From NCBI GenBank assembly GCA_022826755.1, contig JAJDUG010000060.1:1-64000 (forward strand): DNA of 64,000 nucleotides. Direction: 5' to 3'. The notes beneath the pieces were generated by a model. It was given only the letters and a program-made list of their open reading frames with translations, did no database searches and was not told the origin of the DNA. Positions 1 through 64,000 of the stretch are shown here, piece after piece (positions within the stretch are counted from its first letter, which is position 1; every line of letters begins with the position of its first letter). The translations under genes were made by a program, and so were the position numbers. The stretch comes from Acidobacteriota bacterium. Its GTDB lineage: Bacteria > Acidobacteriota > Terriglobia > Versatilivoradales > Versatilivoraceae.

Positions 1-24
1 GGAGCAAGAGCGATGGGAGGAGGC

Positions 25-54
25 CCACCCGGGAGCGCGGGCGTCCCGCCCGCA
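25..54. repeat. single terminal arm of the GCGGGCG palindromic repeat family
   Basis: The sequence starts CCACCCGGGAGC and continues into a GCGGGCG-TCC-CGCCCGC hairpin. The same arm occurs near 4536, 31791, 44976 and 54139, where it often pairs with an inverted copy. The roughly 35 bases that follow resemble those after the arms at 31791 and 44976, but no closing inverted arm is seen here. It is a one-ended or decayed copy lying upstream of the antitoxin gene. Confidence 0.8.
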
Positions 55-172
55 TGCCATCCCGTTGCGTGCCGCTCAGTTTCCCTGCGATGCGGCACCT
101 GGCTAATGTCCTACCCTCTTTCATTTGGATAGAAACTGACAGAAATCCGACACGGGGGATACACTAATTTGT

Positions 173-415
173 ATGAAAACGACGCTCAACCTAGATGACC
201 AGTTGATCCACACCGCCAAGATCCGTGCCGCTCAGCAAGGGGAGACCCTGACGCGACTGATCGAACGCGCCCTGCGCGACTACCTTCAGGCCAGCCCGCG
301 CGACTCGACGCTTCAGTATCGGGCCAAGTTGCTGACCAAACGAGGTCGTGCGGTCGCCGGGGTCAATCTCGACGACCGGGACGCCCTCTACGAGCGGATG
401 GAGGCGCCCGATTGA
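173..415 (+). CDS. VapB-type ribbon-helix-helix antitoxin, orphan
   Basis: This 80-residue protein opens with MKTTLNLDDQLIHTAKIRAA, the short beta strand plus helix of type II antitoxins of the VapB class. The second helix (about residues 24-41, TLTRLIERALRDYL) completes the DNA-binding fold. Such proteins normally repress their own operon and neutralise a PIN-domain RNase (VapC) encoded immediately downstream. Here the stop codon overlaps a TTG that starts the first few codons of a VapC-like frame, but the toxin is lost. It may remain as a DNA-binding remnant or act against a toxin elsewhere. Family assignment is fairly secure; a working partner is not visible. Confidence 0.75.
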   Translation: MKTTLNLDDQLIHTAKIRAAQQGETLTRLIERALRDYLQASPRDSTLQYRAKLLTKRGRAVAGVNLDDRDALYERMEAPD

Positions 416-519
416 TTGCGGTCGACACTTTTCCGCGACTCGCTCACCTTCCCAGCCTTGCCCGCGCTTGGCCCACCCCGACCGTCACCAGGCAGCCTAT
501 CAAGGTGTGCCAGGTGTAG
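412..519 (+). pseudogene. vapC toxin remnant, only the first codons left
   Basis: A TTG overlapping the antitoxin stop (TTGA) starts a frame reading L-I-A-V-D-T, which matches the N-terminal strand and first catalytic Asp of PIN-domain VapC toxins (usually continuing N-x-L/V). From about base 430 the frame turns into unrelated residues and ends at 519. That later stretch is antisense to the C-terminus of the symporter gene at 444. The toxin seems to have been cut off by a rearrangement whose breakpoint lies near 430. The match is short, so this reading leans on its position directly after an antitoxin. Confidence 0.5.
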
Positions 520-1904
520 TCGACTCGGGTCATCATCAGGATGAGGGCCATGGCCAGAATTCCGGCCAGGAAACCGGCAAGGGCGTCGCCGGGCTTGGGC
601 CGCCGTGACAGAAGCCCCAGGAAGAAGATTCCCAGCAGGCTGCCGTAAGTCACCGAGGCGATGCGCAACCCCAGTTCCACCACCGGGTTGCGGGTGTCGG
701 TGAAGAGCATGGCCCCCCCGATGAGGGCCAGTCCCCAAAACAGGGTGAAGGTTCTGGACCAGAACATCTCCTGCCGGGGGCTGAAGCCGCGGGCTCGTTT
801 GGAAAGACGAAACAGGTCCAGGTAGCTGGAGGAAGCCAGGGAGCTGATGGCCGAGGAGAGGGTCCCCATGGCGGAGGCCAGCACGCCGGCGATGACCAGC
901 CCGGCCAGCCCTCCGGGGAGCTGCTCGACGATGAACTTGGGGAACACCTGGTCGGAACTCTTCAATCCGAGTTGGGTGAGGTCGGCGCCGCCGTAAAAGG
1001 CGAACAGGCACAGGCCCAGCACCAGGAAGAACCCGAACTGAAGCACGATGACGGCAGCGTCCAGCAGCAGTGCCCTTTGACTCTCCCGGGCGGTTCGGCA
1101 GGCCAGCAGGCGTTGAACCAGGAGTTGATCGGTGCCGTGGGAAGCCATGGTCAGAAAGATCCCTCCCAGCAGGCTTCCGGTCAGGGTGTAGGGAGAGCTC
1201 AGCCACTCCGTCAGACCCGATCCCCCATAGGGGTTCAGCAGCGAGAGCTTGTCCGCCCCGGAGGCAGAGCTGAAGCGGACCACGTCCGACCACCCGTGGG
1301 GCAGGTGGTTCAGGATGAGGACCATGGCCACGCCGGCTCCGGCCAGGTAAATGAAGGTCTGCAACACATCCATGGCCACCACCGCCTTGAGTCCTCCCAA
1401 ATAGGTGTAGATGAGGGTGAAGACTCCGATCAGGAGGATGCTTGCCGGGTAGCTCAGGCCGGTGATGAGATGGAGGGGGATGGCCGAGGCGAACAGGCGG
1501 ACCCCGGAGGCCAGCACGCGGGTGAGGATGAAGACGGAGGAGGTCAGCCGGCGCAGGGGCAGGCCGAACCGCTTGCCGATGAAGTCGTAGGCGGTTTCCA
1601 GCTCTCCTCGGTAGTAGGCCGGGATGAACAGGAGGGCCACCAGGCAGCGTCCGGCAAAGTAACCCAGGGCCAGTTGCAGGAAGTGCAGGTTTCCCTGGTA
1701 AGCCAGTCCGGGAACGCTGATGAAGGTCAGGGTGCTGGTCTCGCTGGCCACTACCGAGAGCCCCACCGCCCACCAGGGCAGGGCCCGGCCGCCCAGGAAA
1801 TAGTCTCGGGAAGACTGCTGGCGGCCGCCGATGCGGGTGCCGACCCAGGCCACGCCCACCAGGTAGACGGCGATGATGGCGTAGTCGATAGGGTCCAGGC
1901 CCAT
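444..1904 (-). CDS. sodium:solute symporter (SSS family) permease
   Basis: The product is 486 residues, a usual size for the SSS/SSF family. It starts MGLDPIDYAIIAVYLVGVAW, the typical first membrane helix, followed by GTRIGGRQQSSRDYFLGGRALPW, and has about 13 hydrophobic segments. The MGTLSSAISSLASSSYLDLF region corresponds to the conserved loop near transmembrane segment 8 that helps bind sodium. The transported solute (sugar, amino acid, organic acid or other) cannot be told from sequence. The start is the ATG at 1904, 11 bases after the stop of the upstream hemL frame, so the gene is probably cotranscribed with hemB and hemL. A much longer open frame upstream is only antisense shadow of hemL. 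Confidence 0.85.
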   Translation of the reverse strand: MGLDPIDYAIIAVYLVGVAWVGTRIGGRQQSSRDYFLGGRALPWWAVGLSVVASETSTLTFISVPGLAYQGNLHFLQLALGYFAGRCLVALLFIPAYYRGELETAYDFIGKRFGLPLRRLTSSVFILTRVLASGVRLFASAIPLHLITGLSYPASILLIGVFTLIYTYLGGLKAVVAMDVLQTFIYLAGAGVAMVLILNHLPHGWSDVVRFSSASGADKLSLLNPYGGSGLTEWLSSPYTLTGSLLGGIFLTMASHGTDQLLVQRLLACRTARESQRALLLDAAVIVLQFGFFLVLGLCLFAFYGGADLTQLGLKSSDQVFPKFIVEQLPGGLAGLVIAGVLASAMGTLSSAISSLASSSYLDLFRLSKRARGFSPRQEMFWSRTFTLFWGLALIGGAMLFTDTRNPVVELGLRIASVTYGSLLGIFFLGLLSRRPKPGDALAGFLAGILAMALILMMTRVDYTWHTLIGCLVTVGVGQARARLGR

Positions 1905-1915
1905 GGTCGGAGGCC

Positions 1916-3247
1916 TCAGCGGGACCAGTCGGCAAAGACCTCGGCGGCGGCAGTCACTGTCTCTTCGATGTCGGCGGAAGTGTGGGCCGTGGAGAGAAAG
2001 GCGGCTTCGAACTGGCTGGGAGGCAGATAGACTCCCCGTTGCAGCATATCCCAGAAGAACCGCGAGAAGCGTTCCGGATCGGACCGTTTGGCGGAAGGAA
2101 AGTCGGTGACCGGGGCGCCGGCGCCCTGGTCGGGCCGAGCCGGTTCGCTGCCTGGATTCCGCGGCGTAAAGAAGACCGTAAACATGCTGCCGACCTGGTT
2201 GACACGGACGGAGACACCTGCCCGGTTGGCTGCCCGGGTCAGTCCGTCCCGGAGTTGGCCGGCCAGGTGATCCAGTCCCTGGTAGGTCCCGGGTCGTTTG
2301 AGAATCTTCAGGGTGGTCAATCCCGCGGTCACCGCCAGGGGATTCCCCGAGAGGGTGCCGGCCTGGTAGACAGGCCCGGTCGGAGCGAGGCGGCTCATGA
2401 TCTCGTCTCGACCCCCGTAGGCTCCTACCGGAAGGCCTCCTCCGATGACCTTGCCCAGGATGGTCAGATCCGGCTGGACTCCGAAGCGTTCCTGGGCGCC
2501 CCCGTAGGCGACGCGGAAGCCGGTCATCACCTCGTCGAAAATCAGAAGAGCACCGTGCTGCCGGGTGATGGCGCGCAGTCCTTCCAGGAAGCCGGGCTGC
2601 GGGGGGACGCAACCCATATTCCCCACCACCGGTTCCAGGATCACAGCGGCGATCTTGTCCTTGTGCCGGGAAAGGGCTTCCTCGACGGCGGGCAGTCGGT
2701 TGAAGGGGCAGGTCAGCGTCAGCCGAGCCAGCTCGGAGGGAACGCCGGGGCTGTCGGGCAGCCCCAGGGTGGCTACCCCGGACCCCGCCTTCACCAGCAG
2801 GCTGTCGCCGTGGCCGTGGTAGCACCCCTCGAACTTCAGGATCATGGGACGGGCGGTATAGGCGCGGGCCAGCCGCAGGACGGCCATGCCGGCTTCCGTG
2901 CCGGAACTGGTCAGCCGTACCTTCTCTACCGACGGAAAGGCCCGGTGAATCAGTTCGGCCAGTTCCACTTCCCTTTCGGTGGAGGCGCCAAAGCTGGTGC
3001 CGGTTTCCAGGACGCCTCGCAGGGCCGCCATCACCTCCGGGTGGCAGTGGCCCAGAATGAGCGGACCCCAGGAGCCCACGTAGTCCAGGTAGCCGTTGCC
3101 GTCCACGTCATGGATGCGCGGGCCCTTGCCGCGATCGATGAACAGGGGATTGCCTCCCACGGCCTGGAAGGCCCTGGCCGGCGAGTTGACTCCTCCCGGA
3201 ATGAACTTGCGGGCTCTCTCGTAGAGTTGTTGGGACTTCCGATACAA
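1916..3247 (-). CDS. hemL: glutamate-1-semialdehyde 2,1-aminomutase
   Basis: HemL is a PLP-dependent class III aminotransferase-fold enzyme that converts glutamate-1-semialdehyde to 5-aminolevulinate in the C5 route to tetrapyrroles. The 443-residue product shows [10 protein letters not shown] at the N-terminus, the [20 protein letters not shown] cofactor-binding stretch, [13 protein letters not shown], the [11 protein letters not shown] Asp motif, and the PLP lysine in [17 protein letters not shown] segment of about 30 residues near 365-395 is variable. The start is taken as TTG at 3247 because a GGGAGG Shine-Dalgarno sequence precedes it by five bases; longer forms would overlap the spacer after hemB. 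It lies between hemB and the symporter, all leftward. Confidence 0.93.
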
Positions 3248-3311
3248 GTTTCCTCCCTGGAATGGTCCGAGCCGGACCGGCAGCCGAAAGCAGTTGAACC
3301 GGCCCACCCGC

Positions 3312-4304
3312 CTAGGATCCGGAGGCGGCCTCCCGCTCGAGGAGCTTCACGGCCGCCTTGGCGAAGTAGGTAATGATCCAGTCGGCTCCGGCCCGCCGGA
3401 TGCAGGTGAGCGACTCCAGTATGGTCTGAGCTTCGTCCAGCCAGCCGTTTCCGTGGGCGGCCACCAGGGCGGAATACTCGCCGCTGACCTGGTAGGCCGC
3501 CACCGGAAGATCAAATTCGGTCCGGACCCGATGGATCACGTCCAGGTAAGGCATGGCCGGTTTGACCATCACGATGTCGGCCCCCTCCTCGATGTCCAGA
3601 GCCACCTCGCGCAGGGCCTCCCGCTGATTGGCGGGATCCATCTGATAGGAACGCCGGTCGCCGAACTGAGGGGCCGAGCCGGCCGCCTCCCGGAAGGGAC
3701 CGTAGAACGCGGAGGCGTACTTGGCGGCGTAGGACAGGATCGGGGTCTTTTCGAATCCGTGATCGTCCAGCTTGTCTCGAATGGCCTCCACTCGGCCGTC
3801 CATCATGTCCGAGGGCGCGATCAGGTCGGCGCCGGCCCGGGCGTAGACCAGCGCGGTCCGGGCCAGGAGCTCCAGGGTGGCGTCGTTGTCGACGTCCCCG
3901 TCGCGCAAGCTGCCGCAGTGGCCGTGCGAGGTGTACTCGCAGAGACAGACGTCGGTGATGACCAGGAGGCCGGGCTCGGCCGCCTTGAGGGCCCGCACCG
4001 CCGAGGCGATGATGCCCTCCTCCTCGTAGGCGCCGCTGCCCTCTTCGTCCTTCGACGGCGGAATCCCGAAAAGCAGAACGGCCGGGATTCCCAACGACCG
4101 CACCCCGTGGCATTCCTCCACCAGTCGATCGACGGAAAAGTGGTAGTTCCCGGGCATGGAGGGGATTTCCCGCTTCACGCCCTCGCCCGGACATACAAAG
4201 AGGGGATAGATGAAGTTGAGCGGGGAGAGCCGGGTCTCACGCACCATGGCCCGCAGCAGGCGGCTGCTCCGCAGGCGGCGCGGTCGGTAGAATGGCTTGG
4301 GCAC
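3312..4304 (-). CDS. hemB: delta-aminolevulinic acid dehydratase (porphobilinogen synthase)
   Basis: HemB condenses two 5-aminolevulinate molecules into porphobilinogen, the step after HemL. The 330-residue protein has the full family pattern: [17 protein letters not shown] near the N-terminus, the cysteine-rich [14 protein letters not shown] site of zinc-type enzymes, [10 protein letters not shown], the first Schiff-base lysine in [15 protein letters not shown], and the second in [10 protein letters not shown]. The three metal cysteines are present, so this is the zinc-dependent class. The start is probably GTG at 4304, preceded by a G-rich ribosome site; no in-frame ATG lies nearby except one 19 codons inside. 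The gene heads the leftward hemB-hemL-symporter operon, 64 bases from hemL. Confidence 0.94.
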
Positions 4305-4430
4305 GAACCCCCCCGGGACCCGGAACGGCCCGATTGTAGCACAGGCGCCCGGCGCTCCATGGCGGGACGCGGGAGTATGGCCGCCGGGCGGCGCCCCCCC
4401 ACCGCATCGGCCTTCGCCATTCGGTCGACG

Positions 4431-4451
4431 ACTCCCCCTCAAGGGGGGAGT
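4431..4451. repeat. short perfect hairpin, ACTCCCCC/GGGGGAGT
   Basis: An 8-base stem (4431-4438 with 4444-4451) closes a short loop. No T-run follows on either strand, so it is not a typical intrinsic terminator. It lies about 125 bases upstream of hemB in the leader direction. It may be a small dispersed palindrome. Confidence 0.55.
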
Positions 4452-4535
4452 GATACTGAGACTTGCATTTGGCCCCTTGCCCCATTCCAGGGCGTGATGT
4501 AGATCATGTTCCCGGTTTGTTGGGTGGATGATGGC

Positions 4536-4935
4536 CCACCCGGGAACGCGGGCGTCCCGCCCGCACATTGGCCCGGCGCAGCCTTGGCCGACTCCGCCAC
4601 TGGGATGGAACGGCAACGGGGCCTTGCCCTTCATTCGGCCTTGCCAATGCCTTTCACGCCGGCAGGGTGGCTGCCTGCCGGCAACGTTGCGCCGACGCTC
4701 CATCTCCTCCAGCCAGGAATAAGGATGCGGGCGTCCCGCCCGCACATTTACCCGGCACAGCCTTGGCGGACTGCGCCGCAGGGATGGAACGGTAACGGGG
4801 CCTTGCCGTTCATTCGGACTGGCCAATGCCGTACACGCCGGCAGGATGGCTGCCTGCCGGCAACGTTGCGCTGACGCTCCACAGCCTCCAGCCAGGAATA
4901 AGGATGCGGGCGGGACGCCCGCGTTCCCGGGTGGG
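4536..4935. repeat. two-unit repeat element with inverted GCGGGCG termini
   Basis: The element begins with CCACCCGGGAAC followed by the GCGGGCG-TCC-CGCCCGC hairpin and ends with the inverse of that arm. The hairpin core starts at 4548, 4727 and 4906, giving an exact period of 179 bases, so the interior is present twice in tandem. The first two hairpins are in the same orientation and the last is inverted. A single-unit copy in opposite orientation lies at 54139-54361. No transposase is nearby, so this looks like a non-autonomous, MITE-like or REP-like element. Confidence 0.85.
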
Positions 4936-5066
4936 GCTTGAAGGATGCTTGCCGGAGCGCGGCGGGCCAATGGCCTTACCGTCTATAATTATCTCGCCGC
5001 AGGATCGGCGGCACTGCCCGGGAATCAGGATTTCGGCCAACGCGGCCACCGCAGGAGGAAAAACTC

Positions 5067-7169
5067 ATGACCGGTCGTCACAAGGGGGACAGGAGCAGTC
5101 CGGCGGGGTCATCCCGCCGTGTCGGGATCAGCCGCAGGGGTTTCCTGCAGGCCGGCGCCCTGGCGGGCTTGGGGCGGATCGGCCGACTGCAGGCCAGGCC
5201 TCAGGTCGAGTCCGGGTCGGAGTTGGCGGGACGCCGAATTTCGGTCAGGGTCCGGCGCGACCTGGGCCTGATGATCGCGAATCGCGACGGGCAGCCGGTC
5301 TGGACGACCTCCACCCGCAACAAACCGGAAGCGGTATGGGTTTCTTCCGGTTCCGGTGAAGAGAAACGGGCGGCATTCGAAGCAGCCGGCCGCCGGCAGC
5401 AACAGACCTTCAGCGACGGAGCCCACCGGGGCTTTCTGATTCGGCTGAGCCGGTTCCCCGGGTCGGACCTGGTCCTGGACCTGGTATTGGCGCTCGATCC
5501 CGATAGCGACGAGCTGCTCATCGAGGTCCGCCAGGAGGGCGGCCGGGACAGCCTGAAGCAGGTCGACCACCTCTATTGCCTGGACAAGCCGACCGTGGCC
5601 GGGGGGTACCTGGTGGTCCCGCACGGGTCGGGCTATCTCATTCCCTCCGACAGCCCCAGGAAGCTGGGCCCGCTGGACGACTACTTCGTCCAGCCGGGAG
5701 CGGTGGGTGGAAACACCCGCCGGAGCCGGAACATCATCGGCTACCGCTATACGCTGCCGGTCTTCGGCATGGTCAACCAAGACCGGGATTGCCTCTATCA
5801 GATCGTGGAGACCTGGTGGGATTGCAGCGTTGCGGTCGAGCATCTGCCGGGAGAGCGATCCACTCTGGACTTCAACTGGCTGCCCTCTCTGGGGCGGCTC
5901 TCCTACCCGCGCCGGTCTCTGATGCGGTTCGCCCGGGGAATGGACCACGTCGGCATCGCCAAGGGGTACCGCGCTTACGCCAAGGCCCGGGGGCTGCTGC
6001 GCACCCTGGAAGAAAAGGCGGAAGAGGTCCCGGCGCTGCGCCGCTATATCGACGGGATCGAATATCGGATTCTGTGGCAGGCCGAGGCCGACCGGAAATC
6101 CCTGCGCGACCTCAGGGAATTCCGGCGCCGGGATCTGCCGGTCAACTTCTTCTTTCCCAAGTGGGGCACCGAGGAATACGACTCCGGCCGGGGAGAGATC
6201 TGGAACGCCACCGCCTCCTGGCAGGCCTTCATGCTGGAGAGGAATCCGATTCCCGGGGGATGGGAGCGCCTGGTACGCCTCTCCAGGGCCGCCAGAGTCG
6301 AGGGCGCCCTGGTGAAGGTGATGATCAATCCCACCCAATATGCTCCCGGAGCACCCTCCTACGATCCCGCCAAGCGCGCCCTGGACGAGGCGGGAAACCC
6401 TCGCCGCTGGCCTCAGATCAGCCCCTACTTCGCGCCCGAGCTGACTCGGCAGGCATTGGAGAGCCTCCTGTCCAAGGGCTTTCAACTGGATGCGCTCTAT
6501 TTCGACGGCTATGCCGCCCATGCCGGGGTGCCCGAGGACCACTCCACCAGCCATCCGCTGCCCCGCCGGTTGGCCATCCGCAGAATGCTGGAGAGTTTTC
6601 GGGAAGCTCGCCGCCGCGGAATCATCGCGGGAGCGGAGTTGCCCAGGTTCTGGGCCATGGCCGAGTGCGACTTCTTCTTTTTCCGGTCCGGCTGGTCGTC
6701 GGAGATCCTGGGGGTGGGAGAACCCATTCCCCTGTTTCAACTGGTCTTCCACGAATGCTACGCAGGCTGCTTTTCCGGCGGCGGCTACGGCCGCTACGAT
6801 TGGCCCCGGGACCGCCGGCCTCGGCTGTATGAGCTGTTGTTCGGGGCGGCTCCGGCCTACAACTGGATGCTGCCCTACAGCGACCTCCATCCGGGGACGG
6901 GGTTCACAGAGGTCCCGGTCGCCGATTGGGACAACGCCAGGATGGAGGCCCGGCTGGAATGGCTGAAGCGTTGGCGCGCCTTCTATCGGGCCGTGGCCTG
7001 GTCGGAGATGGTGTCCCACCGGTTCCTCAACGCCGGGAGGACTCTGCAGCAGGTGGCCTACGCCAAAGGCGTCAAGGCGGAATTCGACCTGGCGAAGGGG
7101 TTGTGCCGGGTCCAAGGGGTGTCCGGGTTCAGCGGCGAATGGGAAAAGCCCCACCGGGGACAGCTCTGA
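5067..7169 (+). CDS. Tat-exported glycosidase-like TIM-barrel protein
   Basis: The 700-residue protein carries a twin-arginine signal (SRRGFLQAGALAG at about residues 24-36) behind a basic N-terminus, so it is predicted to be exported folded. Residues about 50-300 are rich in beta strands and could form a sugar-binding sandwich. Residues about 310-600 look like a (beta/alpha) barrel, with KWGTEEYD, LDALYFDGYAAH, AGAELPRFWAMAECD and Tyr/Trp-rich loops such as GGYGRYDW. This recalls the GH101-like/DUF5696-like proteins, but I cannot assign a family or substrate firmly. An AGGAGGAAAAA ribosome site supports the ATG at 5067. It is transcribed alone, divergent from hemB. Confidence 0.7.
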   Translation: MTGRHKGDRSSPAGSSRRVGISRRGFLQAGALAGLGRIGRLQARPQVESGSELAGRRISVRVRRDLGLMIANRDGQPVWTTSTRNKPEAVWVSSGSGEEKRAAFEAAGRRQQQTFSDGAHRGFLIRLSRFPGSDLVLDLVLALDPDSDELLIEVRQEGGRDSLKQVDHLYCLDKPTVAGGYLVVPHGSGYLIPSDSPRKLGPLDDYFVQPGAVGGNTRRSRNIIGYRYTLPVFGMVNQDRDCLYQIVETWWDCSVAVEHLPGERSTLDFNWLPSLGRLSYPRRSLMRFARGMDHVGIAKGYRAYAKARGLLRTLEEKAEEVPALRRYIDGIEYRILWQAEADRKSLRDLREFRRRDLPVNFFFPKWGTEEYDSGRGEIWNATASWQAFMLERNPIPGGWERLVRLSRAARVEGALVKVMINPTQYAPGAPSYDPAKRALDEAGNPRRWPQISPYFAPELTRQALESLLSKGFQLDALYFDGYAAHAGVPEDHSTSHPLPRRLAIRRMLESFREARRRGIIAGAELPRFWAMAECDFFFFRSGWSSEILGVGEPIPLFQLVFHECYAGCFSGGGYGRYDWPRDRRPRLYELLFGAAPAYNWMLPYSDLHPGTGFTEVPVADWDNARMEARLEWLKRWRAFYRAVAWSEMVSHRFLNAGRTLQQVAYAKGVKAEFDLAKGLCRVQGVSGFSGEWEKPHRGQL

Positions 7170-7410
7170 TGGGGGCAAATGGCCTCCGGAGCCCATGGTT
7201 TCAGTGTAAGATAACCGGGAGCCGGCTTCCTTGAGAGCCGCGAAGCGGCGCCGGCAGATGCCGGCAAGCAAGAGTCGAACGCGGACGAACGCGATGACGT
7301 TTCTCAGCGGCAAGAACGCCGCTTGAATCGGCTTCCTTCACAGTCGCGAATGCGGCGACAACACTTAGCCGTGGGCGTCACCCCATGGAAAACAGGCCGC
7401 GAAAAGAGTA

Positions 7411-9117
7411 ATGAAACACAAACCGAGTCTCGCCATCCTGGTCCCGCTGTTCTTGCTTTTTTCGGCAACCCTTCCACCCCAGGGCGCCGGCGGGACTGCA
7501 GCCAACGAGAAGCCCATCGCCATGACCTTCGTGGACGTGGCCAAGCAGGCCGGCATCGATTTTCAGCACTTCAGCGGCAGCGCCGAGAAGACCTACATTC
7601 TGGAAGGAATGAGCGGGGGGGTTGCCTGGATCGACTACGACCGGGACGGCTGGCAGGATCTCTACCTGGTGAACGGCGGTCACTGGGAGGAGTTGCTAAG
7701 CGGGAAGCGGAGCGTCTCCAACGCTCTCTACCGCAATAACGGTGACGGCACCTTCACCGAAGTCACCCGAAAGGCCGGCGTCGGCGGCAACCGGTGGGGC
7801 ATGGGAGTGGCTGCGGCCGACTACGACAACGACGGCTGGCCGGATCTGTTCGTGTGCAACTACGGACCCAACACCCTCTACCGCAACAACGGCGACGGCA
7901 CCTTCACCGACGTTACCGACCGGGCCGGAGTCGGAGACGGGCGCTGGGCGGTCAGCGCCGCTTTCGGGGACTATGATGCCGATGGACACCTGGATCTCTA
8001 CGTGACCAACACCGTCACCTTCGACCATGAGAATCCGCCCCCCATGAACTGCCATTACCGTGGCATCACCGTGCAGTGCGGCCCCCTGGGCCTGCCCTGC
8101 GACGGCGACATCCTCTACCGCAACAACGGTCAGGGTGTATTCGAGGATGTGACCCGAAAGGCCGGAGTGGGGGGAGTGAAGCCCTCCTACGGGCTCGGTG
8201 TGGTGTGGACCGACTACGACAACGACAGGGACCTGGACCTCTACGTGGCCAACGATCAGATGGCCAACTTCATGTTCGAGAACCAGGGGGACGGATCCTT
8301 CACCGAGGTCGGACTGCTTTCCGGAGCCGGTTATTCCGACGACGGCATCGCCCAGGGCAGCATGGGAGTCGATTTCGGAGACTACGACCACGACGGGCTC
8401 TTGGACATCTTCATCACTCATTTTGCCGACGACTACAACACCCTCTACCGCAACCTGGGCGCCGGGAACTTTCGGGATGTCAGCCACCTGGCCGAGGTAG
8501 CCTTCCCCAGTTGGTCCTACCTGGCCTGGGGAACCGGCTTCGTGGATTTCGACAACGACGGTTGGGAGGACCTCTTCATCGCCAACGGGCACCTGTTCCC
8601 CCAGGTGGACCGCTACGAGATGGGCCAGAGCTTCTACCAGCGCAGCCAGCTCTTTCGCAACCTGGGCAACGGCAGGTTCCACGAGGTCACGGCCGGGCTC
8701 GACCGGGTGAAGCTCTGGTCCAGCCGTGGAGCGGCCTTTGCCGACTATGACAACGACGGGGATATCGACGTGGCCGTCAGCAACCTGGATGGGAATCCCT
8801 GGCTGCTGCGCAACGATGGCGGCAGCCGGCAACGCTGGCTGAGCCTGCGCCTGGAGGGGGCCCCCAGCAATCGCAGCGCCGTGGGGGCGCGGGTGACGGC
8901 CCTGACCGAGACCGGGGTCCAGATCCGGGAGGTTCGGGGAGGGTCCAGCTACCAGTCGACTCATGATATGAGGGTGCACTTCGGTCTGGGCAAAGCCAAG
9001 AAGGTCAGGTCGTTGGAGGTGCGCTGGCCGAACGGCGGCGCGCAACGATTTACCGATGTCTCCGGCAACCGGAGATACCGGCTCAAGGAAGGAGGCCGTC
9101 TTGAGCGGGACAAGTAG
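7411..9117 (+). CDS. CRTAC1-family FG-GAP/ASPIC-UnbV protein, subtype a, copy 1
   Basis: This 568-residue exported protein has a signal peptide of about 26 residues, then a run of FG-GAP/VCBS blades. Each blade has an integrin-like calcium loop such as DYDNDGWPDLFVCN or DYDADGHLDLYVTN paired with LYRNNGDGTFTDVT. The C-terminal 110 or so residues (SNRSAVGARVTALT to HFGLGKAKKVRSLEVRWPNG) are the ASPIC/UnbV domain. The expected fold is a calcium-bound beta-propeller outside the cytoplasmic membrane; the function is unknown. The closest relative in the window is the gene at 43277, sharing FQHFSGS.EK.YILE.MSGG. A subtype-a TPR gene follows at 9229. Confidence 0.88.
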   Translation: MKHKPSLAILVPLFLLFSATLPPQGAGGTAANEKPIAMTFVDVAKQAGIDFQHFSGSAEKTYILEGMSGGVAWIDYDRDGWQDLYLVNGGHWEELLSGKRSVSNALYRNNGDGTFTEVTRKAGVGGNRWGMGVAAADYDNDGWPDLFVCNYGPNTLYRNNGDGTFTDVTDRAGVGDGRWAVSAAFGDYDADGHLDLYVTNTVTFDHENPPPMNCHYRGITVQCGPLGLPCDGDILYRNNGQGVFEDVTRKAGVGGVKPSYGLGVVWTDYDNDRDLDLYVANDQMANFMFENQGDGSFTEVGLLSGAGYSDDGIAQGSMGVDFGDYDHDGLLDIFITHFADDYNTLYRNLGAGNFRDVSHLAEVAFPSWSYLAWGTGFVDFDNDGWEDLFIANGHLFPQVDRYEMGQSFYQRSQLFRNLGNGRFHEVTAGLDRVKLWSSRGAAFADYDNDGDIDVAVSNLDGNPWLLRNDGGSRQRWLSLRLEGAPSNRSAVGARVTALTETGVQIREVRGGSSYQSTHDMRVHFGLGKAKKVRSLEVRWPNGGAQRFTDVSGNRRYRLKEGGRLERDK

Positions 9118-9149
9118 CGAGGTTGTGCCTCAGGCCGAATGGCCAATGG

Positions 9150-9192
9150 ATGGTTGATCGATGATTTATGATTGTTGATTGATGAGGGTTGA
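9150..9192. repeat. AT-rich simple repeat of TTGATTGATGA type
   Basis: Imperfect reiterations of TTGAT, GATGA and TTGATT fill this stretch between the CRTAC1 stop and the TPR gene. The composition contrasts sharply with the GC-rich flanks. It overlaps the region where a start and ribosome site for the following gene would be expected. Confidence 0.6.
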
Positions 9193-9228
9193 CCACTGAT
9201 TGTGTTTCGAATTCACTATCCACAAACC

Positions 9229-10335
9229 ATGTGTTTGCGACTCAAGGTGTCTATTCCGGATCCTGCTATCTCCCTCGACGACTTGCGGGGGTCCCCGCGG
9301 GCTCTGACCGAAAACTGCCGTCCGGAAGCCCGGGCAGCTGGTGGATGGCCCCGGAAACCCGCTGGTTCCACTGGCAAGCTGTCGGGCCGTGTGCTGGTGC
9401 TGTCCCTGCTTATTGGGGTCGTCTTCTCGATTCCCCGGCTGGGGGCGGAGTCCCGCCACTATCGGGAAGCCAGCGAGTGGTATGAGAAACGGCAGACTCT
9501 GATGGCCATGCTCTCGGCCCAGAAGGCCTTGGAGGAAGATCCGGAGAACGCCGACCATCTTCTTCTCTACGGGCGGATTCTGACCGACCTGAAACAGTTC
9601 AGCGAAGCCGAGGTTCAACTTCGCAAGGCTCTGGGATTGCGGCCGGACGACGCTGAATTCCACTACCGCCTGGCCGCCGTGCTGATACAGGAGAAGATGG
9701 AGTGGAAGGCCACGTTGGGACTGGACCGGCGGGACACCAGCACCCGAGTGGTGCGGGGAACCGAGCTGGAAGCCCTGAATTCCCTGGAAACGACCGTCAA
9801 GCTCGACCCCGGCCACTTCAGGGCGCGCCTCCATCTGGGCCGTGCCTATTACGACCGCAATCAGCACCTGAAGGCGCGGCGGCAATTCGAGGCGGTACTG
9901 GAAAAGGACCCCGACTACCCCTGGCTCCACTACCATCTGTCCATGCTCCATTCCAACCGAGGCGAGGTGCAGGCGGCCATCCGGGAGCTGGAAAAGGAAC
10001 TCGAGCTCCATCCAACGCACGCCCAGGCCCGGTTGGAGCTGGGGGAGTGGCTGGTCAAGACCGGCCGGTACGAAAGCGGGTTGACCCATCTTTCCCAGGT
10101 GAAGCAGGACGAGGTCCATCCGGTCGACCTGAACTACGCCATCGCCAAGGCCCACCGGGGCCTTGGGAATCCCGAACAGGCCCTGGCCCTGGCCCGGAAG
10201 TGCCTGGAGATGGACCCCGAGTTCTCCGACGCACACTATCTGCTGGGCCAGCTCTACCGGGAAACCGGGGAACCGGAGCTGTCCCGCCAGTCCATGCAGA
10301 CCTTCCAGAGGGTCAAGAAGAGCCCCACCCGCTGA
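9229..10335 (+). CDS. exported TPR protein, subtype a, copy 1
   Basis: About 368 residues with an internal hydrophobic segment (VLVLSLLIGVVFSIP) acting as signal or anchor, followed by eight or so tetratricopeptide repeats. The first mature motif, ESRHYREASEWYE, then LMAMLSAQKALEEDPENADHL, is shared with genes 39310, 45240 and 47617. Repeats with DAEFHYRLA, HFRARLHLGRAYYD and SDAHYLLGQLYRETG are typical A/B helices for protein-protein contacts. The start is unsure: ATG 9229 lacks a clear ribosome site, an upstream GTG at 9202 has none either, and a GTG near 9391 would give a shorter signal peptide. It follows CRTAC1 gene 7411 on the same strand, separated by a simple repeat. Confidence 0.82.
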   Translation: MCLRLKVSIPDPAISLDDLRGSPRALTENCRPEARAAGGWPRKPAGSTGKLSGRVLVLSLLIGVVFSIPRLGAESRHYREASEWYEKRQTLMAMLSAQKALEEDPENADHLLLYGRILTDLKQFSEAEVQLRKALGLRPDDAEFHYRLAAVLIQEKMEWKATLGLDRRDTSTRVVRGTELEALNSLETTVKLDPGHFRARLHLGRAYYDRNQHLKARRQFEAVLEKDPDYPWLHYHLSMLHSNRGEVQAAIRELEKELELHPTHAQARLELGEWLVKTGRYESGLTHLSQVKQDEVHPVDLNYAIAKAHRGLGNPEQALALARKCLEMDPEFSDAHYLLGQLYRETGEPELSRQSMQTFQRVKKSPTR

Positions 10336-10438
10336 GAAGGCCCGCCCCTTGTCCACCCGTTGACGAAGAAGCTCGGTATTAACTAGACGATGAAACGCAA
10401 GATGTTGCGGTGGGGGGATTCGACCGCCTGGAGCAGCG

Positions 10439-10693
10439 TCAGAAGAAGGCGATCTTTAACAGCAGAATGATGATGGCCGGACCGAAGAAGTACTTGATAA
10501 TCTTCAGATCCGCTTTCACTTCGGCGAGTTCCGCCTTGAGTTCAGCGCTCTCTGCCTTCAGGTCGGATTTGGTGGCCAGCTCGGCATCCGAACGGCTAAT
10601 GGCGGCAACGACGACTTCGGCCTGGCGGGAATCCATGCCGGCGTCTTCAAGCTCCCGGATGGTGGCGTGGGTGTCGATGGTGTAGGTGGCCAT
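10439..10693 (-). CDS. small coiled-coil membrane protein, DUF1640/CCDC90-like
   Basis: The 84-residue product starts MATYTIDTHATIRELEDAGM, then DSRQAEVVVAAISRSDAELATKSDL, a pattern typical of DUF1640 (CCDC90-like) proteins. Residues about 45-65 (ESAELKAELAEVKADLK) form a heptad coiled coil, and residues about 67-84 form one C-terminal membrane helix. Members are thought to assemble as membrane-anchored coiled-coil oligomers; the bacterial role is not established. It is the only leftward gene between the rightward TPR and GWxTD genes. A GGAAAAGA ribosome site precedes the ATG. Confidence 0.75.
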   Translation of the reverse strand: MATYTIDTHATIRELEDAGMDSRQAEVVVAAISRSDAELATKSDLKAESAELKAELAEVKADLKIIKYFFGPAIIILLLKIAFF

Positions 10694-10892
10694 GGTCTTT
10701 TCCGTTGATTAGAGTCTAGCACACCCTCTCAGAGACCCAACGTCTCCCCGCCCAAAAGAGAATCAGTCTTTCAGCGCCATCCCGGGAAGCGCGTTCTCCT
10801 GTGTTCTCCTGTTGACTTTCCCGCGCTCCTTGGCCAACATGGATTGGTTATCTGAAAATCGACTCTTTGAATGCGAATCGGGCGGGTGCCTC

Positions 10893-12497
10893 ATGAAACT
10901 GGCGAAATGGACGTGCTGGCTTGTTTGCGCAGCGCTGCTGTCACCGCTGGCGGTGATGGAGGCTCAGAAGAAGAAGGACAGGCAGCGGGAGCGGTCGTTG
11001 CGCCGGGAAACCCAGGACCGGTTTCTCAAGAAGTGGCTCAAGCAGGACGTCTCCTACATCATTACTTCCGACGAGAGAGATGCCTTCGACAGTCTGACCA
11101 ACGACGAGGAGCGCTACCAGTTCATCGAGCAGTTCTGGTTGAGACGGGATCCCAATCCGGACACCATGGTCAACGAGTTCCGGGACGAGCACTACCGGCG
11201 CATCGCCTACGCCAATGAGCGTTTCACTTCGGGCAAGATGGGCTGGAAGACCGATCGCGGGCGCATGTACATCATGTATGGTCCCCCGGATCAGATCGAG
11301 ACCCACCACGGGGGTGGCACCTACTACCGGCCCTACTGGGAGGGGGGAGGAAAGACCAGCACCCATCCCTTCATCACCTGGCGATACCGTTACCTGGACG
11401 GGATAGATCTGGGACAGGAAGTCATCATCGAATTCGTGGATCGCACTTTTACCGGCGAATACCGCATTGCGCTCGATCCCTTCGAGAAGGACGCCCTCAA
11501 GAACACGCCGGTGGCCGACCTGACCGAGGACCAGAGAATGGGGCGGGGGGACGACATCAGCCGCCATACCCGTTATCCGTCGGGGCTGTTCTATTCGGAC
11601 TTCCGAATGGGCCAGATGCTCCGGCTGAGACAGGTGGCGGCTCTCAACCGGGCTCCCAAGATCCGCTTCAAGGACCTGGAAACGGTGGTGGACACCAAGC
11701 TCACCTACAACACCTTTCCCTTCGACTACCGGACCGACTTCATCAAGATCACCGAGGACACCATCCTGACCCCCATCACGGTGGTCATGAAGAACAGCGA
11801 CATGACCTTCAAGGACGTGGAGGGCGTCAAGAAGGCCGAGGTGAACGTCTTCGGCAGGATCACCACCATCACCGGCCGCTCGGTCCAGGTTTTCGAGGAG
11901 GTCGTCCGGCAGATCGCGCCCGACGCTCTCTTCAAGAGCACCCTGGAGAAGCGTTCCCTCTACCAGACCCGCATCCCCCTGAGATCGGGCCTCTACAAGC
12001 TGGAACTGGTGCTCAAGGATCTCAACAGCGGCAACCTGGGCACCGTCTACCACAGCATCCGGGTGCCGAAGTTTCCCGAGGACGAGCTGGCCACCAGCAG
12101 CATCATCCTGGCCGATCAACTGGAGCGGCTGCCCAGAAAGCAGGTGGGTTCGGGCCAGTTCGTGATCGGAAGCTCCAAGGTGCTGCCCAGCGTCGAGGAG
12201 TCATTCGGCAGAGAACGGCCCATGGGGGTCTATTTTCAGGTGTACAACCTGGCCAGGGACGAGCAGACCCAACAGCCCTCGGCCACCATCGAATACGTTC
12301 TCAAGAAGGGCGGGAGGGAAATCGGCAGGGCCCTCGAGTCCAACGACAAGCTGGCCGGAGCGGCTCAGCAGATGACCCTGCAGAAGCTGGTGGCCCTGGA
12401 CGAGCTGGAACCCGGTCAATACAGCCTGGTGGTTCAGGTCACCGACAACGTCGCCAACCGGTCGGTCGCCCCCGAGGCCAAATTCGTGGTTCGGTAA
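10893..12497 (+). CDS. GWxTD-domain exported protein, copy 1
   Basis: The start is set at ATG 10893 because it gives a clean signal peptide (KLAKWTCWLVCAALLSPLAVMEA). The 534-residue protein has the GWxTD domain: FLKKWLKQDVSYIIT, the FIEQFWLRRDPNPDT motif, then GWKTDRGRMYIMYGPPDQIE around residues 117-134. The C-terminal 140 residues, from FPEDELATSS on, form a predicted beta-sandwich ending in LEPGQYSLVV. GWxTD proteins are frequent in Acidobacteriota and Bacteroidota envelopes, and their biochemical role is not known. Copy 2 lies at 48769. The nearby TonB-type receptor gene suggests a surface function, by context only. Confidence 0.87.
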   Translation: MKLAKWTCWLVCAALLSPLAVMEAQKKKDRQRERSLRRETQDRFLKKWLKQDVSYIITSDERDAFDSLTNDEERYQFIEQFWLRRDPNPDTMVNEFRDEHYRRIAYANERFTSGKMGWKTDRGRMYIMYGPPDQIETHHGGGTYYRPYWEGGGKTSTHPFITWRYRYLDGIDLGQEVIIEFVDRTFTGEYRIALDPFEKDALKNTPVADLTEDQRMGRGDDISRHTRYPSGLFYSDFRMGQMLRLRQVAALNRAPKIRFKDLETVVDTKLTYNTFPFDYRTDFIKITEDTILTPITVVMKNSDMTFKDVEGVKKAEVNVFGRITTITGRSVQVFEEVVRQIAPDALFKSTLEKRSLYQTRIPLRSGLYKLELVLKDLNSGNLGTVYHSIRVPKFPEDELATSSIILADQLERLPRKQVGSGQFVIGSSKVLPSVEESFGRERPMGVYFQVYNLARDEQTQQPSATIEYVLKKGGREIGRALESNDKLAGAAQQMTLQKLVALDELEPGQYSLVVQVTDNVANRSVAPEAKFVVR

Positions 12498-12934
12498 GTG
12501 TCCGGACTCGTGAAATCAGCCGACTCCGCCCGGCATGGCCCGGGACGGTTTCCGGATTCCCCCATCCCCTACGAGATACCGTAATCGGTATCCGAGCGAC
12601 CGAGCCGGGGGCGAAGGGCTGAACGATCTTCATAAGACTCTCATTCCATTAGACTTTTTGAAGAAAAGCCCCATTGCCACGGCCAATTGACTGCCGGATG
12701 CCGAGCCGCTGACTTCAATATTTCGTAGAATGGCGGCAGGCAGTTTCGGCAAGACTATGGGGATTGTGCTTCTAAAGAATTGAATAATAGGGGTTTAAGT
12801 CAATTTATTTCCATCTTCCGGACTTTGGCAAGCTGATTGCAGGTTAAAAGCTGCTTTGACTAGAATTTTCGAAGTCCGTTTGAGCATATCGACTTCAACT
12901 GGTGGCAAACGTTAACTTGAGGAGGTAACCACTG
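12498..12934. other. 437-base AT-enriched leader region of the receptor gene
   Basis: No gene is seen here. The region is richer in A and T than its flanks, as expected for a regulated promoter region. It contains a candidate promoter at 12837-12866 and ends in a strong GAGGAGG ribosome site at 12919-12925. No convincing riboswitch or operator was recognised. Confidence 0.6.
12837..12866 (+). promoter_or_regulatory. candidate sigma-70-type promoter of the receptor gene
   Basis: TTGCAG at 12837-12842 and TAGAAT at 12861-12866 are separated by 18 bases. This would start transcription near 12873 and leave a leader of about 60 bases before the ATG at 12935. Both hexamers are imperfect, so this is a prediction only. 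Confidence 0.4.
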
Positions 12935-15900
12935 ATGCAACGCTTTCTAACAGTGGCTGGATTGGCCGTCGTTCTGGCCCTTGCACTGTCCTATACGCCT
13001 GCGCTGGCCCAGGAGTACACCGGCATGCACGGAAACGTCGAGGACGAGACCGGCGCCAGGGTGACCCAGGTCGAGATTACGGCGACCGAGGAAACCACGG
13101 GGATTACCCGCTCGACCATAAGCAACGAGGTGGGCATCTACGAGCTGCGCGGCCTGCCGCCTGGGACCTACACGCTCGGGGCCGAGCTGGCCGGCTTCAA
13201 GGCCTATACCAACAGCGGCGTCATCATCTATGCCGGACGTCCCCGGCGCGTCGACATCATGCTGCAGGTGGGCGATATCCAGGACACCATCACGGTTTCC
13301 GAGGAAGGCGCCGTCATCGAGACGGACAAGTCCAGCATCACCTACACCTTGCCCTACAAGGAAGTCGAGGCCTTCCGGATTGCCGCCAGCCTGATCTACA
13401 CGGTGGGGAACAACCCGGGCGCCGAGTCCAGGAGCCAGGTGCACGGGGCCTTCGCCAACAACACCACCTCGCTGCAGGACGGCGTGGCCACCAATGCCTA
13501 CGGCACCTTCCGGGCGCCTCAGGAGCTGGTCCAGGAGATCAACCAGGTCTCCCTGAACGCCCCGGCCGAATACAAGACCGCCACCACCATCAACGGGGTG
13601 GGCCGAGGCGGCACCAACCAGTTCCACGGCGAGATCTGGATGCAGTTGGACCACCCCCGGCTGCGGGCCCTGACCGTGGGCCAGACGCGCCATCCTCCCG
13701 CCAAGCCGGGTGTCCGCTGGAACTACATGGCCTCGGGGCCCATCTACATCCCCAAGGTCTACGACGGGCGAGACAGGACCTTCTTCCATTTCTACGTTCA
13801 GCCCAACAGGAGCGACCAGAAGGCTCCCATCCGGAACTACGTCTACCCCACGGCGGCCATTCGCGGCGGGGACCTGACCGAGGTGGTGCAGCAGCACTTG
13901 GGAGGGAATCCCGTCATCAATCCCTTTACGGGCGAGCCTTTCGCCAACAACATCATTCCCGCCGATTTGATCAGCCCGGCGGCGAGGGGGGCATTGAATT
14001 ACGCTCCCATGCCCAATGCTTCCAGCCCCTTGGGCAGCCTGGTCGACAACACCCATGGGTTCCAGTTCGGCAGCAACGTGGAGAAGGACTGGCACGTGCG
14101 CTTCGACCATGCCATCACCGACTCCAACACCATCTCCTTCAACCACTACGGCTATAACCGGGTCCTGGACGAAGGCAACACCATTTCGCTTTCGACCTGG
14201 TTCGGCGACAACGCCACCCGCATGTGGAGCATCCAGGATTCCCACATGTTCTCCCCCACGGTGATCAACGAGTTCACCTTCGGGACCAACGACCAGGGCT
14301 ACGACCAGAAGGGCGCCACTACCGTCGGCAACACCCTGCTCAGGGAGTTCGGCATCGACCTGGGCGGTCGCACCTCGCCCGAGGGACCCGGATGCCCCCA
14401 GATCTACACGGGACTGTGGGGGTTCCAGCCGGGCGCCCTGTCGGGTTCCTTCTCGGCCACCGAGCTCACCTTCCCCTTCCTGGGACGCTGCGGCGCCGGC
14501 GGTGACAGGAGCGATCCCAAGGTCTGGGTGATGAAGGACAGCGTCTCCGTCAACAAGGGCACCCACCTCATCAAGTTCGGGATCGAGGCCAACTGGGAGC
14601 GGCCCTTCGGGTCGGTCAACAGTGCAGAGGCCTGGGGCGTGTATCGCTTCACCGGCCACTACAGCGGCAGCGACATTGCCGACTTCCTGCTCGGAATCCC
14701 CCGCGAGACGTCGATCGCGACGTCCCGGGCTCCCGTTCACGCCCGCGGCTTCGACTTCGGGTTCTTCGCCCAGGACGACTGGAAGGTGACCCCGCGTCTG
14801 ACCATGACCTACGGCGCCCGCATCCAGCACTTCGGGGCTCCCACGGACGCCAACGGCCTCTTCTACAACTTCGACTTCGACAACCTTCGGGTGGTGGTTC
14901 CCGACCGGGCGTTCCACCACGTGGTGCCGGTGTGGCCGCAAGGGGCGATTCCGGTGGTGAAGGCCAGCGATGCCGGCTATCCCCAGAGCCTGGTCAACTT
15001 CACTACGGCGCACATCTCTCCGCGCTTCGGCTTGGCCTATCGCATCAATGACTTCACCGTGATCCGGGCCGGCTACGGCATCTACCACGTGCCCTTCGCC
15101 ATCGCCGGGGCAGGCTTTAGTGGCCTCGGGCGGGCCGGCTGGCTGGGAGGCCGCGAGGGCGGACCCTTCGCCGGATCGGAGACGTTCGGGCCCAACGTGA
15201 TTACCGACGGCGTGCCGCAGTTGACATTCAACAAACCCTTCCTGCCCGCGGGCAGCGGCGCCACCTCGAAGCAGGGCGTGCGGGGGATCCCCCTCAACAG
15301 CCGCAAGGACGCCTGGGCCTACGACCAGCAGTGGAACCTGACCCTGGAGAACGACCTGGGCGACGGTTGGGCCTCGCGGATTTCCTACGTGGCCTCCAAG
15401 GGCACCAGTTGGCCCTATCGGAGCAACCTGCAGACTCCCACCCCCAGCACCATTCCCTTCGACGAGCGGACCGACAAGTTCCCCTGGGGCCCGAACTTCT
15501 CCTTCGTGGATCGGCACGACCTGGGAGGGACCGGCAGCTTCCACAGCCTGGAAGTGGAAGCCACCCGCCAGTTCAGCCGGGGCATCTACCTGCGGGCCTG
15601 GTACGAGTGGAAGAAGAACCTGGCCGACGTCATCCCGGGACTGTTTTCCTCCACCATCGGCTTCGAGGCCGAAGATCCGCTGGACCGCCAGCGCGACAAG
15701 GGCATCCAGAACGGAATCCGCCGGCAGCGCTGGCACGTGGGCGGGGTCTGGGATCTCCCGGTGGGCCAGGGGAGGCAGTACGCCGCCAACATCGGCGGCA
15801 TTCTCAACACCCTGATCGGCGATTGGACGGCCGCCTTCAAGTTCACCGGCGGCTCGGGAACGGCCTTCACCCCCTCCTACTCCGGTTCGGATCCCTCCAA

Positions 15901-16276
15901 CACCGGACGCTCCAGCGGCCGGCCGGACCAGTTGTGCAATCCCAACGGCTTCGGCGAAACGCCGGGCATCGGCTGGAACAAGTCCTGCTTCAAGGTTCCC
16001 GACCCGGGGATTGGCCGCTACGGCAGCGCCAGCCGGGGGATGCTGATTGCGCCGCGTGACTGGGGCACCGACCTCAACGTGTTCAAGCGGTTCAACCTGA
16101 CCCAGTACGAGAACGGACCCTACTTCAACTTCGAGACCTACATCTCCAATCTCCTGAACCACCGCAACGCCTCGGGTCCCTCCTCGACCAACATCACGGC
16201 TGCCAACTTCGGACTCTTCCAACCCAGCGGGTGGGAAGCGCGCCGCATCGTGTTCCGCCTGCGTCTCGGCTTCTAG
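12935..16276 (+). CDS. Oar-like TonB-dependent outer-membrane receptor
   Basis: This 1113-residue protein has a signal peptide ending near ALAQ (residue 26). A carboxypeptidase-regulatory-like (CNA-B type) beta domain follows, about residues 30-110 (GNVEDETGARVTQVEITATE, GIYELRGLPPGTYTLGAELAGF). A plug-like region (ITVSEEGAVIETDKSS, VNGVGRGGTNQFHGE-type motif) follows, then a long barrel region ending in a terminal Phe, as in BAM-inserted proteins. This is the acidobacterial Oar/TonB receptor architecture used for uptake or adhesion; the ligand is unknown. It has its own promoter candidate, a strong ribosome site (GAGGAGG) and an intrinsic terminator, so it is probably monocistronic and well expressed. 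Confidence 0.88.
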   Translation: MQRFLTVAGLAVVLALALSYTPALAQEYTGMHGNVEDETGARVTQVEITATEETTGITRSTISNEVGIYELRGLPPGTYTLGAELAGFKAYTNSGVIIYAGRPRRVDIMLQVGDIQDTITVSEEGAVIETDKSSITYTLPYKEVEAFRIAASLIYTVGNNPGAESRSQVHGAFANNTTSLQDGVATNAYGTFRAPQELVQEINQVSLNAPAEYKTATTINGVGRGGTNQFHGEIWMQLDHPRLRALTVGQTRHPPAKPGVRWNYMASGPIYIPKVYDGRDRTFFHFYVQPNRSDQKAPIRNYVYPTAAIRGGDLTEVVQQHLGGNPVINPFTGEPFANNIIPADLISPAARGALNYAPMPNASSPLGSLVDNTHGFQFGSNVEKDWHVRFDHAITDSNTISFNHYGYNRVLDEGNTISLSTWFGDNATRMWSIQDSHMFSPTVINEFTFGTNDQGYDQKGATTVGNTLLREFGIDLGGRTSPEGPGCPQIYTGLWGFQPGALSGSFSATELTFPFLGRCGAGGDRSDPKVWVMKDSVSVNKGTHLIKFGIEANWERPFGSVNSAEAWGVYRFTGHYSGSDIADFLLGIPRETSIATSRAPVHARGFDFGFFAQDDWKVTPRLTMTYGARIQHFGAPTDANGLFYNFDFDNLRVVVPDRAFHHVVPVWPQGAIPVVKASDAGYPQSLVNFTTAHISPRFGLAYRINDFTVIRAGYGIYHVPFAIAGAGFSGLGRAGWLGGREGGPFAGSETFGPNVITDGVPQLTFNKPFLPAGSGATSKQGVRGIPLNSRKDAWAYDQQWNLTLENDLGDGWASRISYVASKGTSWPYRSNLQTPTPSTIPFDERTDKFPWGPNFSFVDRHDLGGTGSFHSLEVEATRQFSRGIYLRAWYEWKKNLADVIPGLFSSTIGFEAEDPLDRQRDKGIQNGIRRQRWHVGGVWDLPVGQGRQYAANIGGILNTLIGDWTAAFKFTGGSGTAFTPSYSGSDPSNTGRSSGRPDQLCNPNGFGETPGIGWNKSCFKVPDPGIGRYGSASRGMLIAPRDWGTDLNVFKRFNLTQYENGPYFNFETYISNLLNHRNASGPSSTNITAANFGLFQPSGWEARRIVFRLRLGF

Positions 16277-16301
16277 CAAGACCGAGAGCCGGATCCTTTA
16301 C

Positions 16302-16335
16302 AAAGCCCCGTGCAACCCGCACGGGGCTTTTTTTT
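16302..16335 (+). terminator. intrinsic terminator after the receptor gene
   Basis: A 12-base perfect stem (16302-16313 with 16319-16330) encloses a 5-base loop and is followed by a further run of T to 16335. The stem core is GCCCCGTGC/GCACGGGGC. It lies 25 bases after the receptor stop codon and is the clearest terminator in the window. Confidence 0.92.
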
Positions 16336-16347
16336 AAAGAGAACCCA

Positions 16348-16563
16348 ATGGACAAGTTGGATGTCCTCACAGGCAAAGTTGGAGAACTCGCAGGGATCGT
16401 TGGAGAACTGAAGGGTTCGTTTGGATCTCTCGCAGAGATTCAGAGACAATCCTTGCAACTGGTTTCCTCGATGTCCGGCCGGATGGATCGGATGGAAGGC
16501 GATATCGGGCAACTGAAGAAGGACGTGTCCGACATCAAGAACCTGCTTAATGGCTGGCGCTGA
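16348..16563 (+). CDS. small coiled-coil protein of unknown function
   Basis: The 71-residue product is almost wholly heptad-patterned: VGELAGIVGELKGSFGSLAE, then MSGRMDRMEGDIGQLKKDV and SDIKNLLNG. No signal peptide or membrane helix is seen, so it would be a soluble coiled-coil oligomer. It begins only 13 bases beyond the T-run of the receptor terminator, with a weak AAAGAGA ribosome site, so it would need readthrough or a promoter inside the terminator region. I recognise no named family. It could also be a chance frame, but its regular heptads favour a real gene. Confidence 0.55.
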   Translation: MDKLDVLTGKVGELAGIVGELKGSFGSLAEIQRQSLQLVSSMSGRMDRMEGDIGQLKKDVSDIKNLLNGWR

Positions 16564-16599
16564 AAAGATAGCCGGCATGGACAAGGTGAGGAAAGCGGA

Positions 16600-17766
16600 A
16601 TGCGCCTTGCATTCACGCCGCCGACAGCTTCGAAACCCCCCTTCAACACGACTCGCATCCTTTCGGTTCTTCTCATGCTGACGCTCGGCCTCCCGCTGTT
16701 CTCGCGTGCGGATGCCTATCAGGAAGCGTTGGCAAGTTACCGGTCCGGGCGCTACCTGGAGGCGCTGGTGGCCGTTCAGAAAGCCCTGAGCCAGGATGAA
16801 GGCGACGCCTCCTACCACCTGCTGCATGCCAAGGTGTTGGCGGAGCTGCGCCAGTACGGCGACGCCGAAAAGAGCCTGAAGCGGGCCACCGAACTGCGTC
16901 CCCAATGGGTGGAGCCTTTCTACGAGTTGGGGATGCTCCAGTTCAGGCGCGAGGAATTCCGGGAGGCGGCCACCACGCTGGCCAAGGGAGTCGAACTCGC
17001 ACCCGATTCGGTCAAGACCCGCTTTCTTCTGGGCGTCAGCCATCTGCAGGTCAACCTGGACCATGCGGCCATGAAGCAGTTCAAGGCCGTGGAGGCATCC
17101 GATCCGCGTTACCCCGCCGTTCACCACAGCATCGGAAGGGTTTACTTTCGGCAGGGCAGGGACGCCGAGGCCATTGAGCACTTCAGAGCGGAGTTGGCGC
17201 ACAACCCCGATCATCACGCGGCCAGGTTTCTATTGGGCAAGGTGTTGGTAAGGACGGGCCAGGCGGAAGAGGCGGTGGTGCAACTGCTGAGACTTCAGGG
17301 AGAAGACGTGGGTCAGGGGCAACTGCACTACTACCTGGGTGCGGCCTACCGCCGCCAGGGGAAACGGGCAGAAGCCCTGGAAGCGCTTCAGAGGAGCATC
17401 GCCGTCAATCCCAACTCCTACGAATCCCGCTACCTGCTGGCGCGTCTCTACCTGGAAACCGGCCAGATCGACTTGGCACGGAAGCAAATGGCGGCCTTCG
17501 AGCAATTACGGCAGAGAGAAGGGAGGGGCCGGTCGGTGGACGCCTTGAAGCAGGAAAGGCGGGACCCGGAATTCAGTGAAGCGGACATCGATGGCGATGG
17601 CCGGTTGACGCCGGCCGAATTCGAGCGCTTCGTCAATACCCGAGTCAAGGGATTTGCAAGGCATGGCGAGTTCTTCCAGGGGCTGGATGGCAACGGAGAC
17701 GGCCGGCTGGACCGCCGGGAGTTCGCCCGCCGCTTTGAACTTCTGCGAACATTTCAGAGCCAATAG
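16600..17766 (+). CDS. exported TPR protein with C-terminal EF-hand pair, subtype b
   Basis: The 388-residue protein has a signal peptide (ILSVLLMLTLGLPLFSRA), then about eight tetratricopeptide repeats from DAYQEALASYRSGRYLEALV to YLLARLYLETGQIDLARKQM. The tail, about residues 325-388, adds two EF-hand loops: DIDGDGRLTPAE and DGNGDGRLDRRE, each with the D-x-D/N-x-D-G spacing that binds calcium. The paralogue at 33946 matches across the repeats but ends at REGRGR, without the EF-hands. A GAGGAAAG ribosome site supports the start. CRTAC1 subtype-b gene 18301 follows on the same strand, as in the 33946/34860 pair. Confidence 0.87.
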   Translation: MRLAFTPPTASKPPFNTTRILSVLLMLTLGLPLFSRADAYQEALASYRSGRYLEALVAVQKALSQDEGDASYHLLHAKVLAELRQYGDAEKSLKRATELRPQWVEPFYELGMLQFRREEFREAATTLAKGVELAPDSVKTRFLLGVSHLQVNLDHAAMKQFKAVEASDPRYPAVHHSIGRVYFRQGRDAEAIEHFRAELAHNPDHHAARFLLGKVLVRTGQAEEAVVQLLRLQGEDVGQGQLHYYLGAAYRRQGKRAEALEALQRSIAVNPNSYESRYLLARLYLETGQIDLARKQMAAFEQLRQREGRGRSVDALKQERRDPEFSEADIDGDGRLTPAEFERFVNTRVKGFARHGEFFQGLDGNGDGRLDRREFARRFELLRTFQSQ

Positions 17767-17976
17767 AGATCCCGTTGGCGTTGGTCTGCTGGAGGTGGAC
17801 TTGTGACCATGGCGATGCGAACAGGGAGATCTCGGGTGAAGTGTCAAGTAAGTGGCGCCCCAGTCCCCGACGACGGGGCGGATCATCAGATGGTGAAGAA
17901 ACAGGTTTGTTTGACAACAAGTTGCAGGTTCCGGGAGCAGGCAAGCGCCCTGTGAGGTGGTTGCACTCTATTTTTT

Positions 17977-18126
17977 ATGAACATGGATGCACAGGATTAA
18001 CAGGATTAACGGCACGAGAGGTTCCTGCACCGGAAGCCGGCTGGGGCGATGATCCGGTGCGGGCTTGTCGATGCTCAGGATTGCGAGCCGGTTGTTTCCT
18101 GAAAAATCCTGTGCATCGATGTTCAT
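17977..18126. repeat. 150-base fold-back element
   Basis: The left arm ATGAACATGGATGCACAGGA (from 17977) is matched in inverse by the right arm ending at 18126 (ATCCTGTGCATCGATGTTCAT), with one or two mismatches over about 28 bases. The left arm continues with ACAGGATTAACAGGATTAAC, a directly repeated motif. The centre of about 90 bases is GC-rich and has smaller inverted pieces. It encodes nothing recognisable. Confidence 0.65.
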
Positions 18127-18171
18127 AATCCGTTTCGTGGCGGTGTGGGCCGTTGACGCAGATCCGTCCCG

Positions 18172-18245
18172 CTTCGTGGCCCTTCGTCGTTCTTCGTGTG
18201 TCTTGGTCGTCCTTCGTGTGTCTTCGTGGATAACTCTTTTTTTTT
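18172..18245. repeat. CTTCGTG-type dispersed repeat, copy 1
   Basis: Imperfect tandem units of CTTCGTGG/CTTCGTGTGT run to TTCGTGGATAACTCTTTT. The inverse of this repeat occurs at 20067-20120 and 31425-31472, and a same-direction copy at 36561-36621. This copy and the one at 20067 face each other across CRTAC1 gene 18301. Confidence 0.75.
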
Positions 18246-18300
18246 GTTGTTTCAGACAAACCCCCGGCAGTGGCCGGTGGCTGAGGGCCCCGAGCCTGTG

Positions 18301-20112
18301 ATGAAGGACAGGTCGCCGGTTCGGAACGGTTCCGGCCTGCACGCCAAGCGCTCGGCCCATGGCTCGATCGGCTTCGCCGCAGGGATTATGCTGGTGGCCC
18401 ACCTGATCCGGCTTCCGGTCCTGCCGGAGTCAATTCCCCAGTTCGTCGACATCACCGGCTCCAGCAACATCACCTTCCGGCACATGAACGGCGCCGAGCG
18501 GAACAAGCGCTACCTGTTCGAGCTCAAGGGCGGCGGGGCCGGTTTCTTCGATTTCGACAAGGATGGCTGGCTGGACCTTTTCATGGTTCAGGGTTCCACC
18601 CTGGAGAGGTTCCGCAAGGGAGACAACCCCCACGGCGCCCTCTATCGAAACCAGGGAGACGGCACCTTCAAGGACGTGACCCGTAAGTCGGGACTGACCC
18701 GCACGGCCTGGGGGATGGGAGTCAGCTTCGGAGACTACGACAACGACGGCTTCGCCGATATCTACCTCAACAACCTGGGAGCCAACTTCCTCTACAGAAA
18801 CCGTGGTGACGGGACCTTCGAGGATGTCACGGAACGGGCCGGCGTGGGAGGCTCCGGGTGGACCTCTTCCTCGGCCTTCGGCGACTACGACGGGGACGGG
18901 GACCTGGACCTGTTCGCCTGCAACTACATCCACTACGATTTCCAGAACCTGCAGCCACCCGATCCCAAGCTGGTCTGCCACTACCGGGGCACCACCATCC
19001 CCTGCGGACCCCTGGGACTCCAGGCCGGATCCAACCGGCTCTACCGCAACAACGGCGACGGCACCTTTGCCGACGTCACCGTGGAATCCGGATTGGACGA
19101 AAACAACCACTTCTATTCTCTGGGCGTGGTGTGGGCCGACCTGGACGGCGACAAAGACCAGGACCTCTACCTGGCCAACGACAGCACCCCCAATCAGCTC
19201 TATGTCAACCAGGGTAACGGCACATTCAAGGAAATGGGACTTCTGAGCGGTCTGGCAACCAGTGCGGCCGGTGACTTCCAGGGCGGCATGGGCGTGGATG
19301 CGGCCGACTACGACAACGATGGCCGACTGGACGTCTTCGTGACCAACTTCGCTCACGACTACAGCACGCTCTATCGGAACCGGGGCGGCCTCATGTTCGA
19401 GGACGTGACCCAGCAGGCCGGGTTGATTCAGCCGGAGTGGCTGCTGGTCGGCTGGGGTACGGGGTTCTACGACCTCGATCACGACGGCTGGAAGGACATC
19501 TTCCATTCCAACGGGCATGTTTATCCCTTCATCCTGGACGCCGAATGGTCGGAGACCTACTTCCAACCTTCCTCCATCTACATCAACCAGCGGGACGGGA
19601 CCTTCCGGGACGTGAGAAAGATGGCGGGAGGCGATCTCCAGAAGGAGCTTTTGGGACGGGGGATGGCTTTCGCCGACGTCGACAACGACGGCGACATGGA
19701 CTTCCTCATCGGCAACCTCAACGGCGTCCCCCTGCTCTACAGGCACCAGGGGGCGTCCCCCAACCATTGGGTGATGTTCCGGGCCAAAGGGGTGCGGAGC
19801 AATCGAGACGGTATCGGGGCCCGCATCACCGTGGTCACCGGACGGCTGCGGCAGGTCTGGGAGATCAAGCGAACCGTCGGGATCTACTCGGCCAGCGATC
19901 CCAGGGCCCATTTCGGACTGGGTAAAGCCGGCCTGATCGATCGGGTGGAGGTGAGGTGGCCCAGCGGCGTGGTGCAGGAATTCAAGGACGTGGCCGCCGA
20001 CCGGCACTACCTGATCGACGAAGCCAAGGGGTTGGAGAGGGAGTTTTTACCTGAAACAAAAGCAAAAAGAGTGATCCACGCAGGGCCACGAAGGACGACG
20101 AAGGGCCACTAG
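18301..20112 (+). CDS. CRTAC1-family FG-GAP/ASPIC-UnbV protein, subtype b, copy 1
   Basis: The predicted 603-residue protein has a hydrophobic N-terminal segment (IGFAAGIMLVAHLI), then FG-GAP blades with calcium loops such as DFDKDGWLDLFMVQ, DYDNDGFADIYLNN and DVDNDGDMDFLIGN. A C-terminal ASPIC/UnbV domain (SNRDGIGARITVVTG to HFGLGKAGLIDRVEVRWPSG) follows. Subtype b is marked by GAGFFDFDKDG and GSTLERFRKGDNPHGALYRN, shared with gene 34860. Compared with that paralogue, which stops after GLEKEF, this one runs about 20 residues further into a dispersed repeat, giving a basic tail with RRTTKGH. The start ATG 18301 is chosen by length; GTG at 18298 is possible. A subtype-b TPR gene lies upstream. 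Confidence 0.86.
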   Translation: MKDRSPVRNGSGLHAKRSAHGSIGFAAGIMLVAHLIRLPVLPESIPQFVDITGSSNITFRHMNGAERNKRYLFELKGGGAGFFDFDKDGWLDLFMVQGSTLERFRKGDNPHGALYRNQGDGTFKDVTRKSGLTRTAWGMGVSFGDYDNDGFADIYLNNLGANFLYRNRGDGTFEDVTERAGVGGSGWTSSSAFGDYDGDGDLDLFACNYIHYDFQNLQPPDPKLVCHYRGTTIPCGPLGLQAGSNRLYRNNGDGTFADVTVESGLDENNHFYSLGVVWADLDGDKDQDLYLANDSTPNQLYVNQGNGTFKEMGLLSGLATSAAGDFQGGMGVDAADYDNDGRLDVFVTNFAHDYSTLYRNRGGLMFEDVTQQAGLIQPEWLLVGWGTGFYDLDHDGWKDIFHSNGHVYPFILDAEWSETYFQPSSIYINQRDGTFRDVRKMAGGDLQKELLGRGMAFADVDNDGDMDFLIGNLNGVPLLYRHQGASPNHWVMFRAKGVRSNRDGIGARITVVTGRLRQVWEIKRTVGIYSASDPRAHFGLGKAGLIDRVEVRWPSGVVQEFKDVAADRHYLIDEAKGLEREFLPETKAKRVIHAGPRRTTKGH

Positions 20113-20120
20113 GAAAGACA
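20067..20120. repeat. CCACGAAGG-type dispersed repeat, copy 2, overlapping a gene end
   Basis: The sequence AAAAAGAGTGATCCACG, then CCACGAAGGACGACGAAGGG, is the inverse of the repeat at 18172-18245. It supplies the last codons and the stop of CRTAC1 gene 18301, which indicates that it arrived at the gene's 3' end. Confidence 0.75.
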
Positions 20121-20154
20121 CTGACGGAAGACCGTGGGCCGTGGGACTAAACCA

Positions 20155-21651
20155 CTAATCTACCGAATTGGTTATTTTCATGGGTGGTTTGTACTGAGCC
20201 CGATCGGAGTCGCGGAGGATTTGTGTCGGGGGACGCCCGGCTATCTTCATGGATTCGCGCAGGTCGCGGCCTCGAATCCAACGGATGTTGGTGTAGTGGA
20301 ATCCGTAGGGAGAACGAGGGGAAGAGTCGAAGGGAACATAGGTGAACCACTGGGACCTGGAGCTGAGAACCCAGCCGCCCCGGTTCTGATAGCCGAAACC
20401 GGGGTAGGCGGAATCCCGGCTCGCCAGGGAAAGACCGGCGTTCACCTGCACCAGTTGCCGGGCCCGCCGCTCGCTCCACAGGTTGAGAGGGTCCTGGCGG
20501 TGGTTCTTGTCGAGGCTCGCCGATCTCGGCTTGAGAGAGGGAGATGAATTCCCGAGGACCCAGCGCCGCACGGATTTCAGTTGGGCCCTCCTTCCCTGCG
20601 CTCCCGTCCACAGGACTCTCCCCTTGTATATGGAAACAGCCGTCTCCTGTCCGGGCACGACATCGAGCCGGTACAATCCCCTGGTCCCGATTTGAAGCTC
20701 GCCCGATGGAGTGGACAGGGTAAGGGAATGAATCTTGGGGTTGAAGCTGGCCGACTCGATGATGACGGTGCCCCGGACCACCCGGAACCGCATGTCCCTG
20801 TAGGTTGTATCCATCACCTCGATGTCGCTGTTTTCGGAGACTCTCAGGTAGGTCCCCGGGCTTAGCAGCAACTCCGCCCGGCTGTTGCCGGTCGTCCTCA
20901 AACCGCCGCCGGCCTTGATCCGATAGCCGGCATTGGCCCGTACCGGCTGGGTCACCGCCGGGACGGAGACCAGCGGACGCCGTCCCCAGAAGCAGTTCAG
21001 TTGGAAAGCGGAGCGCTCCTTTGCCCAGGAGTCCAGCGTGGCCCATTCATACTTGTCCATGCGGCTGACGGAGGGAGTCTCCGCCAAGGGGTCCAGTGAA
21101 TAATGCCTGCTCCGGCTCAACTCGGATCGCTGTCCCCTGAGTCCCAGCCAGGATAATCGCCCGGAGAAGACCGTGACCTCGACCGGCCGTTTCCGGTGGG
21201 CCCGGATTCGGTAGAAGCCGGGACGAACCACCCGAAGTCCTCCCACCGGGGTGGAAACGGTCGAGACCTGGTGCTTTTCCCTGTTTCTGCCGCAATCGAC
21301 CACTACCTCTCCACCCACCAGGCGGAAATCCATGGCGGGGTAGTCAGCGGTCAAGATTTCCAGTCGAGCCTGTCCGGCGACGCGCAGGTAGCTGTTGGCG
21401 GACAGGACGATTTCGACGCGGTCGCCCGTCCGGGTGAGAACCTGGTCTCCCATGGTGAGCCGGCGCCCTGCTTGCAAGGGCTCGGGTTGCCGGCGTCCGT
21501 CGCCCAGAACGGCAGGGTCTCCGCTGACATGCCTGACAAAGCCGGGAGGGGCGTTGGTCACCGCGGCGGAGGCGTCCGGAGGTCCCGGAAATGCCAGGGA
21601 AGTGCCGTGAAACCACAGCCCAAGGACGCCAATCGCAATGAGCGCTCTCAT
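20155..21651 (-). CDS. exported double FecR-domain protein, copy 1
   Basis: This 498-residue protein has a signal peptide (MRALIAIGVLGLWFHGTSLA) and two FecR-like beta domains. The first carries MGDQVLTRTGDRVEIVL and VSTPVGGLRVVRPGFYRI; the second carries RTTGNSRAELLLSPGTYLRV and LSTPSGELQIGTRGLYRL. A conserved aromatic tail (FGYQNRGGWVLSSRSQWFTY, SPYGFHYTNIRW) ends the homology. Classical FecR is an inner-membrane sigma regulator; this protein lacks a cytoplasmic anti-sigma part and no ECF sigma gene is nearby, so a periplasmic or surface role is more likely. The paralogue lies at 41533. It converges on CRTAC1 gene 18301 and is divergent from gene 21787. Confidence 0.83.
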   Translation of the reverse strand: MRALIAIGVLGLWFHGTSLAFPGPPDASAAVTNAPPGFVRHVSGDPAVLGDGRRQPEPLQAGRRLTMGDQVLTRTGDRVEIVLSANSYLRVAGQARLEILTADYPAMDFRLVGGEVVVDCGRNREKHQVSTVSTPVGGLRVVRPGFYRIRAHRKRPVEVTVFSGRLSWLGLRGQRSELSRSRHYSLDPLAETPSVSRMDKYEWATLDSWAKERSAFQLNCFWGRRPLVSVPAVTQPVRANAGYRIKAGGGLRTTGNSRAELLLSPGTYLRVSENSDIEVMDTTYRDMRFRVVRGTVIIESASFNPKIHSLTLSTPSGELQIGTRGLYRLDVVPGQETAVSIYKGRVLWTGAQGRRAQLKSVRRWVLGNSSPSLKPRSASLDKNHRQDPLNLWSERRARQLVQVNAGLSLASRDSAYPGFGYQNRGGWVLSSRSQWFTYVPFDSSPRSPYGFHYTNIRWIRGRDLRESMKIAGRPPTQILRDSDRAQYKPPMKITNSVD

Positions 21652-21740
21652 GGGAGGACCTGCCGTCGGGACGAGACTCTTGGGGCGCAATCGATCTCTG
21701 CAAAGCATACATTTTTTGGTGTGGAGGTTGCGCTCAAAAA

Positions 21741-21750
21741 ATGCTAGCAT
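21741..21750. promoter_or_regulatory. 10-base perfect palindrome in a divergent promoter region
   Basis: ATGCTAGCAT lies in the 135-base gap between leftward FecR gene 20155 and rightward gene 21787, about 90 bases from the first and 36 from the second start. The position suits an operator, but a 10-base palindrome can occur by chance and no second copy was noticed. Confidence 0.25.
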
Positions 21751-21786
21751 TCGGTCGATATTTTGGCTTTTTCTCCAGGTTCCTCA

Positions 21787-23670
21787 ATGAAGGTCATCCG
21801 TTCCAATTGGCTGCCTTTTCTGGTTGTCCCCACAACGGCTCTGGTCGTTGCGGGCGCTCTATGGGCGGAATCGAGGCAGACGGAGCGGAACGTCCACCGG
21901 GTCATCAAGCCGGTTCCCGCTCTCTCCAACATCGCCCCCAATTCCTCCCCGTCACGTGACTCCACCCTCACCATGACCGTGAGCGGCGACGGGTTCGTGG
22001 ACGGTGCCTCGCTGGTGCAGTGGGGTGGGGAAGACCTGCCCACCACCTTTGAGAGCACCAGTGAACTCACGGCTCGCATCTCCCCACAACGGCTATCCAC
22101 CCCGGGGGACGTTGCCATTACCGTTTTCAATCCGGAGCCGGGTGGCGGGACCTCCACCTCGATGACCTTCACCGTCACGGAAGCGGCGCCTTCTCTGAAT
22201 CTGTTCGTGCCGGTGGTGGTGTCCTTGTCGGGAGCCAACGGCCCAACCTATACCTCGGAAATGACCCTGACCAACAAGACGGACAACGCGGTCACCCTGA
22301 GTTTCCGATACACCGCGACGCCCAGCAATGTAACCGGGATGGTCTCCGATGTTCAATTGCCCCCGGGGCAGCAAATCGAGTCCGACGCCATCGAGTATTT
22401 GAAAGGCCTGGGCCTGCCCATCGCATCCTCGGGCAATCGAGTGGGAACGGTGATGGTGCGGGCCTTGGGGACTTCTTCGCCCGCGGACGTCGCCATAACG
22501 GTCAGGATCAGCTCGGCCGTTCCTGAAGGACGAGCCGGGCTCTCCTATTCGGCTGTCCCGGTGGCCACCGATGCGCTCACCGGGCCGTCCTACCTCTGCG
22601 GGTTGCGGCAGAACGAGAGCGACCGGACCAATGTGGCCGTGCAGCACGCGGGGACTTCGGGAAATATCACCTTGCGTATCAGCCTGTATTCGGGGGATGC
22701 CAGCCTCGCCGACCCCCAACTGGTCTCGGAAGTGGCGCTGCCGCCCGGGGGGTTCAAGCAGTTCAACAGCATTTTGCATTCGAACGATCTGACGCTGGAC
22801 CAGGGCTATGTGAAGATCGAAAGGATTTCCGGGGAAGCGCCCTACTACGCCTATGCGGTGATCAACGATCAGGCCAATTCCGATGGGGCCTTTGTGGCTC
22901 CCGTTCGGGAGGACTGGATGGCCGGGCGTTCCGGATTGACTCTTCCGGTTGTCGTCGAGACCGGGGAGTCCCACAGCGAGGTAATCGTTTCCAATTGGTC
23001 TTCCGACGACAAGACGCTGACTTTCGATTTCGTCGATAGTGACATCGATGGGGGGAAACTCTCCTTTTCGATGGACATCGAGGCGGGCTCGCAGCAGATC
23101 CTGGGAGATTTCATCGATCAGGTCCGGCAGTCCGGCTTTGAAGCTCAATTGCCGAGTGATGGTTCCTACGCCGGTCCCTTGATGCTCACGGTCGACGGAG
23201 ACGGTGACACCGAGGGTGACGGAGACGGGATATTTCTGGGAGCCCGAACGATGACACCTGGCGGCGGCGGCCAGTACAGTTTCTTCTACCTGGGAGTGCC
23301 GGCCGGGACCGAGTTCAGCAGCGGGGCCTGGTTGTATGGGCTGCAGCAGGATAGCGAGGACCGCACCAATTTGGGCTTGCTGACGGTTTCGAGTGCGGAC
23401 AGCGATGCCAACACCTACGACATCGATCTCTATGATGGAGCCACCGGGCTCATGGTGCAGACAATCACCCGGGAAGTTTCCGCCAATCAATGGACCCAGA
23501 TAGAAATGGTCTTGAAGCAGGCCGAAATATCCCAGGGTTACGCCCACGTCAAGCGAACGGCCGGAGCCAACGACTTTATTACCTACGCGGTGATCAACGA
23601 CGGTGGACAGCCGAATGAACGCAGTGACGATGGGGCTTTTGTCCCAGGAGTTGCGGACATTGCCCAGTAG
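21787..23670 (+). CDS. exported IPT/TIG-domain protein of unknown function
   Basis: The 627-residue product begins with a signal-like segment (SNWLPFLVVPTTALVVAGALW). An IPT/TIG immunoglobulin-like domain follows at about residues 40-130 (LSNIAPNSSPSRDSTLTMTV to VFNPEPGGG). The rest is beta-rich with two or three internal repeats, recognisable by QNESDRTNVAVQHAG versus QQDSEDRTNLGLLTV and YAYAVINDQANSDGAFV versus ITYAVINDGGQPN. An Asp/Gly-rich stretch (DGDGDTEGDGDG) may bind calcium. Very few Cys or Lys residues and many Ser/Thr/Asp suit an extracellular protein. It is transcribed divergently from FecR gene 20155; no enzymatic motif is visible. Confidence 0.75.
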   Translation: MKVIRSNWLPFLVVPTTALVVAGALWAESRQTERNVHRVIKPVPALSNIAPNSSPSRDSTLTMTVSGDGFVDGASLVQWGGEDLPTTFESTSELTARISPQRLSTPGDVAITVFNPEPGGGTSTSMTFTVTEAAPSLNLFVPVVVSLSGANGPTYTSEMTLTNKTDNAVTLSFRYTATPSNVTGMVSDVQLPPGQQIESDAIEYLKGLGLPIASSGNRVGTVMVRALGTSSPADVAITVRISSAVPEGRAGLSYSAVPVATDALTGPSYLCGLRQNESDRTNVAVQHAGTSGNITLRISLYSGDASLADPQLVSEVALPPGGFKQFNSILHSNDLTLDQGYVKIERISGEAPYYAYAVINDQANSDGAFVAPVREDWMAGRSGLTLPVVVETGESHSEVIVSNWSSDDKTLTFDFVDSDIDGGKLSFSMDIEAGSQQILGDFIDQVRQSGFEAQLPSDGSYAGPLMLTVDGDGDTEGDGDGIFLGARTMTPGGGGQYSFFYLGVPAGTEFSSGAWLYGLQQDSEDRTNLGLLTVSSADSDANTYDIDLYDGATGLMVQTITREVSANQWTQIEMVLKQAEISQGYAHVKRTAGANDFITYAVINDGGQPNERSDDGAFVPGVADIAQ

Positions 23671-23812
23671 GACCGTTGCTCATTCATCCCTTGGATTCCC
23701 CCCATTTCCACACCACGCCAATCCCCTTCTCAAACGCCTCGGTTGCGGAGCATCGAGATGCGCCTGATGGGAGAAGGCCGGAACGCTTTCCCGGGCTCGG
23801 CTTGCCTGAAAC

Positions 23813-23963
23813 GACAGTGGATAGTGGATAGTGATTAGACCCAAACGTTAAGCACCTTGTCGGTCTCGGCGCAGTCGTTCAAAAAACGCAACCAAGTCGT
23901 CAGGCACGTACCGGTTCCTGAAATCCTCCGTTGACCACTCTTCACTCTCCACTCTCCACTCTT
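23813..23963. repeat. simple repeats and shared remnant upstream of the cytochrome operon
   Basis: The piece contains TGGATAGTGGATAGTG near 23817, a 23-base segment (23851-23873) that recurs nearly unchanged in inverse at 62299-62321, and an ACTCTTCACTCTCCACTCTC run at 23937-23963. The same three-part association is seen near 62299-62370. The inverse strand gives a short peptide frame (DDLVAFFERLRRDRQGA), possibly the end of a decayed gene. Confidence 0.5.
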
Positions 23964-24023
23964 CTGAAGCACCTCTGTTTCACTCTGAATGATCCGTCCC
24001 GCCGTGGAGGGCGGGGGCTGAAC

Positions 24024-26222
24024 TTGTCCGTAGAGCGCCCGTCGGTTTTCGGCCGTATCGTCCATCGAACCCGGCACCTGCTGCTTCTCTGGTTGCTCTG
24101 CGGTCTGCCCTTGCAGGCGCAGAGGCCGGTCGGCAATCCCCACCAGCCCTCGCTGCGGCCTCAACCCTACCAGCGGGCCGAAGCCTGCCTGCCCTGTCAC
24201 CGGCGGCAGTACGACGAGTTGCGCAGCTCGGTCAAATCCGGCTACCGAAGCGTCAGCTCGGTGTTCAACGCCCTGGAGTTGTCCGGTAACTTTCTGAGCG
24301 GAGGGCGGCTGAGGCCGGTCTACGGAGACAGCGACAAGGTCACCGCCATCGACGTCACCGGAGTGGCCGGTCAGGGGAAGCCTCTGAACACCAATATGAA
24401 CAGCGCCGACACCTTCACCCACATCAACCAGGTTCAGGCTGCCTTCTGCATCGGATGCCACGCTCCTCATATCGTGTTGATGGGGGAAGACCCCGACCAA
24501 AGGGAAATCCCCGAGCTGGAGGCCGTGGGCGGAAAATTCCGTCCCGATCTGATTCGCCCTCTGCGGGACTTTCATTTCGTGGACAGCTCCAACCGACAGA
24601 TCCTGCCGGAGGAAATCGGCGGACCGCCGCCGCCGGGAGCCAGGCCGTCCCTGGGTGCCCAGGGAATCAACTGCGACGTCTGCCACGACATCACCGCCCC
24701 CGACCTGGACCGCAGCCCCAACCGCGACGGTCTCGGCAATTCCAGCTTCGAATTGATCCCGACCATCAGCAAGATCGGTCCCTTTCTGTTTCCGGCACCG
24801 GTCAAGAACAACTTTCACTTTGCCAGCAGCGATCCGGATCAAATCGGCTACTTGCGGAGCAGCGACTTCTGCGGCAGTTGTCACGATGTCCGGGTTCCCG
24901 GCGACGGATCGGGATCCTTGACCCACCGCGAAATCAGCCTGAACCCGGAAAGTCAAAGCGTCAGTCTGTTTCGCCTCGAAAACCTGAACACCGAGTGGAT
25001 GACGGGCCCCTACAACAGCACCCAAAACCCCTTCGGCCGGGTCATTCGTTGTCAGGACTGCCACATGTCCCTGTTCCCCTATGGCCAGGAAAGCACCTAC
25101 CAGGTCGGGGAACTGGAAGTCACCAGTCCCACCCCGGGCCAATTCCCCCTGAACTTCGCGGCGGTGCCGGGCATTTCGACGGACCTCAACCATCCCCTGC
25201 AGCAGCGGCCGGTGGTGACCCACTACATGACCGGGGTGGATGTGCCCATTCTCAGAACGGACGAGTTGCGCGCGCGTCTGGGCCAGGACTACCCGGATGT
25301 CAATGAGCCGGGAACGGATGAGTACGGGATTCCGCTGTCGCTGGCCCAGCGGCGCGAGGATCTCCTGAAGGCTTCCGTTCGAATCGATCTGGACAAGTCG
25401 GACCGGACGGCACAGCTCGGCCGGCCCCTGACGGTCAAGGTGACGGCCGTCGCCCTGACCGGCCACCGGTTTCCGGCCGGATTCTCTCAGGAACGAACCG
25501 CCTACGTTCAACTCTCCATCAGGGACAACCGGGGATTCCTCCTCTACCAGTCCGGATACGTGGTGGACAAGCCCCACCCGGAGGTGGGCGAGATGGCTCC
25601 CGACGGGAACCTGGACGATGAAGATCCCGAGCACCTTCATGCGGTGGTCGACCCCGGGCGTCCCGCGGCCGTCTACCGCGTGGGGCAGTTCACCAACGGA
25701 CATCGGAACCAGGTGTTTCAGTCGGGCCCGGACAACGGACCCGACGCGCGAATCTTTTTCGGCAGACCCAGCGGCCTGGTGCTGTGGCGCAACGAGTTGA
25801 CCCGGGTCTTCCTTCCGGGGGAAAGCCTGGGGCGTTTCAACGAGGAGGGCGATCCGATTCGCTTGACCCGACCTCACATGGAGGAAACCTTCAGCGCGGT
25901 CCTGGCGAACTCGGTCGACAACTATCGCTCGCTGCCGCCGTTGCAGCCCAGGACCTACGCCTATGAGGTGGTGCTTCCGACCCGGGAGGAGCTGCAACTG
26001 CTGGAGGTTGGAGAGTTGGAGTCGCCCTTGCACGTGCACGCTCAGGTCAACTTCCTTCACTTTCCGCCTCTGTTTCTGCGCTTCATGGCCAGGACCACCA
26101 GCGCGGAGGGTCCTGGGGGCCGGGATTACCACCTGATCGACGAGGAGCTCATCGACGATCTCCTGGTAAACGTGCGCGGCATCGCCTCGGCAAACCTCAC
26201 CATCGACCTGGAGGCACCATGA
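24024..26222 (+). CDS. 5-heme c-type cytochrome, exported
   Basis: The 732-residue protein has a signal peptide (HLLLLWLLCGLPLQAQ) and five CXXCH haem sites, first Cys at about 55 (CLPCH), 142 (CIGCH), 217 (CDVCH), 283 (CGSCH) and 343 (CQDCH). Residues about 345-732 lack haem sites and are beta-rich (VKVTAVALTGHRFPAGFSQE), perhaps a binding or docking domain. TTG at 24024 is preferred since a GGAGGG ribosome site precedes it; an earlier TTG at 23931 lies in a simple repeat with no ribosome site. The stop overlaps the next start (ATGA), so translation is probably coupled. Its role is probably electron transfer on the periplasmic or surface side of the barrel encoded downstream. Confidence 0.86.
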   Translation: MSVERPSVFGRIVHRTRHLLLLWLLCGLPLQAQRPVGNPHQPSLRPQPYQRAEACLPCHRRQYDELRSSVKSGYRSVSSVFNALELSGNFLSGGRLRPVYGDSDKVTAIDVTGVAGQGKPLNTNMNSADTFTHINQVQAAFCIGCHAPHIVLMGEDPDQREIPELEAVGGKFRPDLIRPLRDFHFVDSSNRQILPEEIGGPPPPGARPSLGAQGINCDVCHDITAPDLDRSPNRDGLGNSSFELIPTISKIGPFLFPAPVKNNFHFASSDPDQIGYLRSSDFCGSCHDVRVPGDGSGSLTHREISLNPESQSVSLFRLENLNTEWMTGPYNSTQNPFGRVIRCQDCHMSLFPYGQESTYQVGELEVTSPTPGQFPLNFAAVPGISTDLNHPLQQRPVVTHYMTGVDVPILRTDELRARLGQDYPDVNEPGTDEYGIPLSLAQRREDLLKASVRIDLDKSDRTAQLGRPLTVKVTAVALTGHRFPAGFSQERTAYVQLSIRDNRGFLLYQSGYVVDKPHPEVGEMAPDGNLDDEDPEHLHAVVDPGRPAAVYRVGQFTNGHRNQVFQSGPDNGPDARIFFGRPSGLVLWRNELTRVFLPGESLGRFNEEGDPIRLTRPHMEETFSAVLANSVDNYRSLPPLQPRTYAYEVVLPTREELQLLEVGELESPLHVHAQVNFLHFPPLFLRFMARTTSAEGPGGRDYHLIDEELIDDLLVNVRGIASANLTIDLEAP

Positions 26223-27067
26223 TCAGAAGGGAAATACACTTGCTGGCCATCCTGGGACTGCTGATGGCGGCCCTCTCCCTCTGGATCGGATACGGGGAAG
26301 CCTGGTCGCAGAACGGTCAAGCCGGCGGACAGAAGCGCAACCCCAACTACCTGGATCGAAACCCCTTTTACTTCGAGGGAAAGGTTGACTACGAACTGCT
26401 GGGCATCGATCAGCCGGTGGATGCCTGGGAGTTCATGCAGCGAGGGATCCACCGCCAGGACGATCTGGAGGATCGAGACGGAGCCATTCAGGACTACCGT
26501 GCCGCCATCGAACGCAACAACCCGGAAAACGGCACCTGTCAGATTGTGAAGACCCTGCCTTCAACCACCCTCGAGTTCCAGCAGCTCACCCCGGCCCCCT
26601 GCCTCTTCACTCCGCGGCTCAGGCTGGGCTATCTCCTGCTCCATGAGGAGACCATGCAGGCCATCGAGCTCTTTCGCCAGGTGACCGACATCGATCCGCA
26701 GCGGCTGGAGGTCAACGCGCTCATTGGCGAAGCCTACGAAATACTGGGGGACGAAGCCTCCGACCCCGAGGACAAGGAAACCCTTTATCTGCAAGCGGTT
26801 CGGGCACTGAAAGCCGAGCTGGCCCTCTCACCGGTTACCGAGCTGACCCGCCGCCTGACGGGTGACGAGGCCAACAATGCCCATGCCCACTGGAATTTGG
26901 CAAGAATTCAGGAGAAGTTGAACAACCACCAGGAGGCGCTGTCTGCGCTCGATCAGTATCTCAAGGCCACCCGTTGGCACAGCGATGTCTACCCCTGGAG
27001 GATTCCCCTGGCCCAGCGACGCATGGATCAATTGAGAGCAAACCTGGATCCATCGTCGGCCGAATGA
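26219..27067 (+). CDS. exported TPR-like protein of the cytochrome operon
   Basis: The 282-residue product has an N-terminal hydrophobic segment (LLAILGLLMAALSLWIGYGEAW). Helical repeat pairs resembling tetratricopeptide repeats follow (AIQDYRAAIERNNPEN, ETMQAIELFRQVTDIDPQRL, AHAHWNLARIQEKLNNHQEALSALDQYL). It is unlike the subtype a and b TPR families elsewhere in the window. The ATG overlaps the stop of cytochrome gene 24024 by four bases, so the two are likely made in fixed ratio. A scaffold or assembly role for the cytochrome/barrel complex is an inference from position. Confidence 0.75.
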   Translation: MIRREIHLLAILGLLMAALSLWIGYGEAWSQNGQAGGQKRNPNYLDRNPFYFEGKVDYELLGIDQPVDAWEFMQRGIHRQDDLEDRDGAIQDYRAAIERNNPENGTCQIVKTLPSTTLEFQQLTPAPCLFTPRLRLGYLLLHEETMQAIELFRQVTDIDPQRLEVNALIGEAYEILGDEASDPEDKETLYLQAVRALKAELALSPVTELTRRLTGDEANNAHAHWNLARIQEKLNNHQEALSALDQYLKATRWHSDVYPWRIPLAQRRMDQLRANLDPSSAE

Positions 27068-27273
27068 AGGAGAGTCCAAGGTGAAAGAGGACTCCTCCAT
27101 CTGAAGGGAAGGATCAGTTTGTGAGCAGTCTTGGCCGGTGTGAGAAACTGCCTTCCAACAGCCCTCCCGGGCCGTTCACCTGGGCAACCAACGGATCATC
27201 GATCAGGCTGTTGTACCGGATGCACTTTTTGCCGCCGGGCGGGGTTTGGTCAGTAAGGGTCTGGTGAGCCAGC

Positions 27274-28854
27274 ATGGCGCTCCGAACTGTCACATTGCCC
27301 GCCGCCGTGCTTGGCTTGTACCTGTTTGCCCACTCTCAATCCTCCCGGCTCACCATCGAAGAAGCCTGGAACGACCTGCTGGGAAATGCCGGGCGCGTGA
27401 GCACCAGGGGCCTGTTGGTCTCCCCGGAGCCTCCGGCTCCCGAGAGCGCCTCTCGGGACTTTGCCGACCATTTCTTCTACAACACCCGTTCCGAATATGT
27501 TCACCAGCAGGCCACCTTCAGCGGCCGGCCCACCCCGACCGGCGTCGTCGACCGTGAACCGGGACCGGTGGCCGATCCCACGGCCATTCCCTTTCCCGGA
27601 GCCTTTCAGCCCCACTCCGGTCATTTCTACTCCTCAATGAACTGGGGGACCCGGGGTTGGCTCTCACCTCGGATCAACACCAACTTTTCGCTCCGCTATC
27701 GCAAGGATGTATCGGCTCTGGAGGTTGGTTCCCCGGCCCGGTCGGTGCTGAATACCTTTTCCCGGAATCGGCTGTTCGAGCTGACCACCGGTGTGGTTGA
27801 GTTGAACGGGTTGACCAGGCAGGGGACGCTTTCCGATTCGAGCCTGCGCCTGGGTCGGCAGAACATCTACGGGGCCGAGATGGCGACGGTGGACGGATTC
27901 TCGTTTGCCCTGGATCGGCCGAAGTACCGGGTAAGCCTTTTCGGAGGACGGCGCTTTACCTATTATTCCAACCCGCGGCAGCGGGCCATCGGCGGCGGAA
28001 GCCTCGGATTCCGGCTGCCGGGGGGGGGCAGCTTCGAGTACCAGGGCCTGTTCCATGTCAGAGGGATCCACCGGCTGGTTTTTCGCCAGCCATTGGAGCC
28101 CTCCTGGAGGGTGGGTGCTCACTACAAATCGGTCGGTTCCAGGCCGGTCGACTTTGGCGCTCATCTCGGTTACCTGCCTGACGACGGGCGTACGGGAGCA
28201 CGGTTCGCCTTTGCCCAGAAACTGTCCGAACACGACTTCATCTATGACTACACCTTGTGGGTCCGAGACGAAGATACATTCAATCGACTGAGACGACTGA
28301 ACTTCGGTGTCATTTCACCCCACCGCCAGTTTTCCGTCGAGGCCCACCGGCAGATTATCGAGGCGGCCACGGTGGGGGGGGCCGTGTGGGTGCGTCGCTT
28401 GAATCGGGAAAGCGATGCCGGTCCCTTCGACACTTCGTTCGAGGACTATCGAACCCATCTCAAGCTCTTCCCTCTGCGACGAACAAGCCTGCTGCTGGAG
28501 CTTCACCGCCGCCGCACCGATCGCCCCAGCCCGCTTGGAGCCCAAGGATTCGACGAAGTGCGCAACGCCGGTGAGACCCGGGTGCGGGACATCAGCCTTG
28601 AAGTCAGCCGCTCGTTCGGCGAGGATCGGCTGGGGCTCACCTTCGGGGGCTACCATCGAGAGATCGACTTGCAGAATCGATTTTTTTTCATAGACAAGGC
28701 CCGGGTTCTGGGCGCCATCGGCGGGGCCTGGTTGCGGCTGGATCACCGCACCCGCCTATACTTTCGTTACGGGCTGGATGAGGACTTCACCATCTTCAGG
28801 CCCAGCCTGCAACGATTCCAAACCTATCGCATGGGATTGGACTGGAGGCTCTGA
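27274..28854 (+). CDS. predicted outer-membrane beta-barrel protein
   Basis: The 526-residue protein begins with a short hydrophobic signal (RTVTLPAAVLGLYLFAHS). From about residue 115 it shows alternating polar and non-polar strands with aromatic girdles, such as INTNFSLRYRKDVSALEV, RYRVSLFGGRRFTYY-like and TRLYFRYGLDEDFTIF segments, separated by turns. It ends YRMGLDWRL. The C-terminal strand and repeated amphipathic strands are typical of a large porin-like barrel with perhaps 20 or so strands. Set between two multiheme cytochrome genes, it is a candidate analogue of the MtrB/PioB barrels; no sequence motif proves that. The next gene starts 23 bases on. Confidence 0.7.
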   Translation: MALRTVTLPAAVLGLYLFAHSQSSRLTIEEAWNDLLGNAGRVSTRGLLVSPEPPAPESASRDFADHFFYNTRSEYVHQQATFSGRPTPTGVVDREPGPVADPTAIPFPGAFQPHSGHFYSSMNWGTRGWLSPRINTNFSLRYRKDVSALEVGSPARSVLNTFSRNRLFELTTGVVELNGLTRQGTLSDSSLRLGRQNIYGAEMATVDGFSFALDRPKYRVSLFGGRRFTYYSNPRQRAIGGGSLGFRLPGGGSFEYQGLFHVRGIHRLVFRQPLEPSWRVGAHYKSVGSRPVDFGAHLGYLPDDGRTGARFAFAQKLSEHDFIYDYTLWVRDEDTFNRLRRLNFGVISPHRQFSVEAHRQIIEAATVGGAVWVRRLNRESDAGPFDTSFEDYRTHLKLFPLRRTSLLLELHRRRTDRPSPLGAQGFDEVRNAGETRVRDISLEVSRSFGEDRLGLTFGGYHREIDLQNRFFFIDKARVLGAIGGAWLRLDHRTRLYFRYGLDEDFTIFRPSLQRFQTYRMGLDWRL

Positions 28855-28877
28855 TTCGAGTCCTGTGCAAACAGCTC

Positions 28878-30176
28878 ATGAGAAAGCGCAGGCGCCGGCT
28901 GGTCGGCCTGATGCTGCTAACCGCCTCCGGGGTGGCGCTGACCCTGATCCACGGTGACGCCGAGGAGACCCGCTCCCCTCCGGCCGACTACCGCTTGCAT
29001 GATCACCACGTGGGTCAACTGGGCCTGGAATGCAGTGACTGCCATGTGTCGAAGCAACCGGAATCGGTGGTCCTGGCCCGTCCGGGCCACGCTCAATGCG
29101 TCTCCTGCCACCAGGAGGACTTTCAGGGCCAACCTGGTGTCGGCCTGTGCCGGCAGTGCCATGCCGCCTTGCAGCCCACCGGCTCCGACGACCTGCGTCC
29201 CTATCCCGAGTTCAGCAAGCCGCAGGCGCTCCTGTTCCGGTTCTCGCATGCGCAGCACCTGGACAAGGAGGAGCGCCTGGACCCGGCCACGGGGTTTCGC
29301 GCCGACTGCACCTTTTGCCACAAGTTCGAGGGAGAGGGGGTTCTCGCCGGATTTCCGGGTCACGCCGAATGCGCCGCCTGCCATTCCAAGCCCAACATCC
29401 TGCCTAACCTCACGGCCGGCTCCACCAGCGCCGATTGCCGGCAGTGCCACGGCGCGGCCGAGCGGGAAAACCCCGGCTTCAGCAAGGAGCGGCGGCTGAC
29501 CGGGTCTCACCAGGCCCCAGGGTTTGCAGTGAACTTGAAGTTCGCCCATCTGCCCCATCTACGATCGGATGCGGCCGAGCGTATCTCGTGCGTCACTTGC
29601 CACTACGAGATCCCCCAGAGTCAGCGCCTGGCCGATCTCAGCCACCCGGAGATTCTGGATTGTGTGGCTTGCCACGATGGGCGGCAGGAGTTGGTGTCCC
29701 ATTTCAGGATGGAGGACTGCCAGGCCTGCCACCTCGAGCCTCGGGAGGGGGTCCTGCCTGCCAGCCATAGCCGCACCGTCAAACCCCTGTCCCACAGCGC
29801 CGGTTTCCGCAGACACCACCAGGAGGAAGCTTCGGCCGGGAATGCCAAGTGCTTCGTTTGCCACACTCATGTCTCCCCTGCCGTTCGCCGGGGAGGGGAT
29901 TGCGCGGCTTGCCACCAGGTGATGCGGCCCCTTTCCCACACGCCGCGCTGGAGGGATGCCATCCACGGAAAACAGGCGGCCCTGGATCGACAGGCCTGTG
30001 CCGTTTGCCACACGGCCGACACCTGTTCGCGCTGCCACAACCAGGTTCCCAGAAGCCACTTTCCGCTTGGATTGTTCAAGGCCGGAGCCCACGCTGACCT
30101 GGCCACCCTGCAGTTGCGCTCCTGCTTTACCTGCCACACCTTCGAGGACACCTGCGCGGCCTGCCACCTGCGGTAA
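28878..30176 (+). CDS. 15-heme c-type cytochrome, exported
   Basis: The 432-residue product has a basic N-terminus and one signal helix (LVGLMLLTASGVALTLI). It holds fifteen CXXCH motifs, first Cys at about 52, 74, 91, 144, 165, 187, 238, 262, 281, 325, 342, 374, 383, 416 and 426, or one haem per 29 residues. Many extra His residues (RFSHAQHLD, FAHLPHL, RRHHQEE, RSHFPLG) could supply distal ligands for bis-His haems. Spacing into groups of three suggests repeated cytochrome-c3/NrfB-like modules. Such density fits a molecular wire rather than an enzyme. It lies between the barrel gene and a TIM-barrel-like gene, all rightward. Confidence 0.92.
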   Translation: MRKRRRRLVGLMLLTASGVALTLIHGDAEETRSPPADYRLHDHHVGQLGLECSDCHVSKQPESVVLARPGHAQCVSCHQEDFQGQPGVGLCRQCHAALQPTGSDDLRPYPEFSKPQALLFRFSHAQHLDKEERLDPATGFRADCTFCHKFEGEGVLAGFPGHAECAACHSKPNILPNLTAGSTSADCRQCHGAAERENPGFSKERRLTGSHQAPGFAVNLKFAHLPHLRSDAAERISCVTCHYEIPQSQRLADLSHPEILDCVACHDGRQELVSHFRMEDCQACHLEPREGVLPASHSRTVKPLSHSAGFRRHHQEEASAGNAKCFVCHTHVSPAVRRGGDCAACHQVMRPLSHTPRWRDAIHGKQAALDRQACAVCHTADTCSRCHNQVPRSHFPLGLFKAGAHADLATLQLRSCFTCHTFEDTCAACHLR

Positions 30177-30195
30177 CGACAATCGGAAGGTTTCC

Positions 30196-31407
30196 ATGAA
30201 ACGGAGAGAGTTCCTGGCTGCTTCCACCAGCGCCCCGGCATTGCTGTTTGCCCGGACAGGGGAAGGCCGGGAAGCCACCGGGAATCAGGATGGTTTCTTG
30301 ATGGAGCACGGTTTTTGGGACTACACCACCCCGGGAGCCGGGGGCATGGAGTCTTACGGGCAGGACGATTATCTTTCCCTGCTCGACGACATGGCCGGGG
30401 CGGGCATGAACTCCCTGATGATCACCGTGAAGTGGCTGACCACGGGTTACCGGTCCCGCCTCCCGTTTCAGGATCAGTCTCCCGACAACCCTGTCATCGC
30501 CTCCGACAACTCCTTGCTGCAGCGGACCATCGAGGAGGCGGGTCAGCGGGGGATCAAGGTCTGGCTGGGAGGGGCCGTGACCTATTTCGACACCTCCAGG
30601 TTTCGAGCCGATCCCTACCGGACCTACACCCGGTTGAGCGGGTTCGATCTGCCGGTCGAGGTGGGGTTGTACGACACCGACACTCCCGGCATCACCGAGC
30701 GCATCGTGCAGATCTACGAGGAACTGGTGGAACTGTTCCCGGGCGCCGGCGGCCTGGAAGTGGAGCTGGAAGGGGCCGGAGTCGAGAACCCCCGCCGAAT
30801 CCCGCTCTATGACCGTTGGGCCAGGGAAAACGGGCGACCGCCATTTGTGGAGCTGGGACACCCCCTCAATCCCCGATCGTTCGATGTGCCTGACTGGCGG
30901 GACTACACCACCGATTCCCGCCTGAGGGTGCTCCGGGCGGTTGAGGACGCCGTGCGGGCCAAGGGCTTTCGGGGGGACCTGGCGACGATCTGCGAAACGG
31001 GCTCGACGCCCTACGCCCTGGGTCAGGCCGTCAACCTGAAGGAATTCCACGCCCGCTTTCCCCGCTGGGTCGCCACCACCTACGAGTACGACAAGTGGAA
31101 CCACCGCTACGGCATGATGGACCTCTGCATCGACCATCCCAAGCGCGAGGGGCTGCAGGTGTTTTATCTTCCCCGCGGCGTCATGACCTGGGGAAGCGGG
31201 TGGCCCCTGCCGATGGCTCTGGAACAGAGTTGGCGGATGGACCTGGAAGACATCCGAAGATTCAAGCCCCGGGGAGTGTGGTGGTTCGGAAGCGGTGGGC
31301 GCAACGAGGGCGCCCACGTGAGCCTCGCCCGGCTGAGGAAGTCCGGCTACGGCAGCGGGGAGGAGGCGCGGCGGGCCTTGTTGAGGGCGGCTTCCGGGCT
31401 TTCCTGA
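30196..31407 (+). CDS. exported TIM-barrel-like protein, last gene of the cytochrome operon
   Basis: The 403-residue product starts MKRREFLAASTSAPALLFA, with twin arginines that suggest Tat export. The body alternates strands and helices like a glycosidase-type barrel: AGMNSLMITVKWLT, GIKVWLGGAVTYFDT, GAGGLEVELEGAG and GVWWFGSGGRNEGAH, with acidic and aromatic residues at strand ends. No family was recognised for certain and no catalytic pair can be fixed. A GGAAGG ribosome site lies five bases before the ATG, and the gene begins 19 bases after the 15-heme cytochrome stop, so it is likely in the same transcript. Whether it belongs to that complex functionally is open. Confidence 0.65.
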   Translation: MKRREFLAASTSAPALLFARTGEGREATGNQDGFLMEHGFWDYTTPGAGGMESYGQDDYLSLLDDMAGAGMNSLMITVKWLTTGYRSRLPFQDQSPDNPVIASDNSLLQRTIEEAGQRGIKVWLGGAVTYFDTSRFRADPYRTYTRLSGFDLPVEVGLYDTDTPGITERIVQIYEELVELFPGAGGLEVELEGAGVENPRRIPLYDRWARENGRPPFVELGHPLNPRSFDVPDWRDYTTDSRLRVLRAVEDAVRAKGFRGDLATICETGSTPYALGQAVNLKEFHARFPRWVATTYEYDKWNHRYGMMDLCIDHPKREGLQVFYLPRGVMTWGSGWPLPMALEQSWRMDLEDIRRFKPRGVWWFGSGGRNEGAHVSLARLRKSGYGSGEEARRALLRAASGLS

Positions 31408-31424
31408 CACAACCGTAAAAGACC

Positions 31425-31472
31425 GAAAAAGAGTTGTCCACGAAGGACCACGAAGAACGACGAAGGGCCACC
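31425..31472. repeat. CCACGAAGG-type dispersed repeat, copy 3
   Basis: AAAAAGAGTTGTCCACGAAG and then CCACGAAGAACGACGAAGGG match the copy at 20067-20120 in the same direction. It starts within 20 bases of the stop codon of gene 30196. Confidence 0.75.
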
Positions 31473-31516
31473 AAGGCGTTGAGGTTTACCGCGACGGGAT
31501 GCCAAGGAAAACGGCG

Positions 31517-31712
31517 AACCGCCAATGGACACGAATGAACACCAATAAACGGATTGACGAGGTTGTCGGTTGGCGGGTGTAACCATCGATATCGAGGGGT
31601 TATCCACGAAGTCATTGCAGGGTATCAAAGTCGCGGAAGCGTTTCGGTGTCGCTGGTCGTTCGACCGAGTCCACCCGTATTCGTGTGAATTCGTGTTCAT
31701 TCGTGGTTCGTC
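31517..31712. repeat. fold-back pair of CATTCGTG arms
   Basis: The left arm near 31530-31553 contains ATGGACACGAATGAACACCA. The right arm near 31676-31712 contains ATTCGTGTTCATTCGTGG, its approximate inverse. About 120 bases of GC-rich sequence separate them. The arms resemble a widespread type of intergenic repeat and encode nothing recognisable. Confidence 0.5.
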
Positions 31713-31790
31713 TTTTTTTGACGATTGGGGTTTTCCCTCGAATGATCCGCCCCTGATTGAACTGCATACTGAACATGGATCAAATGGGAC

Positions 31791-31857
31791 TACCCGGGAG
31801 CGCGGGCGTCCCGCCCGCATCCTCTTCCCTGTGTTGCCGCTCGGTTTCCCTGCGATC
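31791..31857. repeat. one-ended GCGGGCG palindromic repeat
   Basis: ACCCGGGAGC plus the GCGGGCG-TCC-CGCCCGC hairpin is followed by sequence ending TCGGTTTCCCTGCGAT. The same follow-on sequence occurs after the arms at 25 and 44976, which defines a second interior type of this repeat family. No closing arm is seen. Confidence 0.75.
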
Positions 31858-31955
31858 TTGTCAAGCGTGCAGCCCTGCTGAGCCACCATGTCTCCCCACC
31901 GCTTCTGTTGGGTCCGGCCGGAACAGTGTGCCATAATCGCCATAGAGGAAGTTCA

Positions 31956-33872
31956 ATGAATGCCTGTCGCAGATGGCCTCGGACGATGACCGGGAGGCCG
32001 GAATGCGGGAGGCCCTGTAACTCTGATGCACCCATGGGAACGATTCTTTTGGCGTTGGCATTGTTGACCCTGCTGTGGCCAGGCGCCGCCCTGGGCGCGG
32101 ATGCCGCGGTTCAGGAGCAGGGTCGGCCGGTGCAGGTCCTGGACTACGGATACGTCTCATCCGGGGAGTGCCAACGGTGCCATCCGCAGAACCACGCCAG
32201 TTGGCATGCCTCCTACCATCGGACCATGACCCAGGTGGCGACCCCGGAAGCGCTGGCCATTTCCATCGAGCAGGTGGAGTTGAAGCTGGAGGGCCAGACC
32301 TACCATTTGAAGCGGGAAGGGGACCGGATATGGGCGGATATGCCCCACCCGACCCTTGGGCGCATCAAGAGGCGCATCGTCCTGACCACGGGGTCGCACC
32401 ATTTCCAGATGTACTGGTTTTCCAGCGGCTCCACGCGCAAGCTGGAACTGTTTCCCTTTGTCTACGCCATCCAGGAGGGGCGCTGGATCCCCGAGAAGTC
32501 CACCTTCCTGATGCCGCCTTCACCCCGGATTTCCACTCAGCCGGGGCGCTGGAACCAGGCGTGCCTGCAGTGCCACACCACTCTGGGACGGCCGCGGGTC
32601 GCCACTCAGAACAACATGGACACTCAGGTGGCGGAGTTCGGCATCGCCTGCGAAGCCTGCCACGGTCCGGGGTCGCGCCACGTCCAGGTCATGAGCCGGC
32701 CGGGCAGCCTGGAAGCCTATCGCAGCGGCAAGCTCGAGCTGAATATCGTCAATCCCGCCAAGCTGCCCCACGACCGTTCCTCCCAGGTCTGCGGACAGTG
32801 CCACAGCGTCTTTACCTTTGGCGACCGGCAGGAACTGGTCCAGTGGTTGAACCACGGCTTTTCCTATAGGCCGGGACAGGATCTGAACGACAGCCGCTTT
32901 CTGATCCGATACGACCAAAGTCGGGACGCCCCCCAGATGGAAGCTTTTCTGAAGGCTCAGCCACGGTTTCTGGAGTCGGTCTTCTGGTCGGATGGAATGG
33001 TTCGGACGGCCGGAAGAGAGTACAGCGGGCTTCTGGAGTCGGGGTGTTACCAGGTGGGTCAGATGTCCTGCCTGTCCTGCCACCGCCTGCACAAGGCGCC
33101 GGAGGATCCCCGGCCCCTGAAGTCCTGGGCCAACGACCAGTTGCAGCCGGGCATGGACACCAACAAGGCCTGTCTGCAGTGCCACCCCGCCTTCGAGTCC
33201 GCGCTGGAGGAACACACCCGTCACCGGCCGGGTTCTCCGGGAAGCCAATGCTACAACTGCCACATGCCTCACACTTCCTACGCCCTGCTGAAGGCCATTC
33301 GAAGCCATCAGATCAACAGCCCCACGGTGGCTGCCAGCCTGGAAACGGGCCGGCCCAACGCCTGCAACCAGTGCCACCTGGACAAGACCCTGGACTGGGC
33401 GGCCGAGAACCTGCAGAAGTGGTACGGGGTGCCCAAGCCCAAGCTGTCCAAGGAAGAAAAGACCATCGCGGCCTCGGTGCTCTGGACCTTGAAGGGGGAT
33501 GCCGGCCAGCGGGCGCTCATGGCCTGGAGTCTGGGGTGGGAGCCCGCCAGGGCCGCCTCCGGTTCGGGCTGGATGGCGCCCTATCTGGCCCAGTTGCTGG
33601 AGGACCCCTACGATGCCGTCAGGTTCATCGCCTTTCGCTCGCTCCGGCGACTGCCCGGTTTCAGCGACTTCCGGTACGACTACGTGGACTCTCCCCAGCG
33701 GCGCGCACAGGCTCGTCTCGAGGCCCTGGAGATCTGGCGCCGAGCCGGCCGGCAACATCGGATCGCAAACGGGTCCGCCGTCCTGTTCGATGGCCGCGGC
33801 AGGCTCCGGCAACAGGCCTTCGATCGCCTGCTGAGCCAGCGGAACGACTATCCTCTGGGCCTGGCCGAGTAA
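31956..33872 (+). CDS. 8-heme c-type cytochrome with helical C-terminal domain
   Basis: The 638-residue protein has eight CXXCH motifs, first Cys at about 72, 203, 232, 279, 372, 406, 432 and 470. The CYNCHMPHTSYALLKAIRSH stretch is typical of large multiheme cytochromes that in marine bacteria are often fused or linked to TPR or HEAT repeats. Residues about 480-638 are helical and HEAT-like (AASVLWTLKGDAGQRALMAW, YDAVRFIAFRSLRRLP). A GAGGAA ribosome site supports ATG 31956, although ATG 32034 would place the signal peptide (TILLALALLTLLWPGAALGA) at the very N-terminus. Reductase activity cannot be assigned. TPR gene 33946 and CRTAC1 gene 34860 follow on the same strand. Confidence 0.87.
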   Translation: MNACRRWPRTMTGRPECGRPCNSDAPMGTILLALALLTLLWPGAALGADAAVQEQGRPVQVLDYGYVSSGECQRCHPQNHASWHASYHRTMTQVATPEALAISIEQVELKLEGQTYHLKREGDRIWADMPHPTLGRIKRRIVLTTGSHHFQMYWFSSGSTRKLELFPFVYAIQEGRWIPEKSTFLMPPSPRISTQPGRWNQACLQCHTTLGRPRVATQNNMDTQVAEFGIACEACHGPGSRHVQVMSRPGSLEAYRSGKLELNIVNPAKLPHDRSSQVCGQCHSVFTFGDRQELVQWLNHGFSYRPGQDLNDSRFLIRYDQSRDAPQMEAFLKAQPRFLESVFWSDGMVRTAGREYSGLLESGCYQVGQMSCLSCHRLHKAPEDPRPLKSWANDQLQPGMDTNKACLQCHPAFESALEEHTRHRPGSPGSQCYNCHMPHTSYALLKAIRSHQINSPTVAASLETGRPNACNQCHLDKTLDWAAENLQKWYGVPKPKLSKEEKTIAASVLWTLKGDAGQRALMAWSLGWEPARAASGSGWMAPYLAQLLEDPYDAVRFIAFRSLRRLPGFSDFRYDYVDSPQRRAQARLEALEIWRRAGRQHRIANGSAVLFDGRGRLRQQAFDRLLSQRNDYPLGLAE

Positions 33873-33945
33873 GCTGGTCCTGCCTGTCTCCCAGCCATAC
33901 AGTCCACCGCGAGCCCCGGTCGAAGGGCCGGATTTGCGAGGCTTC

Positions 33946-34863
33946 ATGATCAAACGGGTCCTGCTTCCATCGCATGTGGCGGCCCTGGTGGTGCTGTGGA
34001 TCGCCCCCTCGGTTCTCGCCCAGTCGGAGGACTATCGCAAGGCGCTGGCAAGCTATCGGGACAAGCGTTACCTGGAGGCCCTGGTCTGGATTCAGCAGGC
34101 AGTGGCCGCGGAGAACGACAAGGCGGCATACTTCCTGCTTCAGGGCGAGGTCTACAGCGCCCTGCGCCAGTTCAGTGACGCCGAGGCCGCCCTGCTCCGA
34201 GCGGTTGAATTGAAGCCCGATCTGGCCGGGGCCCATTTCCAACTGGCCGTTCTGTTCCTGCGGGACGATAAACCTCGCCAGGCGGCGACCGCCCTGGAGC
34301 GGGTTGTGGCCGGCGATCCCGGCAATTTGAGAGCCCGTCTCCTGCTGGGCAATGTCTACTGCCTTCAGCTCAATCTCGACAGCCTGGCCTTGCAGCAGCT
34401 TACGGCTGTGGCAGAGGCCGATCCCCGCTATCCCGCCGTCCAATTCGGCCTGGGGAGACTCCTTTTCAGGCAGGGCAGGGACGGTGAGGCCATCGAGCAT
34501 TTCAGATCGGAGTTGGAGGCTGATGCGGAACATGCGGAGGCGCGGTTTCACCTGGCCAAGGCCCTGCTGAGAATGGGCCTCGCCGAGGAGGTTCTGGGCC
34601 ACTTGCGGGCGCTGCAGGGCAAAGAGGTGGACCAGGCGGAGCTTCACTTCTTCCTGGCCAAGACCTATCACCGCTTGAAGCAACCGGCCAAGGCCATTGA
34701 AGCCTTGCTGCAGGGGATCGACCTCAAACCCGACTTCCCGGATGCCCACTACCTGCTGGCCCGGCTTTATCTGGAGACGGGGCGCCCCCGGCAGGCTCGG
34801 GATCGGATGGATCGATTCGAAAAGATGCGCGACCGGGAGGGACGGGGCCGGCTGAGGCCATGA
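33946..34863 (+). CDS. exported TPR protein, subtype b, without EF-hands
   Basis: The 305-residue protein has a signal peptide (VLLPSHVAALVVLWIAPSVLAQ) and about eight tetratricopeptide repeats, from SEDYRKALASYRDKRYLEAL to YLLARLYLETGRPRQARDRM. It aligns along its length with gene 16600 (YPAV, LGRLLFRQGRDGEAIEHFRSEL) but stops at DREGRGRLRP, where the other copy continues into EF-hands. ATG 33946 is preferred over 33934 because a GCGAGG ribosome site lies before it. The stop overlaps the start of CRTAC1 gene 34860 (ATGA), implying coupled translation and a physical or functional partnership. Confidence 0.88.
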   Translation: MIKRVLLPSHVAALVVLWIAPSVLAQSEDYRKALASYRDKRYLEALVWIQQAVAAENDKAAYFLLQGEVYSALRQFSDAEAALLRAVELKPDLAGAHFQLAVLFLRDDKPRQAATALERVVAGDPGNLRARLLLGNVYCLQLNLDSLALQQLTAVAEADPRYPAVQFGLGRLLFRQGRDGEAIEHFRSELEADAEHAEARFHLAKALLRMGLAEEVLGHLRALQGKEVDQAELHFFLAKTYHRLKQPAKAIEALLQGIDLKPDFPDAHYLLARLYLETGRPRQARDRMDRFEKMRDREGRGRLRP

Positions 34864-36560
34864 ACGTGTTTCGCAAAGCCATATCGGTTTGGTTCCTGTT
34901 GTGTCCGGTGCTTGCGGCCGGTGGGTTTCTTCGGGCGGATTCGGTGCCCCGGTTCACCAACGTCAGCGGCTCCAGCGGCATCGATTTCCTCCATATCAAC
35001 GGTCCCGAGAAGACCAAGCCCTACCTGTTCGAGGCCAAGGGGGGCGGGGCCGGCTTCTTCGACTACGACAAGGATGGCCGGCTGGACCTGATCATGGTTC
35101 AAGGGTCCACCCTGGAACGATTCCGCAAGGGAGACAACCCGCACGGCGCGCTCTATCGGAACCAGGGAGACGGGACCTTCAAGGAGGTGACCCGGGAGGC
35201 GGGTCTGACTCGACCAGCCTGGGGGATGGGAGTCACCCTGGGGGATTACGACAACGACGGCTTTGTGGACGTGTACTTGAACAACTTGCAGGCCAACATC
35301 CTGTACAGGAACCGGGGGGACGGCACCTTCCAGGACGTCACCGCCCGGGCCGGTGTGGGAGACGCCGGGTTGAGCTCCTCTTCCGCCTTTGGCGACTACG
35401 ACCTGGACGGAGACCTGGACCTCTACGTCTGCAACTATGTTCGCTACAACTTCGACAGTCTGCCCCCTCCCGGCTCAAAGCCTATCTGCAGCTACCGGGG
35501 AGCTCCGGCCTTTTGCGGTCCAAAGGGGCTGGAGGGGGGTGCCAATCGCTTCTACCGCAACAACGGAGACGGAACCTTTTCGGAGGTCACCGAGGCGGCG
35601 GGATTGAACGTGAAGAACCACTATTACTCCCTGGGGGTGGTGTGGGCCGATCTGGACAGCGACGGGGATCCGGATCTCTACGTGGCCAACGACAGCACGC
35701 CCAATCAGCTCTTTGTCAACCAGGGAGACGGAACCTTCAAGGAAACGGGTTTCCTGAGCGGCCTGGCGACCGACGCCGACGGGCGTTTCCAGGCAGGCAT
35801 GGGGGTGGATGCGGCCGATTACGACAACGACGGGCGCCTGGACCTGTTCGTGACCAACTTCGCCGATGATTACAGCACGCTCTACCACAATCGGGGGCAG
35901 CTCCTGTTCGAGGACGTGAGCCAACAGGCCCGGCTGAGCCAGCCGGAATGGATGCTGGTCGGCTGGGGGGCCGGATTCTACGACTTGAACCATGACGGCT
36001 GGAAGGACATCTTCCACTCCAACGGCCACGTGTACGCCCTGGTGCTGACGGCCGGCTGGTCCGACCGCTATTACCAGCCCTCTTCCTTCTACCTGAACCG
36101 AAAAGACGGAACCTTCAGGGATGTGAGGAAGTTGGCCGGACCCGATCTGCAGAAGGAGTTGCTGGGCCGGGGCATGGCCTTCGGAGATCTGGACAACGAC
36201 GGCGACATCGACTTCATTATCGGCAACCTCAACGGCACTCCTCAGCTCTTCCGGCACGAGGGCGCCGGTCCCAACCATTGGGTCATGTTCCGCGCCAGGG
36301 GGACGCGGAGCAACCGTGACGGCATCGGCGCCCGCATCACGGTGGTCACCGGTGAACTCCGACAGGCCTGGGAGATCAAGCGAACCGTAGGTATTTTTTC
36401 GGCCAGCGACCCCAGGGCCCATTTCGGCCTGGGGGCCGCCGAGCGAATCGATGAAGTGCAGGTGAAGTGGCCCAGCGGGGTGGTGCAGGAATTCCAAGAC
36501 CTCAAAGCCGACCTGCACTATCTGATTGACGAAGAGAGCGGTCTGGAGAAGGAGTTCTGA
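34860..36560 (+). CDS. CRTAC1-family FG-GAP/ASPIC-UnbV protein, subtype b, copy 2
   Basis: This 566-residue protein has a signal peptide (VWFLLCPVLAAGGFLRA). FG-GAP blades follow with calcium loops DYDKDGRLDLIMVQ, DYDNDGFVDVYLNN, DYDLDGDLDLYVCN and DLDNDGDIDFIIGN, then an ASPIC/UnbV domain (SNRDGIGARITVVTGELRQ to VKWPSGVVQEF). A Cys pair in CSYRGAPAFCG probably forms a disulphide, matched by CHYRGTTIPCG in gene 18301. The two proteins share most positions outside the signal peptide. It overlaps the TPR gene by four bases and stops directly before a CTTCGTG-type repeat. Confidence 0.9.
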   Translation: MNVFRKAISVWFLLCPVLAAGGFLRADSVPRFTNVSGSSGIDFLHINGPEKTKPYLFEAKGGGAGFFDYDKDGRLDLIMVQGSTLERFRKGDNPHGALYRNQGDGTFKEVTREAGLTRPAWGMGVTLGDYDNDGFVDVYLNNLQANILYRNRGDGTFQDVTARAGVGDAGLSSSSAFGDYDLDGDLDLYVCNYVRYNFDSLPPPGSKPICSYRGAPAFCGPKGLEGGANRFYRNNGDGTFSEVTEAAGLNVKNHYYSLGVVWADLDSDGDPDLYVANDSTPNQLFVNQGDGTFKETGFLSGLATDADGRFQAGMGVDAADYDNDGRLDLFVTNFADDYSTLYHNRGQLLFEDVSQQARLSQPEWMLVGWGAGFYDLNHDGWKDIFHSNGHVYALVLTAGWSDRYYQPSSFYLNRKDGTFRDVRKLAGPDLQKELLGRGMAFGDLDNDGDIDFIIGNLNGTPQLFRHEGAGPNHWVMFRARGTRSNRDGIGARITVVTGELRQAWEIKRTVGIFSASDPRAHFGLGAAERIDEVQVKWPSGVVQEFQDLKADLHYLIDEESGLEKEF

Positions 36561-36621
36561 TTCGTGGTCTTTCTTCGTGTGTCTTCGTGGTCCTTCGTGC
36601 CCCTTCGTGGATTGCTCTTTT
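36561..36621. repeat. CTTCGTG-type dispersed repeat, copy 4
   Basis: TTCGTGGTC, CTTCGTGTGTCTTCGTGG and CCCCTTCGTGGATTGCTCTT follow immediately after the stop of CRTAC1 gene 34860. The orientation matches the copy at 18172 and is opposite to those at 20067 and 31425. Confidence 0.75.
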
Positions 36622-36679
36622 GCGGATGCTGCGGCAATCTGAGCACCAGCGTTTGGAACGAATTGGCGAGATACGCGAT

Positions 36680-37438
36680 CTACAGAGCCCCCGCTTTGCG
36701 GTAGATGCGCTTCCGGTAGGCTTCGTGGCTCTGCAGCGCTTCCTGGTTGACCTCGGTGCTGCCCCCGCGGTAGTCGAGGACGAATCCCCGGCGATGGGAA
36801 TCGGTGTTGTTGGGGCCGCTGCGGTGGACGGTGAGGAAGTGGTGGATGGAGGCGTCTCCCGGTTGGAGCAGCGCCGGGACTTCCGGGTAGAGTTCGGGGT
36901 CGGGAGGCTCGGAGAGGGCCTTGGTGAACAGGGGAATTCCCGTCTGGACGTGGGGGATTTCTCCCAGCCGGTGGCTGCCCCGGATGAAATGGACGGCGCC
37001 GTTTTCGAGAGTGGTCTCATCCAGGGCGATCCACATCACCAGGCCGTAGGGGGGCAGGTAATTGAAGTAGGCGTTCTCCTGGTGATAGAGGGCCGGCGAG
37101 CCGACTCGGGCGGGTTTGTAGAAGACCTCGGTGGTAATGGGTTCCACCGGCTCTCCCAGGCAGGCGCCGAGCAGATCCAGGGTGGCCGGCCGCTGGAGCG
37201 CTTTCCGAAAATAGGGGTCGTAGAGTTCCATCCTCGAGAACTGCTTCAGCGGCCCGCTCCAGCCCGATTCATAGACCACGTGAATCCGGGGGACCGAGGG
37301 CAGGACCTCGGCAATGTAGCGGTCGATCTCCCGCTCCAGCCGCTTCAATTCCCTGGCGTTCAGGAATCCCTTCACCACCACGAATCCGTCTTTCTGAAAC
37401 CGGGCGGCCAGTTGACTGGTGTTGGCGTTTACTGACAT
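36680..37438 (-). CDS. phytanoyl-CoA dioxygenase (PhyH) family oxygenase
   Basis: The 252-residue cytoplasmic protein belongs to the Fe(II)/2-oxoglutarate-dependent PhyH family. FQKDGFVVVKGFLNARELKR is the usual N-terminus. The iron ligands appear to be His and Glu in LYHQENAYF (an H-x-E in place of the more common H-x-D) and a distal His in HFLTVHRSGPNNTD. RRGFVLDYRGG supplies the 2-oxoglutarate-binding Arg. Such enzymes hydroxylate diverse small molecules, and the substrate cannot be read from sequence. ATG 37438 follows an AGGGAAGA ribosome site and lies 38 bases after the lipoprotein gene 37477 stop, so the two are probably cotranscribed. Confidence 0.85.
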   Translation of the reverse strand: MSVNANTSQLAARFQKDGFVVVKGFLNARELKRLEREIDRYIAEVLPSVPRIHVVYESGWSGPLKQFSRMELYDPYFRKALQRPATLDLLGACLGEPVEPITTEVFYKPARVGSPALYHQENAYFNYLPPYGLVMWIALDETTLENGAVHFIRGSHRLGEIPHVQTGIPLFTKALSEPPDPELYPEVPALLQPGDASIHHFLTVHRSGPNNTDSHRRGFVLDYRGGSTEVNQEALQSHEAYRKRIYRKAGAL

Positions 37439-37476
37439 TTCATGATCTTCCCTTGTCTGTCGTTCGTCCCGGTCTT

Positions 37477-39213
37477 TCACTCCGATCGGTAGTTGACCTC
37501 CAGCCGCACGCCCTTGAACTGCGCCCGGGAGGCCATCCCGGGCAACCGCTCCGGCCGAACGGCCCCCGGCCTGGGGCGTGCGCCCTTGAGAGCCAACACC
37601 ACGGTGTTCATTCCCTGCCGCAGTGGGGGAGCATCCACGGGATAGCTCATCCGATACTCGCCCTTGCCGGCGTCGATAACCGTGGATTGTCCGCCGGCCA
37701 GGTCCTTGCCGTTCACCCGGCAGACCACCGCCTCCGGCCGGGCGGCGCCCCTCACGTCCAGCACCAGCCTCATGGCGTCGAGCGATCCCTTTTCCTTGGC
37801 CGAGGCCAGGTCGTCCCCGACCACCAGCGGAACCCTTCCCACCACTCCGTATTTTATGACTCCCTCCCGGCTTACAGGCAGCGGTCGAGGGCTGGAGATA
37901 TGGGCGTAGTAGTCGATCACTCCTCCGGTATGGTTATCCACGCAAAAGAGCTTGTTCTTGCCCGCCAGGGTGCCGCGCTCGCCGATATCGCTCAGGCAGG
38001 CATAGGACCGCCGGCGCGTCTCGTCCAGATCCTGACCGGTCTTGTACTCGAAGGGCGTCCCCAGGTTCCACAGGTAGATGCCGTCGGCGCCGGTCCGGAA
38101 CCAGTTGCTGGCCATGCCCCGCACCCCCTCCAGAAAGCTTCCCGCGGACACGTTGTTGGCGGCGCTCTGGTTGATGCAGGGATAGACCAGCACGCCGTGG
38201 GGGTTGGCCGCGGCCGTGAACTCGGCCAGGGGCAGGCTGAAGGGGGCATAGCCGCCTCCGGCAATCAGAATGTCCACCAGGTCCTCTTCCAGCCAGCCTT
38301 TCAGGTCCAGCCCGATGTTCAGGGCCAGTTGGAAGCTGTCCGGAACTCGAGTGGCCAGCAGCAGCGGACGGCCCCGCCGCTCGGCCTGGCTGTCGGTGAG
38401 CTTCCGGATGCGGCGCATGAAGGCCGTCATGATTTCGACCTGGTCGGTGCTCACCGGCTTTCCCTGCATGGTGGGGCTGAAGAACACCGGGTGGCGAATG
38501 AAGTCCAGCTCGAATCCGTCAACGTCATAGCGGCGGGCGACTTCCTCGATGATCTCGAACTTGCGCTGCCTGACCTCCGGGTGGGAGAAGTCCTGGGAGG
38601 TGACATAGAGATCGAGAGAGGTGAGCCTGCCCAGGGGATCCACCAGGAACTCCGGATGTTCCTTCTTCCAGGTGGTCAGGCCGCCCTCGATGAAGCTGTC
38701 GTGAACGTCGTTCATGCGGACCGAGGCCAGGATCTCCATGCCATGAGATCGAGCAAAGTCGATGACGATCTGAAGGGGGCCGCGGCCGGACCGGATCAAC
38801 TGCTTCACGTTGGCGGTGACCTTGGACCAATAGGCGGGCGGCCCGCCGTGGGCGTCGCCGTAGATGGGCTGGATCTTGCTGTCGTATACCGGCGCGTCGG
38901 CCCACCCCCCCAGGATGGACCAGGAAATGGTGTCGACCTGGGTCCCGGCCAGGGGTTGCAGCCGGCGCTTGAGAAACCCCTCCGGGGTGCCGGCATCGTC
39001 GCGGGACAGCTCGTAGCTGTCGTCGTTGAAGATGATGCGGCGCTGTCTGGCGGCCGCTTCCACCCGGGCCTTCTTGGCCTCCGACCAGTTGGCCCGCGGG
39101 TCCGGAACCGGTCCGGAGCAGGACAGGATTCCCGCCAGGGCCAAACAGATGCCTGCTCCCAGACTCAGGCTCATTGTCCACCTCCGTCCAGCCTTGGATC
39201 GTGGATCGATCAT
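37477..39213 (-). CDS. lipoprotein with glycosidase-like TIM barrel
   Basis: The 578-residue product has an N-terminal helix ending in LALAGILSC, a probable lipobox, so the protein is likely lipid-anchored. Residues about 60-400 resemble a glycoside-hydrolase-type barrel of the DUF187/GH10-like lipoprotein kind: VDTISWSILGG, GMEILASVRMNDVHDSF, YDVDGFELDFIRHPVFF and GADGIYLWNLGTPFEYK. The FELDF and DVHD acidic residues are candidate active-site positions. The C-terminal 150 residues look like a beta-sandwich. A GGAGGAGGTG ribosome site defines ATG 39213. It is followed by the PhyH gene on the same strand; a role in processing a surface or marine polysaccharide is conceivable but unproven. Confidence 0.72.
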   Translation of the reverse strand: MIDPRSKAGRRWTMSLSLGAGICLALAGILSCSGPVPDPRANWSEAKKARVEAAARQRRIIFNDDSYELSRDDAGTPEGFLKRRLQPLAGTQVDTISWSILGGWADAPVYDSKIQPIYGDAHGGPPAYWSKVTANVKQLIRSGRGPLQIVIDFARSHGMEILASVRMNDVHDSFIEGGLTTWKKEHPEFLVDPLGRLTSLDLYVTSQDFSHPEVRQRKFEIIEEVARRYDVDGFELDFIRHPVFFSPTMQGKPVSTDQVEIMTAFMRRIRKLTDSQAERRGRPLLLATRVPDSFQLALNIGLDLKGWLEEDLVDILIAGGGYAPFSLPLAEFTAAANPHGVLVYPCINQSAANNVSAGSFLEGVRGMASNWFRTGADGIYLWNLGTPFEYKTGQDLDETRRRSYACLSDIGERGTLAGKNKLFCVDNHTGGVIDYYAHISSPRPLPVSREGVIKYGVVGRVPLVVGDDLASAKEKGSLDAMRLVLDVRGAARPEAVVCRVNGKDLAGGQSTVIDAGKGEYRMSYPVDAPPLRQGMNTVVLALKGARPRPGAVRPERLPGMASRAQFKGVRLEVNYRSE

Positions 39214-39309
39214 CCTGTTCACCTCCTCCTTCCAAATTCGTTTGGTGCGAAAAGAAACAGCCGACCGAAGGGTCTGTCTGCCCCTTCGGGTGCTCTCATC
39301 CGCCAAGGA

Positions 39310-40353
39310 TCAACGGGCAAAGCGCTCGATCCGCTCCTTCAACTCCCGGTAGCTTTCCAGCGCCTGCCGGGCCTGTTCGGACTGTCCGCTATCCCTGTAG
39401 AGTCTGGCCAGCAGCCGGTGAGCTACCGGATTGTCGGGCAGGAGCCGGATGGACTGCCGGGCGGCCGCAATGGCCTTGTCCAACTGTCCCAGCCTGCGAT
39501 AGACCTTGGCCAGACCGAAGTGGAGATCGGGGAGCGAGACCGTTTGGCTCTCCGGGGAAACGGCAGTCAGGTGGGAGAGAGCCGGCTTGGGTTTTCCGAG
39601 CTGCAGCAGCAGGTCCGCCAGTTCCAGGCGGGCCTGGCCGGCGTCAGGGTGATCTTCCACCTCCTGCTGTAGGGCTTGCAGGGCCTCCCGAAACTTCCCG
39701 GCATCCAGGTAAACGGCGGCCAGGTGGTAGTGGGCCCAGGCGTAGCGGGGGTCCCTGGCCACCACTGCCTCGAACTGCCGGAGCGCCTTGCTCCTCATGT
39801 TCTGCTGATGGTAGGTCCGCCCCAGGTGCATCCTGGCCTTGAGGTGATCGGGGTCCAGTTCCAGGGCCTTTTCCAGGAGCCGGATGCCCTCTTGTACCGG
39901 CTCGCTGGTGGTATTGCGGGCGCCCATCCCCATGGGATCGGTCGGGTCCTCGGTCTCGCTTCGCTGCTGGAGAATGAGAGCCGCCACGCCGTAGTGGAAG
40001 TCGGCTTTGGAGGGGTCCAGAGCCAGGGCCTTGCGCAGTTCGGGTTCGGCGTCGCTGTACTGATTGAGCTGCAGCAGCGTCATGCCGTACAAGTGCCTGT
40101 AGGCAGCGTTCTCGCCGTCCTGCTGCACGGCTTTCTGAGCCGCCAGCATGGCCAGCAGATACTCCTTGCGCTCATAGCGCTCTTTGGCCTCCAGGTAGTC
40201 CGCCGATTGAGCCTGGAGCAGGACTGCCCCGTGGAGGAAAAGGGCAAGCGCCGGGAGGGCCAACAGCCGGCACAGCTCCCTCCAGGGCAGGCATCTCGCC
40301 CGCTCTACCGGCGGGATCCATCTTCTATTTCCGGCTTTGGGCGGCGTAAGCAT
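39310..40353 (-). CDS. exported TPR protein, subtype a, copy 2
   Basis: The 347-residue product has a hydrophobic signal segment (LLALPALALFLHGAVLLQAQ), then tetratricopeptide repeats beginning SADYLEAKERYERKEYLLAM. Shared subtype-a landmarks are LLAMLAAQKAVQQDGENA, LYGMTLLQLNQYSDAEPELR, and a 20-residue variable insert before LLEKALELDPDHLKARMHLG. ATG 40353 has an AGGA ribosome site. It is the last gene of a leftward FecR / 7-heme cytochrome / TPR operon, 40 bases after the cytochrome stop. Its repeats may hold the cytochrome in a complex; this is inferred from linkage. Confidence 0.86.
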   Translation of the reverse strand: MLTPPKAGNRRWIPPVERARCLPWRELCRLLALPALALFLHGAVLLQAQSADYLEAKERYERKEYLLAMLAAQKAVQQDGENAAYRHLYGMTLLQLNQYSDAEPELRKALALDPSKADFHYGVAALILQQRSETEDPTDPMGMGARNTTSEPVQEGIRLLEKALELDPDHLKARMHLGRTYHQQNMRSKALRQFEAVVARDPRYAWAHYHLAAVYLDAGKFREALQALQQEVEDHPDAGQARLELADLLLQLGKPKPALSHLTAVSPESQTVSLPDLHFGLAKVYRRLGQLDKAIAAARQSIRLLPDNPVAHRLLARLYRDSGQSEQARQALESYRELKERIERFAR

Positions 40354-40393
40354 TTGGCGTTCCTGACCGGCAATCCCCCGGCGTTCAGGGTTT

Positions 40394-41533
40394 CTATTCG
40401 GCGACGATACGAATCCAGTGGTCGGCGAACTCGGAGTGGGTCATGAAGCCCCCTTCAAAGGGCATGTGACAGGAGCTGCACCGGCTGGCGGCCACCTTGC
40501 ATCCCGCGGCCATGGCGTGGTCGCCTCCGTGGCAGGACAGGCACTTGGAATCGTAGGAGGCGGCCGTTTGCACCAGGCTCTCGTGCGGGTCGTGACAGGT
40601 CGTGCACTTCAACTGGTCCCGGCTTTCGCTGTAGCACCGGCTCAACACCAGGCGCTGGGCCGGAAAACGGGACACCTCCTTGTCGACCATGTACCTGGCA
40701 AGCGCCTGCAGGTCGTTGCCTCCCGGCGGCGCTCCGTGGCAGGCGCCGCAGAAATAGAGTTGCTCGATGGCCGGCATCCTTCCGGGGTTTCCGATGGTTG
40801 AGGCGGCATCGGCCTCGCCTTGGGTCATGGCCTGGATATGTTCCTGCCCCGGTCCGTGACAGCGTTCGCAGTGGACTCCGGCCGAGGCGGGGTCCATTCG
40901 CTCAGGCGGCAGGTCGGCGTCCCGGGTGGTGTGGCAGGCAAAGCAGTGTTCTCGTTGAGGCGGACTCATCCAGTCGGCCAGGGCATCGTAGGCGTTGTCG
41001 ACCGGGTCTTCCAATCCGGTGGTGATGTCCAGCCCCCCGGTGGACTGGTACCAGCTCACCCGGCTCTGGCCGTAAGCGCCGGCATCGGTCATGCCGATGA
41101 AGGTGATCCCTTTCCTCCCGGCCCCCATGCCCCATAGCAGGTGCATGCGGTCGGCTTCTCCGTTCCTGTCAGCCACCAGGTCGAGAGTGAACTCGGAGTC
41201 GGAGGACCGCTCGATTCGATAGGCCACCTGGTTGCGCGGGTCGGAAAACTCCAGGGGCACCGATTCCATCAACCGGGAAAGGGAGCGCACTCGTCTCAGC
41301 GTCAACGGATGGCCGCTCTCCAACTGGACCTCGGCGATCTCCCGGTGGCACTGCACGCATTGGCTCGACCCCACGTAGCCCGAATCGTCGGCGGCTAGTG
41401 CTCGGGGCGTTCCCGCCGAAAGGAAGACAGTCAAGACCGCAACCGAGAAGAGACAGGAACCGATGTTCCTGTTTATGGCTGCCGATTCCCCGGCTGGAGG
41501 GCGGCGCCCCGGCAGAGGCATGGTGATGGGCAT
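40394..41533 (-). CDS. 7-heme c-type cytochrome, copy 1
   Basis: The 379-residue protein has a signal peptide (SCLFSVAVLTVFLSAGTPRALA) and seven CXXCH motifs, first Cys at about 59, 197, 222, 262, 310, 331 and 352. The long haem-free stretch between the first and second motifs contains LLWGMGAGRKGITFIG and YGQSRVSWYQ, conserved in the paralogue at 46275 and probably a folded insert near the first haem. The C-terminal FMTHSEFADHWIR is also shared. The start is set at ATG 41533, which overlaps the FecR stop as TGATG and has a GGGAGGTGG ribosome site. Its electron donor and acceptor are unknown. Confidence 0.9.
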   Translation of the reverse strand: MPITMPLPGRRPPAGESAAINRNIGSCLFSVAVLTVFLSAGTPRALAADDSGYVGSSQCVQCHREIAEVQLESGHPLTLRRVRSLSRLMESVPLEFSDPRNQVAYRIERSSDSEFTLDLVADRNGEADRMHLLWGMGAGRKGITFIGMTDAGAYGQSRVSWYQSTGGLDITTGLEDPVDNAYDALADWMSPPQREHCFACHTTRDADLPPERMDPASAGVHCERCHGPGQEHIQAMTQGEADAASTIGNPGRMPAIEQLYFCGACHGAPPGGNDLQALARYMVDKEVSRFPAQRLVLSRCYSESRDQLKCTTCHDPHESLVQTAASYDSKCLSCHGGDHAMAAGCKVAASRCSSCHMPFEGGFMTHSEFADHWIRIVAE

Positions 41534-43017
41534 CAGTTGTTCCACCTCCCAATGCCCATTTGCGCGCGATTCGCAGCATTGTCCTGCAACCCGCGATCAT
41601 GGTGGTCTTGTCCCACTGACTCCTGCCGTCGACCGTTGCGATTTTTCCCGAGGTCCCTGGACTTGATCCACAAGGCGTTGCCGTAGCGAAATCCATAGGG
41701 GGATTTGGGCTTGGAATCGAACGGTACGAAGGTAAACCATTGGGACTTGTTGCCGAGTACCCATCCTCCCCGGTTCTGGTAGCCGAAGCTGGGGTAGGCC
41801 GACCGGCGCACTCTGGCCGAGAGGCGTGAATTGGACTGGGCCAACTGTTGGGCCCGTTTTTTGCTCCATTGGTTGAGGTCGTCCTTCTTCCTCAGCTTTC
41901 CCGAGTGAAGCCTGGAGGTTGCGGCTTCGACCTGGTAGCTTCTGCCGGCTTCAAGCCGTCGCCTCTTCCGGTTATTCCCCATCCATTCCAGGGCCCCCTT
42001 GTAGACCGAGACCCGCAAGCGCGGCTCCAGGCCGAGGCGATACAGCCCTTTGGCGGCCACTTGAAAATCGCCGGCGGGAGTCGATATGGACAGAGAGTGG
42101 ATGGTGGGATTGAAGGCGGCGGATTCCAGGATGATTTCACCCTCTAGAATCTCGAACTTCATCGTGGCGTAACCCGTCTTGGTGAATCGGACCAGGCTGC
42201 TTTCGGCGAGCCGCAAGTAGCTGCCCGGATTCAATAGCAGTTCCGCGCGACCGTTCTCCAGGGTTCTCAGCTCCCCTCCGGCGTTCAACTTGTGACCGGC
42301 GGTCAGCAGCCAGCGGTTGCTGCCCGCCAACGAATATTGTGGCGGTCTTCCCCAGAAGCTGTTCAACAAAAAGGCGGAGCGCACTTGCCCCCACGGGTCC
42401 AAGTGATCTCGACTGTGTTTGCCCAGCTCGGCCACCGCCGGACTGCGTTCGACGGCGTCGCCGAGGACGTAGCGCTTGCCGTCAGTCAGGCTGAGCGATT
42501 GCCCGTCAGGCTTCAGCCAGTTCAACTTGCCGGCGTGAACGGCAACCTTCAATGAAGACGGTTCCTTGACTTGAATTCGATAAAATCCGTTCTTGAGAAG
42601 CTCCAGATCTCCGGCAGGGGTCGATAGCTTGAAGGCGTGGCGCCGGCTCTTGAAGCGCCTGGAATCGACCACGACCGTTCCTTCCCAAACACGGAAGTGC
42701 ATCTTTCGGTATGCCGTGTCGAGGACATCCAGTCGGGCCTGGTCAGCCAGGCGCAGGAAACCGCCGGGATGCAGCATGATTTCGATACGGTCGCCGCGGC
42801 GGGTCCGGACAATGTCCCCGGGCTGCAATCGGTGGCCGATTGCAATTTCAGCGGGCGCCCCTTGCCCGCCGGCAAGCAGTAGCTGTTTTCCCTTGACATA
42901 CCGGACGGTGCCGGCTTGAAGGTGGGAGACGTGAGCGGCGGGATCCTTGCCCGGAGCCCGGGAGGGTCCGGCAAGAAGCAGGAACCCGGCCGCCGAAGTC
43001 AGGATGATCCCTTTCAT
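41533..43017 (-). CDS. exported double FecR-domain protein, copy 2
   Basis: The 494-residue product has a signal peptide (GIILTSAAGFLLLAGPSRA) and two FecR-like beta domains: VRTRRGDRIEIMLHPGGFLR with KLSTPAGDLELLKNGFYRI, then LENGRAELLLNPGSYLRL with SISTPAGDFQVAAKGLYRL. The tail FGYQNRGGWVLGNKSQWFTF and SPYGFRYGNALW matches gene 20155 closely. Absence of a cytoplasmic domain and of a sigma factor argues against classical FecR signalling. The last codon overlaps the start of the 7-heme cytochrome gene, so the two are translationally coupled. It is divergent from CRTAC1 gene 43277, with 260 bases between starts. Confidence 0.85.
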   Translation of the reverse strand: MKGIILTSAAGFLLLAGPSRAPGKDPAAHVSHLQAGTVRYVKGKQLLLAGGQGAPAEIAIGHRLQPGDIVRTRRGDRIEIMLHPGGFLRLADQARLDVLDTAYRKMHFRVWEGTVVVDSRRFKSRRHAFKLSTPAGDLELLKNGFYRIQVKEPSSLKVAVHAGKLNWLKPDGQSLSLTDGKRYVLGDAVERSPAVAELGKHSRDHLDPWGQVRSAFLLNSFWGRPPQYSLAGSNRWLLTAGHKLNAGGELRTLENGRAELLLNPGSYLRLAESSLVRFTKTGYATMKFEILEGEIILESAAFNPTIHSLSISTPAGDFQVAAKGLYRLGLEPRLRVSVYKGALEWMGNNRKRRRLEAGRSYQVEAATSRLHSGKLRKKDDLNQWSKKRAQQLAQSNSRLSARVRRSAYPSFGYQNRGGWVLGNKSQWFTFVPFDSKPKSPYGFRYGNALWIKSRDLGKNRNGRRQESVGQDHHDRGLQDNAANRAQMGIGRWNN

Positions 43018-43276
43018 GGCTTGGCCTCTCCGCCGGCGGAAGTTTGAGCCCAAGATCGGCAGTGCAACGGGAGGATGGCGCGACCCATCCATCACTGGCC
43101 CTATCTTAGTGATCCTGCTTCTTCAATTCCAGTCTCATGTAGGATCAAAAGACTGCCGCCCCGGGATCGGTCGCGATCCGTGCTAAAATCAACCCAGAGT
43201 AGGCGATGATAACGTCGCTTTCCGCGTAGTGACCTCTTCCGGCGACTCCTGCAGGCAGTTTGCTCCAATCCAAGAG

Positions 43277-44974
43277 ATGACCAAGCCCATAGCACTGAGC
43301 CTGATTGCCTGCCTGGCCGCATTGGCCGGGACATCCGCCAATGATTTGTCCCGCTCGGACAAGTCGTTGCCTGCCTCGCCCTCGCTGGTCTTTGAGGACG
43401 TGGCTGCCGACGCGGGCCTGGATTTCCAGCACTTCAGCGGCAGCCCCGAGAAGCAGTACATTCTGGAGAGCATGAGCGGAGGCGTGGCCTGGATCGACTT
43501 CGACCGGGACGGTTGGATGGACCTCTACCTGGTCAACGGGGGGCACTGGGAGGAGCTGGTTCAAGGAAAGCGCACGGTTTCCAATGCGCTCTACCGGAAC
43601 AATGGCGACGGCACCTTTGCCAACGTGACCGAAAAGGCCGGAGTGGGGAATCGGCACTGGGGGATGGGAGTGGCCGCCGGAGACTACGACAACGACGGCT
43701 GGGTGGACCTGTTCGTCTGCAACTACGGCCCCAACACCCTCTACCGGAACAACGGCGACGGCACTTTCAAGGAGGTAACCGGCACGGCCGGGGTGGGGGA
43801 CGGACGGTGGGCGGTGAGCGCATCCTTCGGGGACTACGACGCCGACGGCTGGTTGGATCTCTACGTCACCAACACGGTCCGGTTCGACTTCAAGAATCCC
43901 GATCCCATGGAGTGCCACTACCGGGGGATTACGGTGCAGTGCGGACCCCTGGGGATGGTCGGCGATTCCGATATCCTCTACCGCAACAACGGAGATGGCA
44001 CCTTTCTTGACGTGAGCGAGAAGGCCGGCGTCTCGGATGTGACTCCGTCCTATGGACTGGGGGCCATCTGGACCGACTACGACAACGACGAAGACCTCGA
44101 TCTCTACGTGGCCAACGATCAAATGGCCAATTTTCTCTTTCGCAACCAGGGAGACGGCACCTTCGAGGAGACCGGGCTCTTTGCCGGAGCCGCTTTTAGC
44201 GATGACGGCACGGCCCAGGGCAGCATGGGAGTGGATTTCGGAGACTATGACCGCGACGGCCTGCTGGACATCTACATCACCCATTTTTCGGACGACTACA
44301 ATACGCTTTTCCGCAATCTGGGCCGGGGCAGGTTTAGAGACATGACCCGGGGGGCCGGACTCACGTTCAGCAGTTGGCCCATGGTGGGTTGGGGCACCGG
44401 GTTCGTGGACCTGGACCATGACGGCTGGGAAGACATCTTCGCCGCCAACGGCCACGTGTTTCCCCAGGTGGACGGATACAAGATCGGCACCAGCTTCCAT
44501 CAGCGCAGCCAGGTCTTTCGCAACCTGGGCGACGGGAAATTCCAGGAGGTGTCGGCCGGGCTCGACAAGCTCAAGTCCCGGTCCAGCCGGGGGGTGGCCT
44601 TTGCCGACTACGACAACGACGGCGATATGGACGTGGCCGTCAACAACCTGGACGGGGTCCCCTGGCTGTTGAGGAATCAGAAGGGGAGCGAGTCGGGCAA
44701 TTGGCTCCTGCTTTCCCTGGAGGGGACCCGAACCAACCGCAGCGCCATCGGGGCCCGGGTCACCCTCGAGACCGCGGAGGGGAGGCAGATGCGGGAGGTT
44801 CGGGGTGGTTCCAGCTATGAGTCCACCCACGACTTCCGGGTCCACTTCGGCCTGGGCCAGCTCGAGACCGTCAAGAAACTGACCGTCCGTTGGACCGATG
44901 GAACCACCCGGAGCTTCGAGAACCTGGCGGTCAACCGGACCTACCGGCTCAAGGAAGGCGGCGAGCTCGAATAG
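43277..44974 (+). CDS. CRTAC1-family FG-GAP/ASPIC-UnbV protein, subtype a, copy 2
   Basis: The 565-residue protein has a signal peptide (PIALSLIACLAALAGTSA), FG-GAP blades with loops such as DFDRDGWMDLYLVN, DYDNDGWVDLFVCN and DYDRDGLLDIYITH, and a C-terminal ASPIC/UnbV domain (TNRSAIGARVTLETAEGRQ to LTVRWTDG). It matches gene 7411 along its length, including the Cys pair CHYRGITVQCG and the MGVAA.DYDNDGW blade. ATG 43277 gives the best signal peptide. TPR gene 45240 follows after a repeat element, the same order as 7411/9229. It is probably a surface or periplasmic calcium-dependent propeller; its activity is not known. Confidence 0.88.
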   Translation: MTKPIALSLIACLAALAGTSANDLSRSDKSLPASPSLVFEDVAADAGLDFQHFSGSPEKQYILESMSGGVAWIDFDRDGWMDLYLVNGGHWEELVQGKRTVSNALYRNNGDGTFANVTEKAGVGNRHWGMGVAAGDYDNDGWVDLFVCNYGPNTLYRNNGDGTFKEVTGTAGVGDGRWAVSASFGDYDADGWLDLYVTNTVRFDFKNPDPMECHYRGITVQCGPLGMVGDSDILYRNNGDGTFLDVSEKAGVSDVTPSYGLGAIWTDYDNDEDLDLYVANDQMANFLFRNQGDGTFEETGLFAGAAFSDDGTAQGSMGVDFGDYDRDGLLDIYITHFSDDYNTLFRNLGRGRFRDMTRGAGLTFSSWPMVGWGTGFVDLDHDGWEDIFAANGHVFPQVDGYKIGTSFHQRSQVFRNLGDGKFQEVSAGLDKLKSRSSRGVAFADYDNDGDMDVAVNNLDGVPWLLRNQKGSESGNWLLLSLEGTRTNRSAIGARVTLETAEGRQMREVRGGSSYESTHDFRVHFGLGQLETVKKLTVRWTDGTTRSFENLAVNRTYRLKEGGELE

Positions 44975-44975
44975 G

Positions 44976-45190
44976 CCCCACCCGGGAGCGCGGGCGTCCC
45001 GCCCGCATGCTATCCCGTTGCGTGTCGCTCGGTTTCCCTGCGATACCGCTACCGGCCACCCTGTCGGCGGCAACCTCAACGGCCAAACCGAAGGAGACCC
45101 GGGGCGCGGTTCCGGGTCATCTCGAGTGGCGGAGAGGGCCAAGGCTGTGCCGGACTTTGTGCGGGCGGGACGCCCGCGCTCCCGGGGGGG
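44976..45190. repeat. 215-base element with inverted GCGGGCG termini, mosaic interior
   Basis: The element starts with CCCCACCCGGGAGC plus the GCGGGCG hairpin and ends with the inverted hairpin and GCTCCCGGGG. Its left interior matches the arms at 25 and 31791 (CCCGTTGCGTG, TCGGTTTCCCTGCGAT). Its right interior matches the other interior type (GGCCAAGGCTGTGCCGG), seen at 54139-54361. It begins two bases after the CRTAC1 stop. Confidence 0.8.
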
Positions 45191-45239
45191 ACATCCTCCA
45201 GACCATAAACCGGGAACAGGGTTTCCATCCTGCCCATCG

Positions 45240-46256
45240 ATGTTAATTATCCATCCGACGCGAAACTGCACAGGTTTACGATTCGTGAGCCGCGTCTTGC
45301 TGTGCCTATTGGCATCCTGCGTTCTTGAAACCGCCGCGGCCGCCGCCGAGTCACCCCATTACCTGGAGGCCCGGCAGAGGTATGAAGCCAAGGAATACCT
45401 CCTGGCCATGCTGGCCGCGGAGAGGGCCGTGCAGGAGGACGGGGAGAACGCCGGACACCGTTACCTTTATGGCGCCGTCCTGGCCGAGCTCAAGCAGTAT
45501 TCGGATGCCGAAGCCCATCTGCGGAAGGCCGTGGCCCTGGACGGCCGAAAGGCGGAATACCTTTACCAGTTGGGTCGGGTCTTGCTGGAACAGTCGCAGC
45601 AAGCCGTCATCCGGCGAGGCATGAGCGCGGGGGTGAGGATGTCCCGCAGCGAGGCCGTCGATGCCGAGGGCTTGGCGCTGCTGGAGCGAGCCGTCGAGCT
45701 GGACGGGGGACACCTGGCGGCACGGGTCCGCCTGGGGCGCGCCTACACCGATCAGAATCGATTCCTCGAGACGCTGGAGCAGTTCCAGGCGGTGGCCGAG
45801 GCCGATCCCCGCTATCCCGAGATCCAATCCTACTTGGCGGTGCTCTACCTGAAGATGGGACGGGTGATCCAGGCGATTCAGGCGCTGCAGGCCGAAGTCG
45901 AGCACTATCCCGACAACGCCATGGCCCGCCTGGACCTGGGCGACCTGCTGCTGCAGTTGGCTCAGCCCAGGGTGGCCCTCCGGCACCTGCTTGCGGCCGA
46001 GCGGGAGAGCCCGGAAACTCCCGATCTTCACTACGCCCTGGCCAAAGCCTACCGGGCCCTCGACCAGCCCGGGAAAGCCCTGGACTCGGCCCTCAAGTGC
46101 GTCGAGCTGGCCCCCGATGCGCCCGCGCCCCGCTACCTGCTGGCCCAGCTCCATCGCCGCAACGGTCAACCCGAGCTGGCTCGGCGGGAGCTGGCGACCG
46201 CCGAACGGTTGAGAAGCCGGCAGTCTGCCACCTACCGTCCCCCCAAGGCGGATTGA
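45240..46256 (+). CDS. exported TPR protein, subtype a, copy 3
   Basis: The 338-residue product has a signal segment (VSRVLLCLLASCVLETAAAAA), then repeats starting SPHYLEARQRYEAKEYLLAM, LLAMLAAERAVQEDGENA and LYGAVLAELKQYSDAEAHLR, closest to gene 39310. ATG 45240 has no clear ribosome site, and GTG 45285 would be an acceptable later start. The gene follows CRTAC1 gene 43277 on the same strand and converges on 7-heme cytochrome gene 46275, with only 18 bases between stops. It thus touches both partner families that the subtype-a TPR proteins accompany in this window. Confidence 0.83.
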   Translation: MLIIHPTRNCTGLRFVSRVLLCLLASCVLETAAAAAESPHYLEARQRYEAKEYLLAMLAAERAVQEDGENAGHRYLYGAVLAELKQYSDAEAHLRKAVALDGRKAEYLYQLGRVLLEQSQQAVIRRGMSAGVRMSRSEAVDAEGLALLERAVELDGGHLAARVRLGRAYTDQNRFLETLEQFQAVAEADPRYPEIQSYLAVLYLKMGRVIQAIQALQAEVEHYPDNAMARLDLGDLLLQLAQPRVALRHLLAAERESPETPDLHYALAKAYRALDQPGKALDSALKCVELAPDAPAPRYLLAQLHRRNGQPELARRELATAERLRSRQSATYRPPKAD

Positions 46257-46274
46257 TCCTGAATGTGTCTGCAA

Positions 46275-47435
46275 TCAGTCGGAAGCCGGCACGACCCGAA
46301 TCCAGTGGTCGGCAAAGGCCGAATGGGTCATGAATCCGGTCTCCTGGGGCATGTGACAGCGCACGCAGTCGGTGTTCGATTGGGGGCAGGGGACGGCGAA
46401 ATCGGCCTGGCGACCGTGGCAGCTCAGGCAGTTGCGATCGAAGGAGGCGGCCAGATTCTCGTGAGGGTCGTGGCAGGTGGTGCACTTGAGGCGGCCGCCG
46501 CTCTCGTTGTAGCAGCGGCTGAGCACCAGCCGCTCGGCGGGGAAGCGGACGCTGTGATCCATGGCCATGGCATGGCCCAGGGCTCTCAGGTCGGCTCCTC
46601 CCGGGGGGATCCCGTGGCAGGCGCCGCAGAAATAGACCTGCTCCAGGGCGCCCAGGCGGCCCGGATTGTCGATGCCGCGGGAGGGGTCGTCCGTTTCCTC
46701 GGCCATGGCCCGGATGTGTTGCTCACCCGACCCGTGGCAGCGCTCGCAGTGTACGCCGGCATCCGCCTCCGGGATTGAATCGGGAGGAGTGCTCTCGTTG
46801 CGGGTCATGTGGCAGCTCAGGCAATGGGCGCTCTCGTGCGGGTTCAACCAGCCTGCCAGGGCGTCGTAGGCATCCACCGGCCGCTTTTCCAGCCCGGTGG
46901 TGACATCCAGCTTCCCGATCTTCTGATACCAGCTCACGCGGCTCTGCCCGAATGCACCCTGTTCGCTCTGGCCGATAAAGGTAATCCCCTTTCTACCGGC
47001 TCCCACCCCCCAAAGCAGGCGCATGGTTTCCTCCCGCGTTCCCATTCGGGCCACCAGGTCCACCCCCGGCCGCTGTGGGGCGCGGCGTTCGATCCGATAC
47101 CTGACGCCGCTGTCCTGGTCCACGTGCTCGACGGGAAGCGCCCGCATCAACTCCGGGATGTCTTCCACTTTCAACATGGTATGGGCGTGGTCGCTGGCCA
47201 GTTGCCTGGAGGCGATCTCCTGGTGACAGGCGGCGCACTGCCCGGCGCCGTTTTCGACTGAATCGGAATCGGACTGGGAAGAGGTTGACATCAGCGCGGC
47301 CGGCAGCAGCCCCGCGGCCAGCAGCACCGGCAGCAGCCGCGCCCAGAGTTTTCCGGAGAGGGTCAGGCGTTGCCACCCAGCAGCCTGTCGTTGCCCGGAA
47401 GGGTTGATTTTAAAAGGGTTGTGGAGCATTTCCAT
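46275..47435 (-). CDS. 7-heme c-type cytochrome, copy 2
   Basis: The 386-residue protein has an N-terminal hydrophobic segment (LLPVLLAAGLLPAALM) and seven CXXCH motifs, first Cys at about 67, 205, 230, 270, 318, 336 and 357. LLWGVGAGRKGITFIG, FGQSRVSWYQ and the FMTHSAFADHWIR end match gene 40394 almost position for position. ATG 47435 has a weak GGAACG ribosome site; ATG 47429 and 47459 are alternatives. No FecR gene sits upstream of this copy. It lies back to back with TPR gene 47617, which suggests a shared regulatory region of 181 bases. Confidence 0.88.
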   Translation of the reverse strand: MEMLHNPFKINPSGQRQAAGWQRLTLSGKLWARLLPVLLAAGLLPAALMSTSSQSDSDSVENGAGQCAACHQEIASRQLASDHAHTMLKVEDIPELMRALPVEHVDQDSGVRYRIERRAPQRPGVDLVARMGTREETMRLLWGVGAGRKGITFIGQSEQGAFGQSRVSWYQKIGKLDVTTGLEKRPVDAYDALAGWLNPHESAHCLSCHMTRNESTPPDSIPEADAGVHCERCHGSGEQHIRAMAEETDDPSRGIDNPGRLGALEQVYFCGACHGIPPGGADLRALGHAMAMDHSVRFPAERLVLSRCYNESGGRLKCTTCHDPHENLAASFDRNCLSCHGRQADFAVPCPQSNTDCVRCHMPQETGFMTHSAFADHWIRVVPASD

Positions 47436-47616
47436 TTCGTTCCGGCCAGAAGCAGGCATCTTCGCGACCCACCGCCATCATGGACAGGGGCGCACCGTTT
47501 GTCAACCAAATCCCCGTTGCTTCCAGCCATCTCACCCGCTAGAGTAATCTTAGTGGAAATCGGCGTGGGCAGGGTCGTTCCAAGGGGCTGCCCCCACGAA
47601 TGCAGGGTCGAGCACG

Positions 47617-48669
47617 ATGATCGAGCACCGGAAACCCGCAAGCAACGCCATCGCCAATCGGCGTCGGGTGAAATCCCGCTGGGCGGGCGCCTGTCTTTGG
47701 ACGCTTGCCGGGATTTCAGGCCTGGTGACGGCGGGCTGGACCCAGTCGGCCCACTACCGGGAAGCGCGGGAACGGTTCGACAAGGGAGAATTCCTGCTGG
47801 CCATGCTGGCCGCCCAGAAGGCCGTGGAAGAAGATGGAGCCAATGCGGATCATCTCCACCTGTACGGCGCCGTCCTGCTGGAACTGAAGCAATTCTCGGA
47901 AGCGGAGGAGCATTTGCGGAAAGCCGTGGCCTCCGAGCCCGATCGGGCCGAATTTCAGCATTCCCTGGGGGAACTCCTGCTGGCCCGGACCATGGAGGCG
48001 GCCATCCTCAAGGAGACTCGCTCCGGCGTGGGCCAGCCCAGGATGCGGAACGTGGATCCCGAGGGGCTCAAGGCCCTGGAGCGCGCGGTAGCACTGGACC
48101 CCGACCTGCTGAAGGCCCGCCTGAGGCTGGGACGAGCCTACTACGACCTCAACCGGCACGACCTGGCGCTGGAGCAGTTCGAGGCTATCGCCCGCAAGAA
48201 TCCCCGCTATCCCTGGATCCATTCCTCCCGGGCGGTGGTTTACATGAACGCCGGCGCCGTCGATTCGGCGGTGCAGGCGCTGCAGGCGGAACTCCGGAAC
48301 TATCCCGATCACCATTCCGCCCGGCTGGAGCTGGGAGAGGCGATGCTGAAAGCCGGCGATACGGCCCGGGCGGTCGAGCACCTGGCCCGGTTGAAGGAGG
48401 AGGATGTGTCGCCGGCCGACCGCGTGGCGCTGAACCATTCGCTCTCCAAGGCCTACCGCGATCTGGGCCAACTGGAGAAGGCCCTGGCTGCCTCCCGCCG
48501 GGCTCTGGAGTTGGATCCCGACTTTCCCGACGGCCACTACCTGCTGGCTCAGTTGTACGAACAAACCGGACAAGCGGAGCTGGCCCGCCGGCAGATGGAG
48601 GCCTTTCGCAGGGTCCAACGCGAAAAGCGGCAGAGAACGCTGGGGCCCCTGCAAGGGGGACGCCGCTGA
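47617..48669 (+). CDS. exported TPR protein, subtype a, copy 4
   Basis: The 350-residue product has a hydrophobic segment (GACLWTLAGISGLVTAGW), then repeats starting SAHYREARERFDKGEFLLAM. Like copies 1 to 3 it has LYGAVLLELKQFSEAEEHLR and an insert of about 20 residues (AILKETRSGVGQPRMRNVD) before ALERAVALDPDLLKARLRLG. The C-terminal tail is basic (REKRQRTLGPLQGGRR). It is transcribed divergently from cytochrome gene 46275 and precedes GWxTD gene 48769, which has its own promoter candidate, so the two may be separately expressed. Confidence 0.86.
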   Translation: MIEHRKPASNAIANRRRVKSRWAGACLWTLAGISGLVTAGWTQSAHYREARERFDKGEFLLAMLAAQKAVEEDGANADHLHLYGAVLLELKQFSEAEEHLRKAVASEPDRAEFQHSLGELLLARTMEAAILKETRSGVGQPRMRNVDPEGLKALERAVALDPDLLKARLRLGRAYYDLNRHDLALEQFEAIARKNPRYPWIHSSRAVVYMNAGAVDSAVQALQAELRNYPDHHSARLELGEAMLKAGDTARAVEHLARLKEEDVSPADRVALNHSLSKAYRDLGQLEKALAASRRALELDPDFPDGHYLLAQLYEQTGQAELARRQMEAFRRVQREKRQRTLGPLQGGRR

Positions 48670-48676
48670 AATTCAT

Positions 48677-48704
48677 TTCACAAACGACCATTCGGGACTA
48701 TAAT
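48677..48704 (+). promoter_or_regulatory. candidate sigma-70-type promoter of GWxTD gene 48769
   Basis: TTCACA at 48677-48682 and a perfect TATAAT at 48699-48704 are separated by 16 bases. A start near 48711 would leave a leader of about 58 bases. The AT-rich patch stands out in its GC-rich surroundings. Confidence 0.6.
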
Positions 48705-48768
48705 TCGAAAGATCAATCAAACGTTAGATTGGTAGTCTTGTCCCGTTTGCCATTCCGGCAGGTGCCTT

Positions 48769-50382
48769 ATGCAAAAAAGATATCTTGATCGCTTCCCATC
48801 TCTGCTCCTTGTGTCCGTATTGATCCTTGGCTGTTCCCTGACGCTGCTGGCAAGGAAGAAGGGGGACAAGCGGCGGGAAAAATCTCTGCGAAACGAGACC
48901 TCCGACCGATATCTCAAGAAGTGGCTGGAGCAGGATGTCCTGTACATCATTACTCCCCAGGAAAAAGCCGCCTTCGACCAGTTGCAAACGGACGATGAGC
49001 GCTACCAGTTTGTGGAGCAGTTCTGGCTGCGCAGGGATCCCACCCCCGACACCATGGTCAATGAGACCCGCGACGAGCACTACCGGCGGATCGCCTACGC
49101 CAACGAGCGGTTTCCCTCGGGCAAGCCCGGGTGGAAGACCGACCGCGGCCGGATCTATATCACCTGGGGACCGCCCGATTCCATCGAGACCTTTCACGGC
49201 GGCGACATGACCCTGCGGGACTTCAATGAAGGGGGCGGGTGGTCGGTCAAATACCCACACATCAAGTGGCGCTACCGCCACATTGAGGGTCCGCACCTCG
49301 GCGCCGAGGTCATCATCGAGTTTGTGGACCGCGGCTTGAGCGGGGAATACCGCATCGCCAGGGATCCTTTCGAAAAGGACGCCCTGGCCAATGCGCCCGG
49401 CTACGACATCGACCAGAGGCTGATCCTGGGCGGGGTGGAGCCGATCAGCAGGAACCGTTTGCCCGGAGGGCTGGATGTCGAAGATTTCCACGCGTTCCAG
49501 AACGAGAAGTTGATGGAGACGGTCGCCCTGGGCCAGGCCCCCAAGATCCGGTTCAAGGACCTGGAAACGGTGGTGGACACCAAGCTGTCCTACAACCTCT
49601 TTCCCTTCGAGTTCAAGACGGACTACCTCAAGATCACCGACGATACCGTGCTGACGGCCATCACGGTGGCCATGAAGAACAGCGACATGACCTTCAAGGC
49701 GCGAGAGGGGGTTCACGAGGCCTCGGTCAACGTCTTCGGGCGCATCACCACCATCACCGGGCGCAGGGTGCACCTTTTCGAGGAGCCCATCCGCCAGATG
49801 ACCGCGGAGTCCACCTACAAGGAAGCCCTGGAACGGACCTCTCTCTATCAGACCAGCGTGCCCCTGTCCTCCGGAGTCTACAAGGTCGAATTGGTATTGA
49901 AGGACATCAACAGCGGCGACGTCGGCACCGTCTACCGCAGCATTCGGGTTCCCAAGTTTCCCGAAGACCAGTTGGCCACCAGCAGCATCATCCTGGCGGA
50001 CAGAATCGAGCCCCTGCCGGCTTACCAGGCGGCCGCCGGGCCCTTTGTGCTGGGAGGCTCCAAGGTCTTCCCCAACGTGGCCGAGACCTTTCATCGGGCC
50101 GTGCCCATGCGCATTTACTTCCAGGTGTACAACCTGTCCCTGGACGAAGAGACCCAGAAGCCCTCGGCGACCATCGAGTACATCCTGAAGAAGGGCGACA
50201 AGGAGATCCGCCGCTTCCGGGAGGGCAAGAGCACAACGGAAGGCGCCCTGCGGCAGGTGACGCTGGCCAAGCTGTTTCCTCTGAACAACCTTCAACCCGG
50301 CGACTACAGCCTGGTTCTGAACATCACCGACAACCTCGCCAACCGAACCGTGTCGCCGGTGGCCAAGTTCAAGGTTCAGTAG
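48769..50382 (+). CDS. GWxTD-domain exported protein, copy 2
   Basis: The 537-residue protein has a signal segment (LLLVSVLILGC) whose Cys at 22 could be lipidated, although the lipobox is imperfect. The GWxTD domain follows: YLKKWLEQDVLYIIT, FVEQFWLRRDPTPDT and GWKTDRGRIYITWGPPD at about 121-137. The C-terminal module from FPEDQLATSS (about residue 398) ends LQPGDYSLVLNITDN. Identity to copy 1 (10893) is high throughout, including the central KIRFKDLETVVDTKLSYN block. It is followed 159 bases later by VWA gene 50542, whose middle contains a related C-terminal module. The molecular role of the family is unknown. Confidence 0.88.
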   Translation: MQKRYLDRFPSLLLVSVLILGCSLTLLARKKGDKRREKSLRNETSDRYLKKWLEQDVLYIITPQEKAAFDQLQTDDERYQFVEQFWLRRDPTPDTMVNETRDEHYRRIAYANERFPSGKPGWKTDRGRIYITWGPPDSIETFHGGDMTLRDFNEGGGWSVKYPHIKWRYRHIEGPHLGAEVIIEFVDRGLSGEYRIARDPFEKDALANAPGYDIDQRLILGGVEPISRNRLPGGLDVEDFHAFQNEKLMETVALGQAPKIRFKDLETVVDTKLSYNLFPFEFKTDYLKITDDTVLTAITVAMKNSDMTFKAREGVHEASVNVFGRITTITGRRVHLFEEPIRQMTAESTYKEALERTSLYQTSVPLSSGVYKVELVLKDINSGDVGTVYRSIRVPKFPEDQLATSSIILADRIEPLPAYQAAAGPFVLGGSKVFPNVAETFHRAVPMRIYFQVYNLSLDEETQKPSATIEYILKKGDKEIRRFREGKSTTEGALRQVTLAKLFPLNNLQPGDYSLVLNITDNLANRTVSPVAKFKVQ

Positions 50383-50541
50383 CTTCCGGAGCTTTGCCGT
50401 TGCGCCGCCGGACGTTTCCCGGTCTCGGATGCCAGGGTAGCGGGGCTGTCATCGGAATTGCGCATCGCACCGGCGTGTTGTTGGAGGTGTCCACACTCGA
50501 TCCGGAGGCGCCGGACCGAATTCCAACTCAAGGGTGCTGAC

Positions 50542-53500
50542 ATGGTCGCTAACCCTTCCCATTCATTCGGGCGGAGCTTGAAGCTGGTGGGCCTGCTTCT
50601 GCTGGCCCTGGGCCTGTCAGGCCAGGCAGGGCCTCAACAAGCGGAGCCGACCCAGGCCGATCCGGAAGCGGAATTCACCTTTCGCGTGCCGGTCGACGTG
50701 GTGGTGGTCAGGGCCATTGTCACCGACCGCGGCAGGCCGGTCACCGACCTCACCGTCGAGGACTTCACCGTCTTCGAGGACGGCAAGCCGCTTCCCATCC
50801 AGAGCTTCACCCGGGAGTCCTACGAAGTCGTCCGGTCGCACCGGCACGAGATGGAGCCGAAGAAAGCGCCGGGCGAGGCAACCGGCGGGGAAGCCAAGCG
50901 GGCTCCGGCTGCCGGTCCCGCCCTCAGCCGACCTCACTTCATCAGCCTGCTGATCGACGACGTCACCTCGCCCTCCCACGGAGCCTTGAAGCTCACCGTG
51001 GACGCCATCGAGAAGTTTGTGCAGGAACGGGTGCAGCCCGGCGACAGGGTCGCCCTGGTGGCGGCTTCCGGCAAGTTTCACCAGACCTTCACCGCCGACC
51101 GTGAGAAACTCCTCCAGGCGGTCCGGCTCCTGCCCAGGAAGCTGAACCGCAGGCAACTGGTGAGATCCGACTGTCCGGCCATCAGCGACCTGCAGGCCCA
51201 GAGAATCCACAACAACACCGATGCCCTGGCGCTGGAGACGGCCATTTCGGAGAAGATCTTCTGCAATCAGATGGTTTCAGGGGGAATCCTGGGCTCCAGC
51301 CAGGGCGGCAGCGACCAGAATCCCCGGGCATTCAGGAACACCACCCTGCTGAGTTTCAACCTGACCCAGGGCAACTCGGAACAGCGGCGCAACGCCGAGG
51401 TGGTGGTGCGCGCCCAGGCCTCCCGCATCCACCGGGAGAACGAGTATTGGAGCCGCAACCTGCTGCACACGCTTCAACAGCATCTTGGCACGCTCAGGCA
51501 CTTCGAGGGCCGAAAGAGCCTGCTGCTGGTCTCGGACGGTTTTCTGGCCCAGCACCTCCGCTACGAGATGCAGGGGGTGGTTCACGCCGCGCTGCGTTCG
51601 GGGACCATTCTGAGCACGGTCGATATGCGGGGGCTCTATACCACTTCCTACCGCGCCTCGGAGGTGGCTGCCCTGGCGACCGAGGCCACCCTGTCCCAGA
51701 TGTCCATGCGGGTGGAGAATATGCGCGTGCAGTCCGAGCCCCTGGCCCAGTTGGCCCTGGAGACGGGCGGCGTCCATTTCCACAACGACAACGATCTCTT
51801 CGGCGGGCTGAAGCGGATCGCCGACAGCCAGTCCTTCTATTACGTGCTCACCTATGCCTCTCCGGCCACCGCATCGGACGGACGCTACCACCGGATCAAC
51901 GTCAAGGTTTCGCGTCCCGGCCTCGAGGTGACCCACCGCAAGGGCTACTATGCTCCCAGAGAGGATCCCACCTATATCGCCCTCAAGAAGAGGGAAGTTC
52001 TGGACGCCCTGCGGGCTCCCGGAAATCTGAACGAGATTCCCATCCGTCTCTCCTACAACGCCTTTCCCGTCGGCGAGGACCGCTACCGGGTCGACGTGTT
52101 TACCCGCATCGACTTCGGTCGCCTGCCCTTCCTGGACGAGAAGGACCGCCAGACCAATCTGCTGCATCTGATCACCGCGGCCTACGGGGAGAAGGGCCAA
52201 TTCCTGGGAGGGCGGGAGAAGCAGTTGGACTTGAGAATGACACGGTCCGGCCGGCAGGAGCTGGCGGTCCTGGGAGCGACTTCCAAAGTCACCCTGGAAG
52301 CGCCGCCCGGGGTGCACGAACTCAAGGCAGTGGTGCGTGAAAGCGTGGATGCCGTCATCGGCTCCGTCCAGGAAAGGGTCGTCCTGGCCAAGCGCCTCCC
52401 TGCCGGGAAGCCCTCTGGCCCCAAGGACCGCCTGCCGGCTGCGCTGGCAGCTCCGCCTAGTTCCTCCGCGATCCCGTTGAGCTTCACCACCTACACCTTC
52501 CACCCGGATCCCGATCAGGCTCTGGTTCGCTTTTCGGCCGAGGCGCGGCTGCCTGAGGACGGCGACCTCGCCGCTTCATCCCTGGAGCCGCTGCAAGTCT
52601 TGGGAGTTGCGATGAGAGAGGACGGAGAAATCGCCTCCCTGTTCGGCAGCTCGGTCGAGGCTGATGGTGCTAGCGGGAAGGTGGCCTTCGGCGGTCGTAT
52701 GAAATTGCCCCCTGGGCGTTACCGCATGAAGCTGGCTGTGGCCGATATTGGCGGGAGAGTAGGTACCGCCGAGGAAGACCTGTTCATACCGGTGTTGCCG
52801 GAGGATCGACTGGCCACCAGCAGCCTGGTTGCGGCCAGGGAACTGAAGAGCTTTCCGCCCTCGGTGTTTGCGGTGCAGGCCAAGTTGAGCGACGAGTTCG
52901 ATCCCTTTATCCATCAGGGCCTTCAAGTCCGGGCGCCGGCCTCCCCCAGGTTCACCCGGGGCGAACCGCTGATTGTCTTCTACAGGATTTACAACCTTGC
53001 GGCGGAAGACGGTCAAAGCCCCTTGATGGCCAGGGTATCCCTGGACAGGGCAGGTGGCGGCTCCAGGGAATATCCGCCGGTGCTCCTCAACAAGGGAGTG
53101 GAAGCCGCCACCGGGGGGGAAGTCGGTGTGGCCTTCCAGTTGCCTACCGGAGACCTGGAGCCGGGTAATTATTCCCTGAAAGTGGAAACCCGGAATGTTT
53201 CGGGGTCCCGCACCGTAATGACCCGGTCGGAGAGCATCGATGTCCTCCCGGGAGAAAGCGAGGCGATTGCTGCCGGCCTGGAAGGGAACGGCTCGCCGGC
53301 TGCCAGCGCAGTTGTGGATTTGCCTGAACCGGGTGAAGAGGATGTGCAGGAAGAGGTCGAACTGCTGGCCATCGCCACTACGGAAGATCAGGTGCGGCGG
53401 GTGGGCCTGATCGAAGCCTTCCTGGCCCGTCATCCCGAGTCCGAACGGGGTCGGGAGCTGCGCCGGCAGGCCACCTGGATATACTGGCAGCTCAACCATT

Positions 53501-54087
53501 TTAAAAAGGCCATCGAGCACGGTGAGGCCAGCTTGTTGGAATCTCCCACCGACCCTCAGATCCTGACAATTCTGGCGATCGCCTATCACGCACTGGATGA
53601 GCCTGCCAAGGCGATCCGCCGGGCCTCCAGGGCGGTTCGAAGCCTGCGCAGCCTCGACCGCCCCGGCCAAATGGACGCGCAGCGCTGGCAGTCCCGGATT
53701 GACGGGCTCATGTCCCACAACTACGCCTACATGGGGAGTTCCTACCTGTCTCAGTACGAAGCGGAACGCCGTGACCCCTCCAATCCGGATGCCGGACTCA
53801 ACCTTCAGAAGGCTCACCTCTACTCCTCACGGGCGGTCGAGCTGGCTCCCCGCTCCGACTTCGCCCAGTTCCAGCTCGGCATCGTCTTCTGCGCCAGGAA
53901 TCAGGTTATGGAAGCCATCGAGCCCCTGGCCAAGGCCGTGGTTCTCAACGGCCGCTTCGGCGAGATCGCTCGCGAGAACCTGGAAGCGGTTTACCGGGCG
54001 ATTCACCAGGGGTCCCTGGATGGCCTGGAAGATCTGCTGGCCCAGGCCAAGCACGAACTGGACAACGGCAAGTCTTCCTCCCTCTGA
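50542..54087 (+). CDS. VWFA-related Acidobacterial-domain protein with TPR tail
   Basis: The 1181-residue exported protein has a signal peptide (LKLVGLLLLALGLSGQA). A VPVDVVVVRAIVTDRGRPV and LTVEDFTVFEDGKP stretch then marks the VWFA-related Acidobacterial domain. The Rossmann-like VWA part (about 130-480) includes FISLLIDDVTSPS, where the usual metal-site DxSxS is not intact, and KSLLLVSDGF. A beta-sandwich at about 752-900 resembles the C-terminal module of the neighbouring GWxTD proteins. Residues about 950-1180 are tetratricopeptide-like helices (FKKAIEHGEASLLESPTDPQ). ATG 50542 is preferred because AAGGGTG precedes it and the signal peptide begins soon after. It is probably a large surface or periplasmic adhesion or scaffold protein. 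Confidence 0.85.
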   Translation: MVANPSHSFGRSLKLVGLLLLALGLSGQAGPQQAEPTQADPEAEFTFRVPVDVVVVRAIVTDRGRPVTDLTVEDFTVFEDGKPLPIQSFTRESYEVVRSHRHEMEPKKAPGEATGGEAKRAPAAGPALSRPHFISLLIDDVTSPSHGALKLTVDAIEKFVQERVQPGDRVALVAASGKFHQTFTADREKLLQAVRLLPRKLNRRQLVRSDCPAISDLQAQRIHNNTDALALETAISEKIFCNQMVSGGILGSSQGGSDQNPRAFRNTTLLSFNLTQGNSEQRRNAEVVVRAQASRIHRENEYWSRNLLHTLQQHLGTLRHFEGRKSLLLVSDGFLAQHLRYEMQGVVHAALRSGTILSTVDMRGLYTTSYRASEVAALATEATLSQMSMRVENMRVQSEPLAQLALETGGVHFHNDNDLFGGLKRIADSQSFYYVLTYASPATASDGRYHRINVKVSRPGLEVTHRKGYYAPREDPTYIALKKREVLDALRAPGNLNEIPIRLSYNAFPVGEDRYRVDVFTRIDFGRLPFLDEKDRQTNLLHLITAAYGEKGQFLGGREKQLDLRMTRSGRQELAVLGATSKVTLEAPPGVHELKAVVRESVDAVIGSVQERVVLAKRLPAGKPSGPKDRLPAALAAPPSSSAIPLSFTTYTFHPDPDQALVRFSAEARLPEDGDLAASSLEPLQVLGVAMREDGEIASLFGSSVEADGASGKVAFGGRMKLPPGRYRMKLAVADIGGRVGTAEEDLFIPVLPEDRLATSSLVAARELKSFPPSVFAVQAKLSDEFDPFIHQGLQVRAPASPRFTRGEPLIVFYRIYNLAAEDGQSPLMARVSLDRAGGGSREYPPVLLNKGVEAATGGEVGVAFQLPTGDLEPGNYSLKVETRNVSGSRTVMTRSESIDVLPGESEAIAAGLEGNGSPAASAVVDLPEPGEEDVQEEVELLAIATTEDQVRRVGLIEAFLARHPESERGRELRRQATWIYWQLNHFKKAIEHGEASLLESPTDPQILTILAIAYHALDEPAKAIRRASRAVRSLRSLDRPGQMDAQRWQSRIDGLMSHNYAYMGSSYLSQYEAERRDPSNPDAGLNLQKAHLYSSRAVELAPRSDFAQFQLGIVFCARNQVMEAIEPLAKAVVLNGRFGEIARENLEAVYRAIHQGSLDGLEDLLAQAKHELDNGKSSSL

Positions 54088-54138
54088 CCGGATCTGCACC
54101 TGGCTGGCCATGGATTTCCCCCCGGGAGAAGGCGTCTG

Positions 54139-54361
54139 CCCCACCCGGGAACGCGGGCGTCCCGCCCGCAACCTTATTCCTGGCTGGAGGAGATGGAGCG
54201 TCAGCGCGACGTTGCCGGCAGGCAGCCAGCCAGCCGGCGTGAACGGCATTGGCCAGTCCGAATGAAAGGCAAGGCCCCGCTACCGTTCCATCCCAGCGGC
54301 GCAGTCGGCCAAGGCTGTGCCGGGCTAATGTGCGGGCGGGACGCCCGCGTTCCCGGGTGGG
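54139..54361. repeat. 223-base single-unit repeat element with inverted GCGGGCG termini
   Basis: Both ends carry the CCACCCGGGAAC plus GCGGGCG hairpin arm in inverse orientation to each other. The interior is the reverse complement of the 179-base unit duplicated at 4536-4935 (for example AGGAATAAGG there, CCTTATTCCT here), with only scattered differences. It is the cleanest full-length copy in the window. Confidence 0.85.
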
Positions 54362-54465
54362 CATCCTCCACACCACGCTTGAACGATGTTGGACGAAATT
54401 GGGGAGCAGACGACCGGAGACAATCATTTGAAAAAGACTCCCCGATTCCCCGCCTCCCCGCCGTT

Positions 54466-54495
54466 TTGACAACCTTTCCGGGCCTTCTCTATACT
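54466..54495 (+). promoter_or_regulatory. sigma-70-type promoter of uvrA
   Basis: A perfect TTGACA at 54466-54471 and TATACT at 54490-54495 are separated by 18 bases, placing a start near 54502 and a leader of about 68 bases. This is the strongest promoter match in the window. I saw no LexA-type operator overlapping it, so SOS control is not supported. Confidence 0.75.
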
Positions 54496-54569
54496 GATCT
54501 GTTCGGCCTTGCCCGGCGGCGTCTGCCGTAGGACCCTGAAAGCGTTCACCCATTCAACCCCTCCGCTCC

Positions 54570-57470
54570 ATGGACCGGGAAGTTCTTCAAGTTCGAGGCG
54601 CCAAGGTACACAATCTCAGAAATGTCGACTGCCAGATCCCTCATGAAAGTCTGACCGTGATCACGGGAGTGAGCGGATCGGGGAAGTCCAGCCTGGCCTT
54701 CGATACCATTTATGCCGAGGGGCAGCGGCGCTATGTAGAGTCGCTCTCCGCCTACGCCCGCCAGTTCCTGGAACGCATCCAGAAACCCGACGTGGAAGAG
54801 GTGGCGGGCATCTCGCCGGCGATCGCCATCAAGCAGAAGAACAGCCTGCGCAATCCCCGCTCCACGGTGGGAACGGTCACGGAAATCTATGATTACTTGC
54901 GCCTGCTCTACGCCCGAATCGGCCGCACCTTCTGTTGGCAGTGCGGAACCGAGGTCAAAAAGGACGTCCTGGACCAGGTGGTCACCCGTCTGATGGCGCT
55001 TCCCGCGGGAACGCGTCTCTACATCCTGTTTCCCTTTGCCCACTATCGTCGTTATCAGGAGCTGAAAAAGAGCCGTTCGGGCTCCAGGCCGCGCCCCGGG
55101 GGGCGGGAGCCGGAACTCCTCGCGACCGTGTTGCGGGACCTGCGCCGACATGGCTTCAACCGCCTCTACCGGGAGGGACGCATCTACGAGCTGTCCGACC
55201 CCGAGTCGCTGCTGGACCTGGACTTCTCCGCTCCCCTGGAGGTTCTGGTCGATCGGGTCGTCATTGGGCCCGGGCTGCGCCAGCGCCTGGCTGACTCGCT
55301 GGAGATCTGCTACCGGGAAGGCTCGGGCCGCGCCCTGGTGGAAGTGGTGGGCCGGCCGGATGCAGTCCCGGACTCGGCGGCGGTCGATTCCGAAGGCAAT
55401 GGAGCGGAGGTGGGCACTCGCTTCTTCTTCAACGAGGGATTCGTATGCCGCCGGTGCCACATCGCATACGAGCAACCCGAGCCCCGCCTGTTCTCCTTCA
55501 ACAACCCCTTTGGGGCCTGTCCCCGCTGCCAGGGGTTCGGCAACACCATGGATATCGATTTGAAGCGGGTGATCCCCGATCCGGACAAGAGTCTGCGGCA
55601 GGGGGCCATCGAGCCCTGGACCAAGCCTCGCTATCGGCGGCTGCGGGCCGAGTTCAAGCGCTTTGCCCAGCGACACGGCATTCCCTGGGAAATCCCCTAC
55701 CGCGACCTGCTCCCCCTGCAGAAAGACCTGATCAATGCCGGGGACGAGAGTTTTCGAGGCATCCGGCGCTTCTTCGACTATCTGGAAACCAAGAAGTACA
55801 AGCTCTACATCCGCGTGTTCCTGAGCCGCTACCGCGGATACACTCGCTGCCTGAGCTGTTCCGGAACCCGGCTGCGCGCCGAAGCCCGGGCCGTCAAGAT
55901 CGCCGGGAGGGAAATCGGCGAGGTCACTGCCATGACCGTCGGCGAGGCCCGCCGGTTCTTCCGGAGTCTGAAGCTGACCGCCTACGAATCCAGCGTAGCC
56001 CATCGGATCCTGGAAGAGCTGCGCATGCGCCTCGGATTTCTCTACCGGGTGGGCCTGGAGTACCTGACGCTGGACCGGCTGGCGGCCACCCTGTCCGGGG
56101 GCGAAGCACAGAGGATCCAGTTGGCCACCTCCCTGGGCTCCTCCCTGGTGGGAGCCCTTTACGTCCTGGACGAACCCTCGATCGGTCTGCATCCCCGAGA
56201 CAATGCGCGGCTGATCGAGATCCTCAAGAGCCTGAGGGATATGGGCAATACCATCCTGGTGGTGGAGCACGAGCCGGCCATGATCCAGTCCGCCGACCGC
56301 ATCATCGACATGGGCCCCGGAGCGGGGGAACAGGGGGGGCGGGTGGTATTCTCCGGGGACTTCCCCAACCTGATCCATTGCCGCGGTTCGCTCACGGGCA
56401 AGTACCTGAGCAGGGAGCTGGAGATCCCCGTTCCTTCGTCCCGGTCTTCTCCCGACAGCCGCTGGTTGAGGCTCTACGGGGCCGAGGAGAACAACCTGAA
56501 ACGGCTGGACGTGGAGATTCCGCTGGGAATCGTCACCTGCATCACCGGAGTCTCCGGGTCGGGGAAGTCGACATTGGTCCACCAGGTCCTCTACGCGGCT
56601 CTGAAGGCCCGCAAGGGGGAGGCGCCCGATCGCGGCAACTACCGGAGCATGGAGGGCGAGCACTGGATCTCGGACGTGCGCCTGGTGGACCAGTCGCCCA
56701 TCGGCCGAACTCCGCGTTCCAATCCGATCACCTACATCAAGGCCTTCGATGCCGTTCGAGAGCTGTTTGCCTCCACCCGGGAGGCTCGGGAGCGGCGCCT
56801 GAGCGCCGGTGACTTCTCCTTCAACTTGGCGGGAGGGCGCTGCGATCACTGCCAGGGGGACGGCACCGTAACCGTGGAGATGCAGTTCCTGGCCGACGTG
56901 GAGCTGGTGTGCGAGGAATGCAAGGGGACTCGCTACAAATCGAGCTTGCTGGAGGTGCGCTACAAAGGCAAGAATATCCACGAAGTGCTGCAGATGACCG
57001 TGCGGGAGGCCATGAGCTTCTTCTCCGCCGTCCCCAGGCTAACCAGGAAACTGAAGGTGTTGGAGGACGTAGGGCTGGGCTACCTCCGGCTGGGACAATC
57101 CGCCACCACGCTCTCGGGCGGGGAAGCCCAACGGATCAAGCTGGCCTTTCACCTCTCCCGTCAAGTGGGCAAGCACGCGCTCTACCTGTTCGACGAACCC
57201 ACCACCGGTCTGCATTTCGACGACGTCCACAAGTTGCTGCGGGCCTTTCGCCGCCTGGTTCGGGCCGGAGCCACCATCCTGGTCATCGAGCACAACCTGG
57301 ACGTGATCAAGACGGCCGACTGGGTCATCGACCTGGGACCGGAGGGGGGAGAGCAGGGAGGCACCGTGGTGGCAGCCGGACCTCCCGAGCGGGTGGCCTC
57401 CGCCGAAGGGAGTCACACGGGCCGGTTCCTGAAGGAAGTGCTGGCCGGCAACGGCCAACGGGTGATCTGA
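54570..57470 (+). CDS. uvrA: excinuclease ABC subunit A
   Basis: UvrA is the damage-sensing ATPase of nucleotide excision repair; it loads UvrB at lesions. The 966-residue product is of normal length. It has a first Walker A site (GVSGSGKSSL, about 33-42) and the LSAYARQFLERIQKPDVE motif. Zinc cysteines appear in CWQCG, CRRCH with CPRCQG, and CDHCQGDG with CEECKG. There are two ABC signatures (LSGGEAQRIQLA and LSGGEAQRIKLA), a second GVSGSGKSTL, and Walker B sites LYVLDEPSIGLH and LYLFDEPTTGLH. It has its own promoter and is directly followed by TPR gene 57471, whose ATG abuts the stop codon. Confidence 0.97.
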   Translation: MDREVLQVRGAKVHNLRNVDCQIPHESLTVITGVSGSGKSSLAFDTIYAEGQRRYVESLSAYARQFLERIQKPDVEEVAGISPAIAIKQKNSLRNPRSTVGTVTEIYDYLRLLYARIGRTFCWQCGTEVKKDVLDQVVTRLMALPAGTRLYILFPFAHYRRYQELKKSRSGSRPRPGGREPELLATVLRDLRRHGFNRLYREGRIYELSDPESLLDLDFSAPLEVLVDRVVIGPGLRQRLADSLEICYREGSGRALVEVVGRPDAVPDSAAVDSEGNGAEVGTRFFFNEGFVCRRCHIAYEQPEPRLFSFNNPFGACPRCQGFGNTMDIDLKRVIPDPDKSLRQGAIEPWTKPRYRRLRAEFKRFAQRHGIPWEIPYRDLLPLQKDLINAGDESFRGIRRFFDYLETKKYKLYIRVFLSRYRGYTRCLSCSGTRLRAEARAVKIAGREIGEVTAMTVGEARRFFRSLKLTAYESSVAHRILEELRMRLGFLYRVGLEYLTLDRLAATLSGGEAQRIQLATSLGSSLVGALYVLDEPSIGLHPRDNARLIEILKSLRDMGNTILVVEHEPAMIQSADRIIDMGPGAGEQGGRVVFSGDFPNLIHCRGSLTGKYLSRELEIPVPSSRSSPDSRWLRLYGAEENNLKRLDVEIPLGIVTCITGVSGSGKSTLVHQVLYAALKARKGEAPDRGNYRSMEGEHWISDVRLVDQSPIGRTPRSNPITYIKAFDAVRELFASTREARERRLSAGDFSFNLAGGRCDHCQGDGTVTVEMQFLADVELVCEECKGTRYKSSLLEVRYKGKNIHEVLQMTVREAMSFFSAVPRLTRKLKVLEDVGLGYLRLGQSATTLSGGEAQRIKLAFHLSRQVGKHALYLFDEPTTGLHFDDVHKLLRAFRRLVRAGATILVIEHNLDVIKTADWVIDLGPEGGEQGGTVVAAGPPERVASAEGSHTGRFLKEVLAGNGQRVI

Positions 57471-58862
57471 ATGGTGCCGAGCGCACACAGCAGGGAAGCG
57501 TCGTTCCTCCCTCCGCCCACTCGGTCCGGACGGGTCTGTTTTTGGGCCATCCTGCTCGGGCTGGTTCTGGCCACCGACTCCGGTGCCGGCGGTCCGCCCC
57601 GGGATCTACCCGCCCCCGGAACAGCGGCAGAGGAGACCATCGAGCCCGAAGAAGCCGAGCTGGACTATCTCGGCCTGGCCGAGGGCCACCGCCAGGCCGG
57701 GGAGTATCTGCAAGCCGTCTCGGCCTACCAGTTGGCCCTGATCGAGGATCCTCACAATTCCGTGGCCTGGTTTGGCCTGGGGCTGTCCCAGTACGAAGCC
57801 GGCCAGGTCCAGGAGGCCATCGGCTCCTACAAGGAAGCCCTGAAGAACGATCCCGACCTGTGGGAGGCGGAGATGAACCTGGGGGTGATCTGGTTCAACC
57901 GCAAGAACCCGGGTCAGGCCCTTGTCCATTTCGAGCGGGCCCAGGCCCTGAGCCCGGAAAGCTGGCGGCCCTTCTTCCTGGCGGGGGAGGTCCACCGCCT
58001 GCGGGACGACCTGCCGGAAGCGGAAGCCGGCTACAAGCGGGCGCTGGATCTGATCCGGGAAGGTGAGGAGCAAGCCGTCATCCGCCAGGCGCTGGTCTCC
58101 GTCTATCTGGCGAAAAAGGACTATGCCGCAGCCGCCAGGCAGGTCATGGCCTCCCGTCCCCATGCGACGGACATGGAAGCAAGCGACCGCCAGTTGGCGG
58201 CCCTATACCTGGAGATGGACCAGGAGGAGAAGGCCCTGCCCTATCTGGAGCGCCTGGCGGCCAATCCCTCGGCGGATCCGCGATTGCACGAGACCATCGG
58301 TTGGATGCGGGTGGATCGGAAGGACTACGACCGGGGCCTCCGCTCGCTTGAAATCGCGCTGGAGCGGCAACCCGACCCCGCGCGGAGGGAGGAGCTCTCC
58401 CTGCGGATGGTCAAGCTCCACATTCGCCTGGAGCAGTTCGACGAGGCCGTCGCCCTGCTGGAGAGGGGACTGCTCGGCTCCGCCAATCCGGAACGGTATT
58501 TTCTGTTGGGGTCGCTCCACCTGCAAGCGGACCGGCTGGAGCCTGCCGGGAAGAGGCTGGCCCAGGCCCTGCATCTGGACGCCGACTGCGCCCAGTGCTA
58601 CAACAAGCTCGCCGCCATTTACCTGAAGCAGGAAGACTTCGGCCGGGCCATCCCCCTGCTGGAACGCTATCGGGAACTGCAGCCGGAGGAGGCGATGACC
58701 TACTTCTACCTGGGAGTTGCCTACGACAGGTTGAGGCACTATCGTAAGTCCATCCCGCCGTATGAGAAGTTTCTCGAGCTGGACCAGGGACGGCACGACC
58801 GGGAGAGCTTTCAGGTCCGCCAGAGGTTGAAGGGCCTGAAGAAGCGGGTAGGGAGACGGTGA
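57471..58862 (+). CDS. exported TPR protein downstream of uvrA
   Basis: The 463-residue protein has a hydrophobic signal (VCFWAILLGLVLATDSGAGG) and about eleven tetratricopeptide repeats, from LDYLGLAEGHRQAGEYLQAV to TYFYLGVAYDRLRHYRKSI. It is distinct from the subtype a and b families. Its ATG immediately follows the uvrA stop (TGA ATG) and its own stop is one base from the next start, so four or five genes from uvrA onward probably share a transcript. A DNA-repair role is not implied by the export signal; the link to uvrA may be only transcriptional. Confidence 0.83.
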   Translation: MVPSAHSREASFLPPPTRSGRVCFWAILLGLVLATDSGAGGPPRDLPAPGTAAEETIEPEEAELDYLGLAEGHRQAGEYLQAVSAYQLALIEDPHNSVAWFGLGLSQYEAGQVQEAIGSYKEALKNDPDLWEAEMNLGVIWFNRKNPGQALVHFERAQALSPESWRPFFLAGEVHRLRDDLPEAEAGYKRALDLIREGEEQAVIRQALVSVYLAKKDYAAAARQVMASRPHATDMEASDRQLAALYLEMDQEEKALPYLERLAANPSADPRLHETIGWMRVDRKDYDRGLRSLEIALERQPDPARREELSLRMVKLHIRLEQFDEAVALLERGLLGSANPERYFLLGSLHLQADRLEPAGKRLAQALHLDADCAQCYNKLAAIYLKQEDFGRAIPLLERYRELQPEEAMTYFYLGVAYDRLRHYRKSIPPYEKFLELDQGRHDRESFQVRQRLKGLKKRVGRR

Positions 58863-58863
58863 T

Positions 58864-59499
58864 TTGAAAGCGATGGCCACCATCGACGGCGCGACCGGGC
58901 CCCCTAGGGGTCGCCATCTCGTCTCGGAGGGGAGTCGGCGCCGCCGGTGCCGGGTCCGGTCTCTTCCGGCTTGTCTGGCGATCCTCTCGCTGGCGGTCCC
59001 CGTCCTGGCCCAGGATGCCAAGCTGGAGCGCCGCTACCAGGGCCAGCAAGGAAAGCTGAAACGGCAGGGTAACAGCGTCAAGAAGGTGAAGATCCTGATC
59101 CGGATGTCGGCTATCGACCTGGAAATCGTCAGCCGCAGGGTGCGGAGGGGTCTTTATTCCGAAGCCGATCGCATCCTGGAGCGGTACGCCGGCACCGTCG
59201 GCCGGGCCGATCGGGTTCTGAAGGACTCCAAGCGGGACCCTCAGCGCAAGCCCGGCGGTTTCAAGCACCTGGAAATTTCCCTGAGAAAGCAGTTGCGGCA
59301 ACTGACCGACCTGAGGGACCGCTACCCCTTTGACCGGCAACAGGTGATCGACCGCACCATCGCCTGCGCCGAAGCGGTCAAGCAGGGCATGATTGCGGCG
59401 CTGTTCGGACCCGACAACACCGGCCGTTCCAATGGCGGATCTGACGGGTCCGGGCAGGCGGAGACTGCCGAGCGTCCTTCCCCGTGCCGGATGGAGTGA
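58864..59499 (+). CDS. secreted basic protein of unknown function
   Basis: The 211-residue product carries a signal sequence (SLPACLAILSLAVPVLAQ) after a long basic N-terminus, then a highly charged helical body: RRYQGQQGKLKRQGNSVKKV, KILIRMSAIDLEIVSRRVRR and LRKQLRQLTDLRDRYPFDRQ. No domain was recognised. TTG 58864 is chosen since a GGGAGACGG ribosome site lies just before it, within the end of gene 57471; ATG 58873 is an alternative. With gene 59504 it forms a pair of small secreted helical proteins between a TPR gene and a SprT-like gene. Confidence 0.6.
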   Translation: MKAMATIDGATGPPRGRHLVSEGSRRRRCRVRSLPACLAILSLAVPVLAQDAKLERRYQGQQGKLKRQGNSVKKVKILIRMSAIDLEIVSRRVRRGLYSEADRILERYAGTVGRADRVLKDSKRDPQRKPGGFKHLEISLRKQLRQLTDLRDRYPFDRQQVIDRTIACAEAVKQGMIAALFGPDNTGRSNGGSDGSGQAETAERPSPCRME

Positions 59500-59503
59500 G
59501 ACC

Positions 59504-60193
59504 ATGAGAACAGGATGCCTTCGCGCGCGCGCCGGTCTTTTGCGGCGGCATTGGAACCGTTGGCCCGATTGGGCGCCCGCGTTGGCGGCTTGGACCTTGC
59601 TGCTGCCGGCGGCCGGCGGGCTCCATGCCCTCGCCGTCGACTATCTGAGCCACGAAGAGATCGAAAAGGTTCGAGATGCCCAGAGGCCCCACCAGCGGAT
59701 GTCGGTTCTGAACGACATTTTCAAGCGCCGCATGGAGGGCGCCATGGCCAGTTGGGAGGATTCCGAGGCCGGGGACGGCAGTCCCCGAGCCCAATCCCGG
59801 CGCCAGGGGAAGGAAGCGGGCAAGCCTGGCCGTTCCCTTTCCTTCAGGGGATGGATGAAAGAAGTGGCCATGTGCCTGGAGGACATCGAGACCAACCTGG
59901 AAGGCTACCCCCTGGATGGGCCTCTCAGCGTTTGGGACCTGGAAACGGGACGGCCCCTACGCATGAACACCAAGAAGTTCCGCAAGGCGTTGAAGAAGCT
60001 GCGGAAATCCCTGACCGAGTTCGACGGCTGGCTCTCCCCCAGGCTGGATCGAGTGGCGGGAGCCGAGAGTCGATTGGCGGAGGAGGTTGCCGACATTCTG
60101 TCGGACCTGGACGAGGCGTTGGAGGAGACCATCGAGCTGGCAGGCGGAGTCATAAACGAGGAGGGTCCGGCAAAGCGCCGGGCCAGGCCGTGA
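59504..60193 (+). CDS. secreted helical protein of unknown function
   Basis: The 229-residue product has a hydrophobic segment (ALAAWTLLLPAAGGLHALA) that serves as signal or anchor, then HEEIEKVRDAQRPHQRMSVL and a helical, charged body (FRGWMKEVAMCLEDIETNLE, KKFRKALKKLRKSLTEFDGW). The final third (LAEEVADILSDLDEALEETI) could form a coiled coil. No family was recognised. It starts four bases after the stop of gene 58864 and ends seven bases before gene 60200, so it is almost certainly in the same operon. Confidence 0.6.
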   Translation: MRTGCLRARAGLLRRHWNRWPDWAPALAAWTLLLPAAGGLHALAVDYLSHEEIEKVRDAQRPHQRMSVLNDIFKRRMEGAMASWEDSEAGDGSPRAQSRRQGKEAGKPGRSLSFRGWMKEVAMCLEDIETNLEGYPLDGPLSVWDLETGRPLRMNTKKFRKALKKLRKSLTEFDGWLSPRLDRVAGAESRLAEEVADILSDLDEALEETIELAGGVINEEGPAKRRARP

Positions 60194-60199
60194 GGGACG

Positions 60200-60931
60200 A
60201 TGAACACGCAGCCTGAGCGGAACATCGGTCGCGGGGGGGTGACGCTTGCGCAGATCGGCCGAATCTTTGCCGCGGCCTACCACAGGCTCGAAAGTGAACG
60301 GCCCTGCCCCCCGATCCGGGTCGAGTATTACCGCTTCGTGGGAATCAACCACACCGTTCGACTCCGGCAGGGCCGGCTCCTGGTTCGGCTCAGCGATCTC
60401 TTCAGGCGGGCCCCGGCCCCGGTCCTGGAGGCCTTGGCCGCCATCCTGCTGGCAAAGTTGTACCGGCGCAACCTGCCGCGGGAAGCCCGGGCGGCCTACA
60501 GGGAGTACAGCAACTCTCCGGAGATGAGGCGCAAGGCTCAGGCCTCCCGGCGGAGGCGGGGACGCAAGCTGCTGGCGGGCCCGGAGGGCAGCCGTTACGA
60601 TCTGACGGCCCTGTTCGACGATCTCAACCGGCAGTATTTCAACGGACGCCTGCCTCCTGTCCGGTTGGGGTGGAGCTTGAGGAAGAGCCGCAGAATCCTG
60701 GGTCACTTCGATCCCTCCCACCGGAGCATCACGCTCAGCCGGTGGCTGGACCATCCCCGGGTTCCGGAGGTGGTGGTGCGTTTCGTTCTCTTTCACGAGA
60801 TGCTGCACGCCAAGCTTCTGGCCCTCTCCTTCTTCGATGTCAGGAACCCCCACTCCCGGCAGTTTCGTGAGGAAGAGCAGACCTTTCGCGGGCATGAGGA
60901 AGCCAGGAACTGGATACGAAACTGTTCCTGA
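60200..60931 (+). CDS. SprT-like zinc metallopeptidase-fold protein
   Basis: The 243-residue cytoplasmic protein contains a zincin motif HEMLH at about residue 197 (RFVLFHEMLHAKL). Downstream acidic and His residues (EEQTFRGHEEARNWI) suit a third metal ligand. LTALFDDLNRQYFNGRLPPV, just before it, is the classic SprT/Spartan-like lead-in. The N-terminal 110 residues form a separate basic helical part. Relatives include DNA-protein crosslink proteases and uncharacterised bacterial SprT-like proteins. Linkage to uvrA is suggestive of DNA repair but indirect, since secreted-protein genes lie between. Confidence 0.75.
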   Translation: MNTQPERNIGRGGVTLAQIGRIFAAAYHRLESERPCPPIRVEYYRFVGINHTVRLRQGRLLVRLSDLFRRAPAPVLEALAAILLAKLYRRNLPREARAAYREYSNSPEMRRKAQASRRRRGRKLLAGPEGSRYDLTALFDDLNRQYFNGRLPPVRLGWSLRKSRRILGHFDPSHRSITLSRWLDHPRVPEVVVRFVLFHEMLHAKLLALSFFDVRNPHSRQFREEEQTFRGHEEARNWIRNCS

Positions 60932-60937
60932 GCGGGA

Positions 60938-61231
60938 ATGGTGAACACGGAGCAGTGCAATCTGCTCCAAACGCGGATTTCCTTGCAGTTGCGTAAACTC
61001 GACGGGAGTTTTTCACAGCTTTTTCCACAGATTCTGTTGAAAACCGACCCGGCCGGCACCCTGGGCCGGTCGCTTCGTGGGAGCTTTGGCTTGAAGAGAC
61101 CGACATCGGAACAGCGACGCTTTTTTCGGGAGAAGGGCTATCTGCCGCTGGATTTCCGCTATACCGGTCCGGAGGAGGAGCGGCCGCCGTTCCACGTGGT
61201 TCGGGGAAGGCGCTACGGCGAGGTAGTCTGA
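60938..61231 (+). CDS. small protein of unknown function after the SprT-like gene
   Basis: The 97-residue frame starts six bases after the SprT-like stop and ends ten bases before the dihydrodipicolinate-synthase-like gene. It has a Gln/Leu-rich N-terminus (LLQTRISLQLRKLDGSFSQL) and a basic/aromatic C-terminus (QRRFFREKGYLPLDFRYTG). No motif was recognised. The tight packing between two supported genes and the biased composition favour a real gene, but it could be a filler frame. Confidence 0.45.
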   Translation: MVNTEQCNLLQTRISLQLRKLDGSFSQLFPQILLKTDPAGTLGRSLRGSFGLKRPTSEQRRFFREKGYLPLDFRYTGPEEERPPFHVVRGRRYGEVV

Positions 61232-61241
61232 GGAGGCCCAC

Positions 61242-62177
61242 ATGAAAGCCAACGGAACAGCCATCGGCGGTGTGGTTCCCATCATTCCGGTCCCCTTCGA
61301 CGCCGGGGAGTCGGTGGACGAGGCTGCCCTGCGGCGGCTGGTCGACTTCGCGGTTGCCTGCAAGCTGGATGCCGTCTGCCTGCCCGCCTACGGAAGCGAG
61401 TTCTACAAGCTTTCCGAGGAGGAACGAACCCGGGTAGTGGCCCTGGCGGCCGACCAGGCGGCGGGTCGGCTCAAGGTGGTCGCCCAGTGCAACCACGGGT
61501 CCTCCAGGGTGGCCTCCGCCCTGGCAAAGTCCAATCTGGAGGCCGGCGCGGACCTGGTTTCCATCGCCATCCCCCGGCAGTTTCCGGTTCCGGAGGATGA
61601 CCTGTTGAGGTTTCTGGCGGCATTCCTCGACAGCTTCACCGCCCCCTGCCTGCTTCAGGACTTCAATCCGGGAGGTCCCACGCTGAGCACTGCCTTCCTG
61701 ACCCGGCTGCGGGCGGAGTGCCCCAATCTGGCCTATTTGAAGCTGGAGGAGCCGCTCAGCGCCTCCAAGGTGGCCGCAATGGTGGAGGCCACCGGCGGCG
61801 AGGTGGGCATCCTCACCGGCTGGGGCGGGCTGTACATGATGGAGTTGATCCCGGCGGGAATCTGCGGTCTGATGCCGGGGTTGGGCCTGGCCGATCTCCT
61901 GAACCGGATTTTTTGGCTGGCCAAGGAAGGGGACACCGACCGGGCGTTTCACTTCTTCGAGAGAATCGTCCCCCTGCTGTTCCTGTCGCTGCAACACCTG
62001 GAACTCTACCACTACTGCGAAAAACGCCTGCTCCAGGCCAGGGGGTGGCTGGAGGACGCCCGCTGCCGGCAAGCCGCCTACCAGCCCGATGCCTATACCC
62101 GGGGGCACCTGGAACGCCTCCTGCAGCGGGCGCTCCGGACGTTGGAGGACGCGGGACTTGGGAAGTGTGAAGTTTGA
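61242..62177 (+). CDS. dihydrodipicolinate synthase/N-acetylneuraminate lyase family aldolase
   Basis: The 311-residue product has the DapA/NAL-family barrel: GVVPIIPVPFDAGESVDEAA at the start, then AVCLPAYGSEFYKLSEEERTR in place of the usual GTTGE-type loop. The Schiff-base lysine is probably the one in LAYLKLEEPLS. Altered active-site loops make a lysine-biosynthesis DapA unlikely; a catabolic pyruvate-forming or dehydratase role on a sugar-acid type substrate fits better. A GAGGAGG ribosome site supports the start. The last five codons (GKCEV and stop) fall inside a simple repeat, so the native C-terminus may have ended elsewhere. An HpcH/HpaI-type gene follows. Confidence 0.85.
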   Translation: MKANGTAIGGVVPIIPVPFDAGESVDEAALRRLVDFAVACKLDAVCLPAYGSEFYKLSEEERTRVVALAADQAAGRLKVVAQCNHGSSRVASALAKSNLEAGADLVSIAIPRQFPVPEDDLLRFLAAFLDSFTAPCLLQDFNPGGPTLSTAFLTRLRAECPNLAYLKLEEPLSASKVAAMVEATGGEVGILTGWGGLYMMELIPAGICGLMPGLGLADLLNRIFWLAKEGDTDRAFHFFERIVPLLFLSLQHLELYHYCEKRLLQARGWLEDARCRQAAYQPDAYTRGHLERLLQRALRTLEDAGLGKCEV

Positions 62178-62370
62178 AGTGTGAAGTTTGAAGTGTGGAG
62201 AGTGGAGAGTGGTCAGCCGTGGGTTTGGGGAGCAGGCAAGCGCCTGGTGGCTGCAAACCGGTTCAACGTCAGGCGGGGGCCGAACATATTTTAAGGAGTG
62301 CGCCGAGACCGACAGGATGCTTCGCGTGTCGAGTCCATAACTCTCCACTCTTCACTCTCCACTATCCACC
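62163..62370. repeat. inverted simple repeats between the two aldolase genes
   Basis: A GAAGTGTGAAGTTTGAAGTG run (62162-62212) continues as GTGGAGAGTGGAGAGTGG. An approximate inverse, CTCTCCACTCTTCACTCTCC (62341-62370), lies about 130 bases on. Between them is a 23-base segment shared with 23851-23873. The left run supplies the stop of gene 61242; the right run ends just before the ribosome site of gene 62391. Confidence 0.6.
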
Positions 62371-62390
62371 AAATACGAAGGAGATCATCC

Positions 62391-63179
62391 GTGAGGAAAA
62401 ACAAGCTCAAGCAACAGCTCAAGTCCGGTCAGCCCACGCTGGCGACCCATCTGCACAGTATCTGGCCCTCGGTGGTCGAGGTGGTGGGACATACGGGCGT
62501 TTTCGACTACGTGGAGTTCGTGGCCGAATACGCTCCCTTCGATCTGAACTCGCTGGACAACTTCTGCCGCGCCGTCGAGCTCCATGACATGTCGGCCATT
62601 ATCAAGGTGGACCAGGAACCGCGGGGGTTTCTGGCTCAGCGGGGCATCGGGTCCGGTTTTCAGGGAGTTCTCTTTTCGGACTGTCGAACCGTGGAGGACG
62701 TGCAGGAGTGCATTCGGGCCGTCAAGCCCGAGACCCCGGAGGCAGGCGGCCATCACGGCGTGGCCACCCGCCGCATCACCTACATGGGCTACGGAGGGTC
62801 GCCGGAGTACGCCCGGGCGCTGGACCAGACGGTGGTGGCGCTCATGATCGAAAAGAAAACGGCGGTGGAGCAACTGGACGAGATCCTGGCCCTGGGCGGC
62901 ATCGACATGATCCAGTGGGGTCCGGCCGACTATTCCCTCAGCATCGGGCGGCCCGGCGAGTGGCGCCATCCGGATATCAAGGCGGTGGAGCGGCGGGTCA
63001 TCGAGGCCGGTCTGAAGACAGGTATTCCCCCGCGGGCGGAAATCGAAAGCGTCGACCAGGCCAAGTACTATCTGGATCTGGGCGTACGCCACTTCGCCCT
63101 GGGAACCGACGTTACGGTCCTGTTCCACTGGCTGAAGGGAAACGGAGAAAATCTGAGGAAGGCGCTCGAGGGGTCCTGA
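62391..63179 (+). CDS. HpcH/HpaI-family aldolase
   Basis: The 262-residue product belongs to the class II pyruvate aldolase family (HpcH/HpaI, also citrate-lyase beta-like). Signatures include TLATHLHSIWPSVVEVVGHT, FDYVEFVAEYAPFD, metal and phosphate-loop residues in IKVDQEPRGFLAQRGIGSGF, and GGIDMIQWGPADYSLSIGRP near the C-terminus. These enzymes cleave 4-hydroxy-2-oxo acids to pyruvate plus an aldehyde. GTG 62391 is chosen because AAGGAG lies seven bases before it. Following a DapA-like gene, it may serve the same degradation route; the substrate is unknown. Confidence 0.84.
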   Translation: MRKNKLKQQLKSGQPTLATHLHSIWPSVVEVVGHTGVFDYVEFVAEYAPFDLNSLDNFCRAVELHDMSAIIKVDQEPRGFLAQRGIGSGFQGVLFSDCRTVEDVQECIRAVKPETPEAGGHHGVATRRITYMGYGGSPEYARALDQTVVALMIEKKTAVEQLDEILALGGIDMIQWGPADYSLSIGRPGEWRHPDIKAVERRVIEAGLKTGIPPRAEIESVDQAKYYLDLGVRHFALGTDVTVLFHWLKGNGENLRKALEGS

Positions 63180-63213
63180 CCGGCAGGTCGATCGGACGGG
63201 CCGTTGTTCGGCT

Positions 63214-64000
63214 TCAGTGCTGCAGGACGCCGGCCACGTAGCTCAACAGGTCCCCCTGGCTCCGGGACACTTCCTTGAGCCGTCGATAGTCCCCGCCGAG
63301 CTGGCACAGTTGGGCCACGCTGGGGCAGGTGAGCTGGGCCGGGTCGACGCCGGCAAGGTGCTGGAGAGACACCTCCACGGCTTCGGGATAGCGCCGGATT
63401 CTGGCCAACAAGCCGACCAGGACCTGGGCCGGGTTGAAATCCCCGTCCTCACCCGTTTCCCGGGGGAGCTTGCCGCGAAAATGGGCCACGGTCCGATCGA
63501 CCTCCCGCCCCAGCAGGGCCCGAAGATAGAAGGCGTAATCCAGGTAGCCGTCGAAGGGCGGGGTCCCGCGGTACTGGAACTCGGAAGAGAGGTGGGTGCC
63601 GTACTCGGCCAGCTCCAGGGCCGGCTTCAGCGTCTCCGGATCTTCCAGGTCCATGCTCATCTGGACCACCGAGAGCAGGTGGGAGCTGTCCACGTAATAG
63701 CTGAATTTTCCGAACAACCAGTCCCGCCCCTGGATCAAGGCGGTGACCGAGGAGGTCTCGGGAGCTTTCCCCTCCTTATCGGCGATGGTGCGTTTCAGGT
63801 TGTCCAGCACTTCGCCGTGGAGCGTGCGGACCAGCAGGGCCACGGACTCGGCCCGGCCCTCCTCCGCCGGATACTGCTGGAGGCCGGTGATGGCCCGGCA
63901 GGTCCCATAGCTCTGCAGCAGCAGCTCGAAGCCCTTGCGGGGGTTGACCCGTTCGTAGAGGGCGATCTCGATGATGGCGGCCATTTCTTCCCTGGGCTCC
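63214..64000 (-). CDS. unrecognised gene, 5' end beyond the window
   Basis: The frame continues to the window edge without a stop, so the ATG at 63984 may be internal. The visible part, about 262 residues, is helical and soluble with repeat-like segments: ESVALLVRTLHGEVLDNLKR, LLSVVQMSMDLEDPETLKPA, GYLDYAFYLRALLGREVDRT and FNPAQVLVGLLARIRRYPEA. These could be degenerate TPR-type repeats. I recognise no family or catalytic motif. It converges on the aldolase gene 62391, with 34 bases between stops. Confidence 0.6.
   Translation of the reverse strand, partial: EPREEMAAIIEIALYERVNPRKGFELLLQSYGTCRAITGLQQYPAEEGRAESVALLVRTLHGEVLDNLKRTIADKEGKAPETSSVTALIQGRDWLFGKFSYYVDSSHLLSVVQMSMDLEDPETLKPALELAEYGTHLSSEFQYRGTPPFDGYLDYAFYLRALLGREVDRTVAHFRGKLPRETGEDGDFNPAQVLVGLLARIRRYPEAVEVSLQHLAGVDPAQLTCPSVAQLCQLGGDYRRLKEVSRSQGDLLSYVAGVLQH

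Follow-up and report, generated by a model that had tools for sequence, protein, structure and literature searches.

Linked genes for CRTAC1-type propellers and TPR proteins in an Acidobacteriota genomic island: pairing, descent and a possible partnership

The window analysed here (the whole stretch of 64,000 nucleotides from an Acidobacteriota bacterium) contains four linked CRTAC1/TPR gene pairs, each encoding an exported propeller and an exported helical-repeat protein. The recurrence of such pairs across related bacteria points to a CRTAC1-TPR partnership which has not been described previously. The matched subtypes of the pairs are accounted for by whole-pair copying and inheritance. The interpretation we favour, with a probability of about 0.5, is that an exported CRTAC1-type Ca2+ propeller has a dedicated TPR protein as its docking or assembly partner, with the binding, location, ligand and role as we infer them below. 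CRTAC1/ASPIC-UnbV proteins range from bacteria to mammals.

The eight genes of the four pairs lie on the forward strand at the positions given in an earlier sequence-only reading of this DNA, and both gene orders that it proposed were confirmed. The CRTAC1 gene of subtype a precedes its TPR partner (Ca1, 7411..9117, with Ta1, 9229..10335; Ca2, 43277..44974, with Ta2, 45240..46256), and the TPR gene of subtype b precedes the CRTAC1 gene (Tb1, 16600..17766, with Cb1, 18301..20112; Tb2, 33946..34863, with Cb2, 34860..36560). One b pair, Tb2/Cb2, indeed overlaps by ATGA (CC-ATGA-AC, 34860-34863). The end that had been set for the locus, 45174, falls before the second TPR-a gene, which extends to 46256. 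The long gaps within Tb1-Cb1 and Ca2-Ta2 contain MITE-like repeats, one at 17975..18128 with 24-nt inverted ends and about 40 copies in the genome, the other at 44977..45190 with 31-nt inverted ends and about 40 or more copies. In three congeners, only about 43 nt separate Tb1 from Cb1.

The claim of a fixed pairing of subtypes holds for these four pairs, but two additional TPR-a paralogs without a CRTAC1 neighbour, Ta3 (39310..40353, reverse strand) and Ta4 (47617..48669, forward strand), had been overlooked. Since both adjoin other genes, TPR-a is not invariably paired with CRTAC1. Ta3 lies 3' of cyt7a (40394..41545, reverse strand), encoding a heptahaem c-type cytochrome, and Ta4 is followed by the gene of a GWxTD-domain protein, GWxTD2 (48769..50382, forward strand); another heptahaem c-type cytochrome gene, cyt7b (46275..47459, reverse strand), is located between Ta2 and Ta4. 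All six TPRs of this subfamily found in the genome are encoded inside the window. The other neighbours, all on the forward strand, are GWxTD1 (10812..12497), a GWxTD-domain protein gene 3' of Ca1-Ta1, the gene of an Oar-like TonB-type outer-membrane beta-barrel (OMP_b-brl_4; 12935..16276) 5' of Tb1, and cyt8 (31908..33872), which encodes an octahaem c-type cytochrome and lies immediately 5' of Tb2-Cb2. No RNA elements were matched by Rfam in the window and no tRNAs were found in it.

The description of the CRTAC1 proteins as exported calcium-type propellers is supported by sequence and predicted structure. All four scored 189-201 bits with FG-GAP_3 (Pfam cut-off 26.9) and 72-84 bits with UnbV_ASPIC (cut-off 23.4), and each contains seven DxDxDxxxD-type motifs which are of the Ca2+-loop type by sequence. 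Ca1, for example, consists of an export-type N-terminus, seven FG-GAP/DxDxDG blades and a C-terminal UnbV_ASPIC domain; export-type N-termini were recognized by eye in both proteins of the pair. The predicted structure of Ca2 comprises the propeller and the ASPIC domain (pLDDT 92). A predicted CRTAC1 model (residues 32-562) matched mouse CRTAC1 (PDB 9etn) over 456 residues with Z 43.4 and 25% identity; the likeness extends over the whole length of the fold and includes both FG-GAP_3 and UnbV_ASPIC, but the proteins studied here are bacterial and their genes are linked to that of an exported TPR protein. The next solved structures found by Foldseek include fungal GlcNAc-binding propeller lectins (query TM ~0.34-0.39), a fold match which by itself perhaps hints, weakly, at a glycan-binding role of the propeller. 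Ca1 is 71% identical to Ca2 and 46-48% identical to the b forms.

TPR families were detected above the Pfam cut-offs in Ta1, Ta2, Tb1 and Tb2. Tb2 is predicted to form a superhelix of eight TPRs preceded by an N-terminal helix (pLDDT 94), and Tb1 ends with an EF-hand pair, a tail that is conserved in congeners. Ta1 and Ta2 are merely 40% identical (32-35% for Ta1 and the b forms), so that the TPR subtype a is loose at the sequence level; the grouping is backed by the tree. The named export or assembly factors PilW, PrsT, MamA, BepA and LapB were considered and rejected as identities of these proteins. The TPR superhelix is shared with the PilW, PrsT, MamA and BepA types, and the repeat gives weak matches to them, but all scores are far below the NCBIfam equivalog cut-offs, the best being 96 bits for MamA (cut-off 200) and 103 bits for PrsT (cut-off 312).

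Congeners (Ca. Versatilivoradales, Acidobacteriota) share the synteny of the island, and the CRTAC1/TPR pairing is retained in every evaluable copy within the order. In G010, a genome assembled as one contig, a pair resembling a1 is retained about 1.4 Mb away from the island, and the Ta4 ortholog is located directly 3' of Ca2. The Tb2-Cb2 spacing is tight (the ATGA overlap or small offsets), and the order cyt8-Tb2-Cb2 is conserved as far as another genus (g4).

Adjacency extends beyond the order, and the pairs are not the rare accidents that would have spoken against the sequence-only reading. Counting one CRTAC1 gene per locus outside the order, a TPR gene adjoins 57 of 101, as against 3 of 79 background genes; 44 have no adjoining TPR gene. 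Per neighbour, the TPR count is 98/257 versus 18/258 (odds ratio 8.2, p 3e-18), and 71 of the 98 neighbouring TPR genes are on the CRTAC1 strand. The partner TPRs in other orders are very divergent. Seven single ORFs combining CRTAC1 and TPR were found outside the window, one of them in the same genome (L083); in L005, an AhpC/TSA domain lies between the two parts. These genomes contain many TPR genes, which adjoin genes of many kinds. TonB/Oar genes were not significantly enriched near CRTAC1 (29/485 vs 9/258, p 0.16), nor were multihaem genes beside it (21/485 vs 8/258, p 0.55). A general cytochrome-TPR-CRTAC1 unit was rejected on the latter count.

The CRTAC1 and TPR trees were expected to mirror each other if matched partners co-evolve. 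They do so inside the order (r 0.94), but show no sign of co-divergence beyond linkage: swapping which clade matches which gave a nearly equal correlation, and in congeners the cognate TPR tracks CRTAC1 no better than unrelated linked genes of the island. Outside the order, subtype match is absent overall (rho 0.02 over 98 pairs); a-type CRTAC1s adjoin a-like TPRs in L115, L002, L118 and L131, and the TPRs adjoining b-type CRTAC1s are not b-like. Mirrored trees, which are expected from duplication of linked pairs and vertical descent, were thus discarded as proof of interaction, and the proposed co-evolution of matched subtypes was not borne out. This result and the overlooked TPR paralogs are a warning not to read too much into mirrored trees where loci have been duplicated.

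According to the interpretation we favour, the locus would represent one two-gene unit, present in four copies that fall into two old lineages. This unit encodes two exported proteins, a seven-bladed CRTAC1-family propeller of the Ca2+ type, which also has an ASPIC/UnbV domain, and a TPR protein of eight predicted repeats. Most likely, the TPR protein binds the neighbouring CRTAC1 and serves in its docking or assembly at the cell envelope; the propeller would act there as a surface or periplasmic module that is stabilised by Ca2+ and perhaps binds glycans. The matched subtypes would have arisen by duplication of linked pairs followed by vertical descent. This partnership is suggested by the TPR enrichment beside CRTAC1, the natural fusions, the pairs kept in congeners, the relocated G010 pair, the tight spacing, the predicted folds and the EF-hand tail of Tb1. 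Ta3 and Ta4, the 44 unpaired CRTAC1 genes, the divergence of partner TPRs elsewhere and the abundance of TPR genes were counted against it. More tentatively, CRTAC1-type Ca2+ propellers and cognate TPR scaffolds, co-encoded or fused, may form a two-component exported system that is widespread in Acidobacteriota and also occurs in certain other phyla; some families would have a longer version, CRTAC1-TPR-GWxTD.

The TPR proteins might instead be general periplasmic chaperones or scaffolds serving exported proteins of several kinds (multihaem cytochromes, GWxTD proteins and TonB-type proteins as well as CRTAC1), with CRTAC1 as only one client. The neighbours of Ta3 and Ta4, the position of Tb2 directly 3' of the octahaem cytochrome gene, a TPR gene flanked by two Oar genes in G003, and haem-TPR fusions close to CRTAC1, found at L082 of the same genome and also elsewhere, fit this explanation; we consider it rather unlikely, as TPR is the enriched class beside CRTAC1 among the classes counted and CRTAC1-TPR fusions without a cytochrome occur. 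Incidental adjacency, in which neighbours were dragged along by tandem and segmental duplication within an island that encodes many exported proteins, would account for the mirrored trees by linkage and is consistent with the failing match of b-types outside the order and with the different gene orders of the a and b pairs. The TPR enrichment beside divergent CRTAC1 genes in other families, the fusions and the relocated pair make it improbable. Joint action of a multihaem cytochrome, TPR and CRTAC1 in envelope electron transfer is improbable given the lack of multihaem enrichment, although the conserved cyt8-Tb2-Cb2 order, haem7-TPR-CRTAC1 runs (L039, L049) and the AhpC/TSA-containing fusion would agree with it. 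A CRTAC1-family gene within a haem-protein locus, beside hydrazine-synthase-like genes (PMC12758564), also favours this view, but that report has no mention of TPR and its cytochromes are of another kind.

Our literature search found no paper on a CRTAC1-TPR pair and no function for bacterial CRTAC1/ASPIC-UnbV forms. In the same phylum, duplicated ASPIC/UnbV genes are known from Ca. Solibacter usitatus; unlike the pairs described here, the passages on them describe the duplication of single genes, and the article nowhere uses the word 'tetratricopeptide' (PMC3174227). A statistically supported genetic partner together with natural fusions provides a first concrete handle on the function of bacterial CRTAC1.

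The window belongs to a 4.6-Mb Acidobacteriota genome whose close relatives are OX638355.1 and Ca. Versatilivorator vitaminiformans (locus L021), the latter being assigned by taxonomy to Terriglobia, Ca. Versatilivoradales. Gene calls and domain searches confirmed four CRTAC1 and four TPR genes at the positions and in the orders proposed by the sequence-only reading. The subtype-a genes Ca1 (7411-9117) and Ca2 (43277-44974) are followed by Ta1 (9229-10335) and Ta2 (45240-46256), and the subtype-b genes Cb1 (18301-20112) and Cb2 (34860-36560) are preceded by Tb1 (16600-17766) and Tb2 (33946-34863), with the Tb2/Cb2 overlap by ATGA also confirmed. The end proposed for this region was too short, as Ta2 runs to 46256, and two further TPR-a genes, Ta3 (39310-40353, minus strand) and Ta4 (47617-48669, plus strand), had been overlooked. 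A profile built from the four TPRs gave six strong matches genome-wide, all inside the window (333-562 bits; the next scored 105). Ca1 and Ca2 are 71% identical and the two CRTAC1 subtypes 46-48%; the TPR proteins diverge more (Ta1-Ta2, 40%; Ta1 versus b forms, 32-35%).

The CRTAC1 proteins consist of FG-GAP repeats, seven DxDxD-type loops and UnbV_ASPIC. The AlphaFold2 model of Ca2 (pLDDT 92) aligns with mouse CRTAC1 along 456 residues, with the C-terminal domain included (Z 43.4); a sequence search of the PDB gave 9etn as its only match. C213 and C222 are almost invariant in 38 relatives, which suggests a disulphide; Ca2+ or glycan binding by the propeller is putative. Tb2 is predicted to form eight TPRs preceded by an N-terminal helix (pLDDT 94). 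The N-termini of the CRTAC1 and TPR proteins look by eye like export signals. An EF-hand-like C-terminal tail with variable loop residues occurs in Tb1 only (7/7 species having Tb1).

Outside the order, we compared 117 loci, which are the best CRTAC1 matches rather than a random sample, a few of them overlapping or sharing one genome; their gene calls, from a simple amino-acid composition score and homology, are approximate. TPR genes made up 98/257 immediate CRTAC1 neighbours versus 18/258 genes at a distance of at least four places (odds ratio 8.2, p 3e-18). With one CRTAC1 counted per locus, TPR was adjacent in 57/101, compared with 3/79 background genes. Acidobacteriota supply most of the signal; Gemmatimonadota, Poribacteria, Latescibacterota and Planctomycetota contribute one or a few cases each. 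Both domains occur in single ORFs at L005, L007, L053, L062, L065, L069 and L083, the last in the same genome as the window; Pfam confirmed L005 and L083. The L005 ORF (1-3327) unites FG-GAP, UnbV_ASPIC, AhpC/TSA and TPR domains. Since a GWxTD gene occurs no more than two genes away from 6/21 high-scoring CRTAC1 genes versus 2/144 others, CRTAC1-TPR-GWxTD (L115, L131 and the window) may represent the fuller unit in this branch.

Within the order, all a- or b-type CRTAC1 genes that could be evaluated have their TPR gene as a neighbour. The island, bounded by hemL and the VWFA gene, is contained in a single contig of G009 and split into pieces in G006, G007, G008 and G011, its genes being mostly 72-99% identical; parts also occur in G010, G001 (a different genus) and G004. 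In G010, whose genome is a single contig, an a1-like pair is located ~1.4 Mb away from the remainder of the island, and the Ta4 ortholog and GWxTD2 (in the window at 48769-50382, plus strand) directly follow Ca2. Ta3 is kept beside the heptahaem gene cyt7a (40394-41545, minus strand), not CRTAC1, in congeners and G001.

The matched subtypes had been taken to indicate co-evolving partners, an exported calcium-type propeller with its own TPR protein. The trees do mirror each other within the order: the a/b, a1/a2 and b1/b2 splits run parallel in both trees, with some forks unresolved, and patristic distances of 31 cognate pairs correlated at r 0.943 (mean 0.02 after shuffling partners within genomes). 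However, a consistent swap of clade labels still gave 0.93-0.94, and therefore this test cannot tell partners apart. Among six congeners, correlations were 0.58 (Ca1-Ta1), -0.41 (Ca2-Ta2), 0.89 (Cb1-Tb1) and 0.75 (Cb2-Tb2); other island genes mostly equalled or exceeded the cognates, and only for Cb1-Tb1 did the cognate come out on top, with a margin of 0.01. In G010, the second b pair shows slight discordance (Cb closer to b2, Tb to b1), and the b-subtype match with TPR is gone outside the order. Duplication of linked pairs with vertical descent is therefore sufficient to explain the mirrored trees, and co-evolution of the matched subtypes is not supported.

We favour, at a probability of about 0.5, a dedicated TPR partner by which the propeller would be docked or assembled at the envelope; the binding, like the location and the ligand, is an inference. 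Second, and possible though distinctly less probable, comes a general TPR scaffold serving several clients. The absence of any partnership, with which the trees agree through duplication and descent, is doubtful and ranks third. Marginally less probable still is a redox module: the order of the octahaem gene cyt8 (31908-33872, plus strand), Tb2 and Cb2 is kept as far as genus g4, but multihaem genes were not enriched near CRTAC1 at the outside-order loci. Our literature search, which covered only a minority of subscription journals, found no published description of a CRTAC1-TPR pair. Duplicated ASPIC/UnbV genes of Solibacter are listed in PMC3174227, and CRTAC1 genes were reported amid hydrazine-synthase-like genes (PMC12758564).

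Multihaem proteins with 5, 15, 8, 7 and 7 CXXCH motifs are also encoded in the island. It further contains a glycosidase-like gene and genes for an Oar-like TonB-type barrel and two FecR-domain proteins. The latter resemble each other, carry duplicated FecR domains and lie on the minus strand, convergent with Cb1 (20155-21750) and divergent from Ca2 (41533-43095). A conserved run at 23931-33872 comprises a 5-haem protein, a small TPR protein, a 526-aa protein that is beta-barrel-like by eye, a 15-haem cytochrome, a ~400-aa protein and an 8-haem cytochrome; the 526-aa and ~400-aa proteins had no Pfam match. This run could be a porin-cytochrome conduit. A gene for a 966-aa UvrA-like protein (54570-57470) adjoins the island. 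Two pairs are separated by MITE-like repeats: Tb1 and Cb1 by one with 24-nt inverted ends (17975-18128; ~40 genome copies), and Ca2 and Ta2 by one with 31-nt GC-rich inverted ends (44977-45190; ~40 or more copies), a family also represented by a fragment near 16-91 and a related core motif at 4548-4906, 31796 and 54153-54332.
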